From Viridothelium virens (lineage: Eukaryota; Ascomycota; Dothideomycetes; Trypetheliales; Trypetheliaceae): DNA of 64,000 nucleotides. The stretch is from NCBI GenBank assembly GCA_010094025.1, contig ML991774.1, positions 188,821 to 252,820 of the forward strand, written 5' to 3'. Below the pieces are notes generated by a model. That model ran no database searches. It was not told the DNA's origin and was given only the letters and a program-made list of their open reading frames with translations. The translations under genes were made by a program, and so were the position numbers. Below, piece by piece: positions 1-64,000 of the stretch (position 1 is the stretch's first letter; the number at the start of each line of letters is the position of its first letter).

Positions 1-1582
1 GCGTGGGTGGAGTCGCAGTCGCCAGACGGACGCGAAAACTCCAAGGCAGAGAGGCAGGCAGTGAAAAAAGAGAAAGGAAGCCAGAAAAGTAGCAGGCAAA
101 TGGGGAGAGAGGGCGAGGAAAGGGTGGAGTGGGAGGACGGGTGGACGGGCTGAAGTCGGCGAGAAGTCAAAAGGGGAGAGACGGGCGAATGCGCTGCAAG
201 TGCCCCTGGCTAGCGCACGCCGCGACTTGCTTGGGTCTGCTTGGGGCCTCTTGGGGCTGCTTGGGCCTGCCACGGCCTGCTTTGGAGACGGCGGACGGGA
301 GGTCCCTGCTAGAGTGCCAGACTCGACACGTCCAAGTCCGTTTCGGCCTGCTCCTGCAACCCACCGGGCACTCAACCCACCCAACCCACCCAACCTACCT
401 AGGTACCCACCAGCGCCACTGCGCCCGTTGCCGTTTCCATTCTCGCTGCTCACAACTCTAGGCGACTGTCACTGCCGTCAGACGCACCATCTTTCCCACG
501 ACTGACGGGCGCCGACGCTCTCTCATGCCTCTGTGCGTTCACAGCTCAGCTTTGCCAGTCCCGCCAGTATCGATAACTGCCGTCTTTCCTACGCCCTCCA
601 TGCTTCCCACTCACCAGCGCGATCCCTGTCGACGAATCCAAACACCACCCGCCTGGACGCTCTCTCTTTGATCTCCAGATAGCGTCACCGCCTGTGGTCT
701 GTCGTGGAATCCTTCGCGTGCTCTCCTTACCCGCCAAGGCGGCTTCGTGCTTGCCCGAAAACGGTGAGAGCTCAGGCTCCTGTCGAGAACAGGTCAATTG
801 GGCGTAGTTGCCGGAGGATTGCTCTACCCGTCTGCCACGCCCAGATCATGATGAGTTCCTAGAACACGCTTATCAACTCCGCAATTCCGCAATCCCGCCA
901 TTGCTGAGTTTGGCTGTCACTTGAGCGCCAATAAAGTCTAGAAAATAAGACTTGAGCTCTGCTCCGAACGCTCGTGACTATTGACAATATACCTTCCTAG
1001 TGCATGGACTCTGGGACCTTTTTCATCCAAATCTATGACACTGAGCAGATTTCCCCGGTCAGATTTCGCAAAGCGCCGGACTTTTCCAACAGCCATAGTA
1101 TCACGAAGCTGGGACACGTGCGGGGCCAACAACCCTCTTCCAGGCCTGATCCCTAGCAGGTCACGTTCTGTGACCCACACCAAAGCCCGAGAGCGCCGAT
1201 GCCGTTTGAAAGGGGTTTGCTTCGTGCAACGAATCGCAGCCGCCCAGACGCCCCCAAACACTGCCGTTAATGCCTGCTATTTTGGGCGGTAGCTGGGGCT
1301 TGTTAGAGATCTTATCGATGCCGCAGCTTCCACGGCTAGCACCGCTAGCTTAGACTTGCCCTATCGCGCTCATCGTAAACGCCTTTATCCTCAGGGATTT
1401 CAGCGATTTCACCCATGCGCGGTACATCTTATGCTGTCCCACTTTCTGGAACGCATACATGCATCGATGGCCTATGGTGCTATGATCGAGGGACAACGTT
1501 AGAGCGTTTGAGACGTAATTGTTTTCTTGGGCGGATTAATTTCTTGCTCCTAACCGACCCATCCCTATAGACTTCGTGTCAC
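1..1582. other. Left-edge intergenic region, no gene recognised
   Basis: No protein family is recognisable. The open frames are short and mostly begin with GTG or TTG. Composition is striking: about 60-330 is purine/G-rich (hand count 121-180: G32, C6) and about 330-830 is C-rich (361-420: C32, G7). This resembles the promoter or leader of a gene beyond the left edge. A perfect TACCTAGGTA palindrome lies at 396-405. From 840 to 1582 I see only unremarkable sequence next to the 3' end of MDM10. Confidence 0.6.
396..405. repeat. TACCTAGGTA palindrome, copy 1
   Basis: A perfect 10-bp palindrome in intergenic DNA, identical to copies at 13071-13080 and 42232-42241. One chosen 10-mer is expected about 0.06 times in 64 kb of random sequence. 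The function is unknown; it could be a protein-binding site or a dispersed motif. Confidence 0.6.
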
Positions 1583-2968
1583 TTATGACGAGTACTGAAT
1601 CTCTAGCCCTACGGCGCGGAAAATCTGCTCCCTCTTTCGAAGGTCGAACCCTGCCCCAATACTGAACAACAACTCTTTGATTCGTCCCTCCCAGAGCACC
1701 CCGACATTCCAGTTCTGATCTACCCTGGCTTTGAGCACGCCAGTGACATCCTCGCCTGGTCGCCTTCGCTTCGGCAAAGTCGATCTCTCCAACACGTCCG
1801 GCTCATTGGCATCCTTGCCGGTTCGCAGCCCCTGCAAAATTTTAGCCGGGGGGGCACGTTTCAAGCGCCAGATTTCACACCCAATCTGCAGCTCACTCTC
1901 ATACGAATACACATTAAAATCAAACCGAGAACACAGTGCAACGTCACCGCCCGCTTTCACGGCATATGTGGAGGAGAGATTGCCCATGAGCGGATTCAGG
2001 GTAAGCGTCATGGTGTACGGAAAGCCTGTATGAGCCGGCAAGGTCGAGAAACGAATCCCAGTACTTAGCCCTCCGGAAGCATTGAGGGCTCCATAGTACA
2101 ACTCCGCTCCAGCCGAAAATCGGCCATGGGGTGATCGTACTTCGTAGGGAAGACTACCATCTGCCAAGCCACTGCTTGTCACAGTGGAGGCGGTTTCGGA
2201 GGTGTACGTTGCCGGTTTGGATGAGGAGTCAGATGAAGGGAACGCACCAAAATTGTAGAGGCCACGAACGCCAAAGAGCGCGCTATCCGTGCTGTACAGA
2301 TACTCTGTGCTGTACCTCCCAGCATCCGTCTGTAGTAACGCGAGGACATTCCCTCCTTGAGGTAGGCTTGAATCGCTCACGTACGAGATTCTGAGCTGTC
2401 TGGTCGGCGAAATCCGGCGGAGATATAGTGCCTCTAAGGTGGACCGCGGAAGGTATAGTCTACCGTAGAGCAAAGCAGCTATGGAGTCTTGCGTGAGCAC
2501 CTGAGCTTGACACTTAGGGGACACGAGGTATACCTTTCCGATCGACACGCTTTCCGCCATGCCAAACTTCCCACCACCACGGCTCATCTGGTTTCCGCAG
2601 ATCCTGTAGGTGGCGGTAACCTTCTATTACGTCTTGAAGATTTATAGCGCTACTCCGCGACTCCGCCTGTAAGGGAAGCGAGGAGTAGAGGAAGGACAAG
2701 GAGCCGTCAACAATGCCGGCATTGCTCAAGCTATAGGAGGTTGCGAAGTTTCGTGAGGAGAGAGAGGAAGCACTCAACCGCAGTCCTTTCGGTGTATCAA
2801 AGTCAAGGAGAGCTAAGGAGGCATTAGCAGGAGTCACAGCTTTCCCAGAGGTCAGAGGAGGCAAGCGTTACCCTTCGCTGTGGCTGTAAGAGTGCCATAG
2901 AAATTATTGGGATTCCAATGTGATTGTTCGCAGAAGGCGTTTTGAACAAAGTCCATGAAATCCCTCAT
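1583..2968 (-). CDS. mdm10: Mdm10, mitochondrial outer-membrane beta-barrel of ERMES and SAM complexes
   Basis: Three exons in transcription order: 2968-2872, 2812-2534 and 2478-1583, giving 423 residues. The introns are 59 and 55 nt with GT-AG ends and join in frame. The protein starts MRDFMDFVQNAF, which is the family's conserved N-terminus. It continues through LLDFDTPKGLRL, EPWWWEVWHGGKR and LLYGRLYLPRSTLEALY, and ends in a beta-signal-like AVGLEIQYSS. In known fungi Mdm10 is a 19-strand porin-like barrel. It anchors the ER-mitochondria encounter structure and helps the SAM complex assemble Tom40, so it affects mitochondrial shape and lipid exchange. Length matches the family. The gene is divergent from MRT4, with 276 bp between start codons. 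I see no defect. Confidence 0.93.
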
Positions 2969-3244
2969 TTTTCCACAAGAATGCCATGATCATTAACAGC
3001 ACGTCAGGCTAGATTCATCTCGCCGAAAATCGAAATCATCGATTGTTGATGCTTGCGGTAATTACTTGGGCGCAAGGACGACAAGCGTAATAGGTACCCC
3101 CCCTTAGGGCAGCATGGCTAAGATTCGGGACAGCTCCGAAATCTAAGGTTTGGTCCGAGCTTGAGACCCCGGATTCTTCAGATTTTCTGGATTCTCTCCA
3201 CCACAGTGTGCGCCAAACTTCGGATTTTCTCCCATAAGCACAAT
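2969..3244. promoter_or_regulatory. Shared promoter between mdm10 and mrt4
   Basis: This 276-bp gap separates the two divergent start codons and must hold both promoters and leaders. It includes a C7 run near 3098. I see no clear TATA box. The small size suggests a compact bidirectional promoter for two growth-related genes, which is an inference. Confidence 0.5.
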
Positions 3245-4086
3245 ATGCCCAAATCAAAGCGTGCTAAAGTCGTCCATCTAACGAAGATCCAAAAGAAAGG
3301 AAAGGAGCATTCACAAAAATTGTTCGCCAACGTACAAGAAGCGGCTGAGCATTATCAATACTGCTATGTGTTTTCTGTGGATAATATGAGAAACAATCTC
3401 CTCAAAGATGTGCGGACAGAGCTTGCAGACAGCCGGTATTCACACTTAGTATTCATCAACTGAAAGAGGGAATCCTAACCAGAGACATGCCATCAGAATC
3501 ATCTTCGGCAAAACAAAAGTCATGGCCGTTGCTCTGGGCGGAAGTGCGGACAACGCCAACGAACCTGCGTCAGGTATCTCCTCGCTATGTCCACATCTCT
3601 CCGGCTCTGTAGGCCTAGTATTCAGCCCTCGCGGGCCAACGGAAATACTACCGTTTTTCGAGGACTTCGCCCCATTGTCGTATGCCCGCGCCGGGACACC
3701 TTCATCACGATCCTTCACCATACCTGCCGGCACTGTCTATTCTCGTGGTGGCGAGATTCCAATAGAAGATGACGTTCCATTGGCACACAGTATTGAGCCA
3801 ACATTACGGAAGTGGGCAGTACCGACCCGGCTGGTAAAAGGCAAAATTGAGTTGGACAATGGCTACGAGGTCTGCAAGGAAGGCGATGTCTTAGACAGTA
3901 GGCAGACGGCGCTACTGAAACAGTTTGGCATACAGACGAGCGAGTTCCGAGTTAGAATCAAAGCGTAAGTGCACCATTTAGCAATTGGGTCCACGAGTGC
4001 CGTGCTGACGTGCTCTTAGCTATTGGACTGCTGCAACAGGAAGCGTCACTGTTGTAGATGATGCAGAGGGACAGATGCACGAATAG
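3245..4086 (+). CDS. mrt4: Mrt4, nuclear/nucleolar 60S ribosome assembly factor
   Basis: Exons 3245-3435, 3497-3964 and 4020-4086 encode 241 residues, the usual Mrt4 length. Introns are 61 and 55 nt. The N-terminus [20 protein letters not shown] and the following [17 protein letters not shown] are hallmark Mrt4 segments, as is [13 protein letters not shown] directly after the first splice. Mrt4 is a paralog of the stalk protein uL10 (P0). It occupies the P0 site on pre-60S particles in the nucleolus and is later released by Yvh1 so that P0 can bind. The last exon adds only 22 residues, ending in an acidic tail, and lacks the P-protein C-terminal peptide, as expected for Mrt4. Confidence 0.94.
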
Positions 4087-4920
4087 TTGGACTTACCATG
4101 GTCCTGTAATGCCCAGATGCCAGCTATGTGACTTGTGTCACTGGCGGCGTTGAGGGGATTCCACGTCTTTGGTATTTGAGTCAGAGCACGGGCTCTCCCG
4201 TGGCAGTAACGACATGCAAGAATCCATGCTAGAAAGAGGCGTTTTGCTCAGAGCATATCAGGTGTGTAGATGGCACTGTAAATAAAAAGCAATGATACCC
4301 GATCTGATTTCTGTGAAATAGATGCTATTACTGCCTGAAGCCCCCCAAAGCAGTCTCATACAGTTTTCGGTTCTTGTCGAATGATGCAACGACCTGTGCT
4401 TTAGATCCGATTCAATTGCAAGATGCCACGAATGCAAGGAAAAGAGAATTTAATATGGCAGCAAGTCGAGGCACTTTACCCAGCGCTCCAGTATGTTGAG
4501 ACTGAAGGGTACTTGAAGAGACTTTCATCCACGTTCCTTCTGTCGCATCTAAATATCAGCAAAAAGAAAGTTGAATATCTGAAGCTTGAGATAGGACTAG
4601 GGAGATAGGACTAAGTAGGCATCCAACCGCTGCGTATATTGAAGCACGCGCTGCACCTCACCTCGGCTATCTTAGGGAGTGGCATCGATTCGTACATCTT
4701 GCTTATCATTTCTGTTAGCGCACCCCATATATTAATGCTAGTGGCTAGATCTGGAGATGGATACCTACTCAGAACCGATCTCATTTATATTCGCAATTCT
4801 CTCAAGTACTCAGCTTTCTATCAATTGACCTCTCTCTCTTACTCTACCTCTTTATCTCCATCTTAACACCAATTCTCCGCCAAAAAAAACAACAATCGTC
4901 CTCCACACAACCCCACCACC
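4087..4920. other. Intergenic region upstream of the 4921 gene
   Basis: No convincing gene. Two roughly 60-75-codon frames (4423-4608 and 4639-4866) have no recognisable features. A 13-bp near-repeat, GAGATAGGACTAG then GAGATAGGACTAA, lies within about 4588-4615. The last 80 bases are strongly pyrimidine-rich with an A-run just before the ATG, typical of a fungal core promoter and leader for the next gene. Confidence 0.5.
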
Positions 4921-5646
4921 ATGTCCGCCGCCCTCCTCTCCGCAACCGCCGCCTCTCAAAAAGCCACCACCCCAACCACCACGACGACCCCCTTCCCTCT
5001 CCTCGCCCTCCCCCTGGAGATCCGCCTCCTCATCTACCAGCACGCTCTAACCCACCCATCCCTCCCCACCCTCCGCCGCCTCTCCACCCAAGCCCACTGC
5101 TCCGACTACGTCCTGCCCGCGCTCCCAGTGTCCCCGGCCCTCCTCCTAACCTGCCGCCTCATCAACAGCGAAGCGACGCCCGTGCTCTACGGCGCCAACA
5201 CCTTCGCCGCGCACCCCTCACTCCTAACTTCCCTCCCCTATCTCGTGCGGCCGTCGGCGCCAATCCGCGACCCGGCGGTTGCACGCAGGATCCGGCGGTG
5301 GTGGGTGCATGTGCGGCTGGACACGGATCCTGCGTGGGAGGCGGCTGAGGTCTGTGCGGCGTTCGACGGCTGCGAGGAGTTGGAGGTCGAGGTCTTTCAG
5401 GCGCAGTTTGCGAGCTGTGGGTATGCGGTGTTAAGGAGGTTTGAGGGGGTCAGAGGGGTAAGGACCGCGAGGGTGTGTGGGAGTGTGGAGGAGGGGTTTG
5501 CGAGGTGGTTGGAGGGGGTGATGATGAGTGGGGTGGGAGAGAGGGTGGAGGGGCATGGTGAGGAGGGGAGGGGGCATGCGAGAGAGGGGGCGCATGAGGT
5601 GTGGACTCTAGGGGGCCAGATGAATTTGGGGAGGGATGAAAATTAG
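4921..5646 (+). CDS. Unknown 241-residue protein with an F-box/2EXR-like N-terminus
   Basis: Single exon with a good ATG context (CACCACCATG). Residues about 24-90 carry the layout LPLEIRLLIYQHAL followed by LLLTCRLINSEATPVLYGANTF. This recurs in many fungal proteins loosely described as F-box-like or 2EXR-type, probably protein-interaction modules. Nothing catalytic is visible. The second half is Glu/Gly/Val-rich and not recognisable. Base composition is extreme: the first half of the coding strand is C-rich (5041-5100: C37, G5) and the second half G-rich (5521-5580: C3, G37), with a switch near 5265. The codon usage therefore reflects DNA-level bias. The function is unknown; the N-terminal layout makes a real gene likely. 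Confidence 0.7.
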   Translation: MSAALLSATAASQKATTPTTTTTPFPLLALPLEIRLLIYQHALTHPSLPTLRRLSTQAHCSDYVLPALPVSPALLLTCRLINSEATPVLYGANTFAAHPSLLTSLPYLVRPSAPIRDPAVARRIRRWWVHVRLDTDPAWEAAEVCAAFDGCEELEVEVFQAQFASCGYAVLRRFEGVRGVRTARVCGSVEEGFARWLEGVMMSGVGERVEGHGEEGRGHAREGAHEVWTLGGQMNLGRDEN

Positions 5647-5812
5647 AGCTCATGGGCAAATGCAAAGCCGTAGATGATATGGTTGCGATGATTGTGCGTA
5701 CAGGTCGTAACATTTACTCGTGATTTTGGTATGTCTATCTCTATGGACTACCGTTTGACAAATCAGCTTGCATCGCAATTTCTAAGCTGATCATTAGCCA
5801 GATGTCGCCGAA

Positions 5813-8800
5813 TCAGGCAATGTAGCTGTAACTATTGTTCTCTTCTCGCTCCATGTAATCCTTCTCAATGAGCCTGTGAATTGGTTGTTAGTTCAAGTCT
5901 TGACTGCAATACAAAAGCCATCTTTGGAACTCACCTGTCGATGTTCTTCTTGATATCAGCGACATTTAATTGACCTCTGCTCTTGGTTGCCTTGATGACT
6001 TCGGCTACCAATTCTGCATGAGTGATGAGCTTCCTACTCTTCATAATTCGCACAATCGCGGCTTGTGTTTCAAATGCTCTGTCGGCCGCTACCCTTTCGT
6101 GAGTTTCCTTATTTTCCTCCTTGGTCTCTTTAAGCTGCACTTGATTGATCTTGACCCGATACTTCTCGTGCGAAAATCCTGCGTTGATGGTGAAAGTGTC
6201 GTCATCGTTGATTTCTCGTCCTTTGGGATATTTGCTAAGAGGGCGCAACTTCGCACAAGCGAGAGACTGCAGTGTGCGTTTGACCTCGTTATCGGCTGTC
6301 AAACATAAGCATCCGCATGTATATCAGGGAAGAAAGCTAGGTTACTTACGCAATCCTGTGGCTGCTTTGATGTGTTCATAACTCAGGTGCTCATCCGGAC
6401 TGACGGCATTAAATAATAGGAGTACAACAGCCTGGAAAGAGGAAACCACGAGCTCCTTGTTGCCCTTTGCGAAACTTGCTTTGATTTGACAATGTGCCAG
6501 AGCATGCTTCCAATCCAACTTGCGGCCGCCGTGTTTTGACTTGTAGTGTCTAGTAAAATTTTCGATGGCGGCGTTGATGTTGATTGGTACGATGACAGGA
6601 ATGTCAGGATATGTGGGCCATGCTGCTGCAGAAAGGATGTTAACGTTGAGATCTAGGGAGGGTCGACCATCTCTTTCTTCAATCATAGTTTTGTATGAGT
6701 TCATCTCCTCTCGAGCCAGCTCAATATCTTTGAACATCTGCTCAAGATTTTGAGTGAAGCCAGCACCGCACTCGGTCTTCAATCTTTGAAGCATACTTCT
6801 TTCTGCATCAGCACTTGCACTGCGACCCATGAGAAGGCGTCGCGCAAGATCTTTCTTGTAGAAGGCCTCGAAAACCGCTTTTCCGTGTACGAATCTGAAG
6901 AGATCAAGAACTTGGTCCAGTTGCTGATTGACTTCACTCTCTTCGTCAATCGCAGCCTCGTCATCATCATCTTCGACTAATTTCACCCTTGAATTTGCCA
7001 ACGATAGGGAGGTGGGGATTGCCTTGGCTCCACCTCGTAGAAGCATATCTACGTATTTGGCAATCATCTCGCCAGGTTTCGAATTGTCCGTGTTCCAGGT
7101 AGCACTTGTCTTCTTCTGCTTGTTCATGAATGCCTCAAAAGCTTCTCGAAGTCCATGACCAAGCTCTTCGTCTTTCCGGAAAGCGACTCTCCAAGAGATG
7201 TCAAGCTGCTTCTTCAATGACAGCAAGTTGACCACCATTTCATCTTGATGCTCCTCGTCAAATACAATTGACTCCCCTGCTGAGTTGATCCACGATTCGA
7301 ATGCAGGTTTGAGCTTTGAACCGAATCGACGTCTTTGTAGGAGCGCGTATAGCTGTTCGAGACTGTCCATGTCATTGTCTTGGAGCAATTGCGCAACATC
7401 CTGGCGTAAAACTGCACGACACGTTAAAGAAATGATCGGACGGTCGGCATAGCAATAAACGTAAATGCTTACCTAGCCTCTTGAGCCTCTTCTCCACCAG
7501 CAAATCTTCCAGAGTGACGAGCAGCGCTTTCCGTGTTGTCGTGTCGAGCCCAAAGACTTCACATCGCTTGATTTCACGATCAATGAACTGCACGCAGGCG
7601 CGAATGTATTCCGCAAGTTCCATTTCGTTACAGGCCTGGTTTGACCACTGTAAAATGTAATCTTGCGACAACTCAAGCATCCGAGGCTCAAAGCTGTTGG
7701 AATAAACAGAAATTTCATGGAACATATTGATTGCTTGGCGAAAGGTGGAAGTATCCAGAGGCTCTTGATTCCTGTCTGCGGCGATGAGATCGCAAGCACC
7801 GGACACGACCCTGGGGTTCAACATGAAATCATCAAAGATGTTGACCCGGAACATTTCAATTGCCATTTCTCTAAGTGAGGGTTCTGGTGATTGGAGGAGA
7901 TAGGATCGGTCCATATAGTAGAAAATCGACTGAACGATAACCTATTTTGATTTTTTATTAGCCTTGAAATTCCTGGAATGGCAATCCAATATTGCTTGAA
8001 CCCACCATTTGAGTCTTCCAGCGCGCCCAAGCACCCAGTACAGCTCGCAATACATCCACGTTTTGCTCACCAGCTTTTTCAACCAGTGGAGTCTTCAACA
8101 CGCGTGTTACGTTCCTTGTACATCTTGCCTTGAGTCTTGTATGAATGGTTGACGCATGGCCTTGACGACAGACATTCTCCACGCCTCGATAAAGCTCTTC
8201 CAAAGGAAAGGTCACTTTCCCCTCCGCGAAAATCAGATCCAATGCTTTGTCCAATTTTGACCATATTTGTTCAAGGTATTCAGTTGGATTCGTCTTGGAT
8301 GGTGCCTTCAAATTCTTGACTATGAGCTTCTTGGCCCCAACGCGGGAACCAGACGGTCCTTTGCCAACGTGGAAACCATTTGATGTGCGTGCCTTAGGGC
8401 TCGGATCGGGAGAGCCAGTCAGATCTATGCATGTCGTACTTTGTGGAGATCTTTTCTGCGGAAAACTATACATCTCCGCAGTGGCCATGGTCCTAGGGGG
8501 AGTCTGAGGTTTCGGAGGAGTAGGAGCAGAGGAATCCTGCTTGCGCCTTTTGCTATTAGGAGAAAGGCTCGAATCGTCTTTGACACTGGTTGCCTTCTGC
8601 TGGCAAGTAAAAACGTCAGGAATGGACTGCTGTCGACCCGTGGGTTGGTGGCGGGACTGAAGCTTCCTCTTCCTACCAGCAGAGGTGGACCGATGCACTT
8701 CGGACGATGGCTGAGATCGCTTGCTGGAATGGGTCATCGAAGAAGGCGGTGGACCACCGCCGAGGAAGGTCGGTGGACTGTAGGGAGAACTATAAGGCGA

Positions 8801-8926
8801 CCCGTATGACGGTCGTGGTGGTGGTGGGGCGGCGTAAGGTGAGCTATAAGGTGAGCTATATGGCGAGCAGGTGTAGGGCTGGGCGGACGAGGTCCCGCGC
8901 TGCAAGGCCGAAGCCGGAGTCGTCAT
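5813..8926 (-). CDS. cul4: Cullin-4-type scaffold of CRL4 ubiquitin ligases
   Basis: Five exons: 8926-8006, 7941-7473, 7411-6350, 6295-5935 and 5873-5813, giving 957 residues. Introns are 64, 61, 54 and 61 nt. Residues 1-200 are a low-complexity, Pro/Ser/Tyr-rich extension containing SPYSSPY repeats. The cullin repeats follow (SIFYYMDRSYLLQSPEPS), then the cullin homology domain (KPGEMIAKYVDMLLRGG, FRFVHGKAVFEAFYKKDLA, LKTECGAGFTQNLEQMFKD). The C-terminal winged helix holds the neddylation segment IVRIMKSRK, with Lys near 903, and ends in YSYIA. Cul4 binds DDB1 and DCAF receptors through its N-terminus and Rbx1 through its C-terminus. It works in DNA repair, replication control and heterochromatin. 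The sequence fits Cul4 better than Cul1 or Cul3. Confidence 0.93.
8836..8871 (-). repeat. 12-bp tandem repeat inside cul4 exon 1
   Basis: Two perfect copies of AAGGTGAGCTAT (plus strand 8836-8847 and 8848-8859) are followed by a diverged third copy to 8871. On the coding strand they encode Tyr-Ser-Ser-Pro units of the disordered N-terminus, so length changes keep the frame. Confidence 0.75.
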
Positions 8927-9346
8927 GACGGCGACGATAAAGCTGCAACTCGAATCCGACTACCCGACGACGATTGTAGAGGAACAGCAATTTCTTGCTC
9001 AAACTTCTATCTGTGTACCGTGTCTGCCTATATAAGCTGAACTGCTCCCTCTATTCTCCCAAGCCATGCCCAGCTGACGTATGACATACACCATTTTCCT
9101 AAGGTGCGATCCGCCACGGGCTTGGGCTGAAACGCCAACTGAAGACAGCCGTCTCTACGATCAAAATCGATGTTTTAACACGGTCAAATGATCATCGAGG
9201 AATGAGTAGAATAACGTCCATTTACTTATCCAGAATGGGCCTCGCTCGCTTCAGCCGCGCGTGCTTGGCAAATTGGTATCTCTATTACAGACTCAGCCAA
9301 CAACACCAACGCCCCTAATTAGCACAATTCATCCCGTATTCCTTGC
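8927..9346. promoter_or_regulatory. Promoter region of cul4, with the 3' end of mgm1
   Basis: A 420-bp gap between two minus-strand genes. A TATATA core at 9029-9034 lies about 105 bp upstream of the cul4 ATG and could serve as its TATA element. The part next to 9346 should hold the mgm1 3' UTR. No gene is visible. Confidence 0.4.
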
Positions 9347-12296
9347 CTAGAAAAAGCCCCACGCTTTCCCCTTTTCTTTGTCCTGTTGCGATATCCGTGA
9401 TGATCTCGCACCATATCGCTTCTCCCTCGCCTCGATTTGTCTCAACGCCTCCATTTCCTTCAAGACATGCTCGAGAAGCTCCTTTCGTCGAACAACTTCG
9501 AGGTGCCGTCGAATTTTAGGATCCTCACGAGCAAACCTCTCGATGTCGGCTTCAGATAAGCCTCGCCCAAGCCGGGCATCCAGTTCCCGTGGAAACTGTG
9601 ATCAGATCAGAGATATTCTTTTAGATTTGTAGCGCAGTGAACTCACATTGTAGTAAAACTTCGACAGCAGTTCTGCATCGAGGAATAGGTCCGCAGTTGA
9701 AGTCAATTTGTCCGCCACTGCGTCAAGAAAGACCTCAGGGCAATAATACTTGTTCTTCTTATTTGCGCATTGCTTCGATTGCACAGCCGCAAGACGAAGT
9801 CTGAGAATATCGAGTCGGTCGCGAAGGAATGCTGCTTCCCGACCTGTGATATCGTTGCCATTAGCTGATGCATTATGAGCAAGCATTTCCAGAACTACCA
9901 GTACCTTTTCTCAAGAGGGCAGCGCTGAAGCCACCAGCACCAGCAGTTCCATCGCCCTCCAAGACTACTTCCCCGCTTCGTACACGATCGATGAATGCCA
10001 AGACGTCTTTGAGCTTCTTTCGTCCGCCAATCTCGCCCTCCACATGCTTGACGGCACTTTCGCAGTCCTTCAATTCAGCTTTGAGCACGTTGGAGATGGC
10101 TTCTCTACCTTTTGTCCATTCTGCGTCGTCCAACTCAATCCTATATTTGTATGGCTTGATACAGATTTCGAGCTCGTCGCTAGTGTCATAGGATAGATCT
10201 TTAAGAATGGCAGAGGATGCATCAGTGGCAGCTTTGCGAGCCGAGGGGTGCGCAGAGAATGGTGAAGAAGCTAATAGCTGTTCCACGTTGGTCTGCACAG
10301 TGTTGGCAACGACAGCCGTAGCTAGTCGGCCAATGCCGAGCTTCGTAAGAGACGCAGTCGAGGCATCAAGCTTCAGGTGCCAAATTGGATTTTCCGGGTC
10401 TGCTGTCGGCAGCTCGCTCAAAGGGTCCGTCTCTAGCATTTGCGGAGTAAGATCCTCAAGTGGCTTGTTCCAATATCTTTGGGCAAGTAGATTCAGCACT
10501 TGCTGATCGAGCTCCTGTTTGATAATTGAACGAACTTCTGGCCGTCCAAAGTGATCAGCAAAGTCCTTGAATGTATGCTTGAATGTGTCAAGGCTCTCAG
10601 CCAGATATGACTCTGCGCTCAAAGCTCGCTCATTGTATTGGACTTTGTATTCATATGTTGCCTCAGAGAGTTCCCGATGAATTGCCTCTCCAGTGGTCGC
10701 CAAACTCGCTGCCATGGTTTGCTCCAGTACATGCATCAACTTTTTCCTCAAGTTCGTTGTGCCCACGGAGAGCTCTGACCCCTGTCCATATTCGTCTGGA
10801 TGTGAAGAGAAATATGCATTCTCATGTCGCACAATCGCGTTCGTGATATTCGAATTGCCACGAGAGAAAAGCCCACCAGTGCTTTGCGGTATCTTGCACA
10901 CGACTCCCACATAACCTAGTCGCAAGGGATATTTCTTGTCACTCAACAGACTCGCACCTCGCTCGGGCTCAACAAGGTCCATTTTAGTGATGACTCCAAT
11001 GGTTCTCTCACCACGCGGGTCGACCCTTCTGCTGGCTCGGAGAGAAGTGGAGTTTGCCAGATCGACATCTGCGGCCGAAATTGCGAGAATGACATTTGGA
11101 GGTTGTACATATTTATCGCAAAGCTCCGTTATCCTTTGCTTCAATTCGGTGGGCTGGTCGAAACCAGATACTTGGATATACCCAGGCAAATCGATCAGCG
11201 ACAAGTCTGGTACGTTCGGAGAATAGATGCGGAGTTGGATGGGGTCATCCGAGACGCATTCTTTTTCGGGCACAGCCAAGTTCAGATCTGTCAGAGTTTT
11301 CTGTATTTGGGAGAAATCCGTGACTTTGCCCAAACCTAGAGCAGGAAATTCTCCATACTCTGCACGGGCTTGTGGTGTGTTCACTAACGTTAACTCTATT
11401 GGTCGCCGAGTCACCATGTTGGAACCTTTTGGTAAGAACTCATGGCCAACGATGGCTTCCAATACCGAACTTTTTCCTGAAGATTGGGATCCGATCACGA
11501 CGATGGAGGGTAACGTCAGAGCTTCGGATTGTCCAACGGTTTGCAGAAGGCCTCGGATTTCAATCATCTTCTTAGTCAACATCATCATTTGATCGTCCTT
11601 TGCAGAGTGTTCGTCTGATCGGGTATCATCTTCCGAATCTGACTGGAGGCCAAAAGCAGCAGAAGTCGCAGCCCCTGCAGCTGCTGCGCCAGAGCCGGCC
11701 TTCTTGGGAGAGCCTCCTGGTCCATTTGGTCCGCCATGTCCCCCAGATGATGATTCTTCTTCTGGTTCAAAGATATTTCTTAGCCACTGCGGCATTTCCA
11801 CATCCTGCTTGGTCCTCTCCCAGCCCCTCCTTGTCTGCTCAAAGATCCCCTGTGCACCTCCATAAGCCGTTCCCGCCGCACCCGAAGCTGCGCCAACCGC
11901 CGAGTTGAAAATATCCTTTGCGTATGTACCCGCCTCTATTGAGAACAGTCAGTGATCGGCCTGTCTTTGCGGAGATTCTAGCTTACGCTGTGCCTGATAC
12001 TGTACGTAGGCCAACCCAGCGATAGCCGTTGCGCCAAACAAGGCAGGGATTCGAGCAAGCTTCAAGGCAAGTTGAGGTAAGATGCGTACAAATGATATCG
12101 AGCGTATAGCCGGTACATTGTGTAGTGAGTATGCACCGAGGGGACGGCTGGGTTGATTTGCAACCCTTGGTCCAGCATTTGTCCGGAGCAAGCCCCCAGC
12201 CGTAGAAGTAGAGTAGAAGGTCGGTCTTCTGGGCGCATAACTTTGGATCCGCCGAGTAAAGGGTACGAGGCGTGCGGCGAGTAGCCTCCCGCTCAT
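9347..12296 (-). CDS. mgm1: Mgm1/OPA1, mitochondrial inner-membrane dynamin GTPase
   Basis: Exons 12296-11987, 11935-9905, 9843-9647 and 9595-9347 encode 928 residues. Introns are 51, 61 and 51 nt. The Arg/Ser-rich N-terminus is a matrix-targeting signal. A membrane segment at about residues 80-100 is followed by an Ala/Gly-rich stretch (about 110-135), where yeast Mgm1 is cut by the rhomboid protease Pcp1 to give long and short forms. The GTPase domain shows the P-loop GSQSSGKS (residues 252-259), DLPG and TKMD. The dynamin middle domain and a C-terminal effector domain follow. Mgm1 fuses inner membranes and maintains cristae and mtDNA. The start is the internal ATG that begins the presequence; an upstream in-frame extension was rejected as non-mitochondrial in character. 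Confidence 0.94.
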
Positions 12297-13424
12297 GATC
12301 CAGAAGATTTTGATGGAGCTTGGGGGACCATGGAGACTTTCGTGAACCAAACGTGCGTATTCAAGGATAAGAGATATGACGACTAGGTGGGAGAAGGAGG
12401 GTTGTTGCCGGTGTTGGCTCTCTCGCCTGCCGTAATAGAAGACCACCATGCCTGAACTTCCACCCAACCCCACCCCTTCCGTCCCATTCAACCTACCTAG
12501 GTGTTGCTAATTACCTTCTGCCTCATCAAACTAGGTATACACCTGTGCACCTCTGCTACACCATCTCCTGCAACTGTCTCCAAGGAGCTGATTTCTTCTT
12601 ACAAAGCTGCTATCCTCTCTGAGTGGCTTAAAGAGCCGCAGAGTAATTGCTCAATTTAACGCCTTTACGTTTTCACCTGATGACATGCTTATACCATTGC
12701 CTCAACCATATACGATCCTCATGGATCACGATATGTTCAATTATCTGAAAGATCTTCATCATATCGGCTTTCATTTCTCAGTCTGTGGAGAGACCCCGAT
12801 TGACAGAATATCTAGGTGCCTGATTCGGATGATGAAAAAACTCTTTTAGAGTCTACAGCGGTATGGGAAAGGCCCTATTGGCGTCAGCAGCTGCTACATG
12901 GCAGTTGCATATCTCCATCCTAAAGAGTGTCCACGCGCGCTGCAGAGTTGTTGGAGATGGTCAGACGGGCGTGCCGAACTGCTTCATCGGGCAGGCAGCC
13001 ATGGTTGTCCTCCGTTGCCCTACATATCACGTGGATAATTTTACAGCCTTATGGCCTTGTTTGCGATAGGTACCTAGGTAAGTCGAACACCACCGGTCAT
13101 CCTAAGCCTATGCCTTATCAGGTTTGTCATGCGGTCTATGTCACCCTAGCGCACCACGTCATGGTCGTGCACTTTTTGAAAATTGTTAAAGTAGCAATAG
13201 ACACAAAGACTGTTCCGTTCAGATGCTACGCATGAAGACTCAGTACGACAGTAGGATCTCATAAGGAGGGTAATCTGAAAATGCAACCAGCATGACGCGA
13301 CCCACTGGGCAATTCGCTGTTAAGTCATATTCTCGAAAATAAAACCACGCGCGTGAATAGCCTCCACGAAAAGAAGAATCAAAAAGCAAAGGTATGTACA
13401 GTGAAGCAATAGCTGGAAACGCGG
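12297..13424. other. Intergenic region: mgm1 promoter and GH76 3' flank
   Basis: No gene recognised in 1.1 kb. It should contain the mgm1 promoter at its left end. The perfect palindrome TACCTAGGTA occurs at 13071-13080, and the one-mismatch form TACCTAGGTG lies at 12494-12503. The few 60-100-codon frames are unremarkable. Confidence 0.5.
13071..13080. repeat. TACCTAGGTA palindrome, copy 2
   Basis: A perfect copy of the 10-bp palindrome also present at 396-405 and 42232-42241. It is intergenic, between mgm1 and the GH76 gene. Confidence 0.6.
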
Positions 13425-14516
13425 TCACTGTGATGCAACATAGGCTGCAAGCAAGCAGCTGACAGCTGAATTTTGACTCGACATATCATTGTCCTCAAAT
13501 GGTCCTTGCCAATCCGGCCCGATGAGTCCCGAAGAAGAATCTCTCGCGTTAGCCCAGAGGCTGTCGGCATTCTTTTGAAGGAAGCTGACGTACGCCGAAT
13601 CTGGCTGGACTTGCTGTAAAGCCATAAGGTTACGCACAAAGACGCCCTTGAATTGTGAAGCGTTCTCGTCGGGAGTGAGAGAGCCACCGTATTCGATGAG
13701 GATGCCATTGTCATCGACCATGTGTGCCAGCACTGCGTGGGCAATGTTAGATGCGGTTTGTAAGTAGGATGGATCAGGCGAAACGTTGTTGAGCGAGATG
13801 AGGCCACCAAGAATAACACCCTGATTGTAAGTGAATGTAGGGGATCCAGCGTCGACCTGGCAAGTTGAGAGATCGAGACCATCGTGCACGATATTGTTGG
13901 TGTCGATCAAGCCGGAGTTCTTGAACCAGTTCCACTCATTTAGCGCGTCATTCAAGTAGCCGGTTCGGTCATCACCCGAGGTGCGCTCTGCAAGATGCGC
14001 AGCAACGCTCAAGTAAAGCTCATTCCCGATTGCTGTATTGGCCGAGTGGGGCTTGTCCCACCAGTGACCTCCGCATGTGGCATTATCACCAGTTTGCATG
14101 TCATTGTAGATATCCGCAGCAGCAGCGAAGTAGCTCTGATTGCTCGTCAGATCAAATGCGTCTATCCATCCAAGCGCCCACCAGCCCTCGTCATCATAGA
14201 AGTTATTGGTCCAGCCCGGGCCTCCGCCACGGCCAGGAGCATTCTGAAATGTTGTTGCGAAGATGCCCTCAGCAGTGCTGGCGTAGTTGGAATCGGCTTT
14301 TGCAACATCAGTAATCGCAGTCAGGGCATTGCCACTGTTCCACCAGAGATTGTTCCACAATCCAGTACTGGCATTGTAGTAGACATCATTCAGGACGCCA
14401 GCAGCATTCAAGGCATTGTCCATGTATGTTGAAGGGTTGGTGCTTTGAGCAAGGACAAGACAGCCCTGGAGTAGGACGAACAGCAACTCTCGTCGAACTG
14501 TCGTTCGAAAAGGCAT
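13425..14516 (-). CDS. Secreted glycoside hydrolase family 76 (endo-alpha-1,6-mannanase-like)
   Basis: Single exon, 363 residues from the ATG at 14516, which starts a clear signal peptide (MPFRTTVRRELLFVLLQGC, predicted end after LAQ). The mature chain has GH76 (alpha/alpha)6-barrel features: LWNNLWWNSGNAL, the paired catalytic aspartates in NFYDDEGWWALGW (D108 and D109), GGHWWDKP and TYNQGVILGGL. Members cut alpha-1,6-mannan; the yeast relatives Dfg5 and Dcw1 process GPI-anchored wall proteins. This copy ends in SCLLAAYVASQ without a clear GPI-attachment tail, so a soluble secreted enzyme is likelier than a membrane-anchored one. The protein is rich in NxS/T sites. A TATA box lies 158 bp upstream. 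The exact substrate is an inference. Confidence 0.9.
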   Translation of the reverse strand: MPFRTTVRRELLFVLLQGCLVLAQSTNPSTYMDNALNAAGVLNDVYYNASTGLWNNLWWNSGNALTAITDVAKADSNYASTAEGIFATTFQNAPGRGGGPGWTNNFYDDEGWWALGWIDAFDLTSNQSYFAAAADIYNDMQTGDNATCGGHWWDKPHSANTAIGNELYLSVAAHLAERTSGDDRTGYLNDALNEWNWFKNSGLIDTNNIVHDGLDLSTCQVDAGSPTFTYNQGVILGGLISLNNVSPDPSYLQTASNIAHAVLAHMVDDNGILIEYGGSLTPDENASQFKGVFVRNLMALQQVQPDSAYVSFLQKNADSLWANARDSSSGLIGPDWQGPFEDNDMSSQNSAVSCLLAAYVASQ

Positions 14517-15964
14517 TTTGACAATTGTTAAGGTGTGAGTGGTTTCGAGACAGGTTTCTGCAGAGAAAAAACTTGAATAAGGATACGGTGAATGGTCACT
14601 GATGAATACCAAAGCTTCAATAAGGTTGCTGAAAGATGGAACTGAAGCCACTCTGAGCGGCTAAAAAGTTCCACTTATATATTTGAGGAAAAGATTTGGT
14701 CCTTTATCCAAACGTGGAAGAACAAAACGGAATACCGGGCCTCACTGTCAAATTAGGAGAGATCCGAAGTGAACGAGCTGAACCCGCTGAATCCTACCTA
14801 AAGAGGTTGGCGGATCTTCAACGCCGGGCACTACCTTAAGTCGCATGTTATTTTGGTGAGTGAAGTAGCAGATCCTTGTCGTAAGAGAGTATGATCCAGC
14901 CCAGAATATTGAAGCCGGACCGAGTGTTTGCAGGATTCGCCACATCTGTAAATGCATTGGATAGAGGGGGCGGGCCGCTCGGCTCTGGGTACGATTTGAT
15001 CGAATTAGAAACCGCAGCAGGTGATCAGGAGGAGCTGCGGAGGGTGAGAGGATGTAACTGCAGCTCTAGTATGACGCTTTATGCACTGAAATTTAAGATA
15101 CGAAAGGATGATCATGAACACACAGTCAGCCATAAAATAGAGTACCAGAGCTTACCCGTTCCCTCTAGAAACAAAGTCCTGGTCTGACTAGTGCGTAAAT
15201 GGCCTGACCTCTAGAGAAACTCACGTAAACTAGGTTGTGAATCCATCTAGGAGAGCAATACGCAGTAGCCAAACATGTGGGCCCACCCTCGTTTCAAAAC
15301 TCGATCACCAACCTGTAGGACGACCATGAGGTCAAACGAATAGCAGACCTTCAGTAGGACTGCATGAAGGGAGCTCGAATTAGATCCGGCCACGCCTCGC
15401 GGTCGGCGTGCCTGCGCGTGATCTGAAGCTCATAGGAAGATTAGGTAGGTAGTCCCGATGCGAATAGCAAGTAATCGGACGTCTCAGACGCCCCGCCTCA
15501 GCATTGCCACGCCCGAGTCATGGGTTCAGGTAGGCACGTAGTAGGTCCATTCATGCATTGGCGCTTGTTGGAATAGACTGAGAAGGATAGGCTGGGGAAG
15601 ATGAAAGGACGGAGCTCCGATGAAGTTGGCCTTACTCGCTTGCAGACGAAGGTTACATGACGTCGAGTACACAAAGGCTAGGCTGACCGCCTGTGAAATC
15701 CACCAAGGACCAGGGGTTTTATCAAGTTGGTGATTATTTTCGCGTGGCATGCGCGACGAGAATCAGCAGTACATCGGTGATCAGGTTGGGGTTTGAGTGG
15801 GAGAAAATGGCCGAAGCGCAGTGGAGAGTGCAGATGAGTGGCGCGGGTGGCACTGGTGGGTACCTGACAGCAGCCCCACAGGTAGCCAAGCGTCACCGAA
15901 ACTCTAGCTCCCGCACTGCACGACATCTACAACCCGCTTCTGCCTCCACAGCGCCCTCTAAGCC
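14517..15964. other. Intergenic region between GH76 and the G-patch gene
   Basis: The promoter of the minus-strand GH76 gene occupies the left part, and the promoter of the plus-strand G-patch gene the last few hundred bases. A 98-codon ATG frame (14891-15187) and two short minus frames have no family features, and I do not call them. Several AGGTAGG and CTAGGT fragments recall the palindrome seen elsewhere. Confidence 0.45.
14674..14681 (-). promoter_or_regulatory. TATA box of the GH76 gene
   Basis: TATATAAG reads on the minus strand 158 bp upstream of the GH76 ATG, in the right orientation. A canonical TATA box fits a regulated, secreted-enzyme gene. Location and orientation are seen; function is inferred. 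Confidence 0.55.
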
Positions 15965-16672
15965 ATGGCGTATGTTGAAGGCGATGATGAATTTTACGAG
16001 ATTCCACTAACCGAGCAGAAGGTCTTCGGGGCTGGTATACGACGCAAGCGCATCCGGTTCATCTCTCCTAAGAAGGATGATACTCCCAGGCCCGGCAGCT
16101 CAACCACAGCTAGTGGCGCGTCCGCTGCAGAACGATACCTCGCCGTAGTTTTCCCTAAAAACATAGACCCAGAAGCGAGTACAGACCCTCCGGCGCAAGA
16201 GATATCCACTACAACCAACAGACAACCGCCGCGTCCACCAACGTGCGACATCTGCAAGCTACCTATCGACGCCACGTGTGCCGCCGTTCCACATGAGGCA
16301 AGTCTTGCACACCAGGTGTGTCTGCCGCACTCGCATCCACCTTCTTCGCTCGATCGAAACAGGATAGGTCTACAAATTCTTCAAGCCTACGGATGGGACC
16401 CGGATAACCGCAATGGTCTGGGAGCCCCCGGCTCCGAGGGCATGCTCTATCCCCTGAAGCCCAAGGAGAAGAGGGACACCGCTGGGTTGGCTGCTCGTGA
16501 CACAAGTGATGATGAGGATCTGAAGAAGAAGAAGAAATCCGCGGACAAGGTGGAGAGGCTTAACGCTAAACAGGTCCGCAAGCGCGAGATCCAGAATCGA
16601 CGTCGGCACGAAAGGCTGGCAGAGATGTTCTATCGAAACGACGAGATGGAGAAATATCTCCGACCCGGATGA
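15965..16672 (+). CDS. G-patch domain protein, GPANK1-like
   Basis: Single exon, 235 residues. The G-patch core at about 138-175 reads IGLQILQAYGWDPDNRNGLG, then GSEGMLYPLKPKEKRDTAGLA. G-patch motifs bind and activate DEAH/DEAD RNA helicases. Before it is a Cys/His cluster (CDIC at about 96-99, then spaced His and Cys) that could bind a metal. After it comes a Lys-rich, highly charged tail (KKKKK; KQVRKREIQNRRRHERLAE), probably helical and nuclear. The overall plan resembles the fungal relatives of human GPANK1, without ankyrin repeats. The helicase partner cannot be read from the sequence. Confidence 0.82.
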   Translation: MAYVEGDDEFYEIPLTEQKVFGAGIRRKRIRFISPKKDDTPRPGSSTTASGASAAERYLAVVFPKNIDPEASTDPPAQEISTTTNRQPPRPPTCDICKLPIDATCAAVPHEASLAHQVCLPHSHPPSSLDRNRIGLQILQAYGWDPDNRNGLGAPGSEGMLYPLKPKEKRDTAGLAARDTSDDEDLKKKKKSADKVERLNAKQVRKREIQNRRRHERLAEMFYRNDEMEKYLRPG

Positions 16673-17547
16673 GTGAGACTTGCAGTGAAGGCTGACAAGA
16701 GCATTAGCTCCGGTGTTCAGTACTCAGTGGATGAGGATGGCCTCAAAGCAATCGGAAGAAAATTTTTGCCCGGGCCGTTGATGATGCTATCGAAATCGAT
16801 TAAATAGGAGCAAACGACTACTTGCATGACGGCTTGGTTGCCTTCTTAGTAACAGCTTGCACTGAACCAGGCATCGAAGAAATCGCAAGCGCGCCCGAGC
16901 TCCTCAGACGTTCAACTACCAGAATGGCAAGCGTTGTCCTTTTGTGAACGCTCCACAAAGAGCATCCTACATGCCCAAACAGCGGAAATTTTCGCTTCGG
17001 ATTGTCCCTTGCAGACCGCGAAGTACTCCGAGGATAGGCATGGATACTCGAAGACACCTCAAAGCTTCGAGTTTGGTTACACAGCCCTGGTGACAATAGG
17101 ACGTCATCTTGCATAGACTAGACAATTGCAGAAGACATCATGATCGATAAGTTTCGTTGTCTCCAGTAAATTCGGAACTTAGTGTGAGAATTTGACTAGC
17201 AGTGGTATTGCCGCAAAGCTTAACTTCATGAAATGGTTCCTATCTCCACTCACTACCTTATCTTATCCACCGAGCCGCCGCATTTTACGGCCAGACCGTC
17301 AAGTACCTAAGATTAAAACTCAGTAAAGTGAGCAATCAACAGTATGCACCAGCAATCAAAGGCCCTTCAAACCCGCTGGATAGTCGGTTCCTGAGAGCTG
17401 CGAGTGATAGTAAGGTATTCGCGGAACAGTCCGGAGTTGGCTGACCGTATTCTACATTTGCCATGGTGCTTACAACCTCAATTTATGGACCAAACCTAAT
17501 CTGACAACCACAATGAAGCCTCGAAGAAGACTTTTGATATTGCTATA
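16673..17547. other. Intergenic region, no gene recognised
   Basis: It contains the G-patch gene 3' flank and the promoter of the TMEM19-like gene. A 98-codon minus frame from an ATG at 17114 to 16818 has no recognisable features and is not called. Confidence 0.5.
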
Positions 17548-18787
17548 ATGCAGCCACTGATCGCCATCTCTGCCATTGTCGCACTCCTCTATCGTGCCTA
17601 CTCCCGCCGATCTCTAACACCACTCGGCCTCGTAGTTGCAGGTATCACGGCCACGATCCATGCCATTCATCCATGGAGCGTGTTCTTCACTCTCCTCGGC
17701 GTCTTCTTCCTCGCTGGCAGTGCTGTCACTAAGGTACTTACTGCTATTTGTTTCTCCCCAAAATAAAACGTGTCTTCCTTCTCCAAGATCGGCCTTTACA
17801 ATTATGTCCTAGCACGTCCCAGGCACCTTAGGTTACCACCTCTTCCAATATCTCATCTCATCACAGGTAAAACACGATGTCAAAGCCCGGCTGACTCTAT
17901 CCGCCTCTGGCACCTCCGGTGGCGAAGGGCCACGCACCCACATCCAAGTCCTCGCCAATTCCCTCGTCGCCTCCACCCTCATCATCCTGCACGCCCGCAA
18001 GCTCGCCGCCGAGCCCGCCCAATCAGCGTGCTGGCCGAAACGCAGCGACGTCCTCGTCGTGGGCATCATCGCGTAAGCTCTGCTCTCCTCTCACCCTTCT
18101 CCTCCCATCTTCTCCATCATCCTCCCTCGCTTCCCCCCCCCTCCCCCCTCAGTCCCACACACCCCTCCGGATCCACTCCGAAGCCACCCCCCACCACCTA
18201 CCCACCTCAGCTCGACTAACCGACGATGCCTCCACAGCAACTACGCCGCCGTCGCCGCCGACACCTTCTCCTCCGAACTCGGCATCCTCTCCCCCACGCC
18301 CCCACGCCTCCTGACCTCGCTCGGCCCACCGCTACGCCCCGTCCCGCGCGGCACGAACGGTGGCGTCACGCCGACAGGGCTCCTCGCGGGGCTGCTCGGC
18401 GCCGCGCTCATCGCCGCCACCGCTGTGCTGTTGACGCCGTTCTGCGGTGGGGAGTGGAGTATTGCGGACAAGGCGGCGTTTGCGGGCGCGGTGGTGGCGG
18501 TGGGAGTGATGGGCAGTCTGCTGGATAGCGTGATGGGTGGGGTGTTGCAGGCGAGTGTGGTGGATGTCAGGAGTGGGAAGGTGGTGGAGGGGGAGGGGGG
18601 ACGGAAGGTGTTGGTGGGTGGTGGGGAGGGGAGGGAGAAGGGGCGGTCGAGCCGGAAGGTGGAGAGTGGATGGGATGTGTTGAGTAATAATGGGGTGAAT
18701 TTGCTGATGGCGGCGAGTATGAGTGGAGGGGCGATGGTGGCGACGTGCTGGTTTTGGGGCTTGCCGTTGTCTGGTGTTCTGTGGTAG
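17548..18787 (+). CDS. TMEM19/DUF92 family integral membrane protein
   Basis: Exons 17548-17733, 17867-18072 and 18238-18787 encode 313 residues. Introns are 133 and 165 nt, clearly longer than most in this window. The protein is largely hydrophobic with several membrane segments. It carries DUF92 signature stretches: SASGTSGGEGPRTHIQVLAN, ANYAAVAADTFSSELG, RGTNGGVTPTGLLAG and WDVLSNNGVNLLMA. The family includes human TMEM19 and the plant phytyl-phosphate kinase VTE6; the fungal activity is unknown, and a prenyl/phytyl phosphate role is only a family hint. A Gly/Glu/Arg-rich loop (about residues 245-275) interrupts the domain. The gene sits on a composition switch: C-rich to about 18420, then G-rich, and the second intron is also extremely C-rich. 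Confidence 0.85.
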
Positions 18788-19370
18788 TGATCGGACGGAA
18801 GGCAGTTTGGGAAGTGATATAGAATGAAGGTAATGTTCAGGTTCTAGTCATCCTCTTATTTCGCAGGACGTATTGGTAAGACGATTCCGAAAATATCATT
18901 AAGGCAAAGCTCACACGAAAGAGTTGGAAGTGATGGTTAGTATAATTGAATGATCGAAAAACTTGGTATAGCCATGTCTGCAAAGTAGAAATGTGCGCAA
19001 CGCGCCGAAACGCCATGAAATGAAGGGAATTTTGTGCTCAGGGGAATCCGTCATACACCAATCACTTTCTCATCTCCATCATCGCTTCATGCCTCTCATA
19101 GACTCGCACATTAGTAGAACCCTGTAGCGCATCCGTCCCCGAAGACGTTCCTTGCCATCCTCCCATTCCTATCCATTTCCCGTCTCAGCGAGCGCATGCC
19201 CGGAAGCCTATCCAGGCAGGCTGGGTATCGAACATACACGTCTCAAAGAGAGCCCGGAAAGATGTCCCGCCCAAAAAGAATCCCTAGTCCAATCTTGAAA
19301 TGTGGAGGAATGGCAACATAATAGCCTTGGCAGTGTATTCTGTCTTTGCTGGTCTTGTTTTTGTGCTGCC
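18788..19370. other. Convergent intergenic region between the TMEM19-like gene and pkc1
   Basis: The 3' flanks of two converging genes in 583 bp. No gene or strong terminator hairpin seen. It should contain both polyadenylation regions. Confidence 0.5.
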
Positions 19371-23340
<3,970 letters not shown>

Positions 23341-24224
23341 GGTTGGCGACGTGAACAAGAGGCGACGTTTCCGCCGACCTCTAGAGTTGGGTGCTTGTCT
23401 TCAAGACTTTCGAGCGAAGGGTAGCGTGGCGTCCTGAGCCAGAGTCATGCGATTGCTCCGCCTTGGCGGGACGGATTCTCTTGTCAGCCGGGTGGATTGC
23501 GGTGTTCAAAGGTTCTACGGATACACTCCAGTCCGGCTCAATAAGTAGAAACGATGGTAGCTGAGGGGGTTGAAATGGTGGAATCGGATAGAACACAAAT
23601 ATTTTCGACAGTTTCTACCCCTAAGTCGCTATCACGGTCGGGTGATGTCAATTATTGACCAGGTACGAAGGACGCAGCACAGCCACGTCCAGAAGCGGTA
23701 ACAGTGCCTGCCAAGCTGGATGTCGTGCAGTGGTTGACAGCCGCGACGGAGAATTCGAGGTCCCAACAGCCGTATGGTGCAGACTCGGGGTCTGGAGAGG
23801 GACTCCGAGCTGATCAGCGTTGTTTGGGTTGGAGGTCGCAATGGGTCGTGGGCCAAGGTGGAGGTGGGGTGACTACCTCCTAACACTACCTTACCTCACA
23901 CCCTGCACCAAAGCAAGCAATGCGAGAGGCCACCCTTCCGTCGCGTCGCTATCCGAGTTCAGAATACCTCTACATATTAGGTTTCAAGACCAAAAAAATC
24001 CAGCGAGAGCTAGCCAACGATGGCAACGGCACCTGGACCCCGCGGCTCATTCATGCGGCAGCTCACGTCTAAAGTTCACTGTTGAGGAATGGCTACGTCA
24101 TAAAGTGCCGCAATGCTCTAGCCGACTGCAATCGGACGACAAGGGAAATAGTATTTCTGGGCTTTAACTCTATGTGTCTATGTCAGCCTGGCAGCGACAG
24201 CAGGCGTATGTTGACACCGCTACT
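23341..24224. promoter_or_regulatory. pkc1 promoter region and lyc1 3' flank
   Basis: An 884-bp gap between two minus-strand genes, long enough for a sizeable pkc1 promoter and leader. A C/T-rich stretch on the minus strand precedes the pkc1 ATG. No gene recognised, and no clear TATA box. Confidence 0.45.
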
Positions 24225-25623
24225 TTAACACCACCCGTATTTCTCGTTGCCAACCCAAATGCACTGTTCTGTGGCAGAGACATCGCTGTCTGCATCATCG
24301 ATGTTTCCATGCCAGCGAAGGCAGACGATGCTCTCTTCCTCCCTGTGAACGACAGTCGCCTGTGGATATAGTAATTGTGCCGCTGCGACGGCTGGTTCTG
24401 CTGGATTCCACATCTGAACTTCTCCCATCCCCCAGGTCTCTGCTTCTTCCAGGGCCATTGTGAACAATGACGCTATTGCATTATCGGTTCCAGCCGCCGC
24501 CGCATCCTCAACAACAAGCCGTAGGATGAACATTGTATTTTCATTCCTCTTTAGCGGGTCTGCAGTGTGCCATACTCGTGTCCAGTAACACCACACACGC
24601 TTCCCTATTTCCGTACCGGTCATAGCACCCTTGATCGTAGGAGCTTTACCATAGAGCTCCGTCGCCACGAATTCTTCCCGTGCGTGATGCCATCGGATTG
24701 TCGCAATGTCTGGAACGATCGCAATGGTTGGTTTTGCTGCCTTCGGGTCCAAGGCGCTTAGCTGTTGGCGAAGAAGCTTTTCGTCAGTTTCGCATAGCTG
24801 AAGAAGATCGCCAGAGTATAGTGGAGATCCACCTGTCACAGCTTTGACGGCGTTCATTGTTGCAGGAATAGATATATGAGCGGACGGGAAAGGATGCCAG
24901 CCGTTTTTAGCATAAAATTGCTGTGAGAAGATCAGATATTGTGATAAGACCGTTCGTCACTTTTACGAGATGGGAATTATATGTTGACGAAACGCAAAAG
25001 ACTCTGATGAAAGGGCTCTACAGATAGGAGGCTTAGTCTCGTCTCAACTGGGGTTACCAATTAGACAGAACTTAGAACCGACACACCGCTGAGAAAAATT
25101 CTCCCTCTGTGTACGGAGTACTGATCTCGCGTTGGTATGAACGGAGAAAGACATTTGCCCTATGACTTACCTTGCCGATGTCAGAGAATAAAACAGAAAA
25201 AAGACATGGGGCTTTCTCTGTTTGCCACGTTTCAAGCTGTGGCCCCATCTCTGTCATGAGCCTGCGACCGAAACCTCGTCCCCTGAACTCTGGCGGAGAA
25301 AACACGCTCCCGATACCGTGGCAAACAACATCTACAACATCACCGTTCTTGGCCACCAAGGCTCTTTTTTTTAAGGTCTCGCATCCAGCAAAGACCTTTC
25401 TGTCCTCCGCATCAGAGTCAACAAGTATCCAGTGTGTAATGCCTCCATCTTTAGCAAGGGGCGCTTGCAAAAGATATCGTTCACGTCGAAGGTAGGCTTC
25501 CAAAGACAAGGCGCCTTTCCACGTTGCACCATTCTTTGTCCATTGTTCAACTTTTTCTCTATCTGTGGGGTGAGCTAGTCTCAGACTGGCCGAGTCGCGT
25601 TCAGGTAGGCTGATGGAGTCCAT
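24225..25623 (-). CDS. lyc1: LYC1-type lysine N-acetyltransferase (GNAT fold)
   Basis: Two exons, 25623-25171 and 24920-24225, give 382 residues. The 250-nt intron is much longer than its neighbours, but the splice is secure: SVLFSDIGK joins QFYAKNGWHPFPSAH, continuous in the family. The GNAT domain shows the acetyl-CoA loop EFRGRGFGRRLM at about residue 115. Preceding family landmarks are WKGALSLEAYLRRE and FAGCETLKKRALV. The second half is the LYC1-specific domain, ending NEKYGWC. In Yarrowia, LYC1 acetylates lysine at N6 in its catabolism; many filamentous-fungus paralogs have unknown substrates. If the intron is retained, the frame runs 32 more codons to a stop at 25072, giving a GNAT-only 183-residue product. 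Confidence 0.88.
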
Positions 25624-26583
25624 AGATGCTGAGAAATGACAGCAATGAAAAGCGAAGGATAAAGAAAGGTGGAGTAGGTCAAAGGAAGTGGAGAAGGCGA
25701 GTCAAGCAGCTGATGATCTAACTCAAGGAGAACGACACTCTGTGGACCTACTGAAGTTTGATATGACATTGAAACCCATTGGGTGGCTCTTGCTCGCTCT
25801 TATACTGCAAGTATCCGCGTGTAAGGCGTGGTATGAAAGCAGTGACCGGATAAGGTTCCGCTATCGTGGGCATAGTGGCTGCCGAAAGTAGACGGCGCTA
25901 ACCGGCCTCTGCAACACCGCCCCGGAGCCGCATGGACTTCCAAGACGAGGGAGCAAGTAAGGGGGCAGACCTCCAGACTAGAGAAGACAATTGACTATCT
26001 TCACAACGTCTGCTTTTGGTTGGCTACCGGCAGATTCAGGGAAGTCTTGTCGCTACACAAGGCTGCAGATGCCCATATCGTACTGAACCCTGGCCTGGTG
26101 AAACCAGCGGCACAGTCGCTCCCATCCGCCACAAGGTCTCCTGTTCAAACTGTTGTAAACCTGTTGCGAAGAAGACGGCAACGTCTTCCAATCTGGATCT
26201 TGTAGGGTGACTTTCCGACTGTTCTCAGCGGTCCGATGTGGCATTTTGCAACAGTGCTCAAAGCACTTCCCTCCGGCTGGGGGAAAATAAACACTGCCGT
26301 CAATTCGGCTTGTTCGAGACTGGATCAGCTTCGCTATGAAAGAATATGATTGGCTATTTTGATTCTTGCGATAACATTCAATCTCAAAAATGGATTTGCA
26401 AGGAGAATTTGAGTGGGCAGTGGTGTAATTGCCTTTTGTCAACACAAGCTTCATCACTGTGCTAGCACTTTCAACACTCACGCCTCGCGTAGCCGCATGT
26501 TCGTTTCTCCTCTAAGGCATCACCCACTTCCTTCGATCCTCCAGCACCTTAAATTAAACAAGAGTCTTGGCAAGCACCATCAA
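25624..26583. other. Divergent intergenic region between lyc1 and the RBR ligase gene
   Basis: It holds the promoters of both genes. A 42-codon ATG frame at 25763-25891 begins with a signal-peptide-like segment (GWLLLALILQVSA) and is discussed as a finding. A 134-codon minus frame (26454 to 26053) has no recognisable features. Nothing else is supported. Confidence 0.45.
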
Positions 26584-28575
26584 ATGGCTGTGCAACCTGG
26601 GAAGTCCTGCAAAGCCAAATGCTTGCAGCAAATATCAGAGTTGTTCCCCAATATCGACGTGGAATATGTCAGCGGGTTGTACGAAGAGCGTGTCAGCGAG
26701 AATGTCAATGGCGATCGTGCTCGCGAGTTGATCATCGATCAGCTTTGCGAAGCTCCGTCCTACCCTACAAAACCAGACAAACAACAAATAAAGCGCAAAC
26801 AAGCTCTGAACGACCAAGGCCATGCTAATAAAATGCGACGACACCAGCACGATGGCCAGGAGAAAATCATCGATGGACCCTCTGACCGAACTGAAGAGGA
26901 GAACGAACGCCTAGCTCGCAAGGATGGTGCCATGTTCTGCTGCCAATGTTGTTTTACTGAGGTGCCCACCAACCGAACTGTCTTTTGCAGTGGGAGCCCC
27001 AGCCATGGTCTTTGCTGGGATTGTATTCGGCGCTACGTCAATGTCGAGTTCGGAAAAGGCAAGTATCAATTCCATTGCTTCGGAGCAGAAGACTGTGCTG
27101 CGAAATTCAACTGGCAGAACGATTTTCACGAATTCATCAACGAGAATATTCTCGCAAAGCTCTGGCGTATACAACAAGACGAGGAGATCAGGCTGGCCAA
27201 TCTAGCAAATGTCGAAGAGTGCCCATTCTGTGGATTTCAGGCCATTTGCGACCAGCCCACGGGGTCTAATAAGGAGTTCGAATGTGTCCACCCGGAGTGC
27301 GGAAAGGTCAGCTGCAGACTGTGCCATCAGGAGAGGCATGCTCCCCTATCATGTGAGGAACATCGCAAAAACAAGAAAACGGATGCCAGGCACACCGTGG
27401 AGGAGGCGATGACGGAAGCGCTTGTCCGAAAATGCAACAAGTGCCGGAATCCATTCATAAAAGAGGACGGCTGCAATAAAATGACTTGTCCAAAGTGCTC
27501 CAACACGCAATGCTACATCTGTAGCGCAGACATCAACAGCAACTATGACCACTTTTTTCGAGATTTCGGTTGCCCTTTATACGGAGGAGATGTCCATCTG
27601 CACAAGAGGGAAGTCCGGAAAGCAGAAAAAACCGCGATCGCCAAGGCAATGACCGAAAATCCGGATTTGGTGGAGGCGGATCTTCAGGTCCAAGTATCCG
27701 AAGAAGTGCGACGTTACGAGGAACGCCGAAGGGAACAAGCACGAGAGCCTATGCCAGTATTACGAGAGCCGGTGCCAGTATTGCTGCCACCCTTTGTGGA
27801 TCAACAGAACCTTGGTCAGAATAATCCTCCACGACCTCAACAGCCAAATCCTGTTCCTCCGCCACCAAGACATATTGCGCGGCCATCAAGAGCCGCCGCT
27901 CGTCGTCCACGGAGGCCTCCACGAGTGGGAGACCTCGCTCTCCCGGGACAGCCTATTGGGGAGGGACCAGGTTTCGCTCAGAACCCTCTTCCAGAAACGG
28001 TGCCAATTGCCCCTCCCCAACATCTCCGCGCCAACCCAATGGCAGCTCCTCAATTTCCAGCTGCGGCTCCTGCAATGCCGCATTTCGACCCCTTCGCACC
28101 GTCCATGCAGCGAGTCGGAGGATTCGGCGAATTCAATTTCGCCGGCAACAGTGGAGCATCTGGTCTCCATCAAGATCATCTACAGGGGATACTACAGGCT
28201 GCCCCAGCCCAGCCCGTCCCTGCGGACCCAGCGGCGGGTCTTCGCTTCCCAGCCCTAGACCCTCCCATGTACAACTTTGCGGGGTACAACTTTGGGGCCC
28301 CGCCGCTGGGCTTGCAGAGGCCCGAAAGGCGGGACAGACCTGAGCCCTGGAGGGACGCAGCGTTGGAAGCGGGCCTGGTGGGGTTCAACGAAGGGCTTGA
28401 GGCCTTTGCCAATGTCAGACCCAATAGAATCGGGGCGCCGCAGGGCCCGACGGGAAGGGAGGGTGGAGGGGGAGTTGCCGATGCTAGGGACGATGTCACT
28501 GGGGATGGGAACTTTCAGAATGGCTTTGGTCATGGCCATGGCCACAGTCATGGTCATGGTTATTTCAACGGGTAG
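26584..28575 (+). CDS. RBR (RING-in-between-RING) E3 ubiquitin ligase, RNF216/TRIAD3-like
   Basis: Single exon. I chose the ATG at 26584 (663 residues) because the CUE-like helix region (CLQQISELFPNIDVEYV) begins just after it; the first in-frame ATG is 26497, adding 29 residues. RING1 starts near FCCQCCFTEVPTNRT. The in-between RING follows (ECPFCGFQA through CRLCHQ). RING2 is RKCNKCRNPFIKEDGCNKM; Cys297 in GCNKM is the likely catalytic thioester cysteine by analogy with RNF216. A helical, charged segment and a long Pro-rich C-terminus follow, ending in a His-Gly repeat. RBR ligases take ubiquitin from an E2 onto that cysteine before transferring it. The substrate is unknown. Confidence 0.88.
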   Translation: MAVQPGKSCKAKCLQQISELFPNIDVEYVSGLYEERVSENVNGDRARELIIDQLCEAPSYPTKPDKQQIKRKQALNDQGHANKMRRHQHDGQEKIIDGPSDRTEEENERLARKDGAMFCCQCCFTEVPTNRTVFCSGSPSHGLCWDCIRRYVNVEFGKGKYQFHCFGAEDCAAKFNWQNDFHEFINENILAKLWRIQQDEEIRLANLANVEECPFCGFQAICDQPTGSNKEFECVHPECGKVSCRLCHQERHAPLSCEEHRKNKKTDARHTVEEAMTEALVRKCNKCRNPFIKEDGCNKMTCPKCSNTQCYICSADINSNYDHFFRDFGCPLYGGDVHLHKREVRKAEKTAIAKAMTENPDLVEADLQVQVSEEVRRYEERRREQAREPMPVLREPVPVLLPPFVDQQNLGQNNPPRPQQPNPVPPPPRHIARPSRAAARRPRRPPRVGDLALPGQPIGEGPGFAQNPLPETVPIAPPQHLRANPMAAPQFPAAAPAMPHFDPFAPSMQRVGGFGEFNFAGNSGASGLHQDHLQGILQAAPAQPVPADPAAGLRFPALDPPMYNFAGYNFGAPPLGLQRPERRDRPEPWRDAALEAGLVGFNEGLEAFANVRPNRIGAPQGPTGREGGGGVADARDDVTGDGNFQNGFGHGHGHSHGHGYFNG

Positions 28576-29055
28576 GCGAATTTGAACCAGAATGCGCACG
28601 CAAAATTCACAGGAACGTAGAGAAGGAGATAGCAGATTGCATCATAACCGGTACTTGGCTATAGGCATCGGAGGTGCTTCGTGCATAGCATATTGATGCT
28701 GTTGATAACATTCTCTGTTCTTGGCTCACGCAACGTTCTTTCCTCCTATAATAGGATTGAAGGCGTAGCCATCCTGTACATTACAGTCTCAGTTCTCAAC
28801 ATGATTTCTTCTAGAAGCTCGCGCTATTACAATTTCTTCTCTATAGAAATTGTAGGTGAGAACGCCAAAGGGTATGATAGATTTTCATAGTCACCCTTTG
28901 ATCAAACAATGCGACTCGAGTAGAAGAGAAGCTAGAGAGTGCAGGAGGCAGCTCGATTGTCTTCCTTTCATTCCGTGCAATTGCCCGTCTCTGATTCTTG
29001 TTCTTTGGCTCACATGAAGATTCTGACCGAATATTCGCAGGCATTCTCAAATTTC
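28576..29055. other. Convergent intergenic region
   Basis: A 480-bp gap between two converging genes. Apart from the perfect inverted repeat at 28828-28854 (listed separately) and AT-rich 3' UTR-like sequence, nothing is recognised. Confidence 0.5.
28828..28854. terminator. Perfect 10-bp inverted repeat in a convergent 3' region
   Basis: TACAATTTCT and its exact reverse complement AGAAATTGTA flank a 7-base loop. The stem lies between the converging RBR gene and the 29056-31038 gene, so transcripts from either strand could form it. It could mark 3'-end formation or be a small element's remnant. Terminator is the nearest label and is tentative. Confidence 0.35.
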
Positions 29056-31038
29056 TTATCCTCCTCCATTAACTGCCTTTTCGGCAGTCCTTCCCTCAAA
29101 CTCTATCGAATCTCGCAGAAACACACTGAAATCCTCGATCGCTTCGTTCAAATCAAACGAACCATCCAGCCCATTCACCCCGGTACTAGCCTCCGCAACC
29201 GTTCCAGGAGACCTCGATTCTCGCGACGTCGCATCCCTACCTCCACTCTCCTGCGCTGGATTCTCAGTCAATGGCATGTCTCGTCCTTCCGGCCTTACTT
29301 CGTTATTCCGCCCTTGCGGAATCAGTCCAGGTTTCCGAATGGTATTGAAGGCAAAAGGCGAGACGCCTGTCAGAACGTCCTGGGTGCTAATGTGGGGCCC
29401 GGTCAGGGTAATTTTTCGTGTACTGTCTGCTGGTGGTATGTATGGAGGGATGGATGGGGTAGCGACGACATCATTGTGAGGAGTGTTGTGGAGTTCGGCC
29501 GGTGAGATGAGGGTATCCTCTAGAGCACGCTGAGTAAGGCGGAGGCCGATTTGGGAATTGATGTCTGTGGGGCAAGAAGCTGTGGCAGAGGGTGGGTCTG
29601 GCGGCACAGTTTCGGAAACGAGTTTCTTTGGGTTGGGTTGCTTGAATTGGATCGGGCTGATAGGGGGCTGACCGTCGTTGATCTCTACAGCTTGGGCTTC
29701 GACATTATCGGGATCCGAGAGTATGGAAGCTCCAGATGTCCTTAGAACATTACGAATATGAGTCGATATCTTCTTACTTGGGGTTGTATCTGGCGGTTGC
29801 ACAGGCAAAATGCTATTGGTGAACTGCTGAATAATAGCCCAGTCTTCTCCACAAGATACCTCGAGGGCTGGTGCTGTTTGTAGAATCTGGCCCTGATCTG
29901 ACGCCTGGATGTCTTTATGGTTCAACGGAGCTTGATGAGAGCCATCATCTCTATTTATTTCCGTCCGCCTCTGAAATACAAACGGTGATGAAGTGTCGCA
30001 TTTCATGACTGCTTGATTGGGATTGCTCGCTGGTAGGGTACGCCGTTGATTCTTGCGAGAGATTGAACCATTTTTGATACGAGAAGCAGTCCCCGACTGG
30101 GTGCATCTAAAGGCGGCTTCTCGCGCAGACTGATGTGAGACGCCATCTTGTGAGACTTCAGACTTCCGGGCATCTTCTGTAGATTGGAGCGCTTCAAGGT
30201 TTCTATTGATTTTGTGGCTCAGACGCTCATCGTCCCTTTCGGAATTAAGATCAATGACCTGGGCAGAAGCGCCAGGTCGTTGCAAATGCCTTGTATCCAA
30301 TTCGCCTGACTTCGAGGCACATGACAGAGGGCTCAGGTCCTTTGGACGGTAGGTGTCAGTTCGGACATTGATAGGTGTGAAGCCAATAGTGATGCTTGCA
30401 TTTGACTGATGATTTTGATCCTGAGCAAGCCGGTCCGGTTCGTTGGCTAAGAGAGTTCCATTAGAATTTTTAGCTTGCTCGAGACGTCTGAATGGCCTTC
30501 CTGGAACGACTGGTTCTACTGTGTCATGCATCTGTTCACCCTTGGCATCTTGTGTCTTGTTGGAGCCTAAGCTTACTGTGCGGTTCTTTGACGAACGCTT
30601 TACAGATGGCTCAGGGACAGTTGTCCCTAATTCCTTTGAAAAGGCCGTCTTTTTAGAAACCTTGGCTCTTTTCCGCAATTGAGAGTTTTTGGAACCGTGC
30701 TGATGAGTTTTCGCCAGGACGGTCGAGCCGACCCTGCTGCCGCCTGCTCGGGCGGACGCATTGGATTTGCTTCGAGCTCCTGAAGTATCTGAAGTCTTGG
30801 CGTCCCTCCAGGGATTGGTCCATTCTGAATTAAAAGGGCCTTTCAACAGAGCAGACATGATGAAGATGGGCCGAGACTTCAGATAGTCCTGCGCATGCTG
30901 TTCGATTCTCCTTCGTTTCGCAGATCGTCCTGGATCTCCCATGTCTGGTTCTGAGTCTGATGATGGATTCTCCTTCCCCGGCGGCCAAGCTTCATGAAAG
31001 AGTTCCAATTTCCCGTTTCCGTAGTTGATGAGCTTCAT
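29056..31038 (-). CDS. Conserved-looking unknown protein, probably nuclear
   Basis: Single exon, 660 residues from the ATG at 31038 (an upstream in-frame GTG was not used). The N-terminus MKLINYGNGKLELFHEAWPP, a basic cluster AKRRRIEQHAQDYL (about 38-51) and SALLKGPFNSEWTNPWRD (about 61-78) look conserved and folded. From about 80 the chain is Ser/Thr/Asn-rich, charged and probably disordered, with a second basic stretch (RKRAKVSKKTAF). The last 40 residues (FDLNEAIEDFSVFLRDSIEF) form a likely helix. I recall the N-terminal layout from uncharacterised ascomycete proteins but know no function. It is divergent from the septation scaffold gene, 365 bp apart. Confidence 0.75.
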   Translation of the reverse strand: MKLINYGNGKLELFHEAWPPGKENPSSDSEPDMGDPGRSAKRRRIEQHAQDYLKSRPIFIMSALLKGPFNSEWTNPWRDAKTSDTSGARSKSNASARAGGSRVGSTVLAKTHQHGSKNSQLRKRAKVSKKTAFSKELGTTVPEPSVKRSSKNRTVSLGSNKTQDAKGEQMHDTVEPVVPGRPFRRLEQAKNSNGTLLANEPDRLAQDQNHQSNASITIGFTPINVRTDTYRPKDLSPLSCASKSGELDTRHLQRPGASAQVIDLNSERDDERLSHKINRNLEALQSTEDARKSEVSQDGVSHQSAREAAFRCTQSGTASRIKNGSISRKNQRRTLPASNPNQAVMKCDTSSPFVFQRRTEINRDDGSHQAPLNHKDIQASDQGQILQTAPALEVSCGEDWAIIQQFTNSILPVQPPDTTPSKKISTHIRNVLRTSGASILSDPDNVEAQAVEINDGQPPISPIQFKQPNPKKLVSETVPPDPPSATASCPTDINSQIGLRLTQRALEDTLISPAELHNTPHNDVVATPSIPPYIPPADSTRKITLTGPHISTQDVLTGVSPFAFNTIRKPGLIPQGRNNEVRPEGRDMPLTENPAQESGGRDATSRESRSPGTVAEASTGVNGLDGSFDLNEAIEDFSVFLRDSIEFEGRTAEKAVNGGG

Positions 31039-31403
31039 TTCCACCGAAAGATACTTTCCCGAGCATTCTCGACAAATCCGGACATTTATTCCTCTATAGG
31101 AAGCTTCGTAGATTACTTACATTACGAACAGTATATGTAGGGTACAGAGTAGAATAGTACTGTAGCTGAGGTGGCGAGGATGGGCGGTTGCTGGGCAACC
31201 AGGCCCCACACTGCAGTGATGGATGCCGATCGCGTCCTGCCGGCCGCGTCTTGCCCAGTCGACACGATGAACGAAAGGCATATTATTGAACATCTCACTT
31301 CTGCGCGGCATTCATACTGGATATTTCAAGGTCAATAATGTGATCAGTCTTTCAACCGGTCTTGCAAGCGCCGCAACCCCCTACGGTCGCGCCTCCCTCA
31401 ATC
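31039..31403. promoter_or_regulatory. Shared promoter of the 29056-31038 gene and the Cdc11/Nud1-like gene
   Basis: A 365-bp gap between divergent ATGs. It must hold both promoters; co-regulation through the cell cycle is possible but inferred. No TATA box is obvious. Confidence 0.45.
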
Positions 31404-34400
31404 ATGGCAAGCACAGCGGCGTGGCTCGAGGACCTCTCTGAGGACTGGGAATCGCAACCACGGGATTCATCTTTACTAGACAGCACTCGTGAGAAGGGCT
31501 CTTTGCGCAAGCACTCTATCGATAGTCGCGCTTCTCAATCGAGAATACCACGACCCTTGACAGGATCAAAAAAAGACAAAACAGTGCCTCGAAAACGGAG
31601 CAGCATCCTTAGCGAACGGAGCATGAGCGAGAACAATATCCTTAGAGACTCACTCAACGGAAATGACGAGCTCAAATCAGCTACGACGCGACACTCCCGA
31701 GCTCATTCAACCTCGTCAGTGATGTCCGACGCGCAATTCGATACCGTTGATCGGAAATCACTCATACGGTCCCCTCCTAAGAAATCTAATGCGCAATTAA
31801 CTCCGGAGTGGAGGAGGAGGCTGTTGAATAAAGACGGTGGGAATAGTCCAGAGCAAGCAGATCTATTCAGTCCCGTGGGCTTGGAGCGGATATTCAAGAA
31901 TCCCAAGGAACAGTCTAGTCCACTGAAGCAGGTTGGCAACCGAGGAATCTCTTTCCTACAAGGCCTTGAAACCATGCCTTCAAGCCCTCCTCCACTGCCG
32001 TCATTGTTATCATATTCTGATCAGTCTCAATCGGACAATTATAATCAACTCTCGGAGCTCGAGCCAGTCCAAGAGGCAGATGAGGACGGACTGGATTGCC
32101 ACACGAGCCAGCTTCTGAATTCGACTGCCGATGCCGTTGCCCGCCAAGACGAACAGTCGTCTGAAGATACTCAACAACATAATTCTCTTGCGCAAGAAGA
32201 GCCATGCTCGCATTCTGAACGGAATGCTGCAGACGAGCGATCAATTCACCAGCCAGAGAGCACAATAGCAGACAACTCCGATCCCTCGCCCCCAGTCAGA
32301 ACTAGAGATATCGATCGTACCATCAGTGGCCAGTCCGAACTTCTTCACGAAGGGTTCAGCCCCGTATATCTACCTAAGCCATGCGATTCCCACGGCAGCA
32401 TCGATTCCAGCCTCCCAGATTCCGACCGGCAGCTTCCAGAGCGCCAGACAAGCCGTGATAAATCTAGAGGCAGACAACACGGCGTCAAGAGTCATGGTGA
32501 TATTGTCGGGGGATCATCACAATTGGCGGATTCCTTACCGGACGACCTTGAGACTGGCACACCAGAAGTTGCAGAGATCGGGAACTTTGTCAGCCTAAAA
32601 CGGGGAGGTTACTCCGAAGCTAGCTCATTCAGGATGCGCAATCTTAGTCTATCCTTCAATGTGGATGTTTCCGAGATGAGTGGAAAATTCTCGCCCATCA
32701 GCATGAAATTCAGCTCACCACCATCCGACGTCTTGCCGCCTGGATCCCATCATCCCGCATGGTTTCGGAAAGCCTCGTCAACTCGATCTTCGTCTAGGTT
32801 AAAGCAATCAGACACAAGAAAGTCCACTGAAACTTTGCCGAGCGATCCAGTGGAGACGCCAATTGTGATCCCGAAAAGAAGACAGAGTCACCAATTCGAG
32901 ACCGAAGACAGTGATAGTAGTTCTATTGCTTCAGGGACTCGGGGAGATAGGGCTATAGATGGCAAAAGGCCACTTCGCTCGCCAGACAAGCAGCGCAACC
33001 CAAAACGCCAGAAAACGATGCACGGGGCCGACTTTAGTGAGCTGAGTAAATCGACGCTAGCTGCAGTCCAGGCGAAGCACGACAAAATAAATTCTCTGAT
33101 AGGAAAGAAAAGAAAAGATGCGAAACACGATAACAGCGCACCGCAAGCAGACCCCTTGGTAATGTCTCGGAGGCAAATCCTGCGGCCAAGAAACCCGACA
33201 CCGAGTCAAAGGCGTGGGACTCAAGCTAGGAACGATATAGAGGAGGCAGATTCCTTCGAAGTCTCAGTCGCTCCTACACTTGGTGTCGTCCAGGAACAAT
33301 TAGAATCGCTCGTGCTGGGTCCGGGCTCTTCACCTCTGCCGAGTGGGCCTCCTTTGCCCGAGCCTGTAGCAACAATGACTATGAACGCTGCAAAGCGAAT
33401 GCAAGAAGAAGGACGAAAACGATCCTACACTACTCAAGACTATCTTGACGAAGCTATGCAGATCATGAGCAAGCTTCGTGCCGGACGAAAGCCGGAAAGC
33501 GGGCTAGGAAGCGTTCAAGAGTCAGCATCAGAGCACCATTCCCAAGTTGATCCAGAACTGGCAACTAAACTGACCAATTTATCGATTTCACGACCTCCTA
33601 GCCGAGCAGGCACGCCGAGCGGCTGGAGGAGGCCCGTGAAAGAAGAGGTAGACTCCGAGGTTGCCATTCATCTTCGCAAATATCAAGAGAAGGAAAATTT
33701 CGACTTCACAATCAACTCTTCTCTCACCTCGTTGCTTCTCGCTACAGACAATGGGGGAGACCAGGGTAACAAAGACAAGATGAGTACAGAGAGCATGTCG
33801 CGTGGCAGAGACAAAGAGAGGAACCGTGGACAAGATGGTTCGAACCAAGATGGTACTCGTGATGGTCCTGGTTCCTATGGTTCTGCATCTACCAAGACTC
33901 AGTCCGCTCCTCATTCATGGGACTCATCGACTGGCAGGACGATTGCTACCAACTCAACGCGACGATCCGACACTGTTGCAAATCTTGCCCCCACCGCAGT
34001 GGCTCACCTTATTCCAGAGCAGGTTGCCGGGATGAGCTTTGATCCTGAAAAGCATGTCTGGGTAAGAGACAAGAGTTTGCCTAGACCTGTCAAAAGCATT
34101 GGAGAAATTAGTAGCGCTGAAGAAAGCGAACAGGATCCTCTGGGCAATATTCCGGACCTCAGTGTCGACGAGCTCAAGGAGATGAGTCGAAACGTTTCGG
34201 AGACCAGTGGACAAGCCGACGTTCTCAAAAGATTTTCTGAGGACCAGTCCTCTCTGGGTCCCAGAGATGGTCTAGGAACAGCGAGTAGACGCAGCGACCG
34301 CGCAAGTCCAAGCCAAGAAACGGTGATTGCCAGGCCTCGTACTCGAGAGGGATCTGAGGGATCTGGGGAGTCAAGCTCGATACCTTCAAAAGACCCTCAG

Positions 34401-36572
34401 CTGACATCGAGCAACGCTCCAGCCATTGAAACTCGCTCGACATCTTGGCGAACAAGTCAAGCTGTTCAAGAGAGCAAGGAGCGCATCTCTGAGGCACTGG
34501 AAAATCCTCAACCTGCTGTTCCCTCAATAGATGATGACGGAGAAGTTGAAGATGAAATTGAAGCCACTCACGCGAGAACTGGTGGACACGCGCGACAACA
34601 TATCAAACAAGTCACAATTTCATTCTCCTCCCCAGCAATTCCTCGAATGTCGGGTTGGAGTGGTCTCTACGCGCAGCCGGAAAAAGTTGATGAACATCTA
34701 AGTACAGATCGCAACCAAGAGGAAGGCACCCGTCCCCGACAATCCAACAAACAAGACATTAGGGAGTCGCTCTTCTCTGCGGGACGACTAGCATCGAGTG
34801 CGAAGCTGCATCGAAATCGCAAAGATGAAGTCACGGCATTTTCACAAATCCAAGAACACGAGGAATGGTCATTATTGCCAGCAGTCGACAATCAACGCGA
34901 TCTGAGCCTCCATGTCAGCATGTCATCTCCTCAGAGTAGAGAACTCATACAACCCGACAACAATACCCTCATTTCCCCATCAGCTCGACACCGGGCAGAT
35001 ATCACATTCTATCTCAGCGACCTTCCAGAATTTTCATTCCATCAGATTGACGAGCGAAGGCCCTCTGAACGGATTCTGGCAGAGCGCCTGGCAACCCATG
35101 AGCTGGTACAAGCTGATAAAACATTTGCCGAGACTACGAAGGACCTTGTGCGCGAACTTATGAATGTAGAGCCAGAGGAGCCATACTGGGATGAGTTGCA
35201 GCAATTGGACCTCCATGATCGGCATCTGATAGCACTGCACGGCTTGAACGAGTTTTGCCCACAAGTAAAAGTACTTGACGTTTCTGCAAATGGATTGCGA
35301 GACCTGGACGGGACGCCGGCATCAGTTCGATACCTGAAGGCGCAAAACAACACCCTCTCCAGTCTCACTGCGTTCACCTTTCTGATGAATCTACAGTACC
35401 TGGATATCTCGGATAATGAAATCGACCGTCTTGAAGGGCTGAGCTGTCTAGTGCACTTGAGAGAGCTACGAGCAGACGGCAACGAGGTTTCAGACCTCGA
35501 TGGATTGAAGGATCTCGATGGTCTGCAGAAATTACATTTGAGGAGGAATAAAGTGACTACACTTGATCTTAGCAACAGTCATCTGGATCACCTTTCCGAG
35601 CTTAATTTAAGTGGAAATCAGATTTCAAGGGTACGCGGATTAGGTTGTTTGCCGAAGTTAGACACTCTTATCCTGGATGACAACAAGCTCCGCATTGAAT
35701 CATTCGAGTCTGGAAATACGTCAACGTGCCCAACATTGTCAACCTTGTATCTCAGGCGAAACTTGATGAGGCAGCTGTCACCCACAAGTTTTCCCAACCT
35801 CAGGATTCTCCTTGCAGATGGGAATCAAATACCGGTGGATGTTGACGTATCACATCTTGAAAAGCTTGAAACTCTCTCTCTCAGAGCACAGCAGCTGGGA
35901 GATGTTCCTGGAGGAGATAAGAAATCGATCGGATTTCGAGATACAGACCTCCGCCAGTTGGCCTTATCGTCGAACCGAATCCCCACCTTTACATTCGCGC
36001 GGTCCATGTATGATTTGCATCGCCTAGAGCTTGCTAGCTGCGGAATGCATACTCTCCCGTCCAATATTGGGACTCTTGCTCCAAATCTACGTTTCGTCAA
36101 CTTGAGCTCCAATGCTATCAAAGATATCCGGCCCTTGGCAAGCATCCAACGACTCCGTGAGCTCCATATGACTGGGAATCGACTGTCGAGGACCCGGAAA
36201 GTATTGGTCGTGCTGGCGAAGCTGAAAACATTGACGAGGATTGACTTTCGTCACAACCTATTTACTGTTGGGTTCTACCCTCAGGAAAGACGTGTAGCCA
36301 AGGAGCTTGTTCTACGAGGTGCTGACGATAGCGATGACAAGGACCCGCACATATTACCTCCGCAGTCTAGTAAAGAAGATCGAGAACATTGGGCTCGCCT
36401 TGATGAGGAGACGTATCTGAGAAGGAGAGTATACGAGTTGCTGCTGGCAAGCACTTGTAAGGAGCTGAGAACTGTGGACGGTCTTGAATTTGACAGGCGC
36501 GAGATTTTGATCAAGGACGCGGCATGGAAGTTGCTGATAGACGGTGGCATTCTTAGAAGGCCTGAGAGCTAA
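31404..36572 (+). CDS. cdc11: Septation-network scaffold, Cdc11/Nud1/SnaD-like LRR protein
   Basis: Single 1722-residue exon; ATG 31404 begins MASTAAWLEDLSEDWESQ, while an upstream in-frame TTG was rejected. The first 1250 residues are Ser-rich, basic/acidic and largely disordered, with many SP/TP sites, as expected for a kinase-regulated scaffold. At about 1265-1620 lies a run of leucine-rich repeats with the SDS22-like spacing (LQYLDISDNEIDRLEGLSCL, LSELNLSGNQISRVRGLGCL), then an LRR cap and a conserved C-terminus. This matches fission yeast Cdc11, budding yeast Nud1 and Aspergillus SnaD. These anchor the septation initiation/mitotic exit network (Sid4 or Tem1 GTPase, Cdc7 and Sid2-type kinases) at the spindle pole body. 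Gene identity is by architecture; the disordered part diverges fast. Confidence 0.88.
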   Translation: MASTAAWLEDLSEDWESQPRDSSLLDSTREKGSLRKHSIDSRASQSRIPRPLTGSKKDKTVPRKRSSILSERSMSENNILRDSLNGNDELKSATTRHSRAHSTSSVMSDAQFDTVDRKSLIRSPPKKSNAQLTPEWRRRLLNKDGGNSPEQADLFSPVGLERIFKNPKEQSSPLKQVGNRGISFLQGLETMPSSPPPLPSLLSYSDQSQSDNYNQLSELEPVQEADEDGLDCHTSQLLNSTADAVARQDEQSSEDTQQHNSLAQEEPCSHSERNAADERSIHQPESTIADNSDPSPPVRTRDIDRTISGQSELLHEGFSPVYLPKPCDSHGSIDSSLPDSDRQLPERQTSRDKSRGRQHGVKSHGDIVGGSSQLADSLPDDLETGTPEVAEIGNFVSLKRGGYSEASSFRMRNLSLSFNVDVSEMSGKFSPISMKFSSPPSDVLPPGSHHPAWFRKASSTRSSSRLKQSDTRKSTETLPSDPVETPIVIPKRRQSHQFETEDSDSSSIASGTRGDRAIDGKRPLRSPDKQRNPKRQKTMHGADFSELSKSTLAAVQAKHDKINSLIGKKRKDAKHDNSAPQADPLVMSRRQILRPRNPTPSQRRGTQARNDIEEADSFEVSVAPTLGVVQEQLESLVLGPGSSPLPSGPPLPEPVATMTMNAAKRMQEEGRKRSYTTQDYLDEAMQIMSKLRAGRKPESGLGSVQESASEHHSQVDPELATKLTNLSISRPPSRAGTPSGWRRPVKEEVDSEVAIHLRKYQEKENFDFTINSSLTSLLLATDNGGDQGNKDKMSTESMSRGRDKERNRGQDGSNQDGTRDGPGSYGSASTKTQSAPHSWDSSTGRTIATNSTRRSDTVANLAPTAVAHLIPEQVAGMSFDPEKHVWVRDKSLPRPVKSIGEISSAEESEQDPLGNIPDLSVDELKEMSRNVSETSGQADVLKRFSEDQSSLGPRDGLGTASRRSDRASPSQETVIARPRTREGSEGSGESSSIPSKDPQLTSSNAPAIETRSTSWRTSQAVQESKERISEALENPQPAVPSIDDDGEVEDEIEATHARTGGHARQHIKQVTISFSSPAIPRMSGWSGLYAQPEKVDEHLSTDRNQEEGTRPRQSNKQDIRESLFSAGRLASSAKLHRNRKDEVTAFSQIQEHEEWSLLPAVDNQRDLSLHVSMSSPQSRELIQPDNNTLISPSARHRADITFYLSDLPEFSFHQIDERRPSERILAERLATHELVQADKTFAETTKDLVRELMNVEPEEPYWDELQQLDLHDRHLIALHGLNEFCPQVKVLDVSANGLRDLDGTPASVRYLKAQNNTLSSLTAFTFLMNLQYLDISDNEIDRLEGLSCLVHLRELRADGNEVSDLDGLKDLDGLQKLHLRRNKVTTLDLSNSHLDHLSELNLSGNQISRVRGLGCLPKLDTLILDDNKLRIESFESGNTSTCPTLSTLYLRRNLMRQLSPTSFPNLRILLADGNQIPVDVDVSHLEKLETLSLRAQQLGDVPGGDKKSIGFRDTDLRQLALSSNRIPTFTFARSMYDLHRLELASCGMHTLPSNIGTLAPNLRFVNLSSNAIKDIRPLASIQRLRELHMTGNRLSRTRKVLVVLAKLKTLTRIDFRHNLFTVGFYPQERRVAKELVLRGADDSDDKDPHILPPQSSKEDREHWARLDEETYLRRRVYELLLASTCKELRTVDGLEFDRREILIKDAAWKLLIDGGILRRPES

Positions 36573-37145
36573 TGGTCAGAAGTCGTGAGTGATGAGGAAT
36601 GATTTTTGCTTGAGTAAGATACGCATGATGTGGAGTTAGCTTGTTTATACCAGAAAGTTGGGCAATAGGAAGCATTCTGGGCGTTCAAGCATTTGCATTA
36701 TTTTTTGCCCATCATCAGGTTACTGATTGAATTTGAATTCGCTGTTCATACTTCTCATTCGTTGACTACATGTATGTAATTACGATTGGTTACAGATTCG
36801 TCAACGTCCAGGCACAAACTGCATAAGCGGTATAAACTGCATAGAGTGCACTAATGCACGAATAAGCTGCATGTGTCTGGACAACCTCAGAAGCTCGCAA
36901 CGTCATGGGAACTCGGCGCGTTCGCCGTGGACTTCAGATTTTCGAGCTTCAACTACATCACTCTCAGCAATGCAGCGATACCCAAATGCTGGCCCCTTTC
37001 ACGAAAGATGCTTAGAGTGTTGTGGATTAAAATACGGAAATCCCTTAGGCCGGAGGACTTGTCGCGCCGCTGAGGAACTCCTCGAAAACGGATGATGACC
37101 GCACACCTGTTATTCTAAGGAGACACCCATCAGAACAAACTCAGG
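36573..37145. promoter_or_regulatory. Intergenic region, vps15 promoter
   Basis: A 573-bp gap between two plus-strand genes. It contains GTGCACTAATGCAC at about 36845, a short hairpin-capable element. No gene is supported; a 74-codon frame at 36871 is unremarkable. Confidence 0.45.
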
Positions 37146-40100
37146 ATGGGTCAAGGATACTCACTGACCAGCCTTTCGGCTGGCGCCGCTGGCTTGGATG
37201 TCCCAGAAATGTCTGACCTCACGTACGAACGGGCCCTCGGAAACGCAAGATTCATGAAAACAGTACGAGCAAGGCAAAAGATGGGTCTGGTAGTTGTAAA
37301 GATAGTGATGAAGCCAAGTGCAAGCATAACCCTGGGCAAATACATCAAAACAATCAAGGAGGAGCGAAGATTACTCTCCGAAGTGCCAAATGCTCTCGGT
37401 TACCAGCGAATTGTTGAAACCGGAACGAGTGGTTATCTTGTCCGGCAGTATATTCACAGCTCATTATATGATCGAATGAGCACAAGACCATTTCTCGAGG
37501 ACATTGAGAAGAAGTGGCTGTCTTTTCAGTTACTAAACGCGGTGCGCGATTGCCATGCCCGTAATATCTACCATGGTGATATCAAGACTGAAAACACTCT
37601 CGTTACTTCATGGAACTGGCTATACCTGACTGATTTCTCATCCTCGTTCAAGCCTACCTATCTCCCCGAAGATAATCCTGCCGATTTTTCCTTCTTCTTC
37701 GATACATCCGCACGGCGAACATGCTATCTAGCACCGGAAAGATTTTTAGGTCATGGTCAGCAGGCCGAAGGCAGAGACAAAATAAATTGGGCAATGGATA
37801 TCTTCAGTGTTGGCTGCGTAATTGCAGAGTTGTTTCTGGAGACGCCTATCTTCAATCTTAGTCAACTCTTCAAATACCGCAGACGAGAGTATGATCCAGG
37901 TCAAATGCTTAGCAAGATTGAAGATATCGATATCCGCGACCTCGTTTCCCATATGATCCAGGTTGAGCCAGAGTCGAGATACTCAGCCGAGGAATATCTG
38001 ACATTTTGGAGACACAAGGCATTCCCGGAGTACTTCTACAGCTTCCTACATCAATACATGTATGTCGTTACGGACCCTACGTCCGGAAGAGCGCCAATCA
38101 CTGCGGGAGAAAGCAACCTTGGGGAGTCGGATGACCGCATTGATAGAGTCTACTACGATTTTGATAAGATCTCTTACTTTCTGGGCTACGATAGGGATAA
38201 ACATTCTCAAAATTCGAGCAGGAAGAGATCGAACGAGACATCCGGGGTATTTCCACTTCATCTGGACTTGCCAAACTACCGTCGCCAGATTTCCGCGGCT
38301 CCATATCAAACCGTTGATGATGGTACGCTTGTCTTTCTTACTCTCGTGGTATCTTCTCTACGCAGCACTGCAAGAGCGAGTGCTCGGGTCCGAGCATGCG
38401 AGCTTCTACTCGCTTTTGCCGAGCGCCTGACGGATGAAGCGAAGCTAGACCGGGTTCTGCCACATCTTGTAGAGCTCATGCGGGATCCGGTCGATGCCGT
38501 GAAGATCGCTGCTCTACGAAGTGTCACTCAATTGGTTAGTCTCCTCCTAAGTTTGACGGCAAATCTCGTGATTACTCTCTAACAGCCAACAGCTAGATAT
38601 AGTTACTGTTGCCTCTCCGGTCAACGTTAACGTCTTCCCTGAATATCTCATGCCTCGTTTATCGGTATTTGTTCAAAGTCGGATAGAGAAACCTGGTCCA
38701 TTGGTACGGGCAACTTATGCAATATGCCTCTCTTCACTGGCAATGACTGCATCTCGCTTTCTGGACATGATGCAAGCTCTACGCGCTGATGGGTCATTAC
38801 CAAACACGGACCCTGAAACGGAAAATGATGACTACTCCTCTACGCTTTATCAACAATCGTTTGACAAGTCTCGAGCCGACCTGGTAAAACAGTTCGAGGT
38901 TCATACCAAAGCTCTACTCACAGATGGAGATGCTTCGGTCCGGAGGGCTTTCCTAAGCTCGGTATCACCCTTATGCGTTTTCTTCGGAACTACCAAGGCG
39001 AACGATGTAATTCTCAGTCACCTCAATACTTATTTAAATGATCGGGATTGGATGCTCAAATGTGCATTCTTCGAGACAATCGTCGGTGTTGCAACGTACG
39101 TAGGATCAACTAATTTAGAAGAATTCATTTTACCCCTCATGATTCAAGCTCTGACAGATCCTGAGGAGTTCGTCGTTGAAAGAGTGCTCAGATCCCTTGC
39201 GGTTATGGCTCATTTGGGACTGTTTCAACGATCAAGGACCTGGGAGCTGATTGATATTGTGGGTCGTTTCACAATGCATCCAAATTTGTGGATTCGCGAA
39301 GCGACTGCACATTTCATCTCTGCCGCCACCACATATCTTTCCGATGCAGACAAGCATACAATTATTGGACCTTTGATCAGGCCATATCTGAAGGTACCAC
39401 CAACCAATCTAACAGAGCTCAAGCTTCTTGAGACTCTCAAAAAATCGATACCAAGGATTGTGTTTGAGATGGCCGTACTCTGGGCTACGAAAACCGAAAA
39501 GGGCATCTTTTGGAAAAGTGCTCATCATCAAGGCACTTTTACTTTTGGATCCTTAGAGCAGACTGTACCAACGACCTCTGCTCGAGAGCTTACGCGCACG
39601 AGCTTTGCCAAAATACCTAAGAACGACGAGGATGAACAGTGGGTCTCAAGGCTACGAAACGCAAACATGTCGACCGAGGATGAGTTGAAGCTCGTGGCTC
39701 TCAGAGGCTACATATGGCGGACTGCCATGCGAAAGAAAGCTACGAATGGTGATTCGGGTTCATCGAAGCTCAACGGTATCGTACCTCTTAGCGAGCTTAC
39801 TGTACCTCTTCAAACTGTTTTCTTCGATGACGACCGGCAAATCTTCGAGGATGTTGTGAAAAGTGGTGCTACTACTCCTTCAGCAAAGCCGCAATCTCAT
39901 AGCCTAGCAGAGGCATTGCTAGATGCTTCGGCAAACATGGATGACCCCATTGTGCGTCGCAAGATGTCTGCCCTCAACGCTCACAAAGCTTCAAAACCTG
40001 CAGCTTCAGGTACGACAAGTGGCATTGATAAAGCTCGAGATCCGCCTGCTATCCAGTCTTCTTCATCCGGCTCTCCCAGCGGTGAAAGACGAGGTTCCAG

Positions 40101-41955
40101 TCAGCAAGCAGTTGTTGATACTCGACGAAAAAGCTTAGGTATCAATCTCTCTCCTTCGCCGGATACTGGTACACCTGAGAACGAACCATCTTCGGTGGCT
40201 TCGGACGGCATAGCTGGACCTGATGAGCATCGACATGCTGTGCGTCATAAGGGAAGCGCTGTTGACCTTATGCAGCGGGGACAGTCAAACAATAAGGCCA
40301 ATGCCGAAATCAGCACCTCATCTGCTAATGCATTTGGCAAAGTTGATGGAAACTATAATAAGGATGGAGCTTACCAGTCACCTCTGGCCTTGGCACAAGA
40401 CCAAAGTAAACGAAAGCCATCTGCTATTCGATTTCAGAACGCGCATACTTATGATGGGAATGATCCAAGTATCTTGAAGTTGCTCGACACTCTCTACCTT
40501 GAGAATTATCCAGTTGATGCGGTTGAGTTTGGTCCCATTATTCAGCCTCTCAGCCGACGTCAAACAATTAGGCGCAGTAATGGGCAGGCCTCTGCAACGC
40601 CTTGGCGACCTGAAGGCATCTTAGTGGCCACGTTCAGCGAGCATACCGCTCCGGTCACACGTGTAGTCGTCGCACCAGATCATGCCTTCTTTCTCACTGG
40701 ATCTGACGATGGCTCTGTAAAGGTATGGGATTCTGCCCGCTTGGAACGTAACATTGCGCATCGTTCCCGACAAACACACCGTCACCCCCCAGGAACCCAA
40801 ATCTCCAGTCTAGCTTTTGTCGAAAATACCCACTGCTTCATCAGCACCAGTACCGACGGTAGCGTCAATGTTGTCAAAGTCGACTACATCGAATCTAATG
40901 CCTCCAGCCGCTATGGCAAGCTGCGCGTCCTCCGTGAATGGCAGCTCCCGGACAACGAGTACGCCACTTGGTCCGAACACTTCAAATCCGAAAACCAGTC
41001 CATCCTGATCCTCTGCACGAACCTCTGCCGCGTCGTCGCCATCGATCTGCGCACCATGAGCACCCTCTACGAATTCGCAAACCCGGTCCAGCACGGCACA
41101 CCCAACTGCTTCTGTCTCGACAAGCGCCATCACTGGCTCCTCCTCGGCACCTCCCACGGCATTCTCGACCTATGGGACCTGCGCTTCCGTCTGCGCGTCC
41201 GAGGCTGGGGATTCGCCGGAGCCTCGAAGATCCACCGCATCGTCGTCCACCCCGTCCGCAGCACGCGCAAGAAGAAGGTGTGCATCGCTGGGGGCACAGG
41301 GCAGGGAGAGGTCACCGTCTGGGATCTGGAGAAGTTCGTCTGTCAGGAGGTCTACCGCACGGCGGGGAGCAAGGAGACCTTGCGCGGCTTCGATGTCTGG
41401 AAGATCGAGGAGGAGAAGCCGGAGGGGATGCTGGCGCGGTTTGCGGTCGTTGGGGGAGGAGCGGACCCAAGCGTCGCCGCGGTGGACCGCGGCGTCCGCG
41501 CAATTGCGACCGGTGTCCATGTACCGGAGGATGGCAGCGAACCGAGGCATGGGTTCTTTGTATCTGCAGGCCCCGACTGGAAAGTAAGGTTCTGGGATAT
41601 GGACCGTGTCCAAGCGTCGAAGGTTGTGAGTGGCTTGGATGTTGACGAGGGCCAGCCCACTTTCGAGCAGAGCGAGGTAAATCAGGATACCTCAATGGTT
41701 TTCGAGAAAGCGAATTCGGGAGGCGGGAGACCTTCGGGGCCGGGTAGAGCTGGCTCAAGCAACAGAGTGCCGTCAAATTCATCGGCAAAGAGGACGAGTT
41801 CGGGTAGCAAAGGGAGAACGGGTATCGTCAGCGTACAGCAACAGAAGTTGTTGCACAGTCACTTGGACACTGTGATGGATGTGGCTTTGTTGGAATACCC
41901 CTATGGGATGATTATCTCAGTGGACAGGTCGGGAGTCATTTATGTATTCCAGTAA
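37146..41955 (+). CDS. vps15: Vps15, kinase-like regulatory subunit of the Vps34 PI3-kinase
   Basis: Exons 37146-38534 and 38593-41955 encode 1583 residues; the intron is 58 nt. MGQGYSL fits N-myristoylation. The kinase-like domain (about 30-310) has the family's HGDIKTEN catalytic loop (H143) and DFSSSF in place of DFG. A HEAT-repeat solenoid follows (about 380-800), then a low-complexity linker and a WD40 propeller from about 1140 to the end (LTGSDDGSVKVWDSAR; last blade ends GVIYVFQ). Vps15 recruits Vps34 to endosomes and autophagosomes in complexes with Vps30/Beclin and Atg14 or Vps38. The propeller part is GC-rich with a C-to-G switch near 41340, unlike the AT-richer first 3.5 kb. Confidence 0.95.
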
Positions 41956-42392
41956 TCTACAAGACAATGCACTCCGATTTGGAAGACTGAATTCATCCGC
42001 AGTTTCTTCTTGATGGGGTAGTCTCACGTTAGATAACTGCCGTTCAATAATCTCATATATTCTCCTAAACCAGTCTATATGAGACCAATGTTCCTGCTCA
42101 AGCCCCAAAGTCTCGATCTCTTGAGTAGGAAACTTTGCTATCTTAAAGCGTAAAAAATTAGTTGATATAGTCACCTCCCACCACTCCGAGGGGAAACCAT
42201 TGATTTCGCCGACGCCACTTGATTCCCTACCTACCTAGGTAAACCCTAAAAATTTTACACATATTCGCGAACCCACCACTAACGCCTATTACCTTCAAGA
42301 AGACTTCTGAGCATCACTTGCGAGTGCTTGGCTCCTAGTCAACGTGCATCTCGGCGACGAAACGTTGTTGGTGGTGTTGAAAGCGTACCAAA
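41956..42392. promoter_or_regulatory. Intergenic region, lea1 promoter
   Basis: A 437-bp gap. The palindrome TACCTAGGTA at 42232-42241 lies about 150 bp upstream of the lea1 ATG. No gene seen. Confidence 0.5.
42232..42241. repeat. TACCTAGGTA palindrome, copy 3
   Basis: The third perfect copy, about 150 bp upstream of the lea1 start codon. It is directly preceded by CCTACC, as is copy 1 in part (CAACC), so the conserved context may extend beyond the palindrome. Confidence 0.6.
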
Positions 42393-43382
42393 ATGAGGCT
42401 CAATGCCGACTTAATCCACAACTCTCTTTCCTACCTCAACCCGCTCAAAGAGCGCGAACTCGATCTACGAGGTGCGTATAAACTGAAAAGAGCAGATGCT
42501 ACACTTTGAGCGAACACTGTTGATATCAACCTTTTTGGCCAATCGCAGGACATAAACTACCCGCGATTGAAAACCTAGGAGTCGCAAAGGTACGTGAACG
42601 TTACCTTCGAGGCCGACATCTGCTGGCGACTGATGTTTGATCATCGCATTGTAGGACCACGATGCCTTCGACTTCACCGACAACGACATTTCACAGCTCT
42701 CCAACTTTCCTCTCTCGCCTCGAGTACACACGCTCCTCTGCGCACGGAATCGCATAACGACGATACAACCCTCCTTACCTCAAAGCATACCTAACCTAAG
42801 CACGCTCGTGCTCACCGCGAACCAGATCTCCGAACTAGCAGATCTCGACCCTTTGGCCGGATTTCCAAGACTGACGGCATTGGTTCTGATGGAAAATCCA
42901 GTCTCTCGGAAAGAGGTAGGGCCCTTCGCCAGTATGCCGGTACGAAATCGAAAAGGTACTAATATAGCTTTGCTGCAGAATTACCGGTACTGGGTCATTT
43001 GGCGGTGCCCTTCAGTACGCCTCCTTGACTTTCAGCGCGTGCGTGAAGGAGAGCGGGAGAAAGCAACAGAACTATTTGGCACGGCGTCAGAGCCGTCGGC
43101 TCTTGCATCTAAGGTGAGTGGGCCTATCATAGTAGTCTAGGCGAAAATGCTATGAGGCTGTACTAATTTTGGCAATTTCTCTAGATCCTCTCAGTCAAGT
43201 CTCGAACATTCGACATCCATGACTCTGGTCAGGCAAACGGGACAATGCAGTCGAAGTCGAATAGAGTCGACTTGAACGAGGCAGAAAAGAAGCGGGTTCG
43301 CGAGGCAATCAGGAATGCAAAGAGCTTACAAGAGATGCGCCGGTTGGAGAAGGAGCTGAACGAAGGACGGGTGCCAAGCTGA
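42393..43382 (+). CDS. lea1: Lea1/U2A', leucine-rich-repeat protein of the U2 snRNP
   Basis: Five exons: 42393-42471, 42549-42589, 42655-42915, 42979-43113 and 43185-43382, giving 237 residues. Introns are 63-77 nt and exon 2 is only 41 nt. The protein reads MRLNADLIHNSLSYLNPLKE, DHDAFDFTDNDISQLSNFPL, LSTLVLTANQISELADLDPL and NYRYWVIWRCPSVRLLDFQR, the U2A' LRR array with its C-terminal cap. The tail is basic and helical. U2A' pairs with U2B'' on stem-loop IV of U2 snRNA and is needed for pre-spliceosome assembly. Length and motif order match the family. The model rests on frame continuity across four introns, each supported by canonical ends. Confidence 0.92.
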
Positions 43383-44156
43383 ATAGGGCCACTGAATTCA
43401 ATTATGTATTCCCGTCGTCGAAGTCTTTCGTTCACGGAGCTCTGGAGTCAAGGACCTTTGCGAGACGGTTCTGTAGTACACGGCTAAATTTCATGGATGC
43501 AGATCCACAGTCTTCTGGCTGAGATATTCAGAGACAACGGTTATCTTCCCATAATCTACGAGAGCTTGCACCGACATTTATGTACTCCACTGGGGATGAT
43601 ATCACCCTTTCAGATCGGAGTTCTAGCAAGAGAAGACATATCGTATTTAGAGACCTTCACAAAGATAGTCTTCTCTTTGCAGATGCAACGGCTGGCTTCT
43701 TCGACAAACGCTCAGCATCTTTGGGGGAATTCGTACGACGGTTCCCAGGGCTTCAGCATCTGCACAGAGGGCGAAAATCTCTGCCAGACTTGTGGAGCGC
43801 ACGCTGATGACTTGATTTTCTCTCGATGTTGACTGTCTGCCAGAAATTGTGGCCTTCAGAATGCCTCTCTTCGAGGTTGAATCGCTCACAATATACCTAA
43901 TCTGGTGCCTACCGAATGCAGGCCTAGCGTATAGAAAAGCACGTGTGAGCGCGGCGGTTTGGCGTGGAGCAAAACACACAGGTACCTACTAGGTAAGGCT
44001 TAGCGTCACGCGGACGCAGATCCGTTTGTCGCGTCGCTACCAATCATTACCACGTCCTTCACTCAATCATAAAAGTAGCTCTCTAGCGTACAGTCTCCGT
44101 CCACTGCTTATAGGTCCCACTTTCCACTCTTGTAGTTCTTGGGCCATCCAGCAACG
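43383..44156. other. Intergenic region upstream of the HLTF-like gene
   Basis: 774 bp without a supported gene. A partial copy of the palindrome (GGTACCTACTAGGTAAGG) occurs at about 43981-43998. The last 150 bases are the likely HLTF-like promoter and leader. Confidence 0.45.
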
Positions 44157-47156
44157 ATGCCTCGCGCAAAACTCAAGCGCAATGCCGACACAATCGATTT
44201 GACGGGCGATAGCGATGATCCAAATGAATTGCGCCCAACACAAAATCCGCAGCATATGAAGACTCCGCGGGTTTCGGAGGGCAGTACTGCTTCGACTGCC
44301 GCCGAAGACTACCTTGATGATGATGACGAGGCTGAGACCGATGGTTTCATACAATCCCAAGAAGCCCTAAATCAAGCCTTTACCAACTATGTGCCTTACG
44401 GTAACAATAATAATAACCTTGCATCATCCATTATTTTACTAATCTTTAGATAGGTACTCTGAGAAGTAAGATAGTTGGTGTCAGATATTACACTGGCTAT
44501 GCCACTATCGGCGAAATGGTCCTCTTGAAACGAGAACCACATAACCCCGTAGGACAAGCTACTCTTAATCATATGCCGTAGCCAACGAGTGTTGCATTCT
44601 AACCAGGACATAGTACGATAGCAATGCTATTCAAGTGCAGAATGTCCACGAAACTCAGATTGGACATATCCCACGGACGGTCGCTGCTGAACTAGCAAAG
44701 TATATGGTAAGGATCTAGCAAATCAAGCGATGGATCTCCAGTCGACTGATTGTCATTGTAGGACTCGCAAGATCTTTTCATCGAGGGCACCGTGACTGGC
44801 CATAAGGGAGAATTCGATTGTCCGCTAGACCTCAGATTGTATGGAACTTCAGATCCGCTCGAGCAGATTCGTCTTAAAGAGCGCATGCAATCTGATCGGC
44901 TCCCACTCGAAGATTATCGGCAAAGAGAGAAAGCTGAGAAACAAAGGAATAAGGAACTCCTTGCAGCCCAGAAGAAGGCCCGTAGCAACAAAAAGATACC
45001 AAAGCCAACCAATCCGGCGGAGTTTGCAGGCAATCAAGCCGGCGGTCTGGAACCGGACCCAACTATTGAAGACATTGTTGATGAAAGCGAACGCTTCAAC
45101 CCAAGAAACGTCGAACAATTTGTCGAAAAGTTTGGCGCTGCCGAAGAGGTACTTGCTAGTATGCCAATGGCAGATCAACCTAGGGATCTTCAATCGCATC
45201 TCTTGCCTTTCCAACGCCAAGGTCTGAAATGGCTTCTTGACAAGGAATCACCCAGCGTTCCGGCCACCGGATCCAAAGATGTGGTCCAGCTTTGGAAACG
45301 CGATTCGAAAAATCAGTCTTTATTTACAAATGTTGCCACCCATTTCACGGTCAGAGAGGCGCCTGCGCTTGCGAGTGGAGGTATCCTTGCGGATGATATG
45401 GGACTTGGCAAAACTGTGCAGATAATAGCACTTATAATCGCGGACCGAGCAATGAGGAGCTCGATCAGCGCTAGGACTGGACCGACATTGATCATCTCTC
45501 CGCTCACTGTCATGAGTAATTGGACGGGACAGATGGAGCATCACATGTCCAAGAACAAACCTTTGAGAGTACTCGTCCACCATGGTCCCTCTCGGATCAA
45601 AAGTGCAAAGGACATCCAGGACGTCGATGTTGTAGTTACGACCTATGGCACGGTGACCACGGACCATTTTGGCAAATCGTCCAAGAAGGGTTCGTCATTC
45701 GGACTCTCCTCTATCGAGTGGCGGCGTATCGTTCTTGATGAGGGCCATGAAATTCGTAATCCGAGCTCCAAAAAGGCAGCTGCTGTTTCTGCGCTCAACG
45801 CCGCGTCTCGCTGGGTATTGACGGGTATGTCATAGTAACGGATTTGCTGGCAACGCACTTACTACATGCTAATCGCTCTTTTCAGGGACGCCCATCGTGA
45901 ATACCCTTAAGGATCTTTATTCCATTGCCAGGTTCCTTCAACTCTCGGGCGGTCTGGATCGCTACGAATTATTCAATCAAGCCATCATCCGACCCGTCAA
46001 CCAAGGCGACGAAAATGCCAGCGTCATACTACAGCTTCTCATGAACAGTATCTGTCTTCGACGCAAGAAAGAGATGCCTTTTATCGACCTGAAACTCCCT
46101 CCCCTCTCTGAATACGTCCATCGCATCACCTTCGAACCCCATGAGCAGGAAAGATACGACGCGCTCGCCCACGAAGCCGAAGGCACCCTCGACCAATACA
46201 AGACCCGCCGCGGCACCAGCGGCAAGGGCGCCAACGCCACCTATCAGCACCTCCTCGAAATCCTGCTCCGCCTCCGGCAAATGTGCAACCACTGGAAACT
46301 CTGCGGCCAGCGCCTGACGAACCTCATGACCGCTATCGAGACATCCGGCACAGTCGACCTAACCCCCGAAAACCGGCGCACCCTGCAGGACCTGCTGCAG
46401 CTCAGCATCTCAGCGCAAGAGGACTGCCCCGTGTGCCTGGAGACGCTGTCGCAGCCCGTCATCACCGCGTGCGCGCACGTCTTCTGCAGCGCCTGCATCG
46501 AGCGCGTCATCGAGACGCAGCACCGCTGTCCGATGTGCCGGGCTGAGTTGGAAGGGACGGAGGCGCTGGTGCAGCCGGCGAGGGAGCTGGGTGAGGAGGC
46601 GCCGATGGAGGAGCCGGTTGATGAGTCGATGAGTAGTAAGGTCGAGGCCATGTTGCATATCCTTAAGGCGTCGCATCAGAAGGCCGGGCCGAAGGTCGTC
46701 GTGTTTTCGCAGTGGACGAGCTTTCTCGATATCGTGCAGTATCATCTCGGCTTGCATGGGTATCAGTATACGAGGCTGGATGGGTCGATGTCGGTGCGGG
46801 CGCGTGATGTGGCGCTGCGCAGGTTCGATGAGGATGAGCATTGTACTATCTTGCTCGCGTCGCTGGCCGTGTGTAGTGTGGGGTTGAACCTTGTCGCGGC
46901 GAATACGGTCGTTCTGTCTGATTCGTGGTGGTCGCCAGCATTGGAGGATCAAGCGGTGGATCGAGTGCATCGGCTGGGGCAGAAGAGACCGACGACGGTG
47001 TTCAGACTGGTGATGGAGGGCAGTATAGAGGACCGTGTGATCAAGATTCAGCAGGATAAGCGCAAGTTGATGATGTTGGCATTTGCGGAGAAGGCAGGAA
47101 AGAGGATGAATAGCAAGGCGGCGAGATTGGCAGATGTCGAAAAACTTCTCGGTTAA
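44157..47156 (+). CDS. HLTF-type SNF2 helicase with HIRAN and RING domains
   Basis: Exons 44157-44400, 44454-44548, 44614-44706, 44762-45824 and 45886-47156 encode 921 residues; introns are 53-65 nt. The HIRAN domain (about 82-175) reads YGTLRSKIVGVRYYTGY, closely like human HLTF, and binds 3' DNA ends in that family. The SNF2 ATPase has DDMGLGKT (355-362) and DEGH (470-473). A C3HC4 RING (about 679-716, CPVCLETLSQPVITACAHVF) sits between the ATPase lobes. The C-terminal helicase lobe ends with VDRVHRLGQKRPTTVFRLV. Relatives remodel stalled forks and polyubiquitylate PCNA with Ubc13-Mms2 in error-free damage tolerance. RING wording favours HLTF over Rad5, but a Rad5 assignment is not excluded. 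From about 46050 the gene is GC-rich. Confidence 0.92.
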
Positions 47157-47602
47157 GGATTTCCTCCGTGCTCGGGAAAAGGTGCAATGGCGAAGATGGT
47201 CGGGGTGTGCTTCAAGATTTGCTTCTGAGCGAGTTGCTGTTGGACCTGGAGGGTAAGATGGCTTCCTGACTATTTAAGAGAAGCTTTGTAATAATATAGG
47301 AGTCCTAGACTTGAGGGGTCGAGGATACGAGAGAGCTGCATAAATCGCTTCAATGGGATAGAATTAGACGTGGCTAGCTCATGGAGTCGAACGAACAATC
47401 TTTGAGCAAATCACTCAACGAAGAGAGTGCGTGCTCACACACAAGAAAACGAAAGCGATGGATCGAACATGTTCGTGACTTGGGCATGTTCCTCTCATAA
47501 CCAAAAGCGCATTCCATTCTCCCGCTCCACTCAATCTCCCACGTCAATCCCGCGACTGAATAACGCTGCGAAATTGTTAGCAGGCATCATAGAAGTAGTG
47601 TG
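47157..47602. other. Convergent intergenic region
   Basis: 446 bp holding the 3' flanks of the HLTF-like gene and the small minus-strand gene. Nothing else recognised. Confidence 0.5.
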
Positions 47603-48223
47603 TCAGTTCCTCGCACAGAAATTCTCCTCGAGATAAAGTTCCAAATTATCGATGGCATTATCCAAAGCACGGAGCGGATTGAGAATGTCTTCATTGCCGG
47701 TGATTCTCTGCATTCGCCAGACTTCATCCCCAATGTTCTCGAGGAAGAGTTCGAGCCCCAATGAAGAATCAAACAAAGACGTGTAAGGTATGTCTTTACC
47801 CCTTATGCCCTCGATTCCTGAGTAGACACCTCGCCGAATGAAACGCAAGCCTCTTCTGGTCCATCGACACTCCATCTCGAGGAGTCCCAGATAGTTGTCA
47901 AGATCTTGTTCTGCCAAGAATCGGAGCTCCTCGTACGCTTCAGGCCTTAGATGACGGGCAAGCTGATAGGTAAGTAGGGCGGAAGAGTGAAATGGACAGA
48001 TGTCGTCGCTTTGGAAAGGCCCATGATCGCCTGAACGACATGAGGTCAGCCAGAGGCACTACAAGAAGAAAAACTGGGGATGGAGAGCACCTCGCAAGAC
48101 AATTACGGAATCATCCGAAAGATTGTCATCATCTGTTTCATTGTCCATCACAGGGATTCCTTGCATAACACCATCTAGGGAGAAGATGCATTTGCAGAAG
48201 TATTGAATGTACCAATTAGGCAT
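47603..48223 (-). CDS. Small unknown protein, two exons
   Basis: Exons 48223-48091 and 48030-47603 give 186 residues across a 60-nt GT-AG intron. The first exon starts MPNWYIQYFCKCIFSLDGVM and is acidic around DNETDDDNLSDDS. The second is a helical, Leu/Arg/Glu-rich domain (LLTYQLARHLRPEAYEELRF, LEMECRWTRRGLRFIRRGVY) ending in LELYLEENFCARN. Frame continuity, a clean splice and protein-like composition support it, but I know no homolog. A stop codon lies in frame just upstream of the chosen ATG. It begins the sparse 47.6-58 kb stretch and may be lineage-specific. Confidence 0.55.
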
Positions 48224-50164
48224 GACTCATCCGTAATGATTACGACGCCGCTATGGGTACGGTCAACGAAAATGTTCTGAAAATATGAAGGTTGGAAGCA
48301 AGCAAGTGCCTATAAGCCACAGAGAACACCGCACCAGCAATGAAGAATTGAAGGGAAACAGCGAGGCAGCAGGATCGAAACTGCCATCTTGTAAGCTTGC
48401 TCGGTATCTAAAGCCGTTCTTTCCTGACATTATCTGAAAGCACACCAACAAGGGACTGAGTTTCTTAAGATAAGACTGCAAAGAACTTCGCAGACCAACT
48501 GTAGGGGATTTTCAGGGGAGAAAGTGAGGGAGAATATATGCAGTGTAAGACGTTGCTGCTACTACTGTCCGTCGCCTGGTCAAACACAGCAAACTCACGG
48601 TTGACGCGTACTCCTCGAATCTCTGGAAAAAATCTCAATATTACGTATGTCTTGCGCAGTTTATAGGTAATTGCAGCGTGCCCAAAGAGGGTTTCGTTAG
48701 ATTACCATCGAAGATACGCCCAGCCTTGGAGACTAGCGAAAGTACAGTCCTTTAGATCTCTGTGTATTCCGCAGTGCTTAACACTCCGGTCTAGGCTTCC
48801 CGCATGGTAGCGGAAGCGGGAATGAGAATGCAAGAAAACCAAGACGGTAAGGATGAGACTGTGTCCTTGTCAGTCGAGATGATGCTGATGTTGCATGTGA
48901 TGTGTGAGAAGGCAATCCTATTGTTAGCAAATCGGCAATGCTATCACGTGAATACGAGTGAGGTTCGTGAATTGGCCACGTGATATCCTCGCCTCCATAA
49001 CTTAATCTACAAGCTTTCACCACCCAATTTACAACATCAGATGCACACTAGAGTAAGCATTTGAGAGCGGTCTTTGACGTGACTGCGAATCCACCGGCGA
49101 CTGTTTTGTGGAGAAGTGAGCGGTTACATATTACCACCTCGGTAGCCGCACAACAAACTGTCAAAAAGAGACACGGTTGACGTCCTGAACTCTCGACCGC
49201 AATAGCAGCGCGTGCAGCGGTAGTGATTGACCGATGGACTTTAATGATTACTTTTCTAGACCGCCGTATGGCCTCGAATATCGACGTAAGGACTCTAGCC
49301 GTTATCTCTGGCTTTATCTCCTTGCATACCTTGAACTATGAGAAGTCCCTGGGAACATGGAAACTTCTGGAACGAAACCACAAGCTCAACGTCCACGGCC
49401 CTGGAAGGCAAAGATCTAGTTCGAGGCACCTCGTACTCTAGCGGTCAAATCTACAGCTTAACACCTAAGCTTTGTGCTTACCAACGGCACGCTTGCTCAC
49501 TCAGGAGGTGTGTGGGCTTACTGGGGACTCCCTAGGGCCAACTATGAGTTCAGTAGACAAATTCGTTATTGAGCTCGAAGGTTCGATTCTGCCAAGAGAA
49601 CAGTCCGCTGTAGATTAAATTGATACTCCTTGGATTATGTCCCAATAGCTGCGGCGTCGTGGAATGTGGGAAATTAAGGCTGATGAAATTTACAGAAGTC
49701 AAGACTTCGAGGAAGCGCTCTCTATTCTCGACACAAGGTTCACGTAGAGGTGCGCACGTATATGTGGAAATTTGAGCGGGCTTGGGGCTCACTTGGGTTG
49801 GCTTAGGCTGTAGGATTATGTTGCAAAAGCTTTAAATAGCTCACTCATCACTCAGTCCCGAGCTGAAGTTTGAAAGGTGGAAGTCGTTTGTCAGATGTGG
49901 GTGTTTCAGCTACTCCAGCAGAGCGCTGGGTTGAACCCTATCCTCTCTAGCTCTTAAGAGCCCTGATCTCAACCAACTCTTTCACAGGGAATCTTACTTT
50001 TCCCAAGTACAGAAAAAAAAAAATTGCAAAATTGCGGAGCTCAAGCTCAGACGCAAAGCGAAACACTAGACCCGTGGTATTATGATACACAGACACCAGC
50101 AAGAAACTCCGAGAACAAATCATGACAAGAAGCTCGTCCATCGCGTTGCGCTGAACCCTTCTAA
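48224..50164. other. Long intergenic stretch, no gene supported
   Basis: 1.9 kb with only 60-80-codon frames, several starting with GTG. The left end should hold the promoter of the 186-residue gene and the right end the 3' flank of the mucin-like gene (an A11 run lies near 50010). A tRNA B-box-like GGTTCGATTCT near 49579 lacks a matching A box and acceptor stem. Confidence 0.45.
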
Positions 50165-51370
50165 TTACATAAACAGCCTTCCGAAAAAGGAGCTTCCAGA
50201 CTTCGTCGATGACGGCTGCGGTACGACTGCGCTTGTGCTCGTGCTTGACAAGGAAGGAAAATTGAACGTCGACGGGCGCGCGAGATTGGTAGGGCGGAGA
50301 CCACCGGTGGGGATGCGCAGTCCACCCGTTGCAACAGCTAGGAGGGTCGAGTTTGAAGTCGTGGTCGAAGTCGTGCTTTGAACGGCTGCAACGGTGATGG
50401 TCGATACGGAGGTTGCGGTCACCGTCTGAGTGAGCGTGCTGAGAAGAGTTGTCGTGGAGGTGATCGTTGCTAGCGCTGGGCAAGTCGAGGTAAGAGTGAC
50501 CGTTGTTGCGGCAGAGCAGGTTGTCGTCGCGCCTATTCCCACCATGCTAATCATTGTGGAAAGGATTGACGCGGCAGGAAGCGTTGTTGTAGTTGCACTT
50601 GTTGATGTATTTGAAGTGAACGCAAGATTTGTAGAAGCTGCGGCAGCAGTGGCAGTGAGGCTTGTTGTTGACGTAGTAAGGGCAAGTGCACTACTAATAG
50701 ACGATGTCGTCGTAGAACTCGCCTGAGCTAGAGTGATTGTCGACGTACGCGTTATGCTACTGAGCAAGGTAGTGAGGAAAGTGGAGAAAGAGGTCGACCC
50801 TGCCGACGATGTAATCGCTGTTGAAGTTGGAAGAACACTAGTGACGGTAACAGTGGTAGTCGAAGGAAATGCCATTATAGTAGAGTTTCTGTTTGCTGTG
50901 AGGGTCACAGTCTTTGTGACTGTGCCGGTCGACGTTGATGTCGTGTTTGCGTTCACCCGGATTGTGGAAGTTGTGGGAAGAACGATTGTGGTTGTCACGG
51001 TGGTGTTAACAGCCAATAAAGTTGTCGAGGTTGACGTCGTATTGATAGCCAATAATGTTGTCGAGGTCGAGGTAGTATTAACAGCCAACAGCGCTGTTGA
51101 GGTCGAAGTAGTATTGACAGCCAATAGCGCTGTCGAGGTCGACGTTGCATTAGTGGTAGAGGTGGTGTTTGTAACCGTCGTAGAGGTTGACGTTATGTTC
51201 GTGATTGACGTAGTGCTTGCAGCCGCCAGGGCAGAAGAGATAGCCGTACTATTGCTACTTGAGATGCTACTACTGTTATTGACAGACGACAGCGCAGCAT
51301 CTCGTGCCATTCCATTGGCGACAGTAGTATAAAGGCAAAGCAAAGTCGAAAGAACATGTACACAATACAT
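50165..51370 (-). CDS. Mucin-like, Ser/Thr-rich secreted or wall protein
   Basis: Single exon, 401 residues. MYCVHVLSTLLCLYTTVANG is a signal peptide. The rest is almost entirely Ser, Thr, Ala, Val and Asn, with many NTT/NST N-glycosylation sequons and dense O-mannosylation potential. Residues 81-124 contain about 3.6 copies of a 12-residue unit (ALLAVNTTSTST). No catalytic domain or cysteine pattern is visible, and the C-terminus (GSSFFGRLFM) is not a typical GPI signal. Such proteins coat hyphae or spores or act as adhesin stalks; the exact role is unknown. It is the second gene of the sparse region. Confidence 0.75.
   Translation of the reverse strand: MYCVHVLSTLLCLYTTVANGMARDAALSSVNNSSSISSSNSTAISSALAAASTTSITNITSTSTTVTNTTSTTNATSTSTALLAVNTTSTSTALLAVNTTSTSTTLLAINTTSTSTTLLAVNTTVTTTIVLPTTSTIRVNANTTSTSTGTVTKTVTLTANRNSTIMAFPSTTTVTVTSVLPTSTAITSSAGSTSFSTFLTTLLSSITRTSTITLAQASSTTTSSISSALALTTSTTSLTATAAAASTNLAFTSNTSTSATTTTLPAASILSTMISMVGIGATTTCSAATTVTLTSTCPALATITSTTTLLSTLTQTVTATSVSTITVAAVQSTTSTTTSNSTLLAVATGGLRIPTGGLRPTNLARPSTFNFPSLSSTSTSAVVPQPSSTKSGSSFFGRLFM
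50999..51130 (-). repeat. 36-bp in-frame tandem repeat in the mucin-like gene
   Basis: About 3.6 units of 36 bp encode the 12-residue repeat ALLAVNTTSTST with small variations (Val/Ile, Ala/Thr). Unit length is a multiple of three, so copy-number changes alter the protein length without breaking the frame. Confidence 0.8.
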
Positions 51371-52737
51371 CTTGTCAAAGGCGCTGCGTCACGATGCTGA
51401 GTGAAAATGAAAGATTTTAGTCAGGTTCTTGGGCTCTTCTAAATAGTAAGAAATACTGTTAAGACAGTCTATCCAAAATGAGTGAAATTAGTATAGAAAA
51501 AAGAAAGACCAGCTTGCGAAAGGAAGGGCTGTTGCAAAACGAAAGGCAAACTGTGGAGAAGATAGGAAAAATCGGGATATACTTCATATATACATGGCGA
51601 TTACAGGTCTGGATCGATCACTTTGATCGAGGGTCAGAATGTACGAGGATGGTTATTTGGCAGCTCTAAACGTATGTTGTCTGGAGAGTTGCAGGGTTCT
51701 CGCCGGAGATCTGCCAACCCGTGGCGAAGGAACGTGTGGAGAAAGCTTGGTCGATCTCCTTTTATCTCGCCCGTTCACTAGCTTTCGTCGGATCGTCTCA
51801 GAACAAGCATTCGCTGATCCTACACAGCCACACTGTGAATCACGAGCCGCCATTTCTTTGGAATTTATCCTGGGTAAAGCCAGGGTGCATGAACACCATA
51901 CACGTCTCAGGTCCAAGGTACAGTTTGGAATCCAGGAAGCACAGGTACCTTATCGTACGTACTACCTGAGGACAAGCTTCGTTCCCGCCGCACGTGCCGC
52001 AAGCAAGCCCAAATTAGAGTGCGATAAGGTTCCTTCCAGGCACACGGGTGTCAGAAAAACTCGTACCTCTAAACGTAACGTAGACCCGTCTCATGTCACA
52101 CATACCGGTGCTACCGCTCTTTACACTTCGAAATGCTAGAACAAAAGTTCCATTGTCAAGTGGAAGCCTCAAGACTTCAGGCAAGCGTACGCTAAGTTGC
52201 AAAACAGTTCGGCATAGTGAGCTCTGCTCAAAGACAGACTGCGGAGAACTGTGTACTGGCTAAGGGTTTGAATGACGCTGCTCAGCAGGCCTACCAGGAG
52301 TGTTGAGCTCTTCGCCGAGGTTGAAGCATATGATACTCGCGAAGAGGAATGAGCCTTGTATGAGCACTTGGAAAGTCTTGTCAAAGACTTCGTGAAGAAG
52401 CAGGATGAACATAAACTGTTTGTTCTAGACTTCCTTGAAACGTGTCGGAGACAAAACAAGCTAAGAGTAAACCAAATTGAATCGCAGATAGAAGAAGCTA
52501 ACTATTTAGGTAATAATAACATCATAATCTCTAGAATCAGGGAGATAAAAGCATTAGTACCATCACCATCCCTTACTTGGGATCAACCCGAGCCGCCAAA
52601 GCCAAGTCAATGATTAAGAAACCGCCAAATTCGGAACCAAGAGAGCCAAAGATTATGTCGATAAAGAATGACGAACGTTTCCTGCTAATTTCTTCTCTCT
52701 AGTTGCAAATGACAAGGCAAACTTAGGGACGCCCTGA
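51371..52737. other. Intergenic stretch with a possible decayed coding region
   Basis: It contains the promoter of the mucin-like gene (left) and the 3' flank of the SMP-30-like gene (right). A 166-codon ATG frame (51639-52139) shows no family features. The segment 52132-52613 looks like degraded coding sequence and is listed separately. Confidence 0.4.
52132..52613 (+). pseudogene. Possible decayed coding region, unknown family
   Basis: The last 85 codons (to 52613) translate into a convincing helical protein segment (HLESLVKDFVKKQDEHKLFV, then ETCRRQNKLRVNQIESQIEE). No start codon precedes it in frame. Shorter protein-like stretches upstream (from an ATG at 52132) lie in different frames. 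This suggests a broken or unspliced gene, but an unseen intron arrangement is also possible. I recognise no family, and chance cannot be excluded. Confidence 0.25.
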
Positions 52738-53813
52738 TTAATCTTCACACAGATGCTTCGTATCAATTGCAGCGATCTTGCCGTTACTGGTGAGGATTTT
52801 CCCTGATGCAGAGAAAGTAAGGCCATCTGTGGAGATGTAGAGAGTGTCACGATCGTCATAACCACGACCAAATGCGGCGGATACAGGGCCGATCAGGTCG
52901 GTGGAGTTGGGCCCCCCAGCAATGGTCTGAACTTGCCCATTGGGAGAGACACGGACGAGAGTATTTTGCACATTCTCCGTGAGCCAAATGTTGCCATGAC
53001 CATCGACTGCAAAATCGTCAGCAGTAGGGACGTCCGAAGATATGACGGTGGCAGGCCCAGTTGGACGGCCTTCGTGGGAGATCGGCAGACTAGCGATGAG
53101 AGCTTGGTTATAGCTGGTAAAGTACAGCAGAGAGTCAACAATACGAACGCCGTTCACGCCAAATGACGGTTCGGCACCTGATATGGGTTTTAATAGAGGG
53201 TCGTCAAATACAACTTCCGAAGTGCCAGTGTGTACGTTGACTCGCCAAATCAGACCGCGAGTGGAATCGGCGATGAGAACCGTGCCTTCATCCTTCGACA
53301 GCAAGGTCATGCCGTTTGGAAGCCCGACTGCTGGTAAGTCAGTTATCTTGCGCACCGTTGCTAGGCTCTTCTCTGAGTACTTTCGCATGTCTACTTCCCA
53401 AAATGCCGACGTGTTAGGCTGGAAATTAAAGGTATATCCATCTCCAAAGATAGTTTGAGTATAGAAGACGTCTTCTTGTACTTCAGCTATGCCAAGGACA
53501 CAACTACCATCGGGAAATTGAGCCAGGACGGGAGGCTCGAGATTTGGGTTTTGTGGATCGACAAGGTAAAATTTTCCGGCACTAAGGTCAGTTCCCAGTA
53601 TCTGTCCATTCTTGCGAACTGCCTGTACCCTGTTAGATATGGGATAGTCGATGGAAGTCGCAATCAAATGCTTACCATGTTTTCCATCCAGGTGAAGTCA
53701 GGAAATTGGTGAACAGTCTGCAGGTTCGTGTTGAGTGGCCCAGGTACAAGGCTGGACGATGTTCGAGTGGGAGACAAAACAGTCATGGCGAAGACTACAG
53801 AGAAGAGGGCCAT
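52738..53813 (-). CDS. Secreted SMP-30/gluconolactonase-like six-bladed beta-propeller
   Basis: Exons 53813-53676 and 53622-52738 encode 340 residues; the intron is 53 nt. The first exon gives a signal peptide (MALFSVVFAMTVLSP) and the family opening QFPDFTWMENM, which joins AVRKNGQILGTDLSAGKFYL across the splice. Later landmarks are LGIAEVQEDVFY, GLPNGMTLL, DDFAVDGHGNIWLTENVQNT and FGRGYDDRDTLYISTDG. Fungal members are extracellular propellers near secondary-metabolism or wall genes; their activity (lactonase or binding) is mostly untested. It is divergent from the transcription-factor-like gene and has a TATA box 141 bp upstream of its ATG. Confidence 0.85.
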
Positions 53814-53953
53814 TGTGGTCGTTTGTTAAACGATGTGGAGAGATCTGAAGAAAAAGGACTGTACAGATCTCAAATGAGGCTCGTTTATGGTATGTTTTGA
53901 GTTTGAAGTCAACTCTCTGCACAAGCTTATCACGACCATAGTAACGGGACTGT

Positions 53954-53961
53954 CTTATATA
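53954..53961 (-). promoter_or_regulatory. TATA box of the SMP-30-like gene
   Basis: TATATAAG on the minus strand, 141 bp upstream of the ATG at 53813 and correctly oriented. It matches the TATA element of the GH76 gene, the other secreted-enzyme gene here. Confidence 0.55.
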
Positions 53962-54079
53962 CCCTTTCCAATCGCATGGTGCAGCGCGCCATAGCGAAAA
54001 TAAGAGTTTCTTAGGTGTCGTGCATGTACTACTTTCCACATGTAGACACTAACATTCAACTTCGCCCTTCGCCCGAAGT

Positions 54080-54285
54080 AGTAGTGTAAGATTCGATGAG
54101 GTTAGAGAAGGGAGCCTCATGTCCACACATAGGCAGATGCGGCGCATTTGCTGAATCATGTCTGGCTTCGCATTCCGACTGATTCACGCAAACAACGTTC
54201 AAGCTCGTTCTGTCATCGTGTTCAAGATGAGAGTAGTTCCCTTACCTAACCAGAAACAGTAGTGTAAGACTCGAAAAGGGTTAGA
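54080..54285. repeat. Imperfect direct repeat pair in the divergent promoter
   Basis: Copy A is 54080-54106 and copy B 54258-54285, 178 bp apart and in the same orientation. Both begin AGTAGTGTAAGA, continue with TCGA and end in GGTTAGA or GGGTTAGA; a few central bases differ and one base is inserted in B. This fits a duplicated binding site or the footprint of a local duplication. Confidence 0.65.
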
Positions 54286-54561
54286 CAGAGAACGAAGTTT
54301 AAGTTGGGTGCGACTGCTGGCCGTTGCTTCGGCCCGCACAGCCCCTTTCCGATCAGTTTCCACCTCACCGTTGAAATCCTCTGGACCTTTAGCTGAGATG
54401 TTGTCATAGGTAAGCAGCAGACGCAAACAAGCTCTAGATGATTCCTATTGTAAAGGGTCCAAAGTCAGCTCCCTGGTCAGGCTTAGACCCGCATGAAATG
54501 ATTACAGAAGGGGTGTGCGATACTGGGGGTTTCCTCGAATACCCCCGCCAGCTACGATCTG

Positions 54562-56094
54562 ATGGACTTCCATCCCACGACATCAACCTTCCTGTTCGTC
54601 AATAAGAACGCCTCATCTCATATCCTGACACAAAGTGAAAGCGGCGAAAAGCACCACATTCTTAGTCATGTGCAAGGACGACGGCGACAGAGGGCGGGAA
54701 GAAAATTAGAACCAGAGCCATGGAGGAGATACACCTCGTCTATTGCTGCTATCCACAAGGACGACCTAAACTCAGAAGGGAAGATCGCCACGAAATCTTC
54801 AGTCAAAAGGCCAGCCACATGCCTTCCCCAAGTCTATCCAGAGCATAACGAATCAGACCCTTTTCATTGCACCGCCATAGGTGCTGATGCGCATAAGCAG
54901 CCTATGCTATTCCATGCATTTTTCCACTTCTCAAAGCCGGCTTTCCTAGCGGAAGCTTTCGCCTCTTCTTCCGTGCCGTGGCGAAGAGCTCAAATGAGGC
55001 ATGATGGAATCATAGTGGAAAGAATGAGATGCTGCGTTCATGATGAAATGCTCATGTACGCGACACTTGCGTACAGCTCTAGCTGCATCCAATGGACCCG
55101 AGGAATAATAACAGAAGACGGCCGGCCACCTGAGTACTTCATCGACAAAGCGCTGCAAGCTGTGCGAGCTCGTCTCTCAAATCCTAACCGAGCTGTAGAC
55201 ACTTGGCTCTTGATATCAATCTATGCCCTGGCCGTCACGGGAATGTGGCATGGTATTCCCCAGCTATGGGGGAAGGCCCCATCAAAGTATCGTACCGTTC
55301 TCAAGACAGCTGAAAATTATAGAGAAGCATCTCGGATCCACTTACGGGCTTTGGCCGTCCTTGTCACAGAGATTGGTGGGTGGAAATGCGTCCACCCTTA
55401 TGTTCTAAAAAGCATGATCCTTGCCGATAAATTTCTAGCTATTGCCGATGCGATAAAACCAACTCTGCCTTTGGCGTGGGACCCGGGGCCTCTCGTTCTA
55501 AGTAAACAAAGTTCCTTTCAGGTCCCAACTGGTTGCCTTCTCCGGCTGGGTGAGGGTTTCACTCGAATGGAACTGCGCCATGATCTTGCCGATGTCCTTC
55601 TACACATCGTAGAATATTGTCGAGCAGCACATGGGATTTGGGGCCATTGTGCTGTAACATCAGACGATGAGAGGTGGCTATATTTACGTCTGCAAGCGCT
55701 GATCTATCAACTGCTTTTGTTGCATCAGCTCCCAAAAATTGAGAATTGCATTCGTCTCGCTACACTCCTTTTCTTGCAGAATGTCACACAATACCAGGGA
55801 TTTCAGATCTTGGCTACAATAATTCTTCGGCAGTTCGATGCCACAGTTCTTGCTACAAATGTTTCGGAGGTACCAGAAGATAGTGAAGTCTTGCTCTGGT
55901 GTTCTTGCATGGGTGGTATGGCCACGGAAAAAAGCGATGAGAAGCAACGGTGCTTCGAGAGAATCGCAAGTCTCACCAGTTCTTTGTCCTTACAAGTAAG
56001 GGAAAGTCATATTCAGGAACTGCTTGAGAAATATTTTTTCATTGCAGAGAGGCAGAAGGACCAATTGTTAGATTTAGTTCGTGGCTTTACGTGA
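54562..56094 (+). CDS. Fungal transcription-factor-like domain protein without a zinc cluster
   Basis: Single exon, 510 residues. The N-terminus reads FLFVNKNASSHILTQSES, then SHVQGRRRQRAGRK. This is the opening typical of a large Pezizomycotina family whose C-terminal part resembles the fungal-specific transcription-factor (DUF3468-like) helical domain. Helical segments such as LLISIYALAVTGMWHGIPQL and LYLRLQALIYQLLLLHQLPK fit that fold. There is no Zn2Cys6 cluster, so direct DNA binding is unproven; the basic RGRRRQRAGRK-like patch might contribute. It is divergent from the SMP-30-like gene and might regulate it, which is an inference from position only. Confidence 0.72.
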   Translation: MDFHPTTSTFLFVNKNASSHILTQSESGEKHHILSHVQGRRRQRAGRKLEPEPWRRYTSSIAAIHKDDLNSEGKIATKSSVKRPATCLPQVYPEHNESDPFHCTAIGADAHKQPMLFHAFFHFSKPAFLAEAFASSSVPWRRAQMRHDGIIVERMRCCVHDEMLMYATLAYSSSCIQWTRGIITEDGRPPEYFIDKALQAVRARLSNPNRAVDTWLLISIYALAVTGMWHGIPQLWGKAPSKYRTVLKTAENYREASRIHLRALAVLVTEIGGWKCVHPYVLKSMILADKFLAIADAIKPTLPLAWDPGPLVLSKQSSFQVPTGCLLRLGEGFTRMELRHDLADVLLHIVEYCRAAHGIWGHCAVTSDDERWLYLRLQALIYQLLLLHQLPKIENCIRLATLLFLQNVTQYQGFQILATIILRQFDATVLATNVSEVPEDSEVLLWCSCMGGMATEKSDEKQRCFERIASLTSSLSLQVRESHIQELLEKYFFIAERQKDQLLDLVRGFT

Positions 56095-56582
56095 TTGACA
56101 TCATTTAGTGTACCAGAATGGTACGGAGTTCGGCAGCAGTCATGACGCCCATGCACTAAAGTAGCTATACACCAGGGAGTTATGCATCAGTCAGCAGAAG
56201 AAGACAAGAATAAGAGCAAGGACATGACCCTTAGACAGCCATCTGTGTTTTGCACATCAGATTCCTTTCCAACCTATCGAAAACCCGTGTTGAAAATATT
56301 GCCGTCTCTTGTACAGATATATAGCGATTCTAGGTACAATTAAGCAATACTACCAGAAGCTCTCGTTGTCGACGAATCCTAAGCTTTAGAGGAAATAGTC
56401 AGGGAATCCCCAACGAGCCCTGGATTGCTGACGAAAAACTAAGAACAGCCCTTTTCTAAGGTTCCGAATTCTAGAGCAGTAGGAATAATAAGCCTTACTT
56501 CTGTCTGTCCTTCTGTTGATAGCTATAGAAGTTATGCTTCATGCGTAGACCTCACGCGCTACCCCTATATATGGACTGAAGA

Positions 56583-57003
56583 CCTCTTTCAAAATATAAG
56601 ATGTCAGCCCCTATCCAAAGGACCCAGACGTCATGGTGAGGGCTTCGCCACAGGAGAGCCTTCCGAGACAACTATCATTTCATGCTTAGATGGTCGCCAG
56701 GGACTCATTCGGTATTTGATCGACTTCGTTATAATCGATAATAAGACGATCTCCATACTAATTACTTTCGCGTGCATCCTTTTCGATCGCCTCGTGGATC
56801 TTGATAGCGCGTGCTTGGATGCCATTTCGATCATTGAATTTTTTCAAATTGGGAGGGAAGGCTGATTTTGCTGATCTCGGTGTTATTGCTGCTTATGATT
56901 TGTTAAGCGCGAGTAAGTCGTGCTCCAGAGACATCAAAAAGCTGCTCATTGTATTTGGCAAGTCGCCTAAGGACTATTTCTACAAGGAATTGAGTTATTG
57001 CCC
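56583..57003 (+). pseudogene. Possible decayed coding region, unknown
   Basis: Two overlapping protein-like frames meet here. One (ending near 56863) reads GLIRYLIDFVIIDNKTISIL and is hydrophobic; the other (ending at 57003) reads KADFADLGVIAAYDLLSASK. Neither has a good start, and the local DNA is AT-rich. They may be remains of one gene, or chance. I recognise no family. Confidence 0.2.
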
Positions 57004-57994
57004 GTAAACGCCTTTATGCGTGTGCCATGGAGCTGAGAGGCCTGTAGCGCATTAAGTTTGCCGTGGAGAAAAAAAGCCTCCAAACTTGTAGCAGGACAGC
57101 GCATTCGTCATTCAAAGTACATAGCGCTGGATTCTACTTTCTCTCTCTCCTTGAGAATCCCATGATCCTCTCACCGAGTATTTTCTCTTGCATTTGACCA
57201 AATGTCTTCGGACTCCCTAGTCTAACGCAGGCTTGGACATACCGATCTTTCTGGCTTACTCCTCTCTCTTCGTTTTAAATGTGATTCTCGCCATCCTGCA
57301 CAGATAGATATCCCGTAGCGTGCCAAGGACCGAGGACGCCCTTGGCAAGAACACGATTAACCGAGGGAGTTTTCATGAAGAAGATGAGAGTAACGGCAGT
57401 CCACTGTGCTGACCCAATGCGGTGTCACCCCACTTCCGTGTAGACGATAAAGATGGCACGGACGCACCGATTGGCCTAAAATACCTCCTCTCGGTGACGT
57501 GCCAAGCTGCGGGCTTCCATGGTCCACTTCGCCGGACGTACTACCCCAAGATCGAGATAATGCCACAAGTCAAAGGGAAGGAAAGGTGATTGGTTTGGGC
57601 ATGGTAGACTTTCTTGGCGGTGGGGAAGATTAGATTTCTACCGGGCCGGGGTCAGGTCAGTGGCCGGTATGTTTTGGCCTGGCATATTCGGTCATGCCGA
57701 CTTCCCCCCGATTTATTTACATTGTCGTCAGCCCCAATTTTCGCCTCTCACCTTCTTCTGCGCCTAGCCAGACTTCGACATACCGCTATCAAGAATCGCA
57801 TTCGTCAGCGCGTACTTCTTTCGGCCTTGAAAAAAGACAATTGCTTGTCTGCAGTATCCTCGTTTGATTGCTTTGGCTGTTACTCCGGTCTTCGGAATTT
57901 TCGCCCGGACTCGAGGGGTCTTCTCCAGCTGAACCATCCTTCCACTATTTTGCCCCCCTCTGAATCTAGCCCTCAGCGGCATTTGGGAGCGGCG

Positions 57995-58049
57995 GTAAGT
58001 TCACTGGCTCCGCCTAACCTACTTCCATATCTGACTGGCTTCCTTACAG
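57995..58049 (+). other. Predicted 55-nt intron in the nha1 5' UTR
   Basis: GTAAGT donor, an internal CCTAAC branch-like site and TTACAG acceptor span 55 nt, the modal intron size in this window. It lies about 210 bp upstream of the nha1 ATG, so it would be a leader intron. Confidence 0.45.
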
Positions 58050-58261
58050 ACTGGGCGCATCCGAATCGTGTATGCATCCGAATCGCAGACCTGAAAACTT
58101 GGTGCAGGAGCGTAAAGCCGGGCCGTCCGATCAACGGCTACGGGCATTCGAAAACTTGACGATTTTACTACCTAGATGAAACAGTTGCGATTAAAATTCT
58201 GTTTCCTCTTCTGAACATTTACCAAAGAAAAGGCCCATCGGACGGGGCTACCTAGAATAAT

Positions 58262-61200
58262 ATGGCTTGGGAACAACTGGATGTTAACAAGCCACATTTG
58301 GTCTACATTATACTCGGAGGCTTTACCAGCCTTTTTATGCTGTGTTCTTCCGTCATCAAGGAACGTCTTTACATAGGCGAAGCTACCGTAGCCACGATAT
58401 GTGGTATTATTTTCGGGCCCCATGCCGCGAATCTGATCAACCCAGCAACCTGGGGCAATACCGATCAAATAACACTTGAATTCGCTCGTATTGTTTTGGT
58501 TGTCCAATGCTTCGCTGTTGGCGTCGAGTTGCCTAAATACTACATGGAGCGTCACTGGAGGTCTGTCACCTTTCTGTTAGTTCCGGTTATGGCTTTCGGC
58601 TGGCTTGTCACGAGTCTTTTCATCTGGTGGATGGTTCCTCCCCTCAACTGGCTAGACAGTCTCTGTGTCGCTGCCTGTGTCACTGCGACTGATCCCGTCC
58701 TCGCGTCATCAGTGGTCGGCAAAGGCAAGTTTGCAAAGCGTGTGCCGAGACATTTGCGTGATTTACTCTCCGCCGAATCGGGATGTAATGATGGCATGGC
58801 TTTTCCCTTCATTTATCTGGCACTTTATCTGATCAAATATCGCCCGAACGCGCATGAGGTTGCTTTTCATTGGTTCTGTTATACTATTCTCTACGAATGT
58901 ATCTTTGGTGCTTTTTATGGCGTCTGCGTAGGCTATGCCGCAAGACACGCTATTCGATGGGCTCACGAGAAGGATTTGATAGATCGTGAAAGCTTTCTGG
59001 TGTTTTACTTTGTTCTTGCTTTGTTCTGCGCAGGCTCAGGCAGCATCCTGGGCATGGACGACTTACTGATCGGTTTTTCTTGCGGAGTGGGCTTCAGCAA
59101 TGATGGATGGTTTCTTGAGAAGACCGAAGAGTCGCACGTCTCCAATGTCATTGATCTTCTCATCAATTTGGCTTTCTTTGTTTACTTTGGAACAATTATA
59201 CCATGGGCACAGTTCAATGCTGATGTCATAGGCTTGTCCGCTTGGCGATTAGTTGTCATCGGACTCTTCGTGATTTTCTTCAGAAGAATTCCGATCATGA
59301 TGGCTTTGAAACCCATCATACCGGATATCAAGACATGGCGTGAAGCCTTATTTGCTGGACATTTCGGTCCAATTGGCGTGGGAGCCATATTCGTGGCTAT
59401 TCTCGCGCGTGCGGAATTGGAGACAGACACCACCACGCCCTTGGCAGTTCTGCCAGAACCAGGCTTCGAACATTTGAACATCATCGAACTGATCTGGCCG
59501 ATCACAACATTCCTCGTCATCTGTTCGATTATCGTACATGGTTCTTCCATTGCAGTATTCACACTCGGAAAGCATATCAACACGCTGACCCTCACCATGT
59601 CGTACACACAGGCCAATGAAGAGGGCCCATCCTGGATGGACAGATTGCCACGTATCCAGTCTCGCTCCAAGAGCTCTATGTCACTGCGAAGACCTGATGA
59701 TACTGAATCATCGATGGATGAGAAGCTCGAGTATCCAGCAAATACGCTGTCGCCCGCGTCTCCTGTCGGGGCTCCTCGCAACTTTCTACGTAGACAAAAG
59801 GACGACGAGCCTACCAGCCGGTCCTCTAGCCGACAGCGACCACGTTCGAAGAAGAATTGGGAGCACGGTCTGAGACCTGGGGGCCCTATCAGCCAATCAG
59901 CAATCGCACCACAGGCTCGCCGTGGTGATGGTTCCAACATCCCTCCCGCTCCTAGTAGGAGTGATTCTGAGACTATAGCCATGAAAGGTAGCGACGAATC
60001 CCCAGGAAGCAGCGTTGAGCAGCAGCAGCAGCCCGTATCAGAAGAACCTGAGGAAGAGGTTTACAAGGAAGGGGATAAACTTGTCTTTGAAGATGAAGAA
60101 GGGAATGTGCTCGATGTTGTTCAGAGTCATGGAGAAACCAAAGACGAAAGAACCAAGCATGAAGTAGAGGAAGGCTTAGACTTGATGAAGAAAAAGCATA
60201 TCCACCATGGTGTTGCTCACACAGAGGACAATCATCCAACACATCAGCCACACCGGGCAGAATCTGGCAAGGACAAGGTGGAAGCTACTGCACAAGATGG
60301 TGCACAAGATGGTAATCGGCCTGGCAGGTTTAGGGACCGGCTCAAGCGAATGGATACACTCAAGCGAATGGATACATTCAAGGGCTGGAACCGCGGTCAA
60401 GCAAGTGAGAAACCTTCTGAAATTGCCAAATCTCGTCCTGAGCCCAAGCGCGGCCCGGCTCTGGCTTACCAATTTGGTAATACCATCATTGTCGAAGACG
60501 AGGATGGGGAGGTGTTGAAGAAGTATGATATCCCGGCCGATCGCAGAAAGTCTTACGCCGATCCTTCCCGCACAAAACAACGTTTGGCTCGGATGGGCCA
60601 GTACCTGGGCATGGGTCATCAAGCAGCTGAAACAACAGCTGGACCCTCAAGTCAGCAGTCTGGAGCCCAGGAGAAGCCAAAGGGTGCTGAAGAAGAAGAC
60701 GACGAGCGTATCCGCTTCACCGTCGGCGCTGGTGGTCGACGGATGAGTAAAATAGAATTCATCCAGCAGATCCAGAAGCTCGATCCTAAATCCCGCAAGG
60801 AGTTCGTCGAGCAGAGCGACGTTCCGGAGGAAGTCAAAGACGAAGCCCGCGCCGACGCACAAGAGCACGCCGACAACAAGCGCCGCGCTACGGATCCCGA
60901 CATCTCGATCTCCCCCGGCGCTGAGATCAACCTCTCCAACAATACCTCCTCCGAATCTACAGACGCTGCTACGGCAGCAGCCATCGAGAAAGCTATGTCC
61001 CATGAAGATGCCCCTTCAACCGGTCCAGACGGCCTCACCCGCGTCCAGTCGAATCGCTCCGAAATCCCCTTCCACTCCCTCCCCGCCGACCTCCACCAAC
61101 TCTCGCCGGGCCGCAGCGAGACCGCCGCCCAACGCCGTCGACGCCTCGCCTCTCGCTCGCGCCGCGACGAGGATTCAGACGATGACGGAACCGAACGCGT

Positions 61201-61525
61201 GCCTCCGCAACATGCGGTCTCAGCCACCAGGCCTCGCGGGAGTGGGCCCGCCATGCCACCGCATGGGAGGTTGCATACGCAGGAGGGGGAGACGGCGGCA
61301 GAGCGGAGGAGGAGAGAGGGTGCGTTGGGCATTTCGCGGCAGGAGGAGAGTAGTGATGAAGATGAGAGTGCGCCGAGACAGGTGCCGAGTGGGGCGGTGA
61401 CGGAGGAAGGGCCGGTCACGACGTCGGCGGCGGCGGCAAGGACACCGGGGATACGATTTGCGGATCAGCCGAGTACGGGGTCGAGGTTGAGATGGCATGA
61501 TAGTGTGGGGAAGAGAAAGGGATAG
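58262..61525 (+). CDS. nha1: Nha1/Sod2-type plasma-membrane Na+(K+)/H+ antiporter
   Basis: Single exon, 1087 residues. About 12 membrane segments fill residues 10-430, opening HLVYIILGGFTSLFMLCSSV. They carry the transport-site motifs TATDPVLAS (Asp near 145) and SAESGCNDGMAFPF (Asn-Asp near 176), characteristic of CPA1 fungal exchangers. The remaining 650 residues are a hydrophilic cytoplasmic tail, acidic and basic by turns, with segments such as FEDEEGNVLDVVQSHG and FGNTIIVEDEDGEVLKKYDI that recur in Nha1 proteins. Nha1 exports Na+ and K+ in exchange for H+, setting salt tolerance, pH and potential. The tail holds two perfect short tandem duplications. The last 700 bp switch from C-rich to G-rich near 61235. 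Confidence 0.93.
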   Translation: MAWEQLDVNKPHLVYIILGGFTSLFMLCSSVIKERLYIGEATVATICGIIFGPHAANLINPATWGNTDQITLEFARIVLVVQCFAVGVELPKYYMERHWRSVTFLLVPVMAFGWLVTSLFIWWMVPPLNWLDSLCVAACVTATDPVLASSVVGKGKFAKRVPRHLRDLLSAESGCNDGMAFPFIYLALYLIKYRPNAHEVAFHWFCYTILYECIFGAFYGVCVGYAARHAIRWAHEKDLIDRESFLVFYFVLALFCAGSGSILGMDDLLIGFSCGVGFSNDGWFLEKTEESHVSNVIDLLINLAFFVYFGTIIPWAQFNADVIGLSAWRLVVIGLFVIFFRRIPIMMALKPIIPDIKTWREALFAGHFGPIGVGAIFVAILARAELETDTTTPLAVLPEPGFEHLNIIELIWPITTFLVICSIIVHGSSIAVFTLGKHINTLTLTMSYTQANEEGPSWMDRLPRIQSRSKSSMSLRRPDDTESSMDEKLEYPANTLSPASPVGAPRNFLRRQKDDEPTSRSSSRQRPRSKKNWEHGLRPGGPISQSAIAPQARRGDGSNIPPAPSRSDSETIAMKGSDESPGSSVEQQQQPVSEEPEEEVYKEGDKLVFEDEEGNVLDVVQSHGETKDERTKHEVEEGLDLMKKKHIHHGVAHTEDNHPTHQPHRAESGKDKVEATAQDGAQDGNRPGRFRDRLKRMDTLKRMDTFKGWNRGQASEKPSEIAKSRPEPKRGPALAYQFGNTIIVEDEDGEVLKKYDIPADRRKSYADPSRTKQRLARMGQYLGMGHQAAETTAGPSSQQSGAQEKPKGAEEEDDERIRFTVGAGGRRMSKIEFIQQIQKLDPKSRKEFVEQSDVPEEVKDEARADAQEHADNKRRATDPDISISPGAEINLSNNTSSESTDAATAAAIEKAMSHEDAPSTGPDGLTRVQSNRSEIPFHSLPADLHQLSPGRSETAAQRRRRLASRSRRDEDSDDDGTERVPPQHAVSATRPRGSGPAMPPHGRLHTQEGETAAERRRREGALGISRQEESSDEDESAPRQVPSGAVTEEGPVTTSAAAARTPGIRFADQPSTGSRLRWHDSVGKRKG
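60289..60376 (+). repeat. Two short in-frame tandem duplications in the nha1 tail
   Basis: A 12-bp unit (TGCACAAGATGG) is repeated exactly at 60289-60312. An 18-bp unit encoding LKRMDT is repeated exactly at 60341-60358 and 60359-60376. Exact identity suggests recent slippage. Confidence 0.8.
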
Positions 61526-61982
61526 GGAGATAGATTTATGGGAGAATGGTTAGGCGAGAAGTGTTTTGTTTGGAGTGGTACTGGGTTCAACATTGTCCAT
61601 ACGATAGGGCTACTACATGTATCGTGCAATAATTCATATAGATGTCGCAAAATAGTGATGCAGTTCTGGGTGCTTTTAGTATGAACAATGACATCCAAGC
61701 CGTCTTCGGACTCTAATAGACGAATATTCCGTGAAGAAAATCTATTTAATTTTTAGACTAGTGAACGTTTAGAGAGCAAGTAATGATTAGATTCGACCAT
61801 TCCACCGCGCTTGGGTACTCGAGTCCCCCCAAAATGAGTGATCCTAACGCAACAAGATAGAGCTTTCCAAGGTCTATACTGATTTCAGGTCATCGCAAAT
61901 ACCACATCTATGACTTACAGTCAAATGCCTTCTTGCCGCCGTGTGATGAGAGACCAAAGCGTCTACCCACCAAACGCCAGGA
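61526..61982. other. Convergent intergenic region between nha1 and hem3
   Basis: 457 bp of 3' flanks, moderately AT-rich. No gene or notable hairpin seen. Confidence 0.5.
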
Positions 61983-63263
61983 TTAAGCCTCCCCTTGCTG
62001 TTCAATGATATTACGATTCAGATTGATCTTCTCCAATATCTTGTCCGCTCCCTTCTCGACTAATACCCTTGCGATATCCCAACCCAACTGGTCCGCCTCT
62101 TCTCTATTTGTCACCCTCCTCGTCATTTCCGCCTCCACTGCCTCCGTCCCATCCACACTCACTACAATTGCTCTCATCACCAGCTCATCCGTCTCCTCCT
62201 CCTCATCCTCCTCTCTCTTCTCCTCCACCGCCTTCCCATCAGCCCCATACTCCCTCGCCGGCTTAGCACCCACCCCAACCCCCGCCCTAAACCCCGGCGC
62301 GGCCCCAGCCCCCTTCTTCCTCCCCACCCACTCCGTCTCCACTCCAATCGGCACACTACACCCCCCCTCCAGCGTCCTCATCAGACTCCTCTCCGCCAAA
62401 CACGCCCTCATCGTCCTCTCACACACAATCCCCTGCACCAACCGCCCCACGCGCTCATCCCCCACCCTGACCTCCACCCCCAAGCCCCCCTGCCCCACCG
62501 CATGCAACATCCCGCCCTCGCGACTGCTCAGATACGCCGTGATGCGCGCCTCCCGCCCAATCCGCGCCAGCCCCGCCGCCGCCAGGATCAGCGCCGCGAA
62601 CTCCGAGTCGGCCGCGTCGAGCTTCGCGAGCCGCGTGTCGATGTTGCCGCGGATGTCGGCGATGCGTAGGTGCGGGTAAGCGCGTCGGAGCTGCGCGCTG
62701 CGGCGCACGGAGGAGGTGCCGATGAGGGAGCCAGTGGGGAGAGAGGAGAGTGTGGTGTGGGTGGAAGAGAGGCGGGGGGAGATGATGAGGGCGTCGCGGG
62801 GATCGTGTCGGGAGGGAATGGCGCCGAGGGTTAGGGTTTGGGGGAGCTGGGTGGGCATGTCTGGAGGAGGGGGTTAGTTGGTGGTGATGGGCGAACGGGG
62901 GAGGGAGGGGGCCTTGTGGTGGGGGTACGGGATGAGTGGATTTGGCACACCTTTCAAGCTGTGGACAATCATGTCCAGCGTGCCATCGAGGAGGAGCACT
63001 TCTAGATCCTTGGTCCAAAGGCTCTTGGCATTGAATTCTGGCAATGGCGTCACTTTGTCCCTGTCACCCAGCGTCTTCATGGAGTGAACTGCATAGTGCT
63101 GGTCTGGCCATGCTTGTTTGAGGGCTTTCTCAACTTCGTTGGTCTGTACGAGCGCGAGCACGGAGCTGCGAGTGCCAATTGTCACCTTTTGAGTAGAAGG
63201 ACCGGTGTCGGATTGTGGCTCGGGAATTGTCGAGGCTGGATTGAAATTCGGCTCGGTGGTCAT
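61983..63263 (-). CDS. hem3: Porphobilinogen deaminase (hydroxymethylbilane synthase)
   Basis: Exons 63263-62951 and 62860-61983 encode 396 residues; the intron is 90 nt. ATG 63263 was chosen; an upstream in-frame TTG was rejected. IGTRSSVLALVQTNEVEKAL opens domain 1. The splice rebuilds HSLKDMPTQLP, which holds the catalytic aspartate. GTSSVRRSAQLRR and RGNIDTRLAKL bind substrate carboxylates, and Cys272 in EGGCSVPIG carries the dipyrromethane cofactor. The enzyme joins four porphobilinogens into hydroxymethylbilane, an early cytosolic step of heme synthesis. Residues about 293-332 form a Gly/Ala then Glu-rich insertion in domain 3. The middle of the gene sits on a strong plus-strand C-to-G composition switch near 62620. 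Confidence 0.95.
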
Positions 63264-64000
63264 GTTCGGAAAAAAATGTGACGCGGAATTGCAGCGATGC
63301 GCCTGCAATATTTCTACTCTGGAGGTACCTACTCTACTCTACAGCTTCATCCGCTTTTTCTTTGCAAAATGAAAAAAGAAAACTGTACCGAATCTCGTCG
63401 TCTCGGAATCTCAATGCCTAAATTACCAATTTGAGTATCTTAAAATTTCAATGCTATGCGTGTCAGTGTACAATCTGCTTCTCTCCTTGTCATCAATGTC
63501 ACGGTAAGATTAGCAGGAAAACCAAGAGCAAGCAACGTCACAGACGGAAAGTAGCTACTCGAGAACTATTTCAGTCCTTTGGTCGTATTGGAGGGCATCA
63601 TTACGCAGTTCAATATGATGTAATCCAACCGAAACCGTTCAACATCTCTCAGACAAGGTATTATTGCACTGATCTCTTGGATCGAGTCAATCGCACGATG
63701 CAAATCGCGATCAGTAAACTTCAGCCTCACCATCGTCGAGAAGACTTTAGTAGCCTTTGGTCTACTATTAGGCCCACCTGAAGACTGAACGCCTTCGGTA
63801 ATGTTTTCGCAAACAATCTTCAATCACATTACAGCAAAGTAGTCGTCAGTGACCAACGTCTGTACATAACCAAAATATTTCGTCGACTCTATCGTTAAAG
63901 TTCGCAGCACCAGGTATGAGCCAGTAGGAACGCAATCAACATTCTTCCAAGGCTGAAGAAAGAGACGGTATGTGCAACCCAAGGCAGGTCTAGCAAATTT
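63264..64000. other. Right-edge region: hem3 promoter and unassigned sequence
   Basis: The first 150 bp or so should be the hem3 promoter and leader; AGGTACCTACTCTACTCTAC lies near 63326-63345. A 55-codon minus ATG frame (63733-63566) and a plus frame lacking an ATG show no recognisable family. Any gene at the edge is cut off. Confidence 0.4.

Follow-up and report, generated by a model that had tools for sequence, protein, structure and literature searches.

A 64,000-nucleotide stretch of the genome of the fungus Viridothelium virens (hereafter the window) raises the question of which process produces GC-rich blocks that turn sharply from C-rich to G-rich, and whether that process belongs to the DNA or to the genes within it. 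A first-pass annotation had described seven such blocks on the plus strand and suggested a process spreading both ways from a centre, either recombination with biased repair or replication initiation. Here, we locate the blocks relative to genes, extend the comparison to 302,820 bases of the same genome (assembly size 30.7 Mb), and weigh the processes that could have formed them.

Composition dipoles in the window

Every block forms a composition dipole within a gene: on the coding strand a few hundred bases are C-rich and the next few hundred, in many cases as far as the stop codon, are G-rich, and GC peaks where the two meet. A dipole spans ~1,000 GC-rich bases, with the sharp switch lying a few hundred bases ahead of the gene end. 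All seven blocks described earlier have a C-rich left arm and a G-rich right arm, and the six 60-base counts first quoted for them (C37/G5, C3/G37, C37/G8, C6/G34, C32/G15 and C8/G33) are exact. The single block of opposite polarity was confirmed, and one additional C-to-G flip was found at 29317. The features are as follows, in window coordinates and with best-fit flip points:

60..830, no strand: G-to-C block without predicted coding; contrast -0.76, GC 0.61
4901..5646, plus strand: C-to-G block in a DUF7730 gene (coding 4921-5646, plus strand); flip at ~5273
17901..18787, plus strand: C-to-G block in a DUF92 membrane protein gene; flip at ~18438
18074..18240, plus strand: probable intron within the C arm of the DUF92 gene; C 91 and G 14 of 167 bases
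28001..28575, plus strand: weaker C-to-G block at the 3' end of an IBR-domain gene (frame 26413-28575); flip at ~28279
29056..29700, minus strand: C-to-G flip at ~29317 in a gene with frame 29056-31116, 262 bp from the stop; contrast 0.82, GC 0.53
41001..41955, plus strand: C-to-G block in a WD40/VPS15-like gene (frame 38572-41955); flip at ~41270
46201..47156, plus strand: C-to-G block in an SNF2/RING/Helicase_C gene (frames 44762-45835 and 45873-47156); flip at ~46533
61001..61525, plus strand: C-to-G block at the 3' end of a Na+/H+ antiporter Nha1 gene (frame 58256-61525); flip at ~61237
62061..62950, minus strand: C-to-G block in the porphobilinogen deaminase gene hem3 (frames 61983-62873 and 62874-63338); flip at ~62595

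The contrast cut for blocks was 0.55, and those at 28279 and 41270 fall below it. The boundaries of the DUF92 intron, the sole intron measured and one without control introns, were judged by eye. The G bias of the WD40/VPS15-like gene runs on as far as the stop. The G-to-C block at 60..830 has a minus-strand gene on either side: it is ~1.1-1.9 kb upstream of the left-hand one, measured from that gene's 5' end, and downstream of the one at 1611-2621, past its 3' end. It probably belongs to another class than the C-to-G blocks. Strong local imbalance is concentrated in the blocks: C and G differ by at least 20 in 40 of the 1,066 consecutive 60-mers of the window, and 32 of these 40 lie within eight blocks that together span 6,050 bases. 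No Rfam family at gathering scores and no tRNA was found in the window, and a search of a plasmid collection gave two weak bacterial matches to the hem3 region.

Polarity and position of the flips

In five order-3 Markov controls of 300 kb each, contrast never exceeded 0.53 in size, so the flips of contrast at least 0.6 in the 302,820-base sample (21 C-to-G and 7 G-to-C) exceed chance. Strong cases are common in the sampled sequence. Whether the two polarities are unequally common depends on strength, with 16 C-to-G versus 2 G-to-C flips at a contrast of at least 0.7, 27 versus 22 at 0.5 or more, and 81 versus 87 at 0.3 or more. The inequality predicted by the first-pass annotation therefore holds for strong flips but not for weak ones, and the claim is restricted to strong or GC-rich flips (17 versus 1 at a contrast of at least 0.4 with GC of at least 0.58). 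The caller used greedy spacing, by which flips less than 700 bp from a stronger one are masked, as is a C-to-G flip in the C12:6332 gene that adjoins a strong G-to-C flip. Positions in the sampled contigs refer to joined stretches, of which C1 begins at contig base 100001 and C12 at 50001.

Picking peaks by GC only (over 600 bp, skew ignored) serves as an unselected test, and 600-bp peaks of GC at least 0.60 comprise 15 C-to-G, 1 G-to-C and 8 with neither flip, while those of at least 0.56 comprise 21, 3 and 26, respectively. Clusters of opposite motifs adjoining within 1 kb show the same polarity (14 C-to-G and 1 G-to-C, two-sided p 0.001) in C1 and the first 0.63-0.78 Mb of C2, counted from the first 100 places listed for each of two C-rich motifs; these places were transcribed by hand with runs of near-identical places thinned, and a few are simple TCC or C runs. 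In a test against codon-shuffled genes, 22 of 70 genes had a significant C-to-G flip and 5 of 70 a G-to-C flip at p 0.005 (36 and 18 of 70 at p 0.05).

Gene models were taken from our own three-periodic hidden Markov model trained on the sampled sequence, with no annotation used; because some genes and exons escape this model, gene starts, neighbours and 3'-half fractions are approximate. All 25 C-to-G flips examined lie within predicted genes or open frames, on either strand, at ~120-860 bp from the stop. Four that the gene finder called non-coding (C1:5558, C12:1993, C4:75137 and C4:146542) sit in open frames whose stop is 135-347 bp beyond the flip, with frame and strand picked by eye and C4:75137 the least certain. 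Among genes 1,300 bp or longer, 11 have a significant C-to-G flip, which lies in the 3' half in 9 of them; in several short genes the flip falls ahead of mid-gene (fractions 0.37-0.42). The suggestion that the pattern is independent of gene direction is not supported. Because the blocks sit in genes, a rule by which the coding strand is C-rich and then G-rich also reads C-to-G on the plus strand, whichever strand the gene occupies, and symmetry alone cannot tell the two readings apart.

The G arm extends to the stop codon in most dipole genes. In two (C4:51494 and C4:93958) its skew has dropped to roughly zero or less well ahead of the stop, and in the C4:116107 gene it weakens yet remains positive. 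Over 81 genes, skew is +0.18 to +0.25 ahead of the stop; it is about +0.09 to +0.11 over the 60 bp that follow the stop and zero by ~160 bp beyond. Of the 15 G-to-C flips, 11 are upstream of a predicted coding start, a count without a chance control, and some lie near another gene's end.

Silent sites and the average fungal gene skew

The imbalance is most pronounced at silent positions. In 20 dipole genes, which were picked by skew so that the effect size is selected, fourfold sites are 0.58 C and 0.17 G in the C arm and 0.17 C and 0.60 G in the G arm, versus 0.27 C and 0.22 G in other genes. The arms are near mirror images at these sites (skew -0.54 and +0.56, GC 0.75 and 0.77), and outside the 20 strongest genes fourfold skew is -0.11 over the whole gene and -0.01 in the last 240 nt. 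Fourfold GC is ~0.80 at the flip versus ~0.45 one kb upstream, returning to ~0.5 by 540-630 bp on the 5' side, and a mean GC peak is present at the 25 C-to-G flips and absent at the 15 G-to-C flips. Codon positions 1 and 2 shift too, although fourfold sites shift most, which argues that the cause acts on DNA (or RNA) and not on protein alone. In the published fungal gene skew (PMC3315797), AT skew stays flat along genes. Here, A and T are about equal at fourfold sites in both arms and no steady AT skew is seen across flips, while at all positions an excess of A over T grows toward the stop in all genes (~+0.05 to +0.16). Dinucleotide preferences in the arms resemble those of other genes (TC 1.30 vs 1.24, CC 0.88 vs 0.89, TA 0.50 vs 0.61).

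Relatives of the SNF2-type gene were examined at five other loci of 48 matching places. Three of these loci (L029, L030 and L031) have a C-to-G dipole near the 3' end and two (L027 and L028) do not, and in related SNF2 genes the flips occur at differing codons.

Fungal genes have been reported to be on average C-biased early and G-biased at the 3' end (McLean and Tirosh 2011, PMC3315797); changes in the state of RNA polymerase II along the gene were proposed, and the report carried two competing explanations. The same trend is evident here, with coding-strand skew over 80 genes of -0.10 to -0.11 between -900 and -600 and of +0.22 across the final 200 bp; in 31 long stretches the 5' end shows only -0.02 to -0.09, and the final 300 bp +0.11 to +0.17. 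The dipoles share with the published trend the order of C earlier and G toward the stop, a sign change within the gene, an effect at fourfold sites, and G bias into the 3' UTR. The proportion of significant genes was 33% in C. albicans (PMC3315797) versus 22 of 70 here at p 0.005, by a differing test. We conclude that the dipoles are an extreme local form of this published weak average skew. The 2011 report deals mostly with species-wide averages over all genes, whereas here single genes pass from below -0.6 to above +0.6 (100-bp bins) within ~1 kb, and the flip-centred GC peak and near mirror arms go beyond that average. No report of local dipoles of this kind was found in a literature search with sparse coverage of subscription journals.

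Proposed meiotic-break repair and its alternatives

The near mirror arms and the GC peak at the flip favour a DNA process that is two-ended, for example meiotic-break repair that treats the strands asymmetrically, and we put the probability that the dipoles arose from repeated meiotic breaks with strand-asymmetric, GC-favouring repair at roughly 45%. By this putative mechanism, double-strand breaks would recur at dipole centres and be repaired at meiosis, with one strand alone left single-stranded on either side of the break. Repair of heteroduplex mismatches would favour G:C pairs and, on the strand that presents its 3' end to the break, would also favour C, such that over many generations GC would rise at the centre, with C-rich DNA accumulating to the left and G-rich DNA to the right. 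It is possible, if doubtful, that the dipoles are fossils of meiotic break sites in genes, with conversion both GC-biased and strand-asymmetric, and that the average fungal skew is partly their sum.

The two-way-spreading process of the first-pass annotation is favoured by the shape, the similar size, the polarity of strong flips, the near mirror symmetry and the flip-centred GC peak; its replication-initiation variant is unlikely. For meiotic-break repair we also count the position within genes, the shift and GC peak at fourfold sites, the average trend, the restriction of the GC peak to C-to-G flips, the two G arms that end before the stop, and the differing flip codons of the SNF2 relatives. 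One match above cut-off to the TP6A_N (Spo11-type) domain is present in the assembly, as are two matches to the mating-type alpha-box, each with an in-frame stop in an intron-blind search.

Against it, most G arms reach the stop and skew drops there, which suits a gene-linked cause, and the strong flip at 29317 has a GC of just 0.53. At human hotspots, the flanking forward-strand mutations are described as C>N and A>N (PMC7615360), and human meiotic-break asymmetry resembles the dipoles in its opposite strand bias flanking a centre and in the lack of asymmetry in the central 100 bp on either side. The sign is apparently opposite, C being gained on the left here and, on our reading, lost on the left in human, which counts against the reading, and the human asymmetry is seen in rare variants whereas the dipoles are in base composition. 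We also count against it the results as reported for Zymoseptoria, where GC-biased conversion is extremely weak or absent despite many intragenic hotspots (PMC5844332), and for a strand-asymmetric mismatch assay that gave strand bias without G/C preference (PMC9001825). Hotspots of GC-biased gene conversion share with the dipoles a kilobase-scale local rise in GC that includes silent sites, but the accounts consulted do not describe the C/G strand polarity that dipoles have. Should meiotic-break repair be the cause, one assembly could suffice to map the hotspots of a non-model fungus, and base composition could reveal which strand mismatch repair chooses at meiotic breaks.

The main rival is transcription-linked mutation or repair, in which RNA polymerase II states would give C bias early and G near the stop, the blocks being the strongest genes. 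We regard this as somewhat unlikely, though a serious possibility. It accommodates the average trend, both as published for many fungi (PMC3315797) and as present in the 80 genes, along with the run of most G arms to the stop and the 11 of 15 G-to-C flips (again without a chance control) upstream of a predicted coding start. It does not predict the GC peak at the flip, the equal mirrored arms or the two early-ending G arms, and the small change in fourfold skew outside the 20 strongest genes indicates that strong blocks are patchy. If transcription is the cause, dipole genes are strong cases for explaining the effect reported in 2011. Either way, gene finders and codon-usage studies in fungi of this kind must allow for arms in which silent sites are ~60% C or 60% G.

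Convergent or antisense transcription, with sense transcription making the left arm and that of a downstream gene the right, appears improbable. Coding-strand C bias of two facing transcripts would yield a C-to-G flip, and several dipole genes are tail to tail with another gene, but a convergent downstream neighbour is present for 12 of 20 dipole genes (20 of the 21 listed having a neighbour) versus 29 of 59 others (p 0.45), a comparison that is weak because the gene finder misses genes. Selection on messenger RNA or protein, by pairing of C-rich and G-rich parts or by favoured amino acids or codons, is very improbable: codon positions 1 and 2 do shift, and of 15 blocks folded, drawn from the 20 listed dipole genes, 4 are more stable than their codon-shuffled arms (z < -2), but mean z is just -0.73 with the other 11 blocks unremarkable, the shift is largest at fourfold sites, the probable intron is C-rich, and related SNF2 genes flip at differing codons. 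Replication origins, at which leading strands would be G-rich on both sides of an initiation site, match the C-to-G polarity on the plus strand but are most unlikely, as skew does not continue with the forks and reaches background by ~650-720 bp on the 5' side, far below fork travel, the GC peak is left without a reason, and C4 carries 20 flips on 262.8 kb at a mean gap of 11.4 kb, within genes.

Polarity of the skew flips

The window spans G000:C4:188821-252820 in an assembly of 30.7 Mb and 175 contigs, and flips were sought in the window together with 238,820 bases of the same genome (302,820 bases in all, including 2,820 N). As contrast, D, we took GC skew over the 350 bp to the right less that over the 350 bp to the left, and a dipole is a GC-rich block with a C-rich left arm and a G-rich right arm. 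Polarity preference is absent in weak flips and present in strong GC-rich flips.

Numbers of flips (302,820-base sample) and of GC peaks picked by GC only, by polarity
|D| at least 0.7: C-to-G 16, G-to-C 2
|D| at least 0.4 and GC at least 0.58: C-to-G 17, G-to-C 1
|D| at least 0.3, any GC: C-to-G 81, G-to-C 87
400-bp GC peaks, at least 0.64: C-to-G 15, G-to-C 1, neither 0
600-bp GC peaks, at least 0.60: C-to-G 15, G-to-C 1, neither 8
600-bp GC peaks, at least 0.56: C-to-G 21, G-to-C 3, neither 26

The first-pass annotation had counted C and G by hand per 60 bases, and a recount agrees exactly. It had named equal numbers of the two flips as evidence against a real pattern; equality holds for weak flips (81 versus 87) and fails for strong ones (16 versus 2). 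In five order-3 Markov sequences of 300 kb, |D| above 0.53 never occurs. Among the matches listed in the first 100 places of each of two motif searches, a few of which are simple runs, adjacent C-rich and G-rich clusters at most 1 kb apart are ordered C-to-G in 14 cases and G-to-C in one (contig C1 and a portion of C2).

Taken together, the 15 G-to-C flips with |D| at least 0.55 have no mean GC peak (GC 0.50-0.53 around the flip). By raw tally 11 lie upstream of a predicted coding start, at distances reaching about 1.35 kb, as the C bias reported near the starts of fungal genes would lead one to expect; of the others, one sits between a pair of convergent 3′ ends, two are just past a gene, and one has no nearby prediction.

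Position within genes

Pfam matches among the window genes are DUF7730, DUF92, IBR, WD40/VPS15-like, SNF2-RING-Helicase_C, Nha1 and porphobilinogen deaminase. Together with probable introns, matches to the mating-type alpha-box and the size of the genome, they point to a fungus, probably a filamentous one. We placed 25 C-to-G flips (23 with D at least 0.55 and two weaker ones listed previously), of which 21 fall within model-predicted coding stretches and the remaining four, judged by eye, within open frames; the distance from flip to stop codon is about 120-860 bp. Codon shuffling in 70 genes (p 0.005) gives a significant C-to-G flip in 22 and a significant G-to-C flip in five. Eleven of the genes with a significant C-to-G flip are 1,300 bp or longer, and nine of these have it in the 3′ half; in several short genes it comes ahead of mid-gene. 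Across all genes (80-81), mean skew is -0.10 to -0.11 at 900-600 bp ahead of the stop and +0.22 over the final 200 bp, falls to about +0.1 at the stop, and then reaches zero across about 160 bp. The shape had been described as independent of gene direction. That point needs correction, since any gene whose coding strand passes from C-rich to G-rich shows a C-to-G flip when the plus strand is read, in either orientation.

Three features of the window are as follows.
28279: weaker C-to-G flip, in the IBR-domain gene
29056-29700: C-to-G flip at about 29317; its gene, on the minus strand, faces the one that carries the 28279 flip
60-830: GC-rich block of opposite polarity, as first reported, without predicted coding and between two minus-strand genes

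GC at the 29317 flip is only 0.53, and thus strong skew is possible without a GC peak. Short motifs are repeated in the 60-830 block, around TGCTTGGG and CCCAACC.

Composition of the arms

In 20 dipole genes picked on skew, fourfold sites carry C 0.58, G 0.17, A 0.14 and T 0.11 in the C arm and G 0.60, C 0.17, A 0.12 and T 0.11 in the G arm, mirror images within about 3 percentage points; codon positions 1 and 2 shift in the same direction, to a smaller extent. Non-dipole genes have C 0.27, G 0.22, A 0.24 and T 0.27 at fourfold sites. On the 5′ side, GC at fourfold sites declines from about 0.80 at the flip to about 0.5 by 540-630 bp, where skew is still -0.45 to -0.57, so that skew extends beyond the GC rise, as if exchange of C for G reached further outward; the 3′ profile is short because coding sequence ends about 500 bp past the flip. 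The single intron measured, a probable one in the DUF92 C arm, has 91 C and 14 G in 167 bases; introns can be pyrimidine-rich in any case.

Relation to a known trend and possible causes

Genes here share the tested features of the fungal skew trend of McLean and Tirosh (2011), except that for flat AT skew the signs are mixed: A about equals T at fourfold sites in both arms, and the excess of A over T rises towards the stop when all positions of all genes are taken. For that trend, mutational and adaptive explanations have been proposed, neither being settled in the account given (PMC3315797). We call the dipoles a variant of it whose novelty lies in the local form, in which skew within a single gene passes from below -0.6 to above +0.6 about a GC-peak centre with mirror arms; in the literature searched, no report of single-gene flips with such a centre and arms was found.

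Recombination is the cause to which we give the most weight, at a probability of roughly 45%. Break repair would spread both ways, leaving arms of a few hundred bases on each side, and would favour G:C and also, to left and right alike, C on whichever strand ends at the break; two-way repair with these preferences would be expected to produce a GC peak flanked by mirror arms. As supporting context, the assembly has a Spo11-type domain match and two mating-type alpha-box matches (G000:C147:13784-14185 and G000:C69:116082-116324, each with one stop in the intron-blind frame). In another fungus, Zymoseptoria tritici, hotspots often lie within genes, exons holding 1,435 of 2,578 (PMC5844332), and mismatch repair beside a break can show strong strand bias (PMC9001825). 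Against recombination, that strand-bias assay showed no preference for G/C, and human break-linked mutations, on our interpretation, have the opposite sign to the dipoles (PMC7615360). One strong flip lacking a GC peak and the ending of most G arms near the stop codon also count against it. Transcription-linked mutation would account for the link with gene ends, but leaves the GC peak, the mirror arms and the patchiness unexplained, and we consider it less likely than recombination; other causes take up what probability remains.

The G arm returns to about zero or below ahead of the stop in two predicted genes (C4:51494 and C4:93958), and in a third (C4:116107) weakens towards the stop with skew still positive. 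Of five other SNF2-type loci, three carry a dipole close to the 3′ end, and it falls at different codons of the region that they share. One of the five, L029, carries two C-to-G dipoles in succession about 1 kb apart (flips at about 1800 and 2930), the second lying past the stop at 2277, over a minus-strand open frame.
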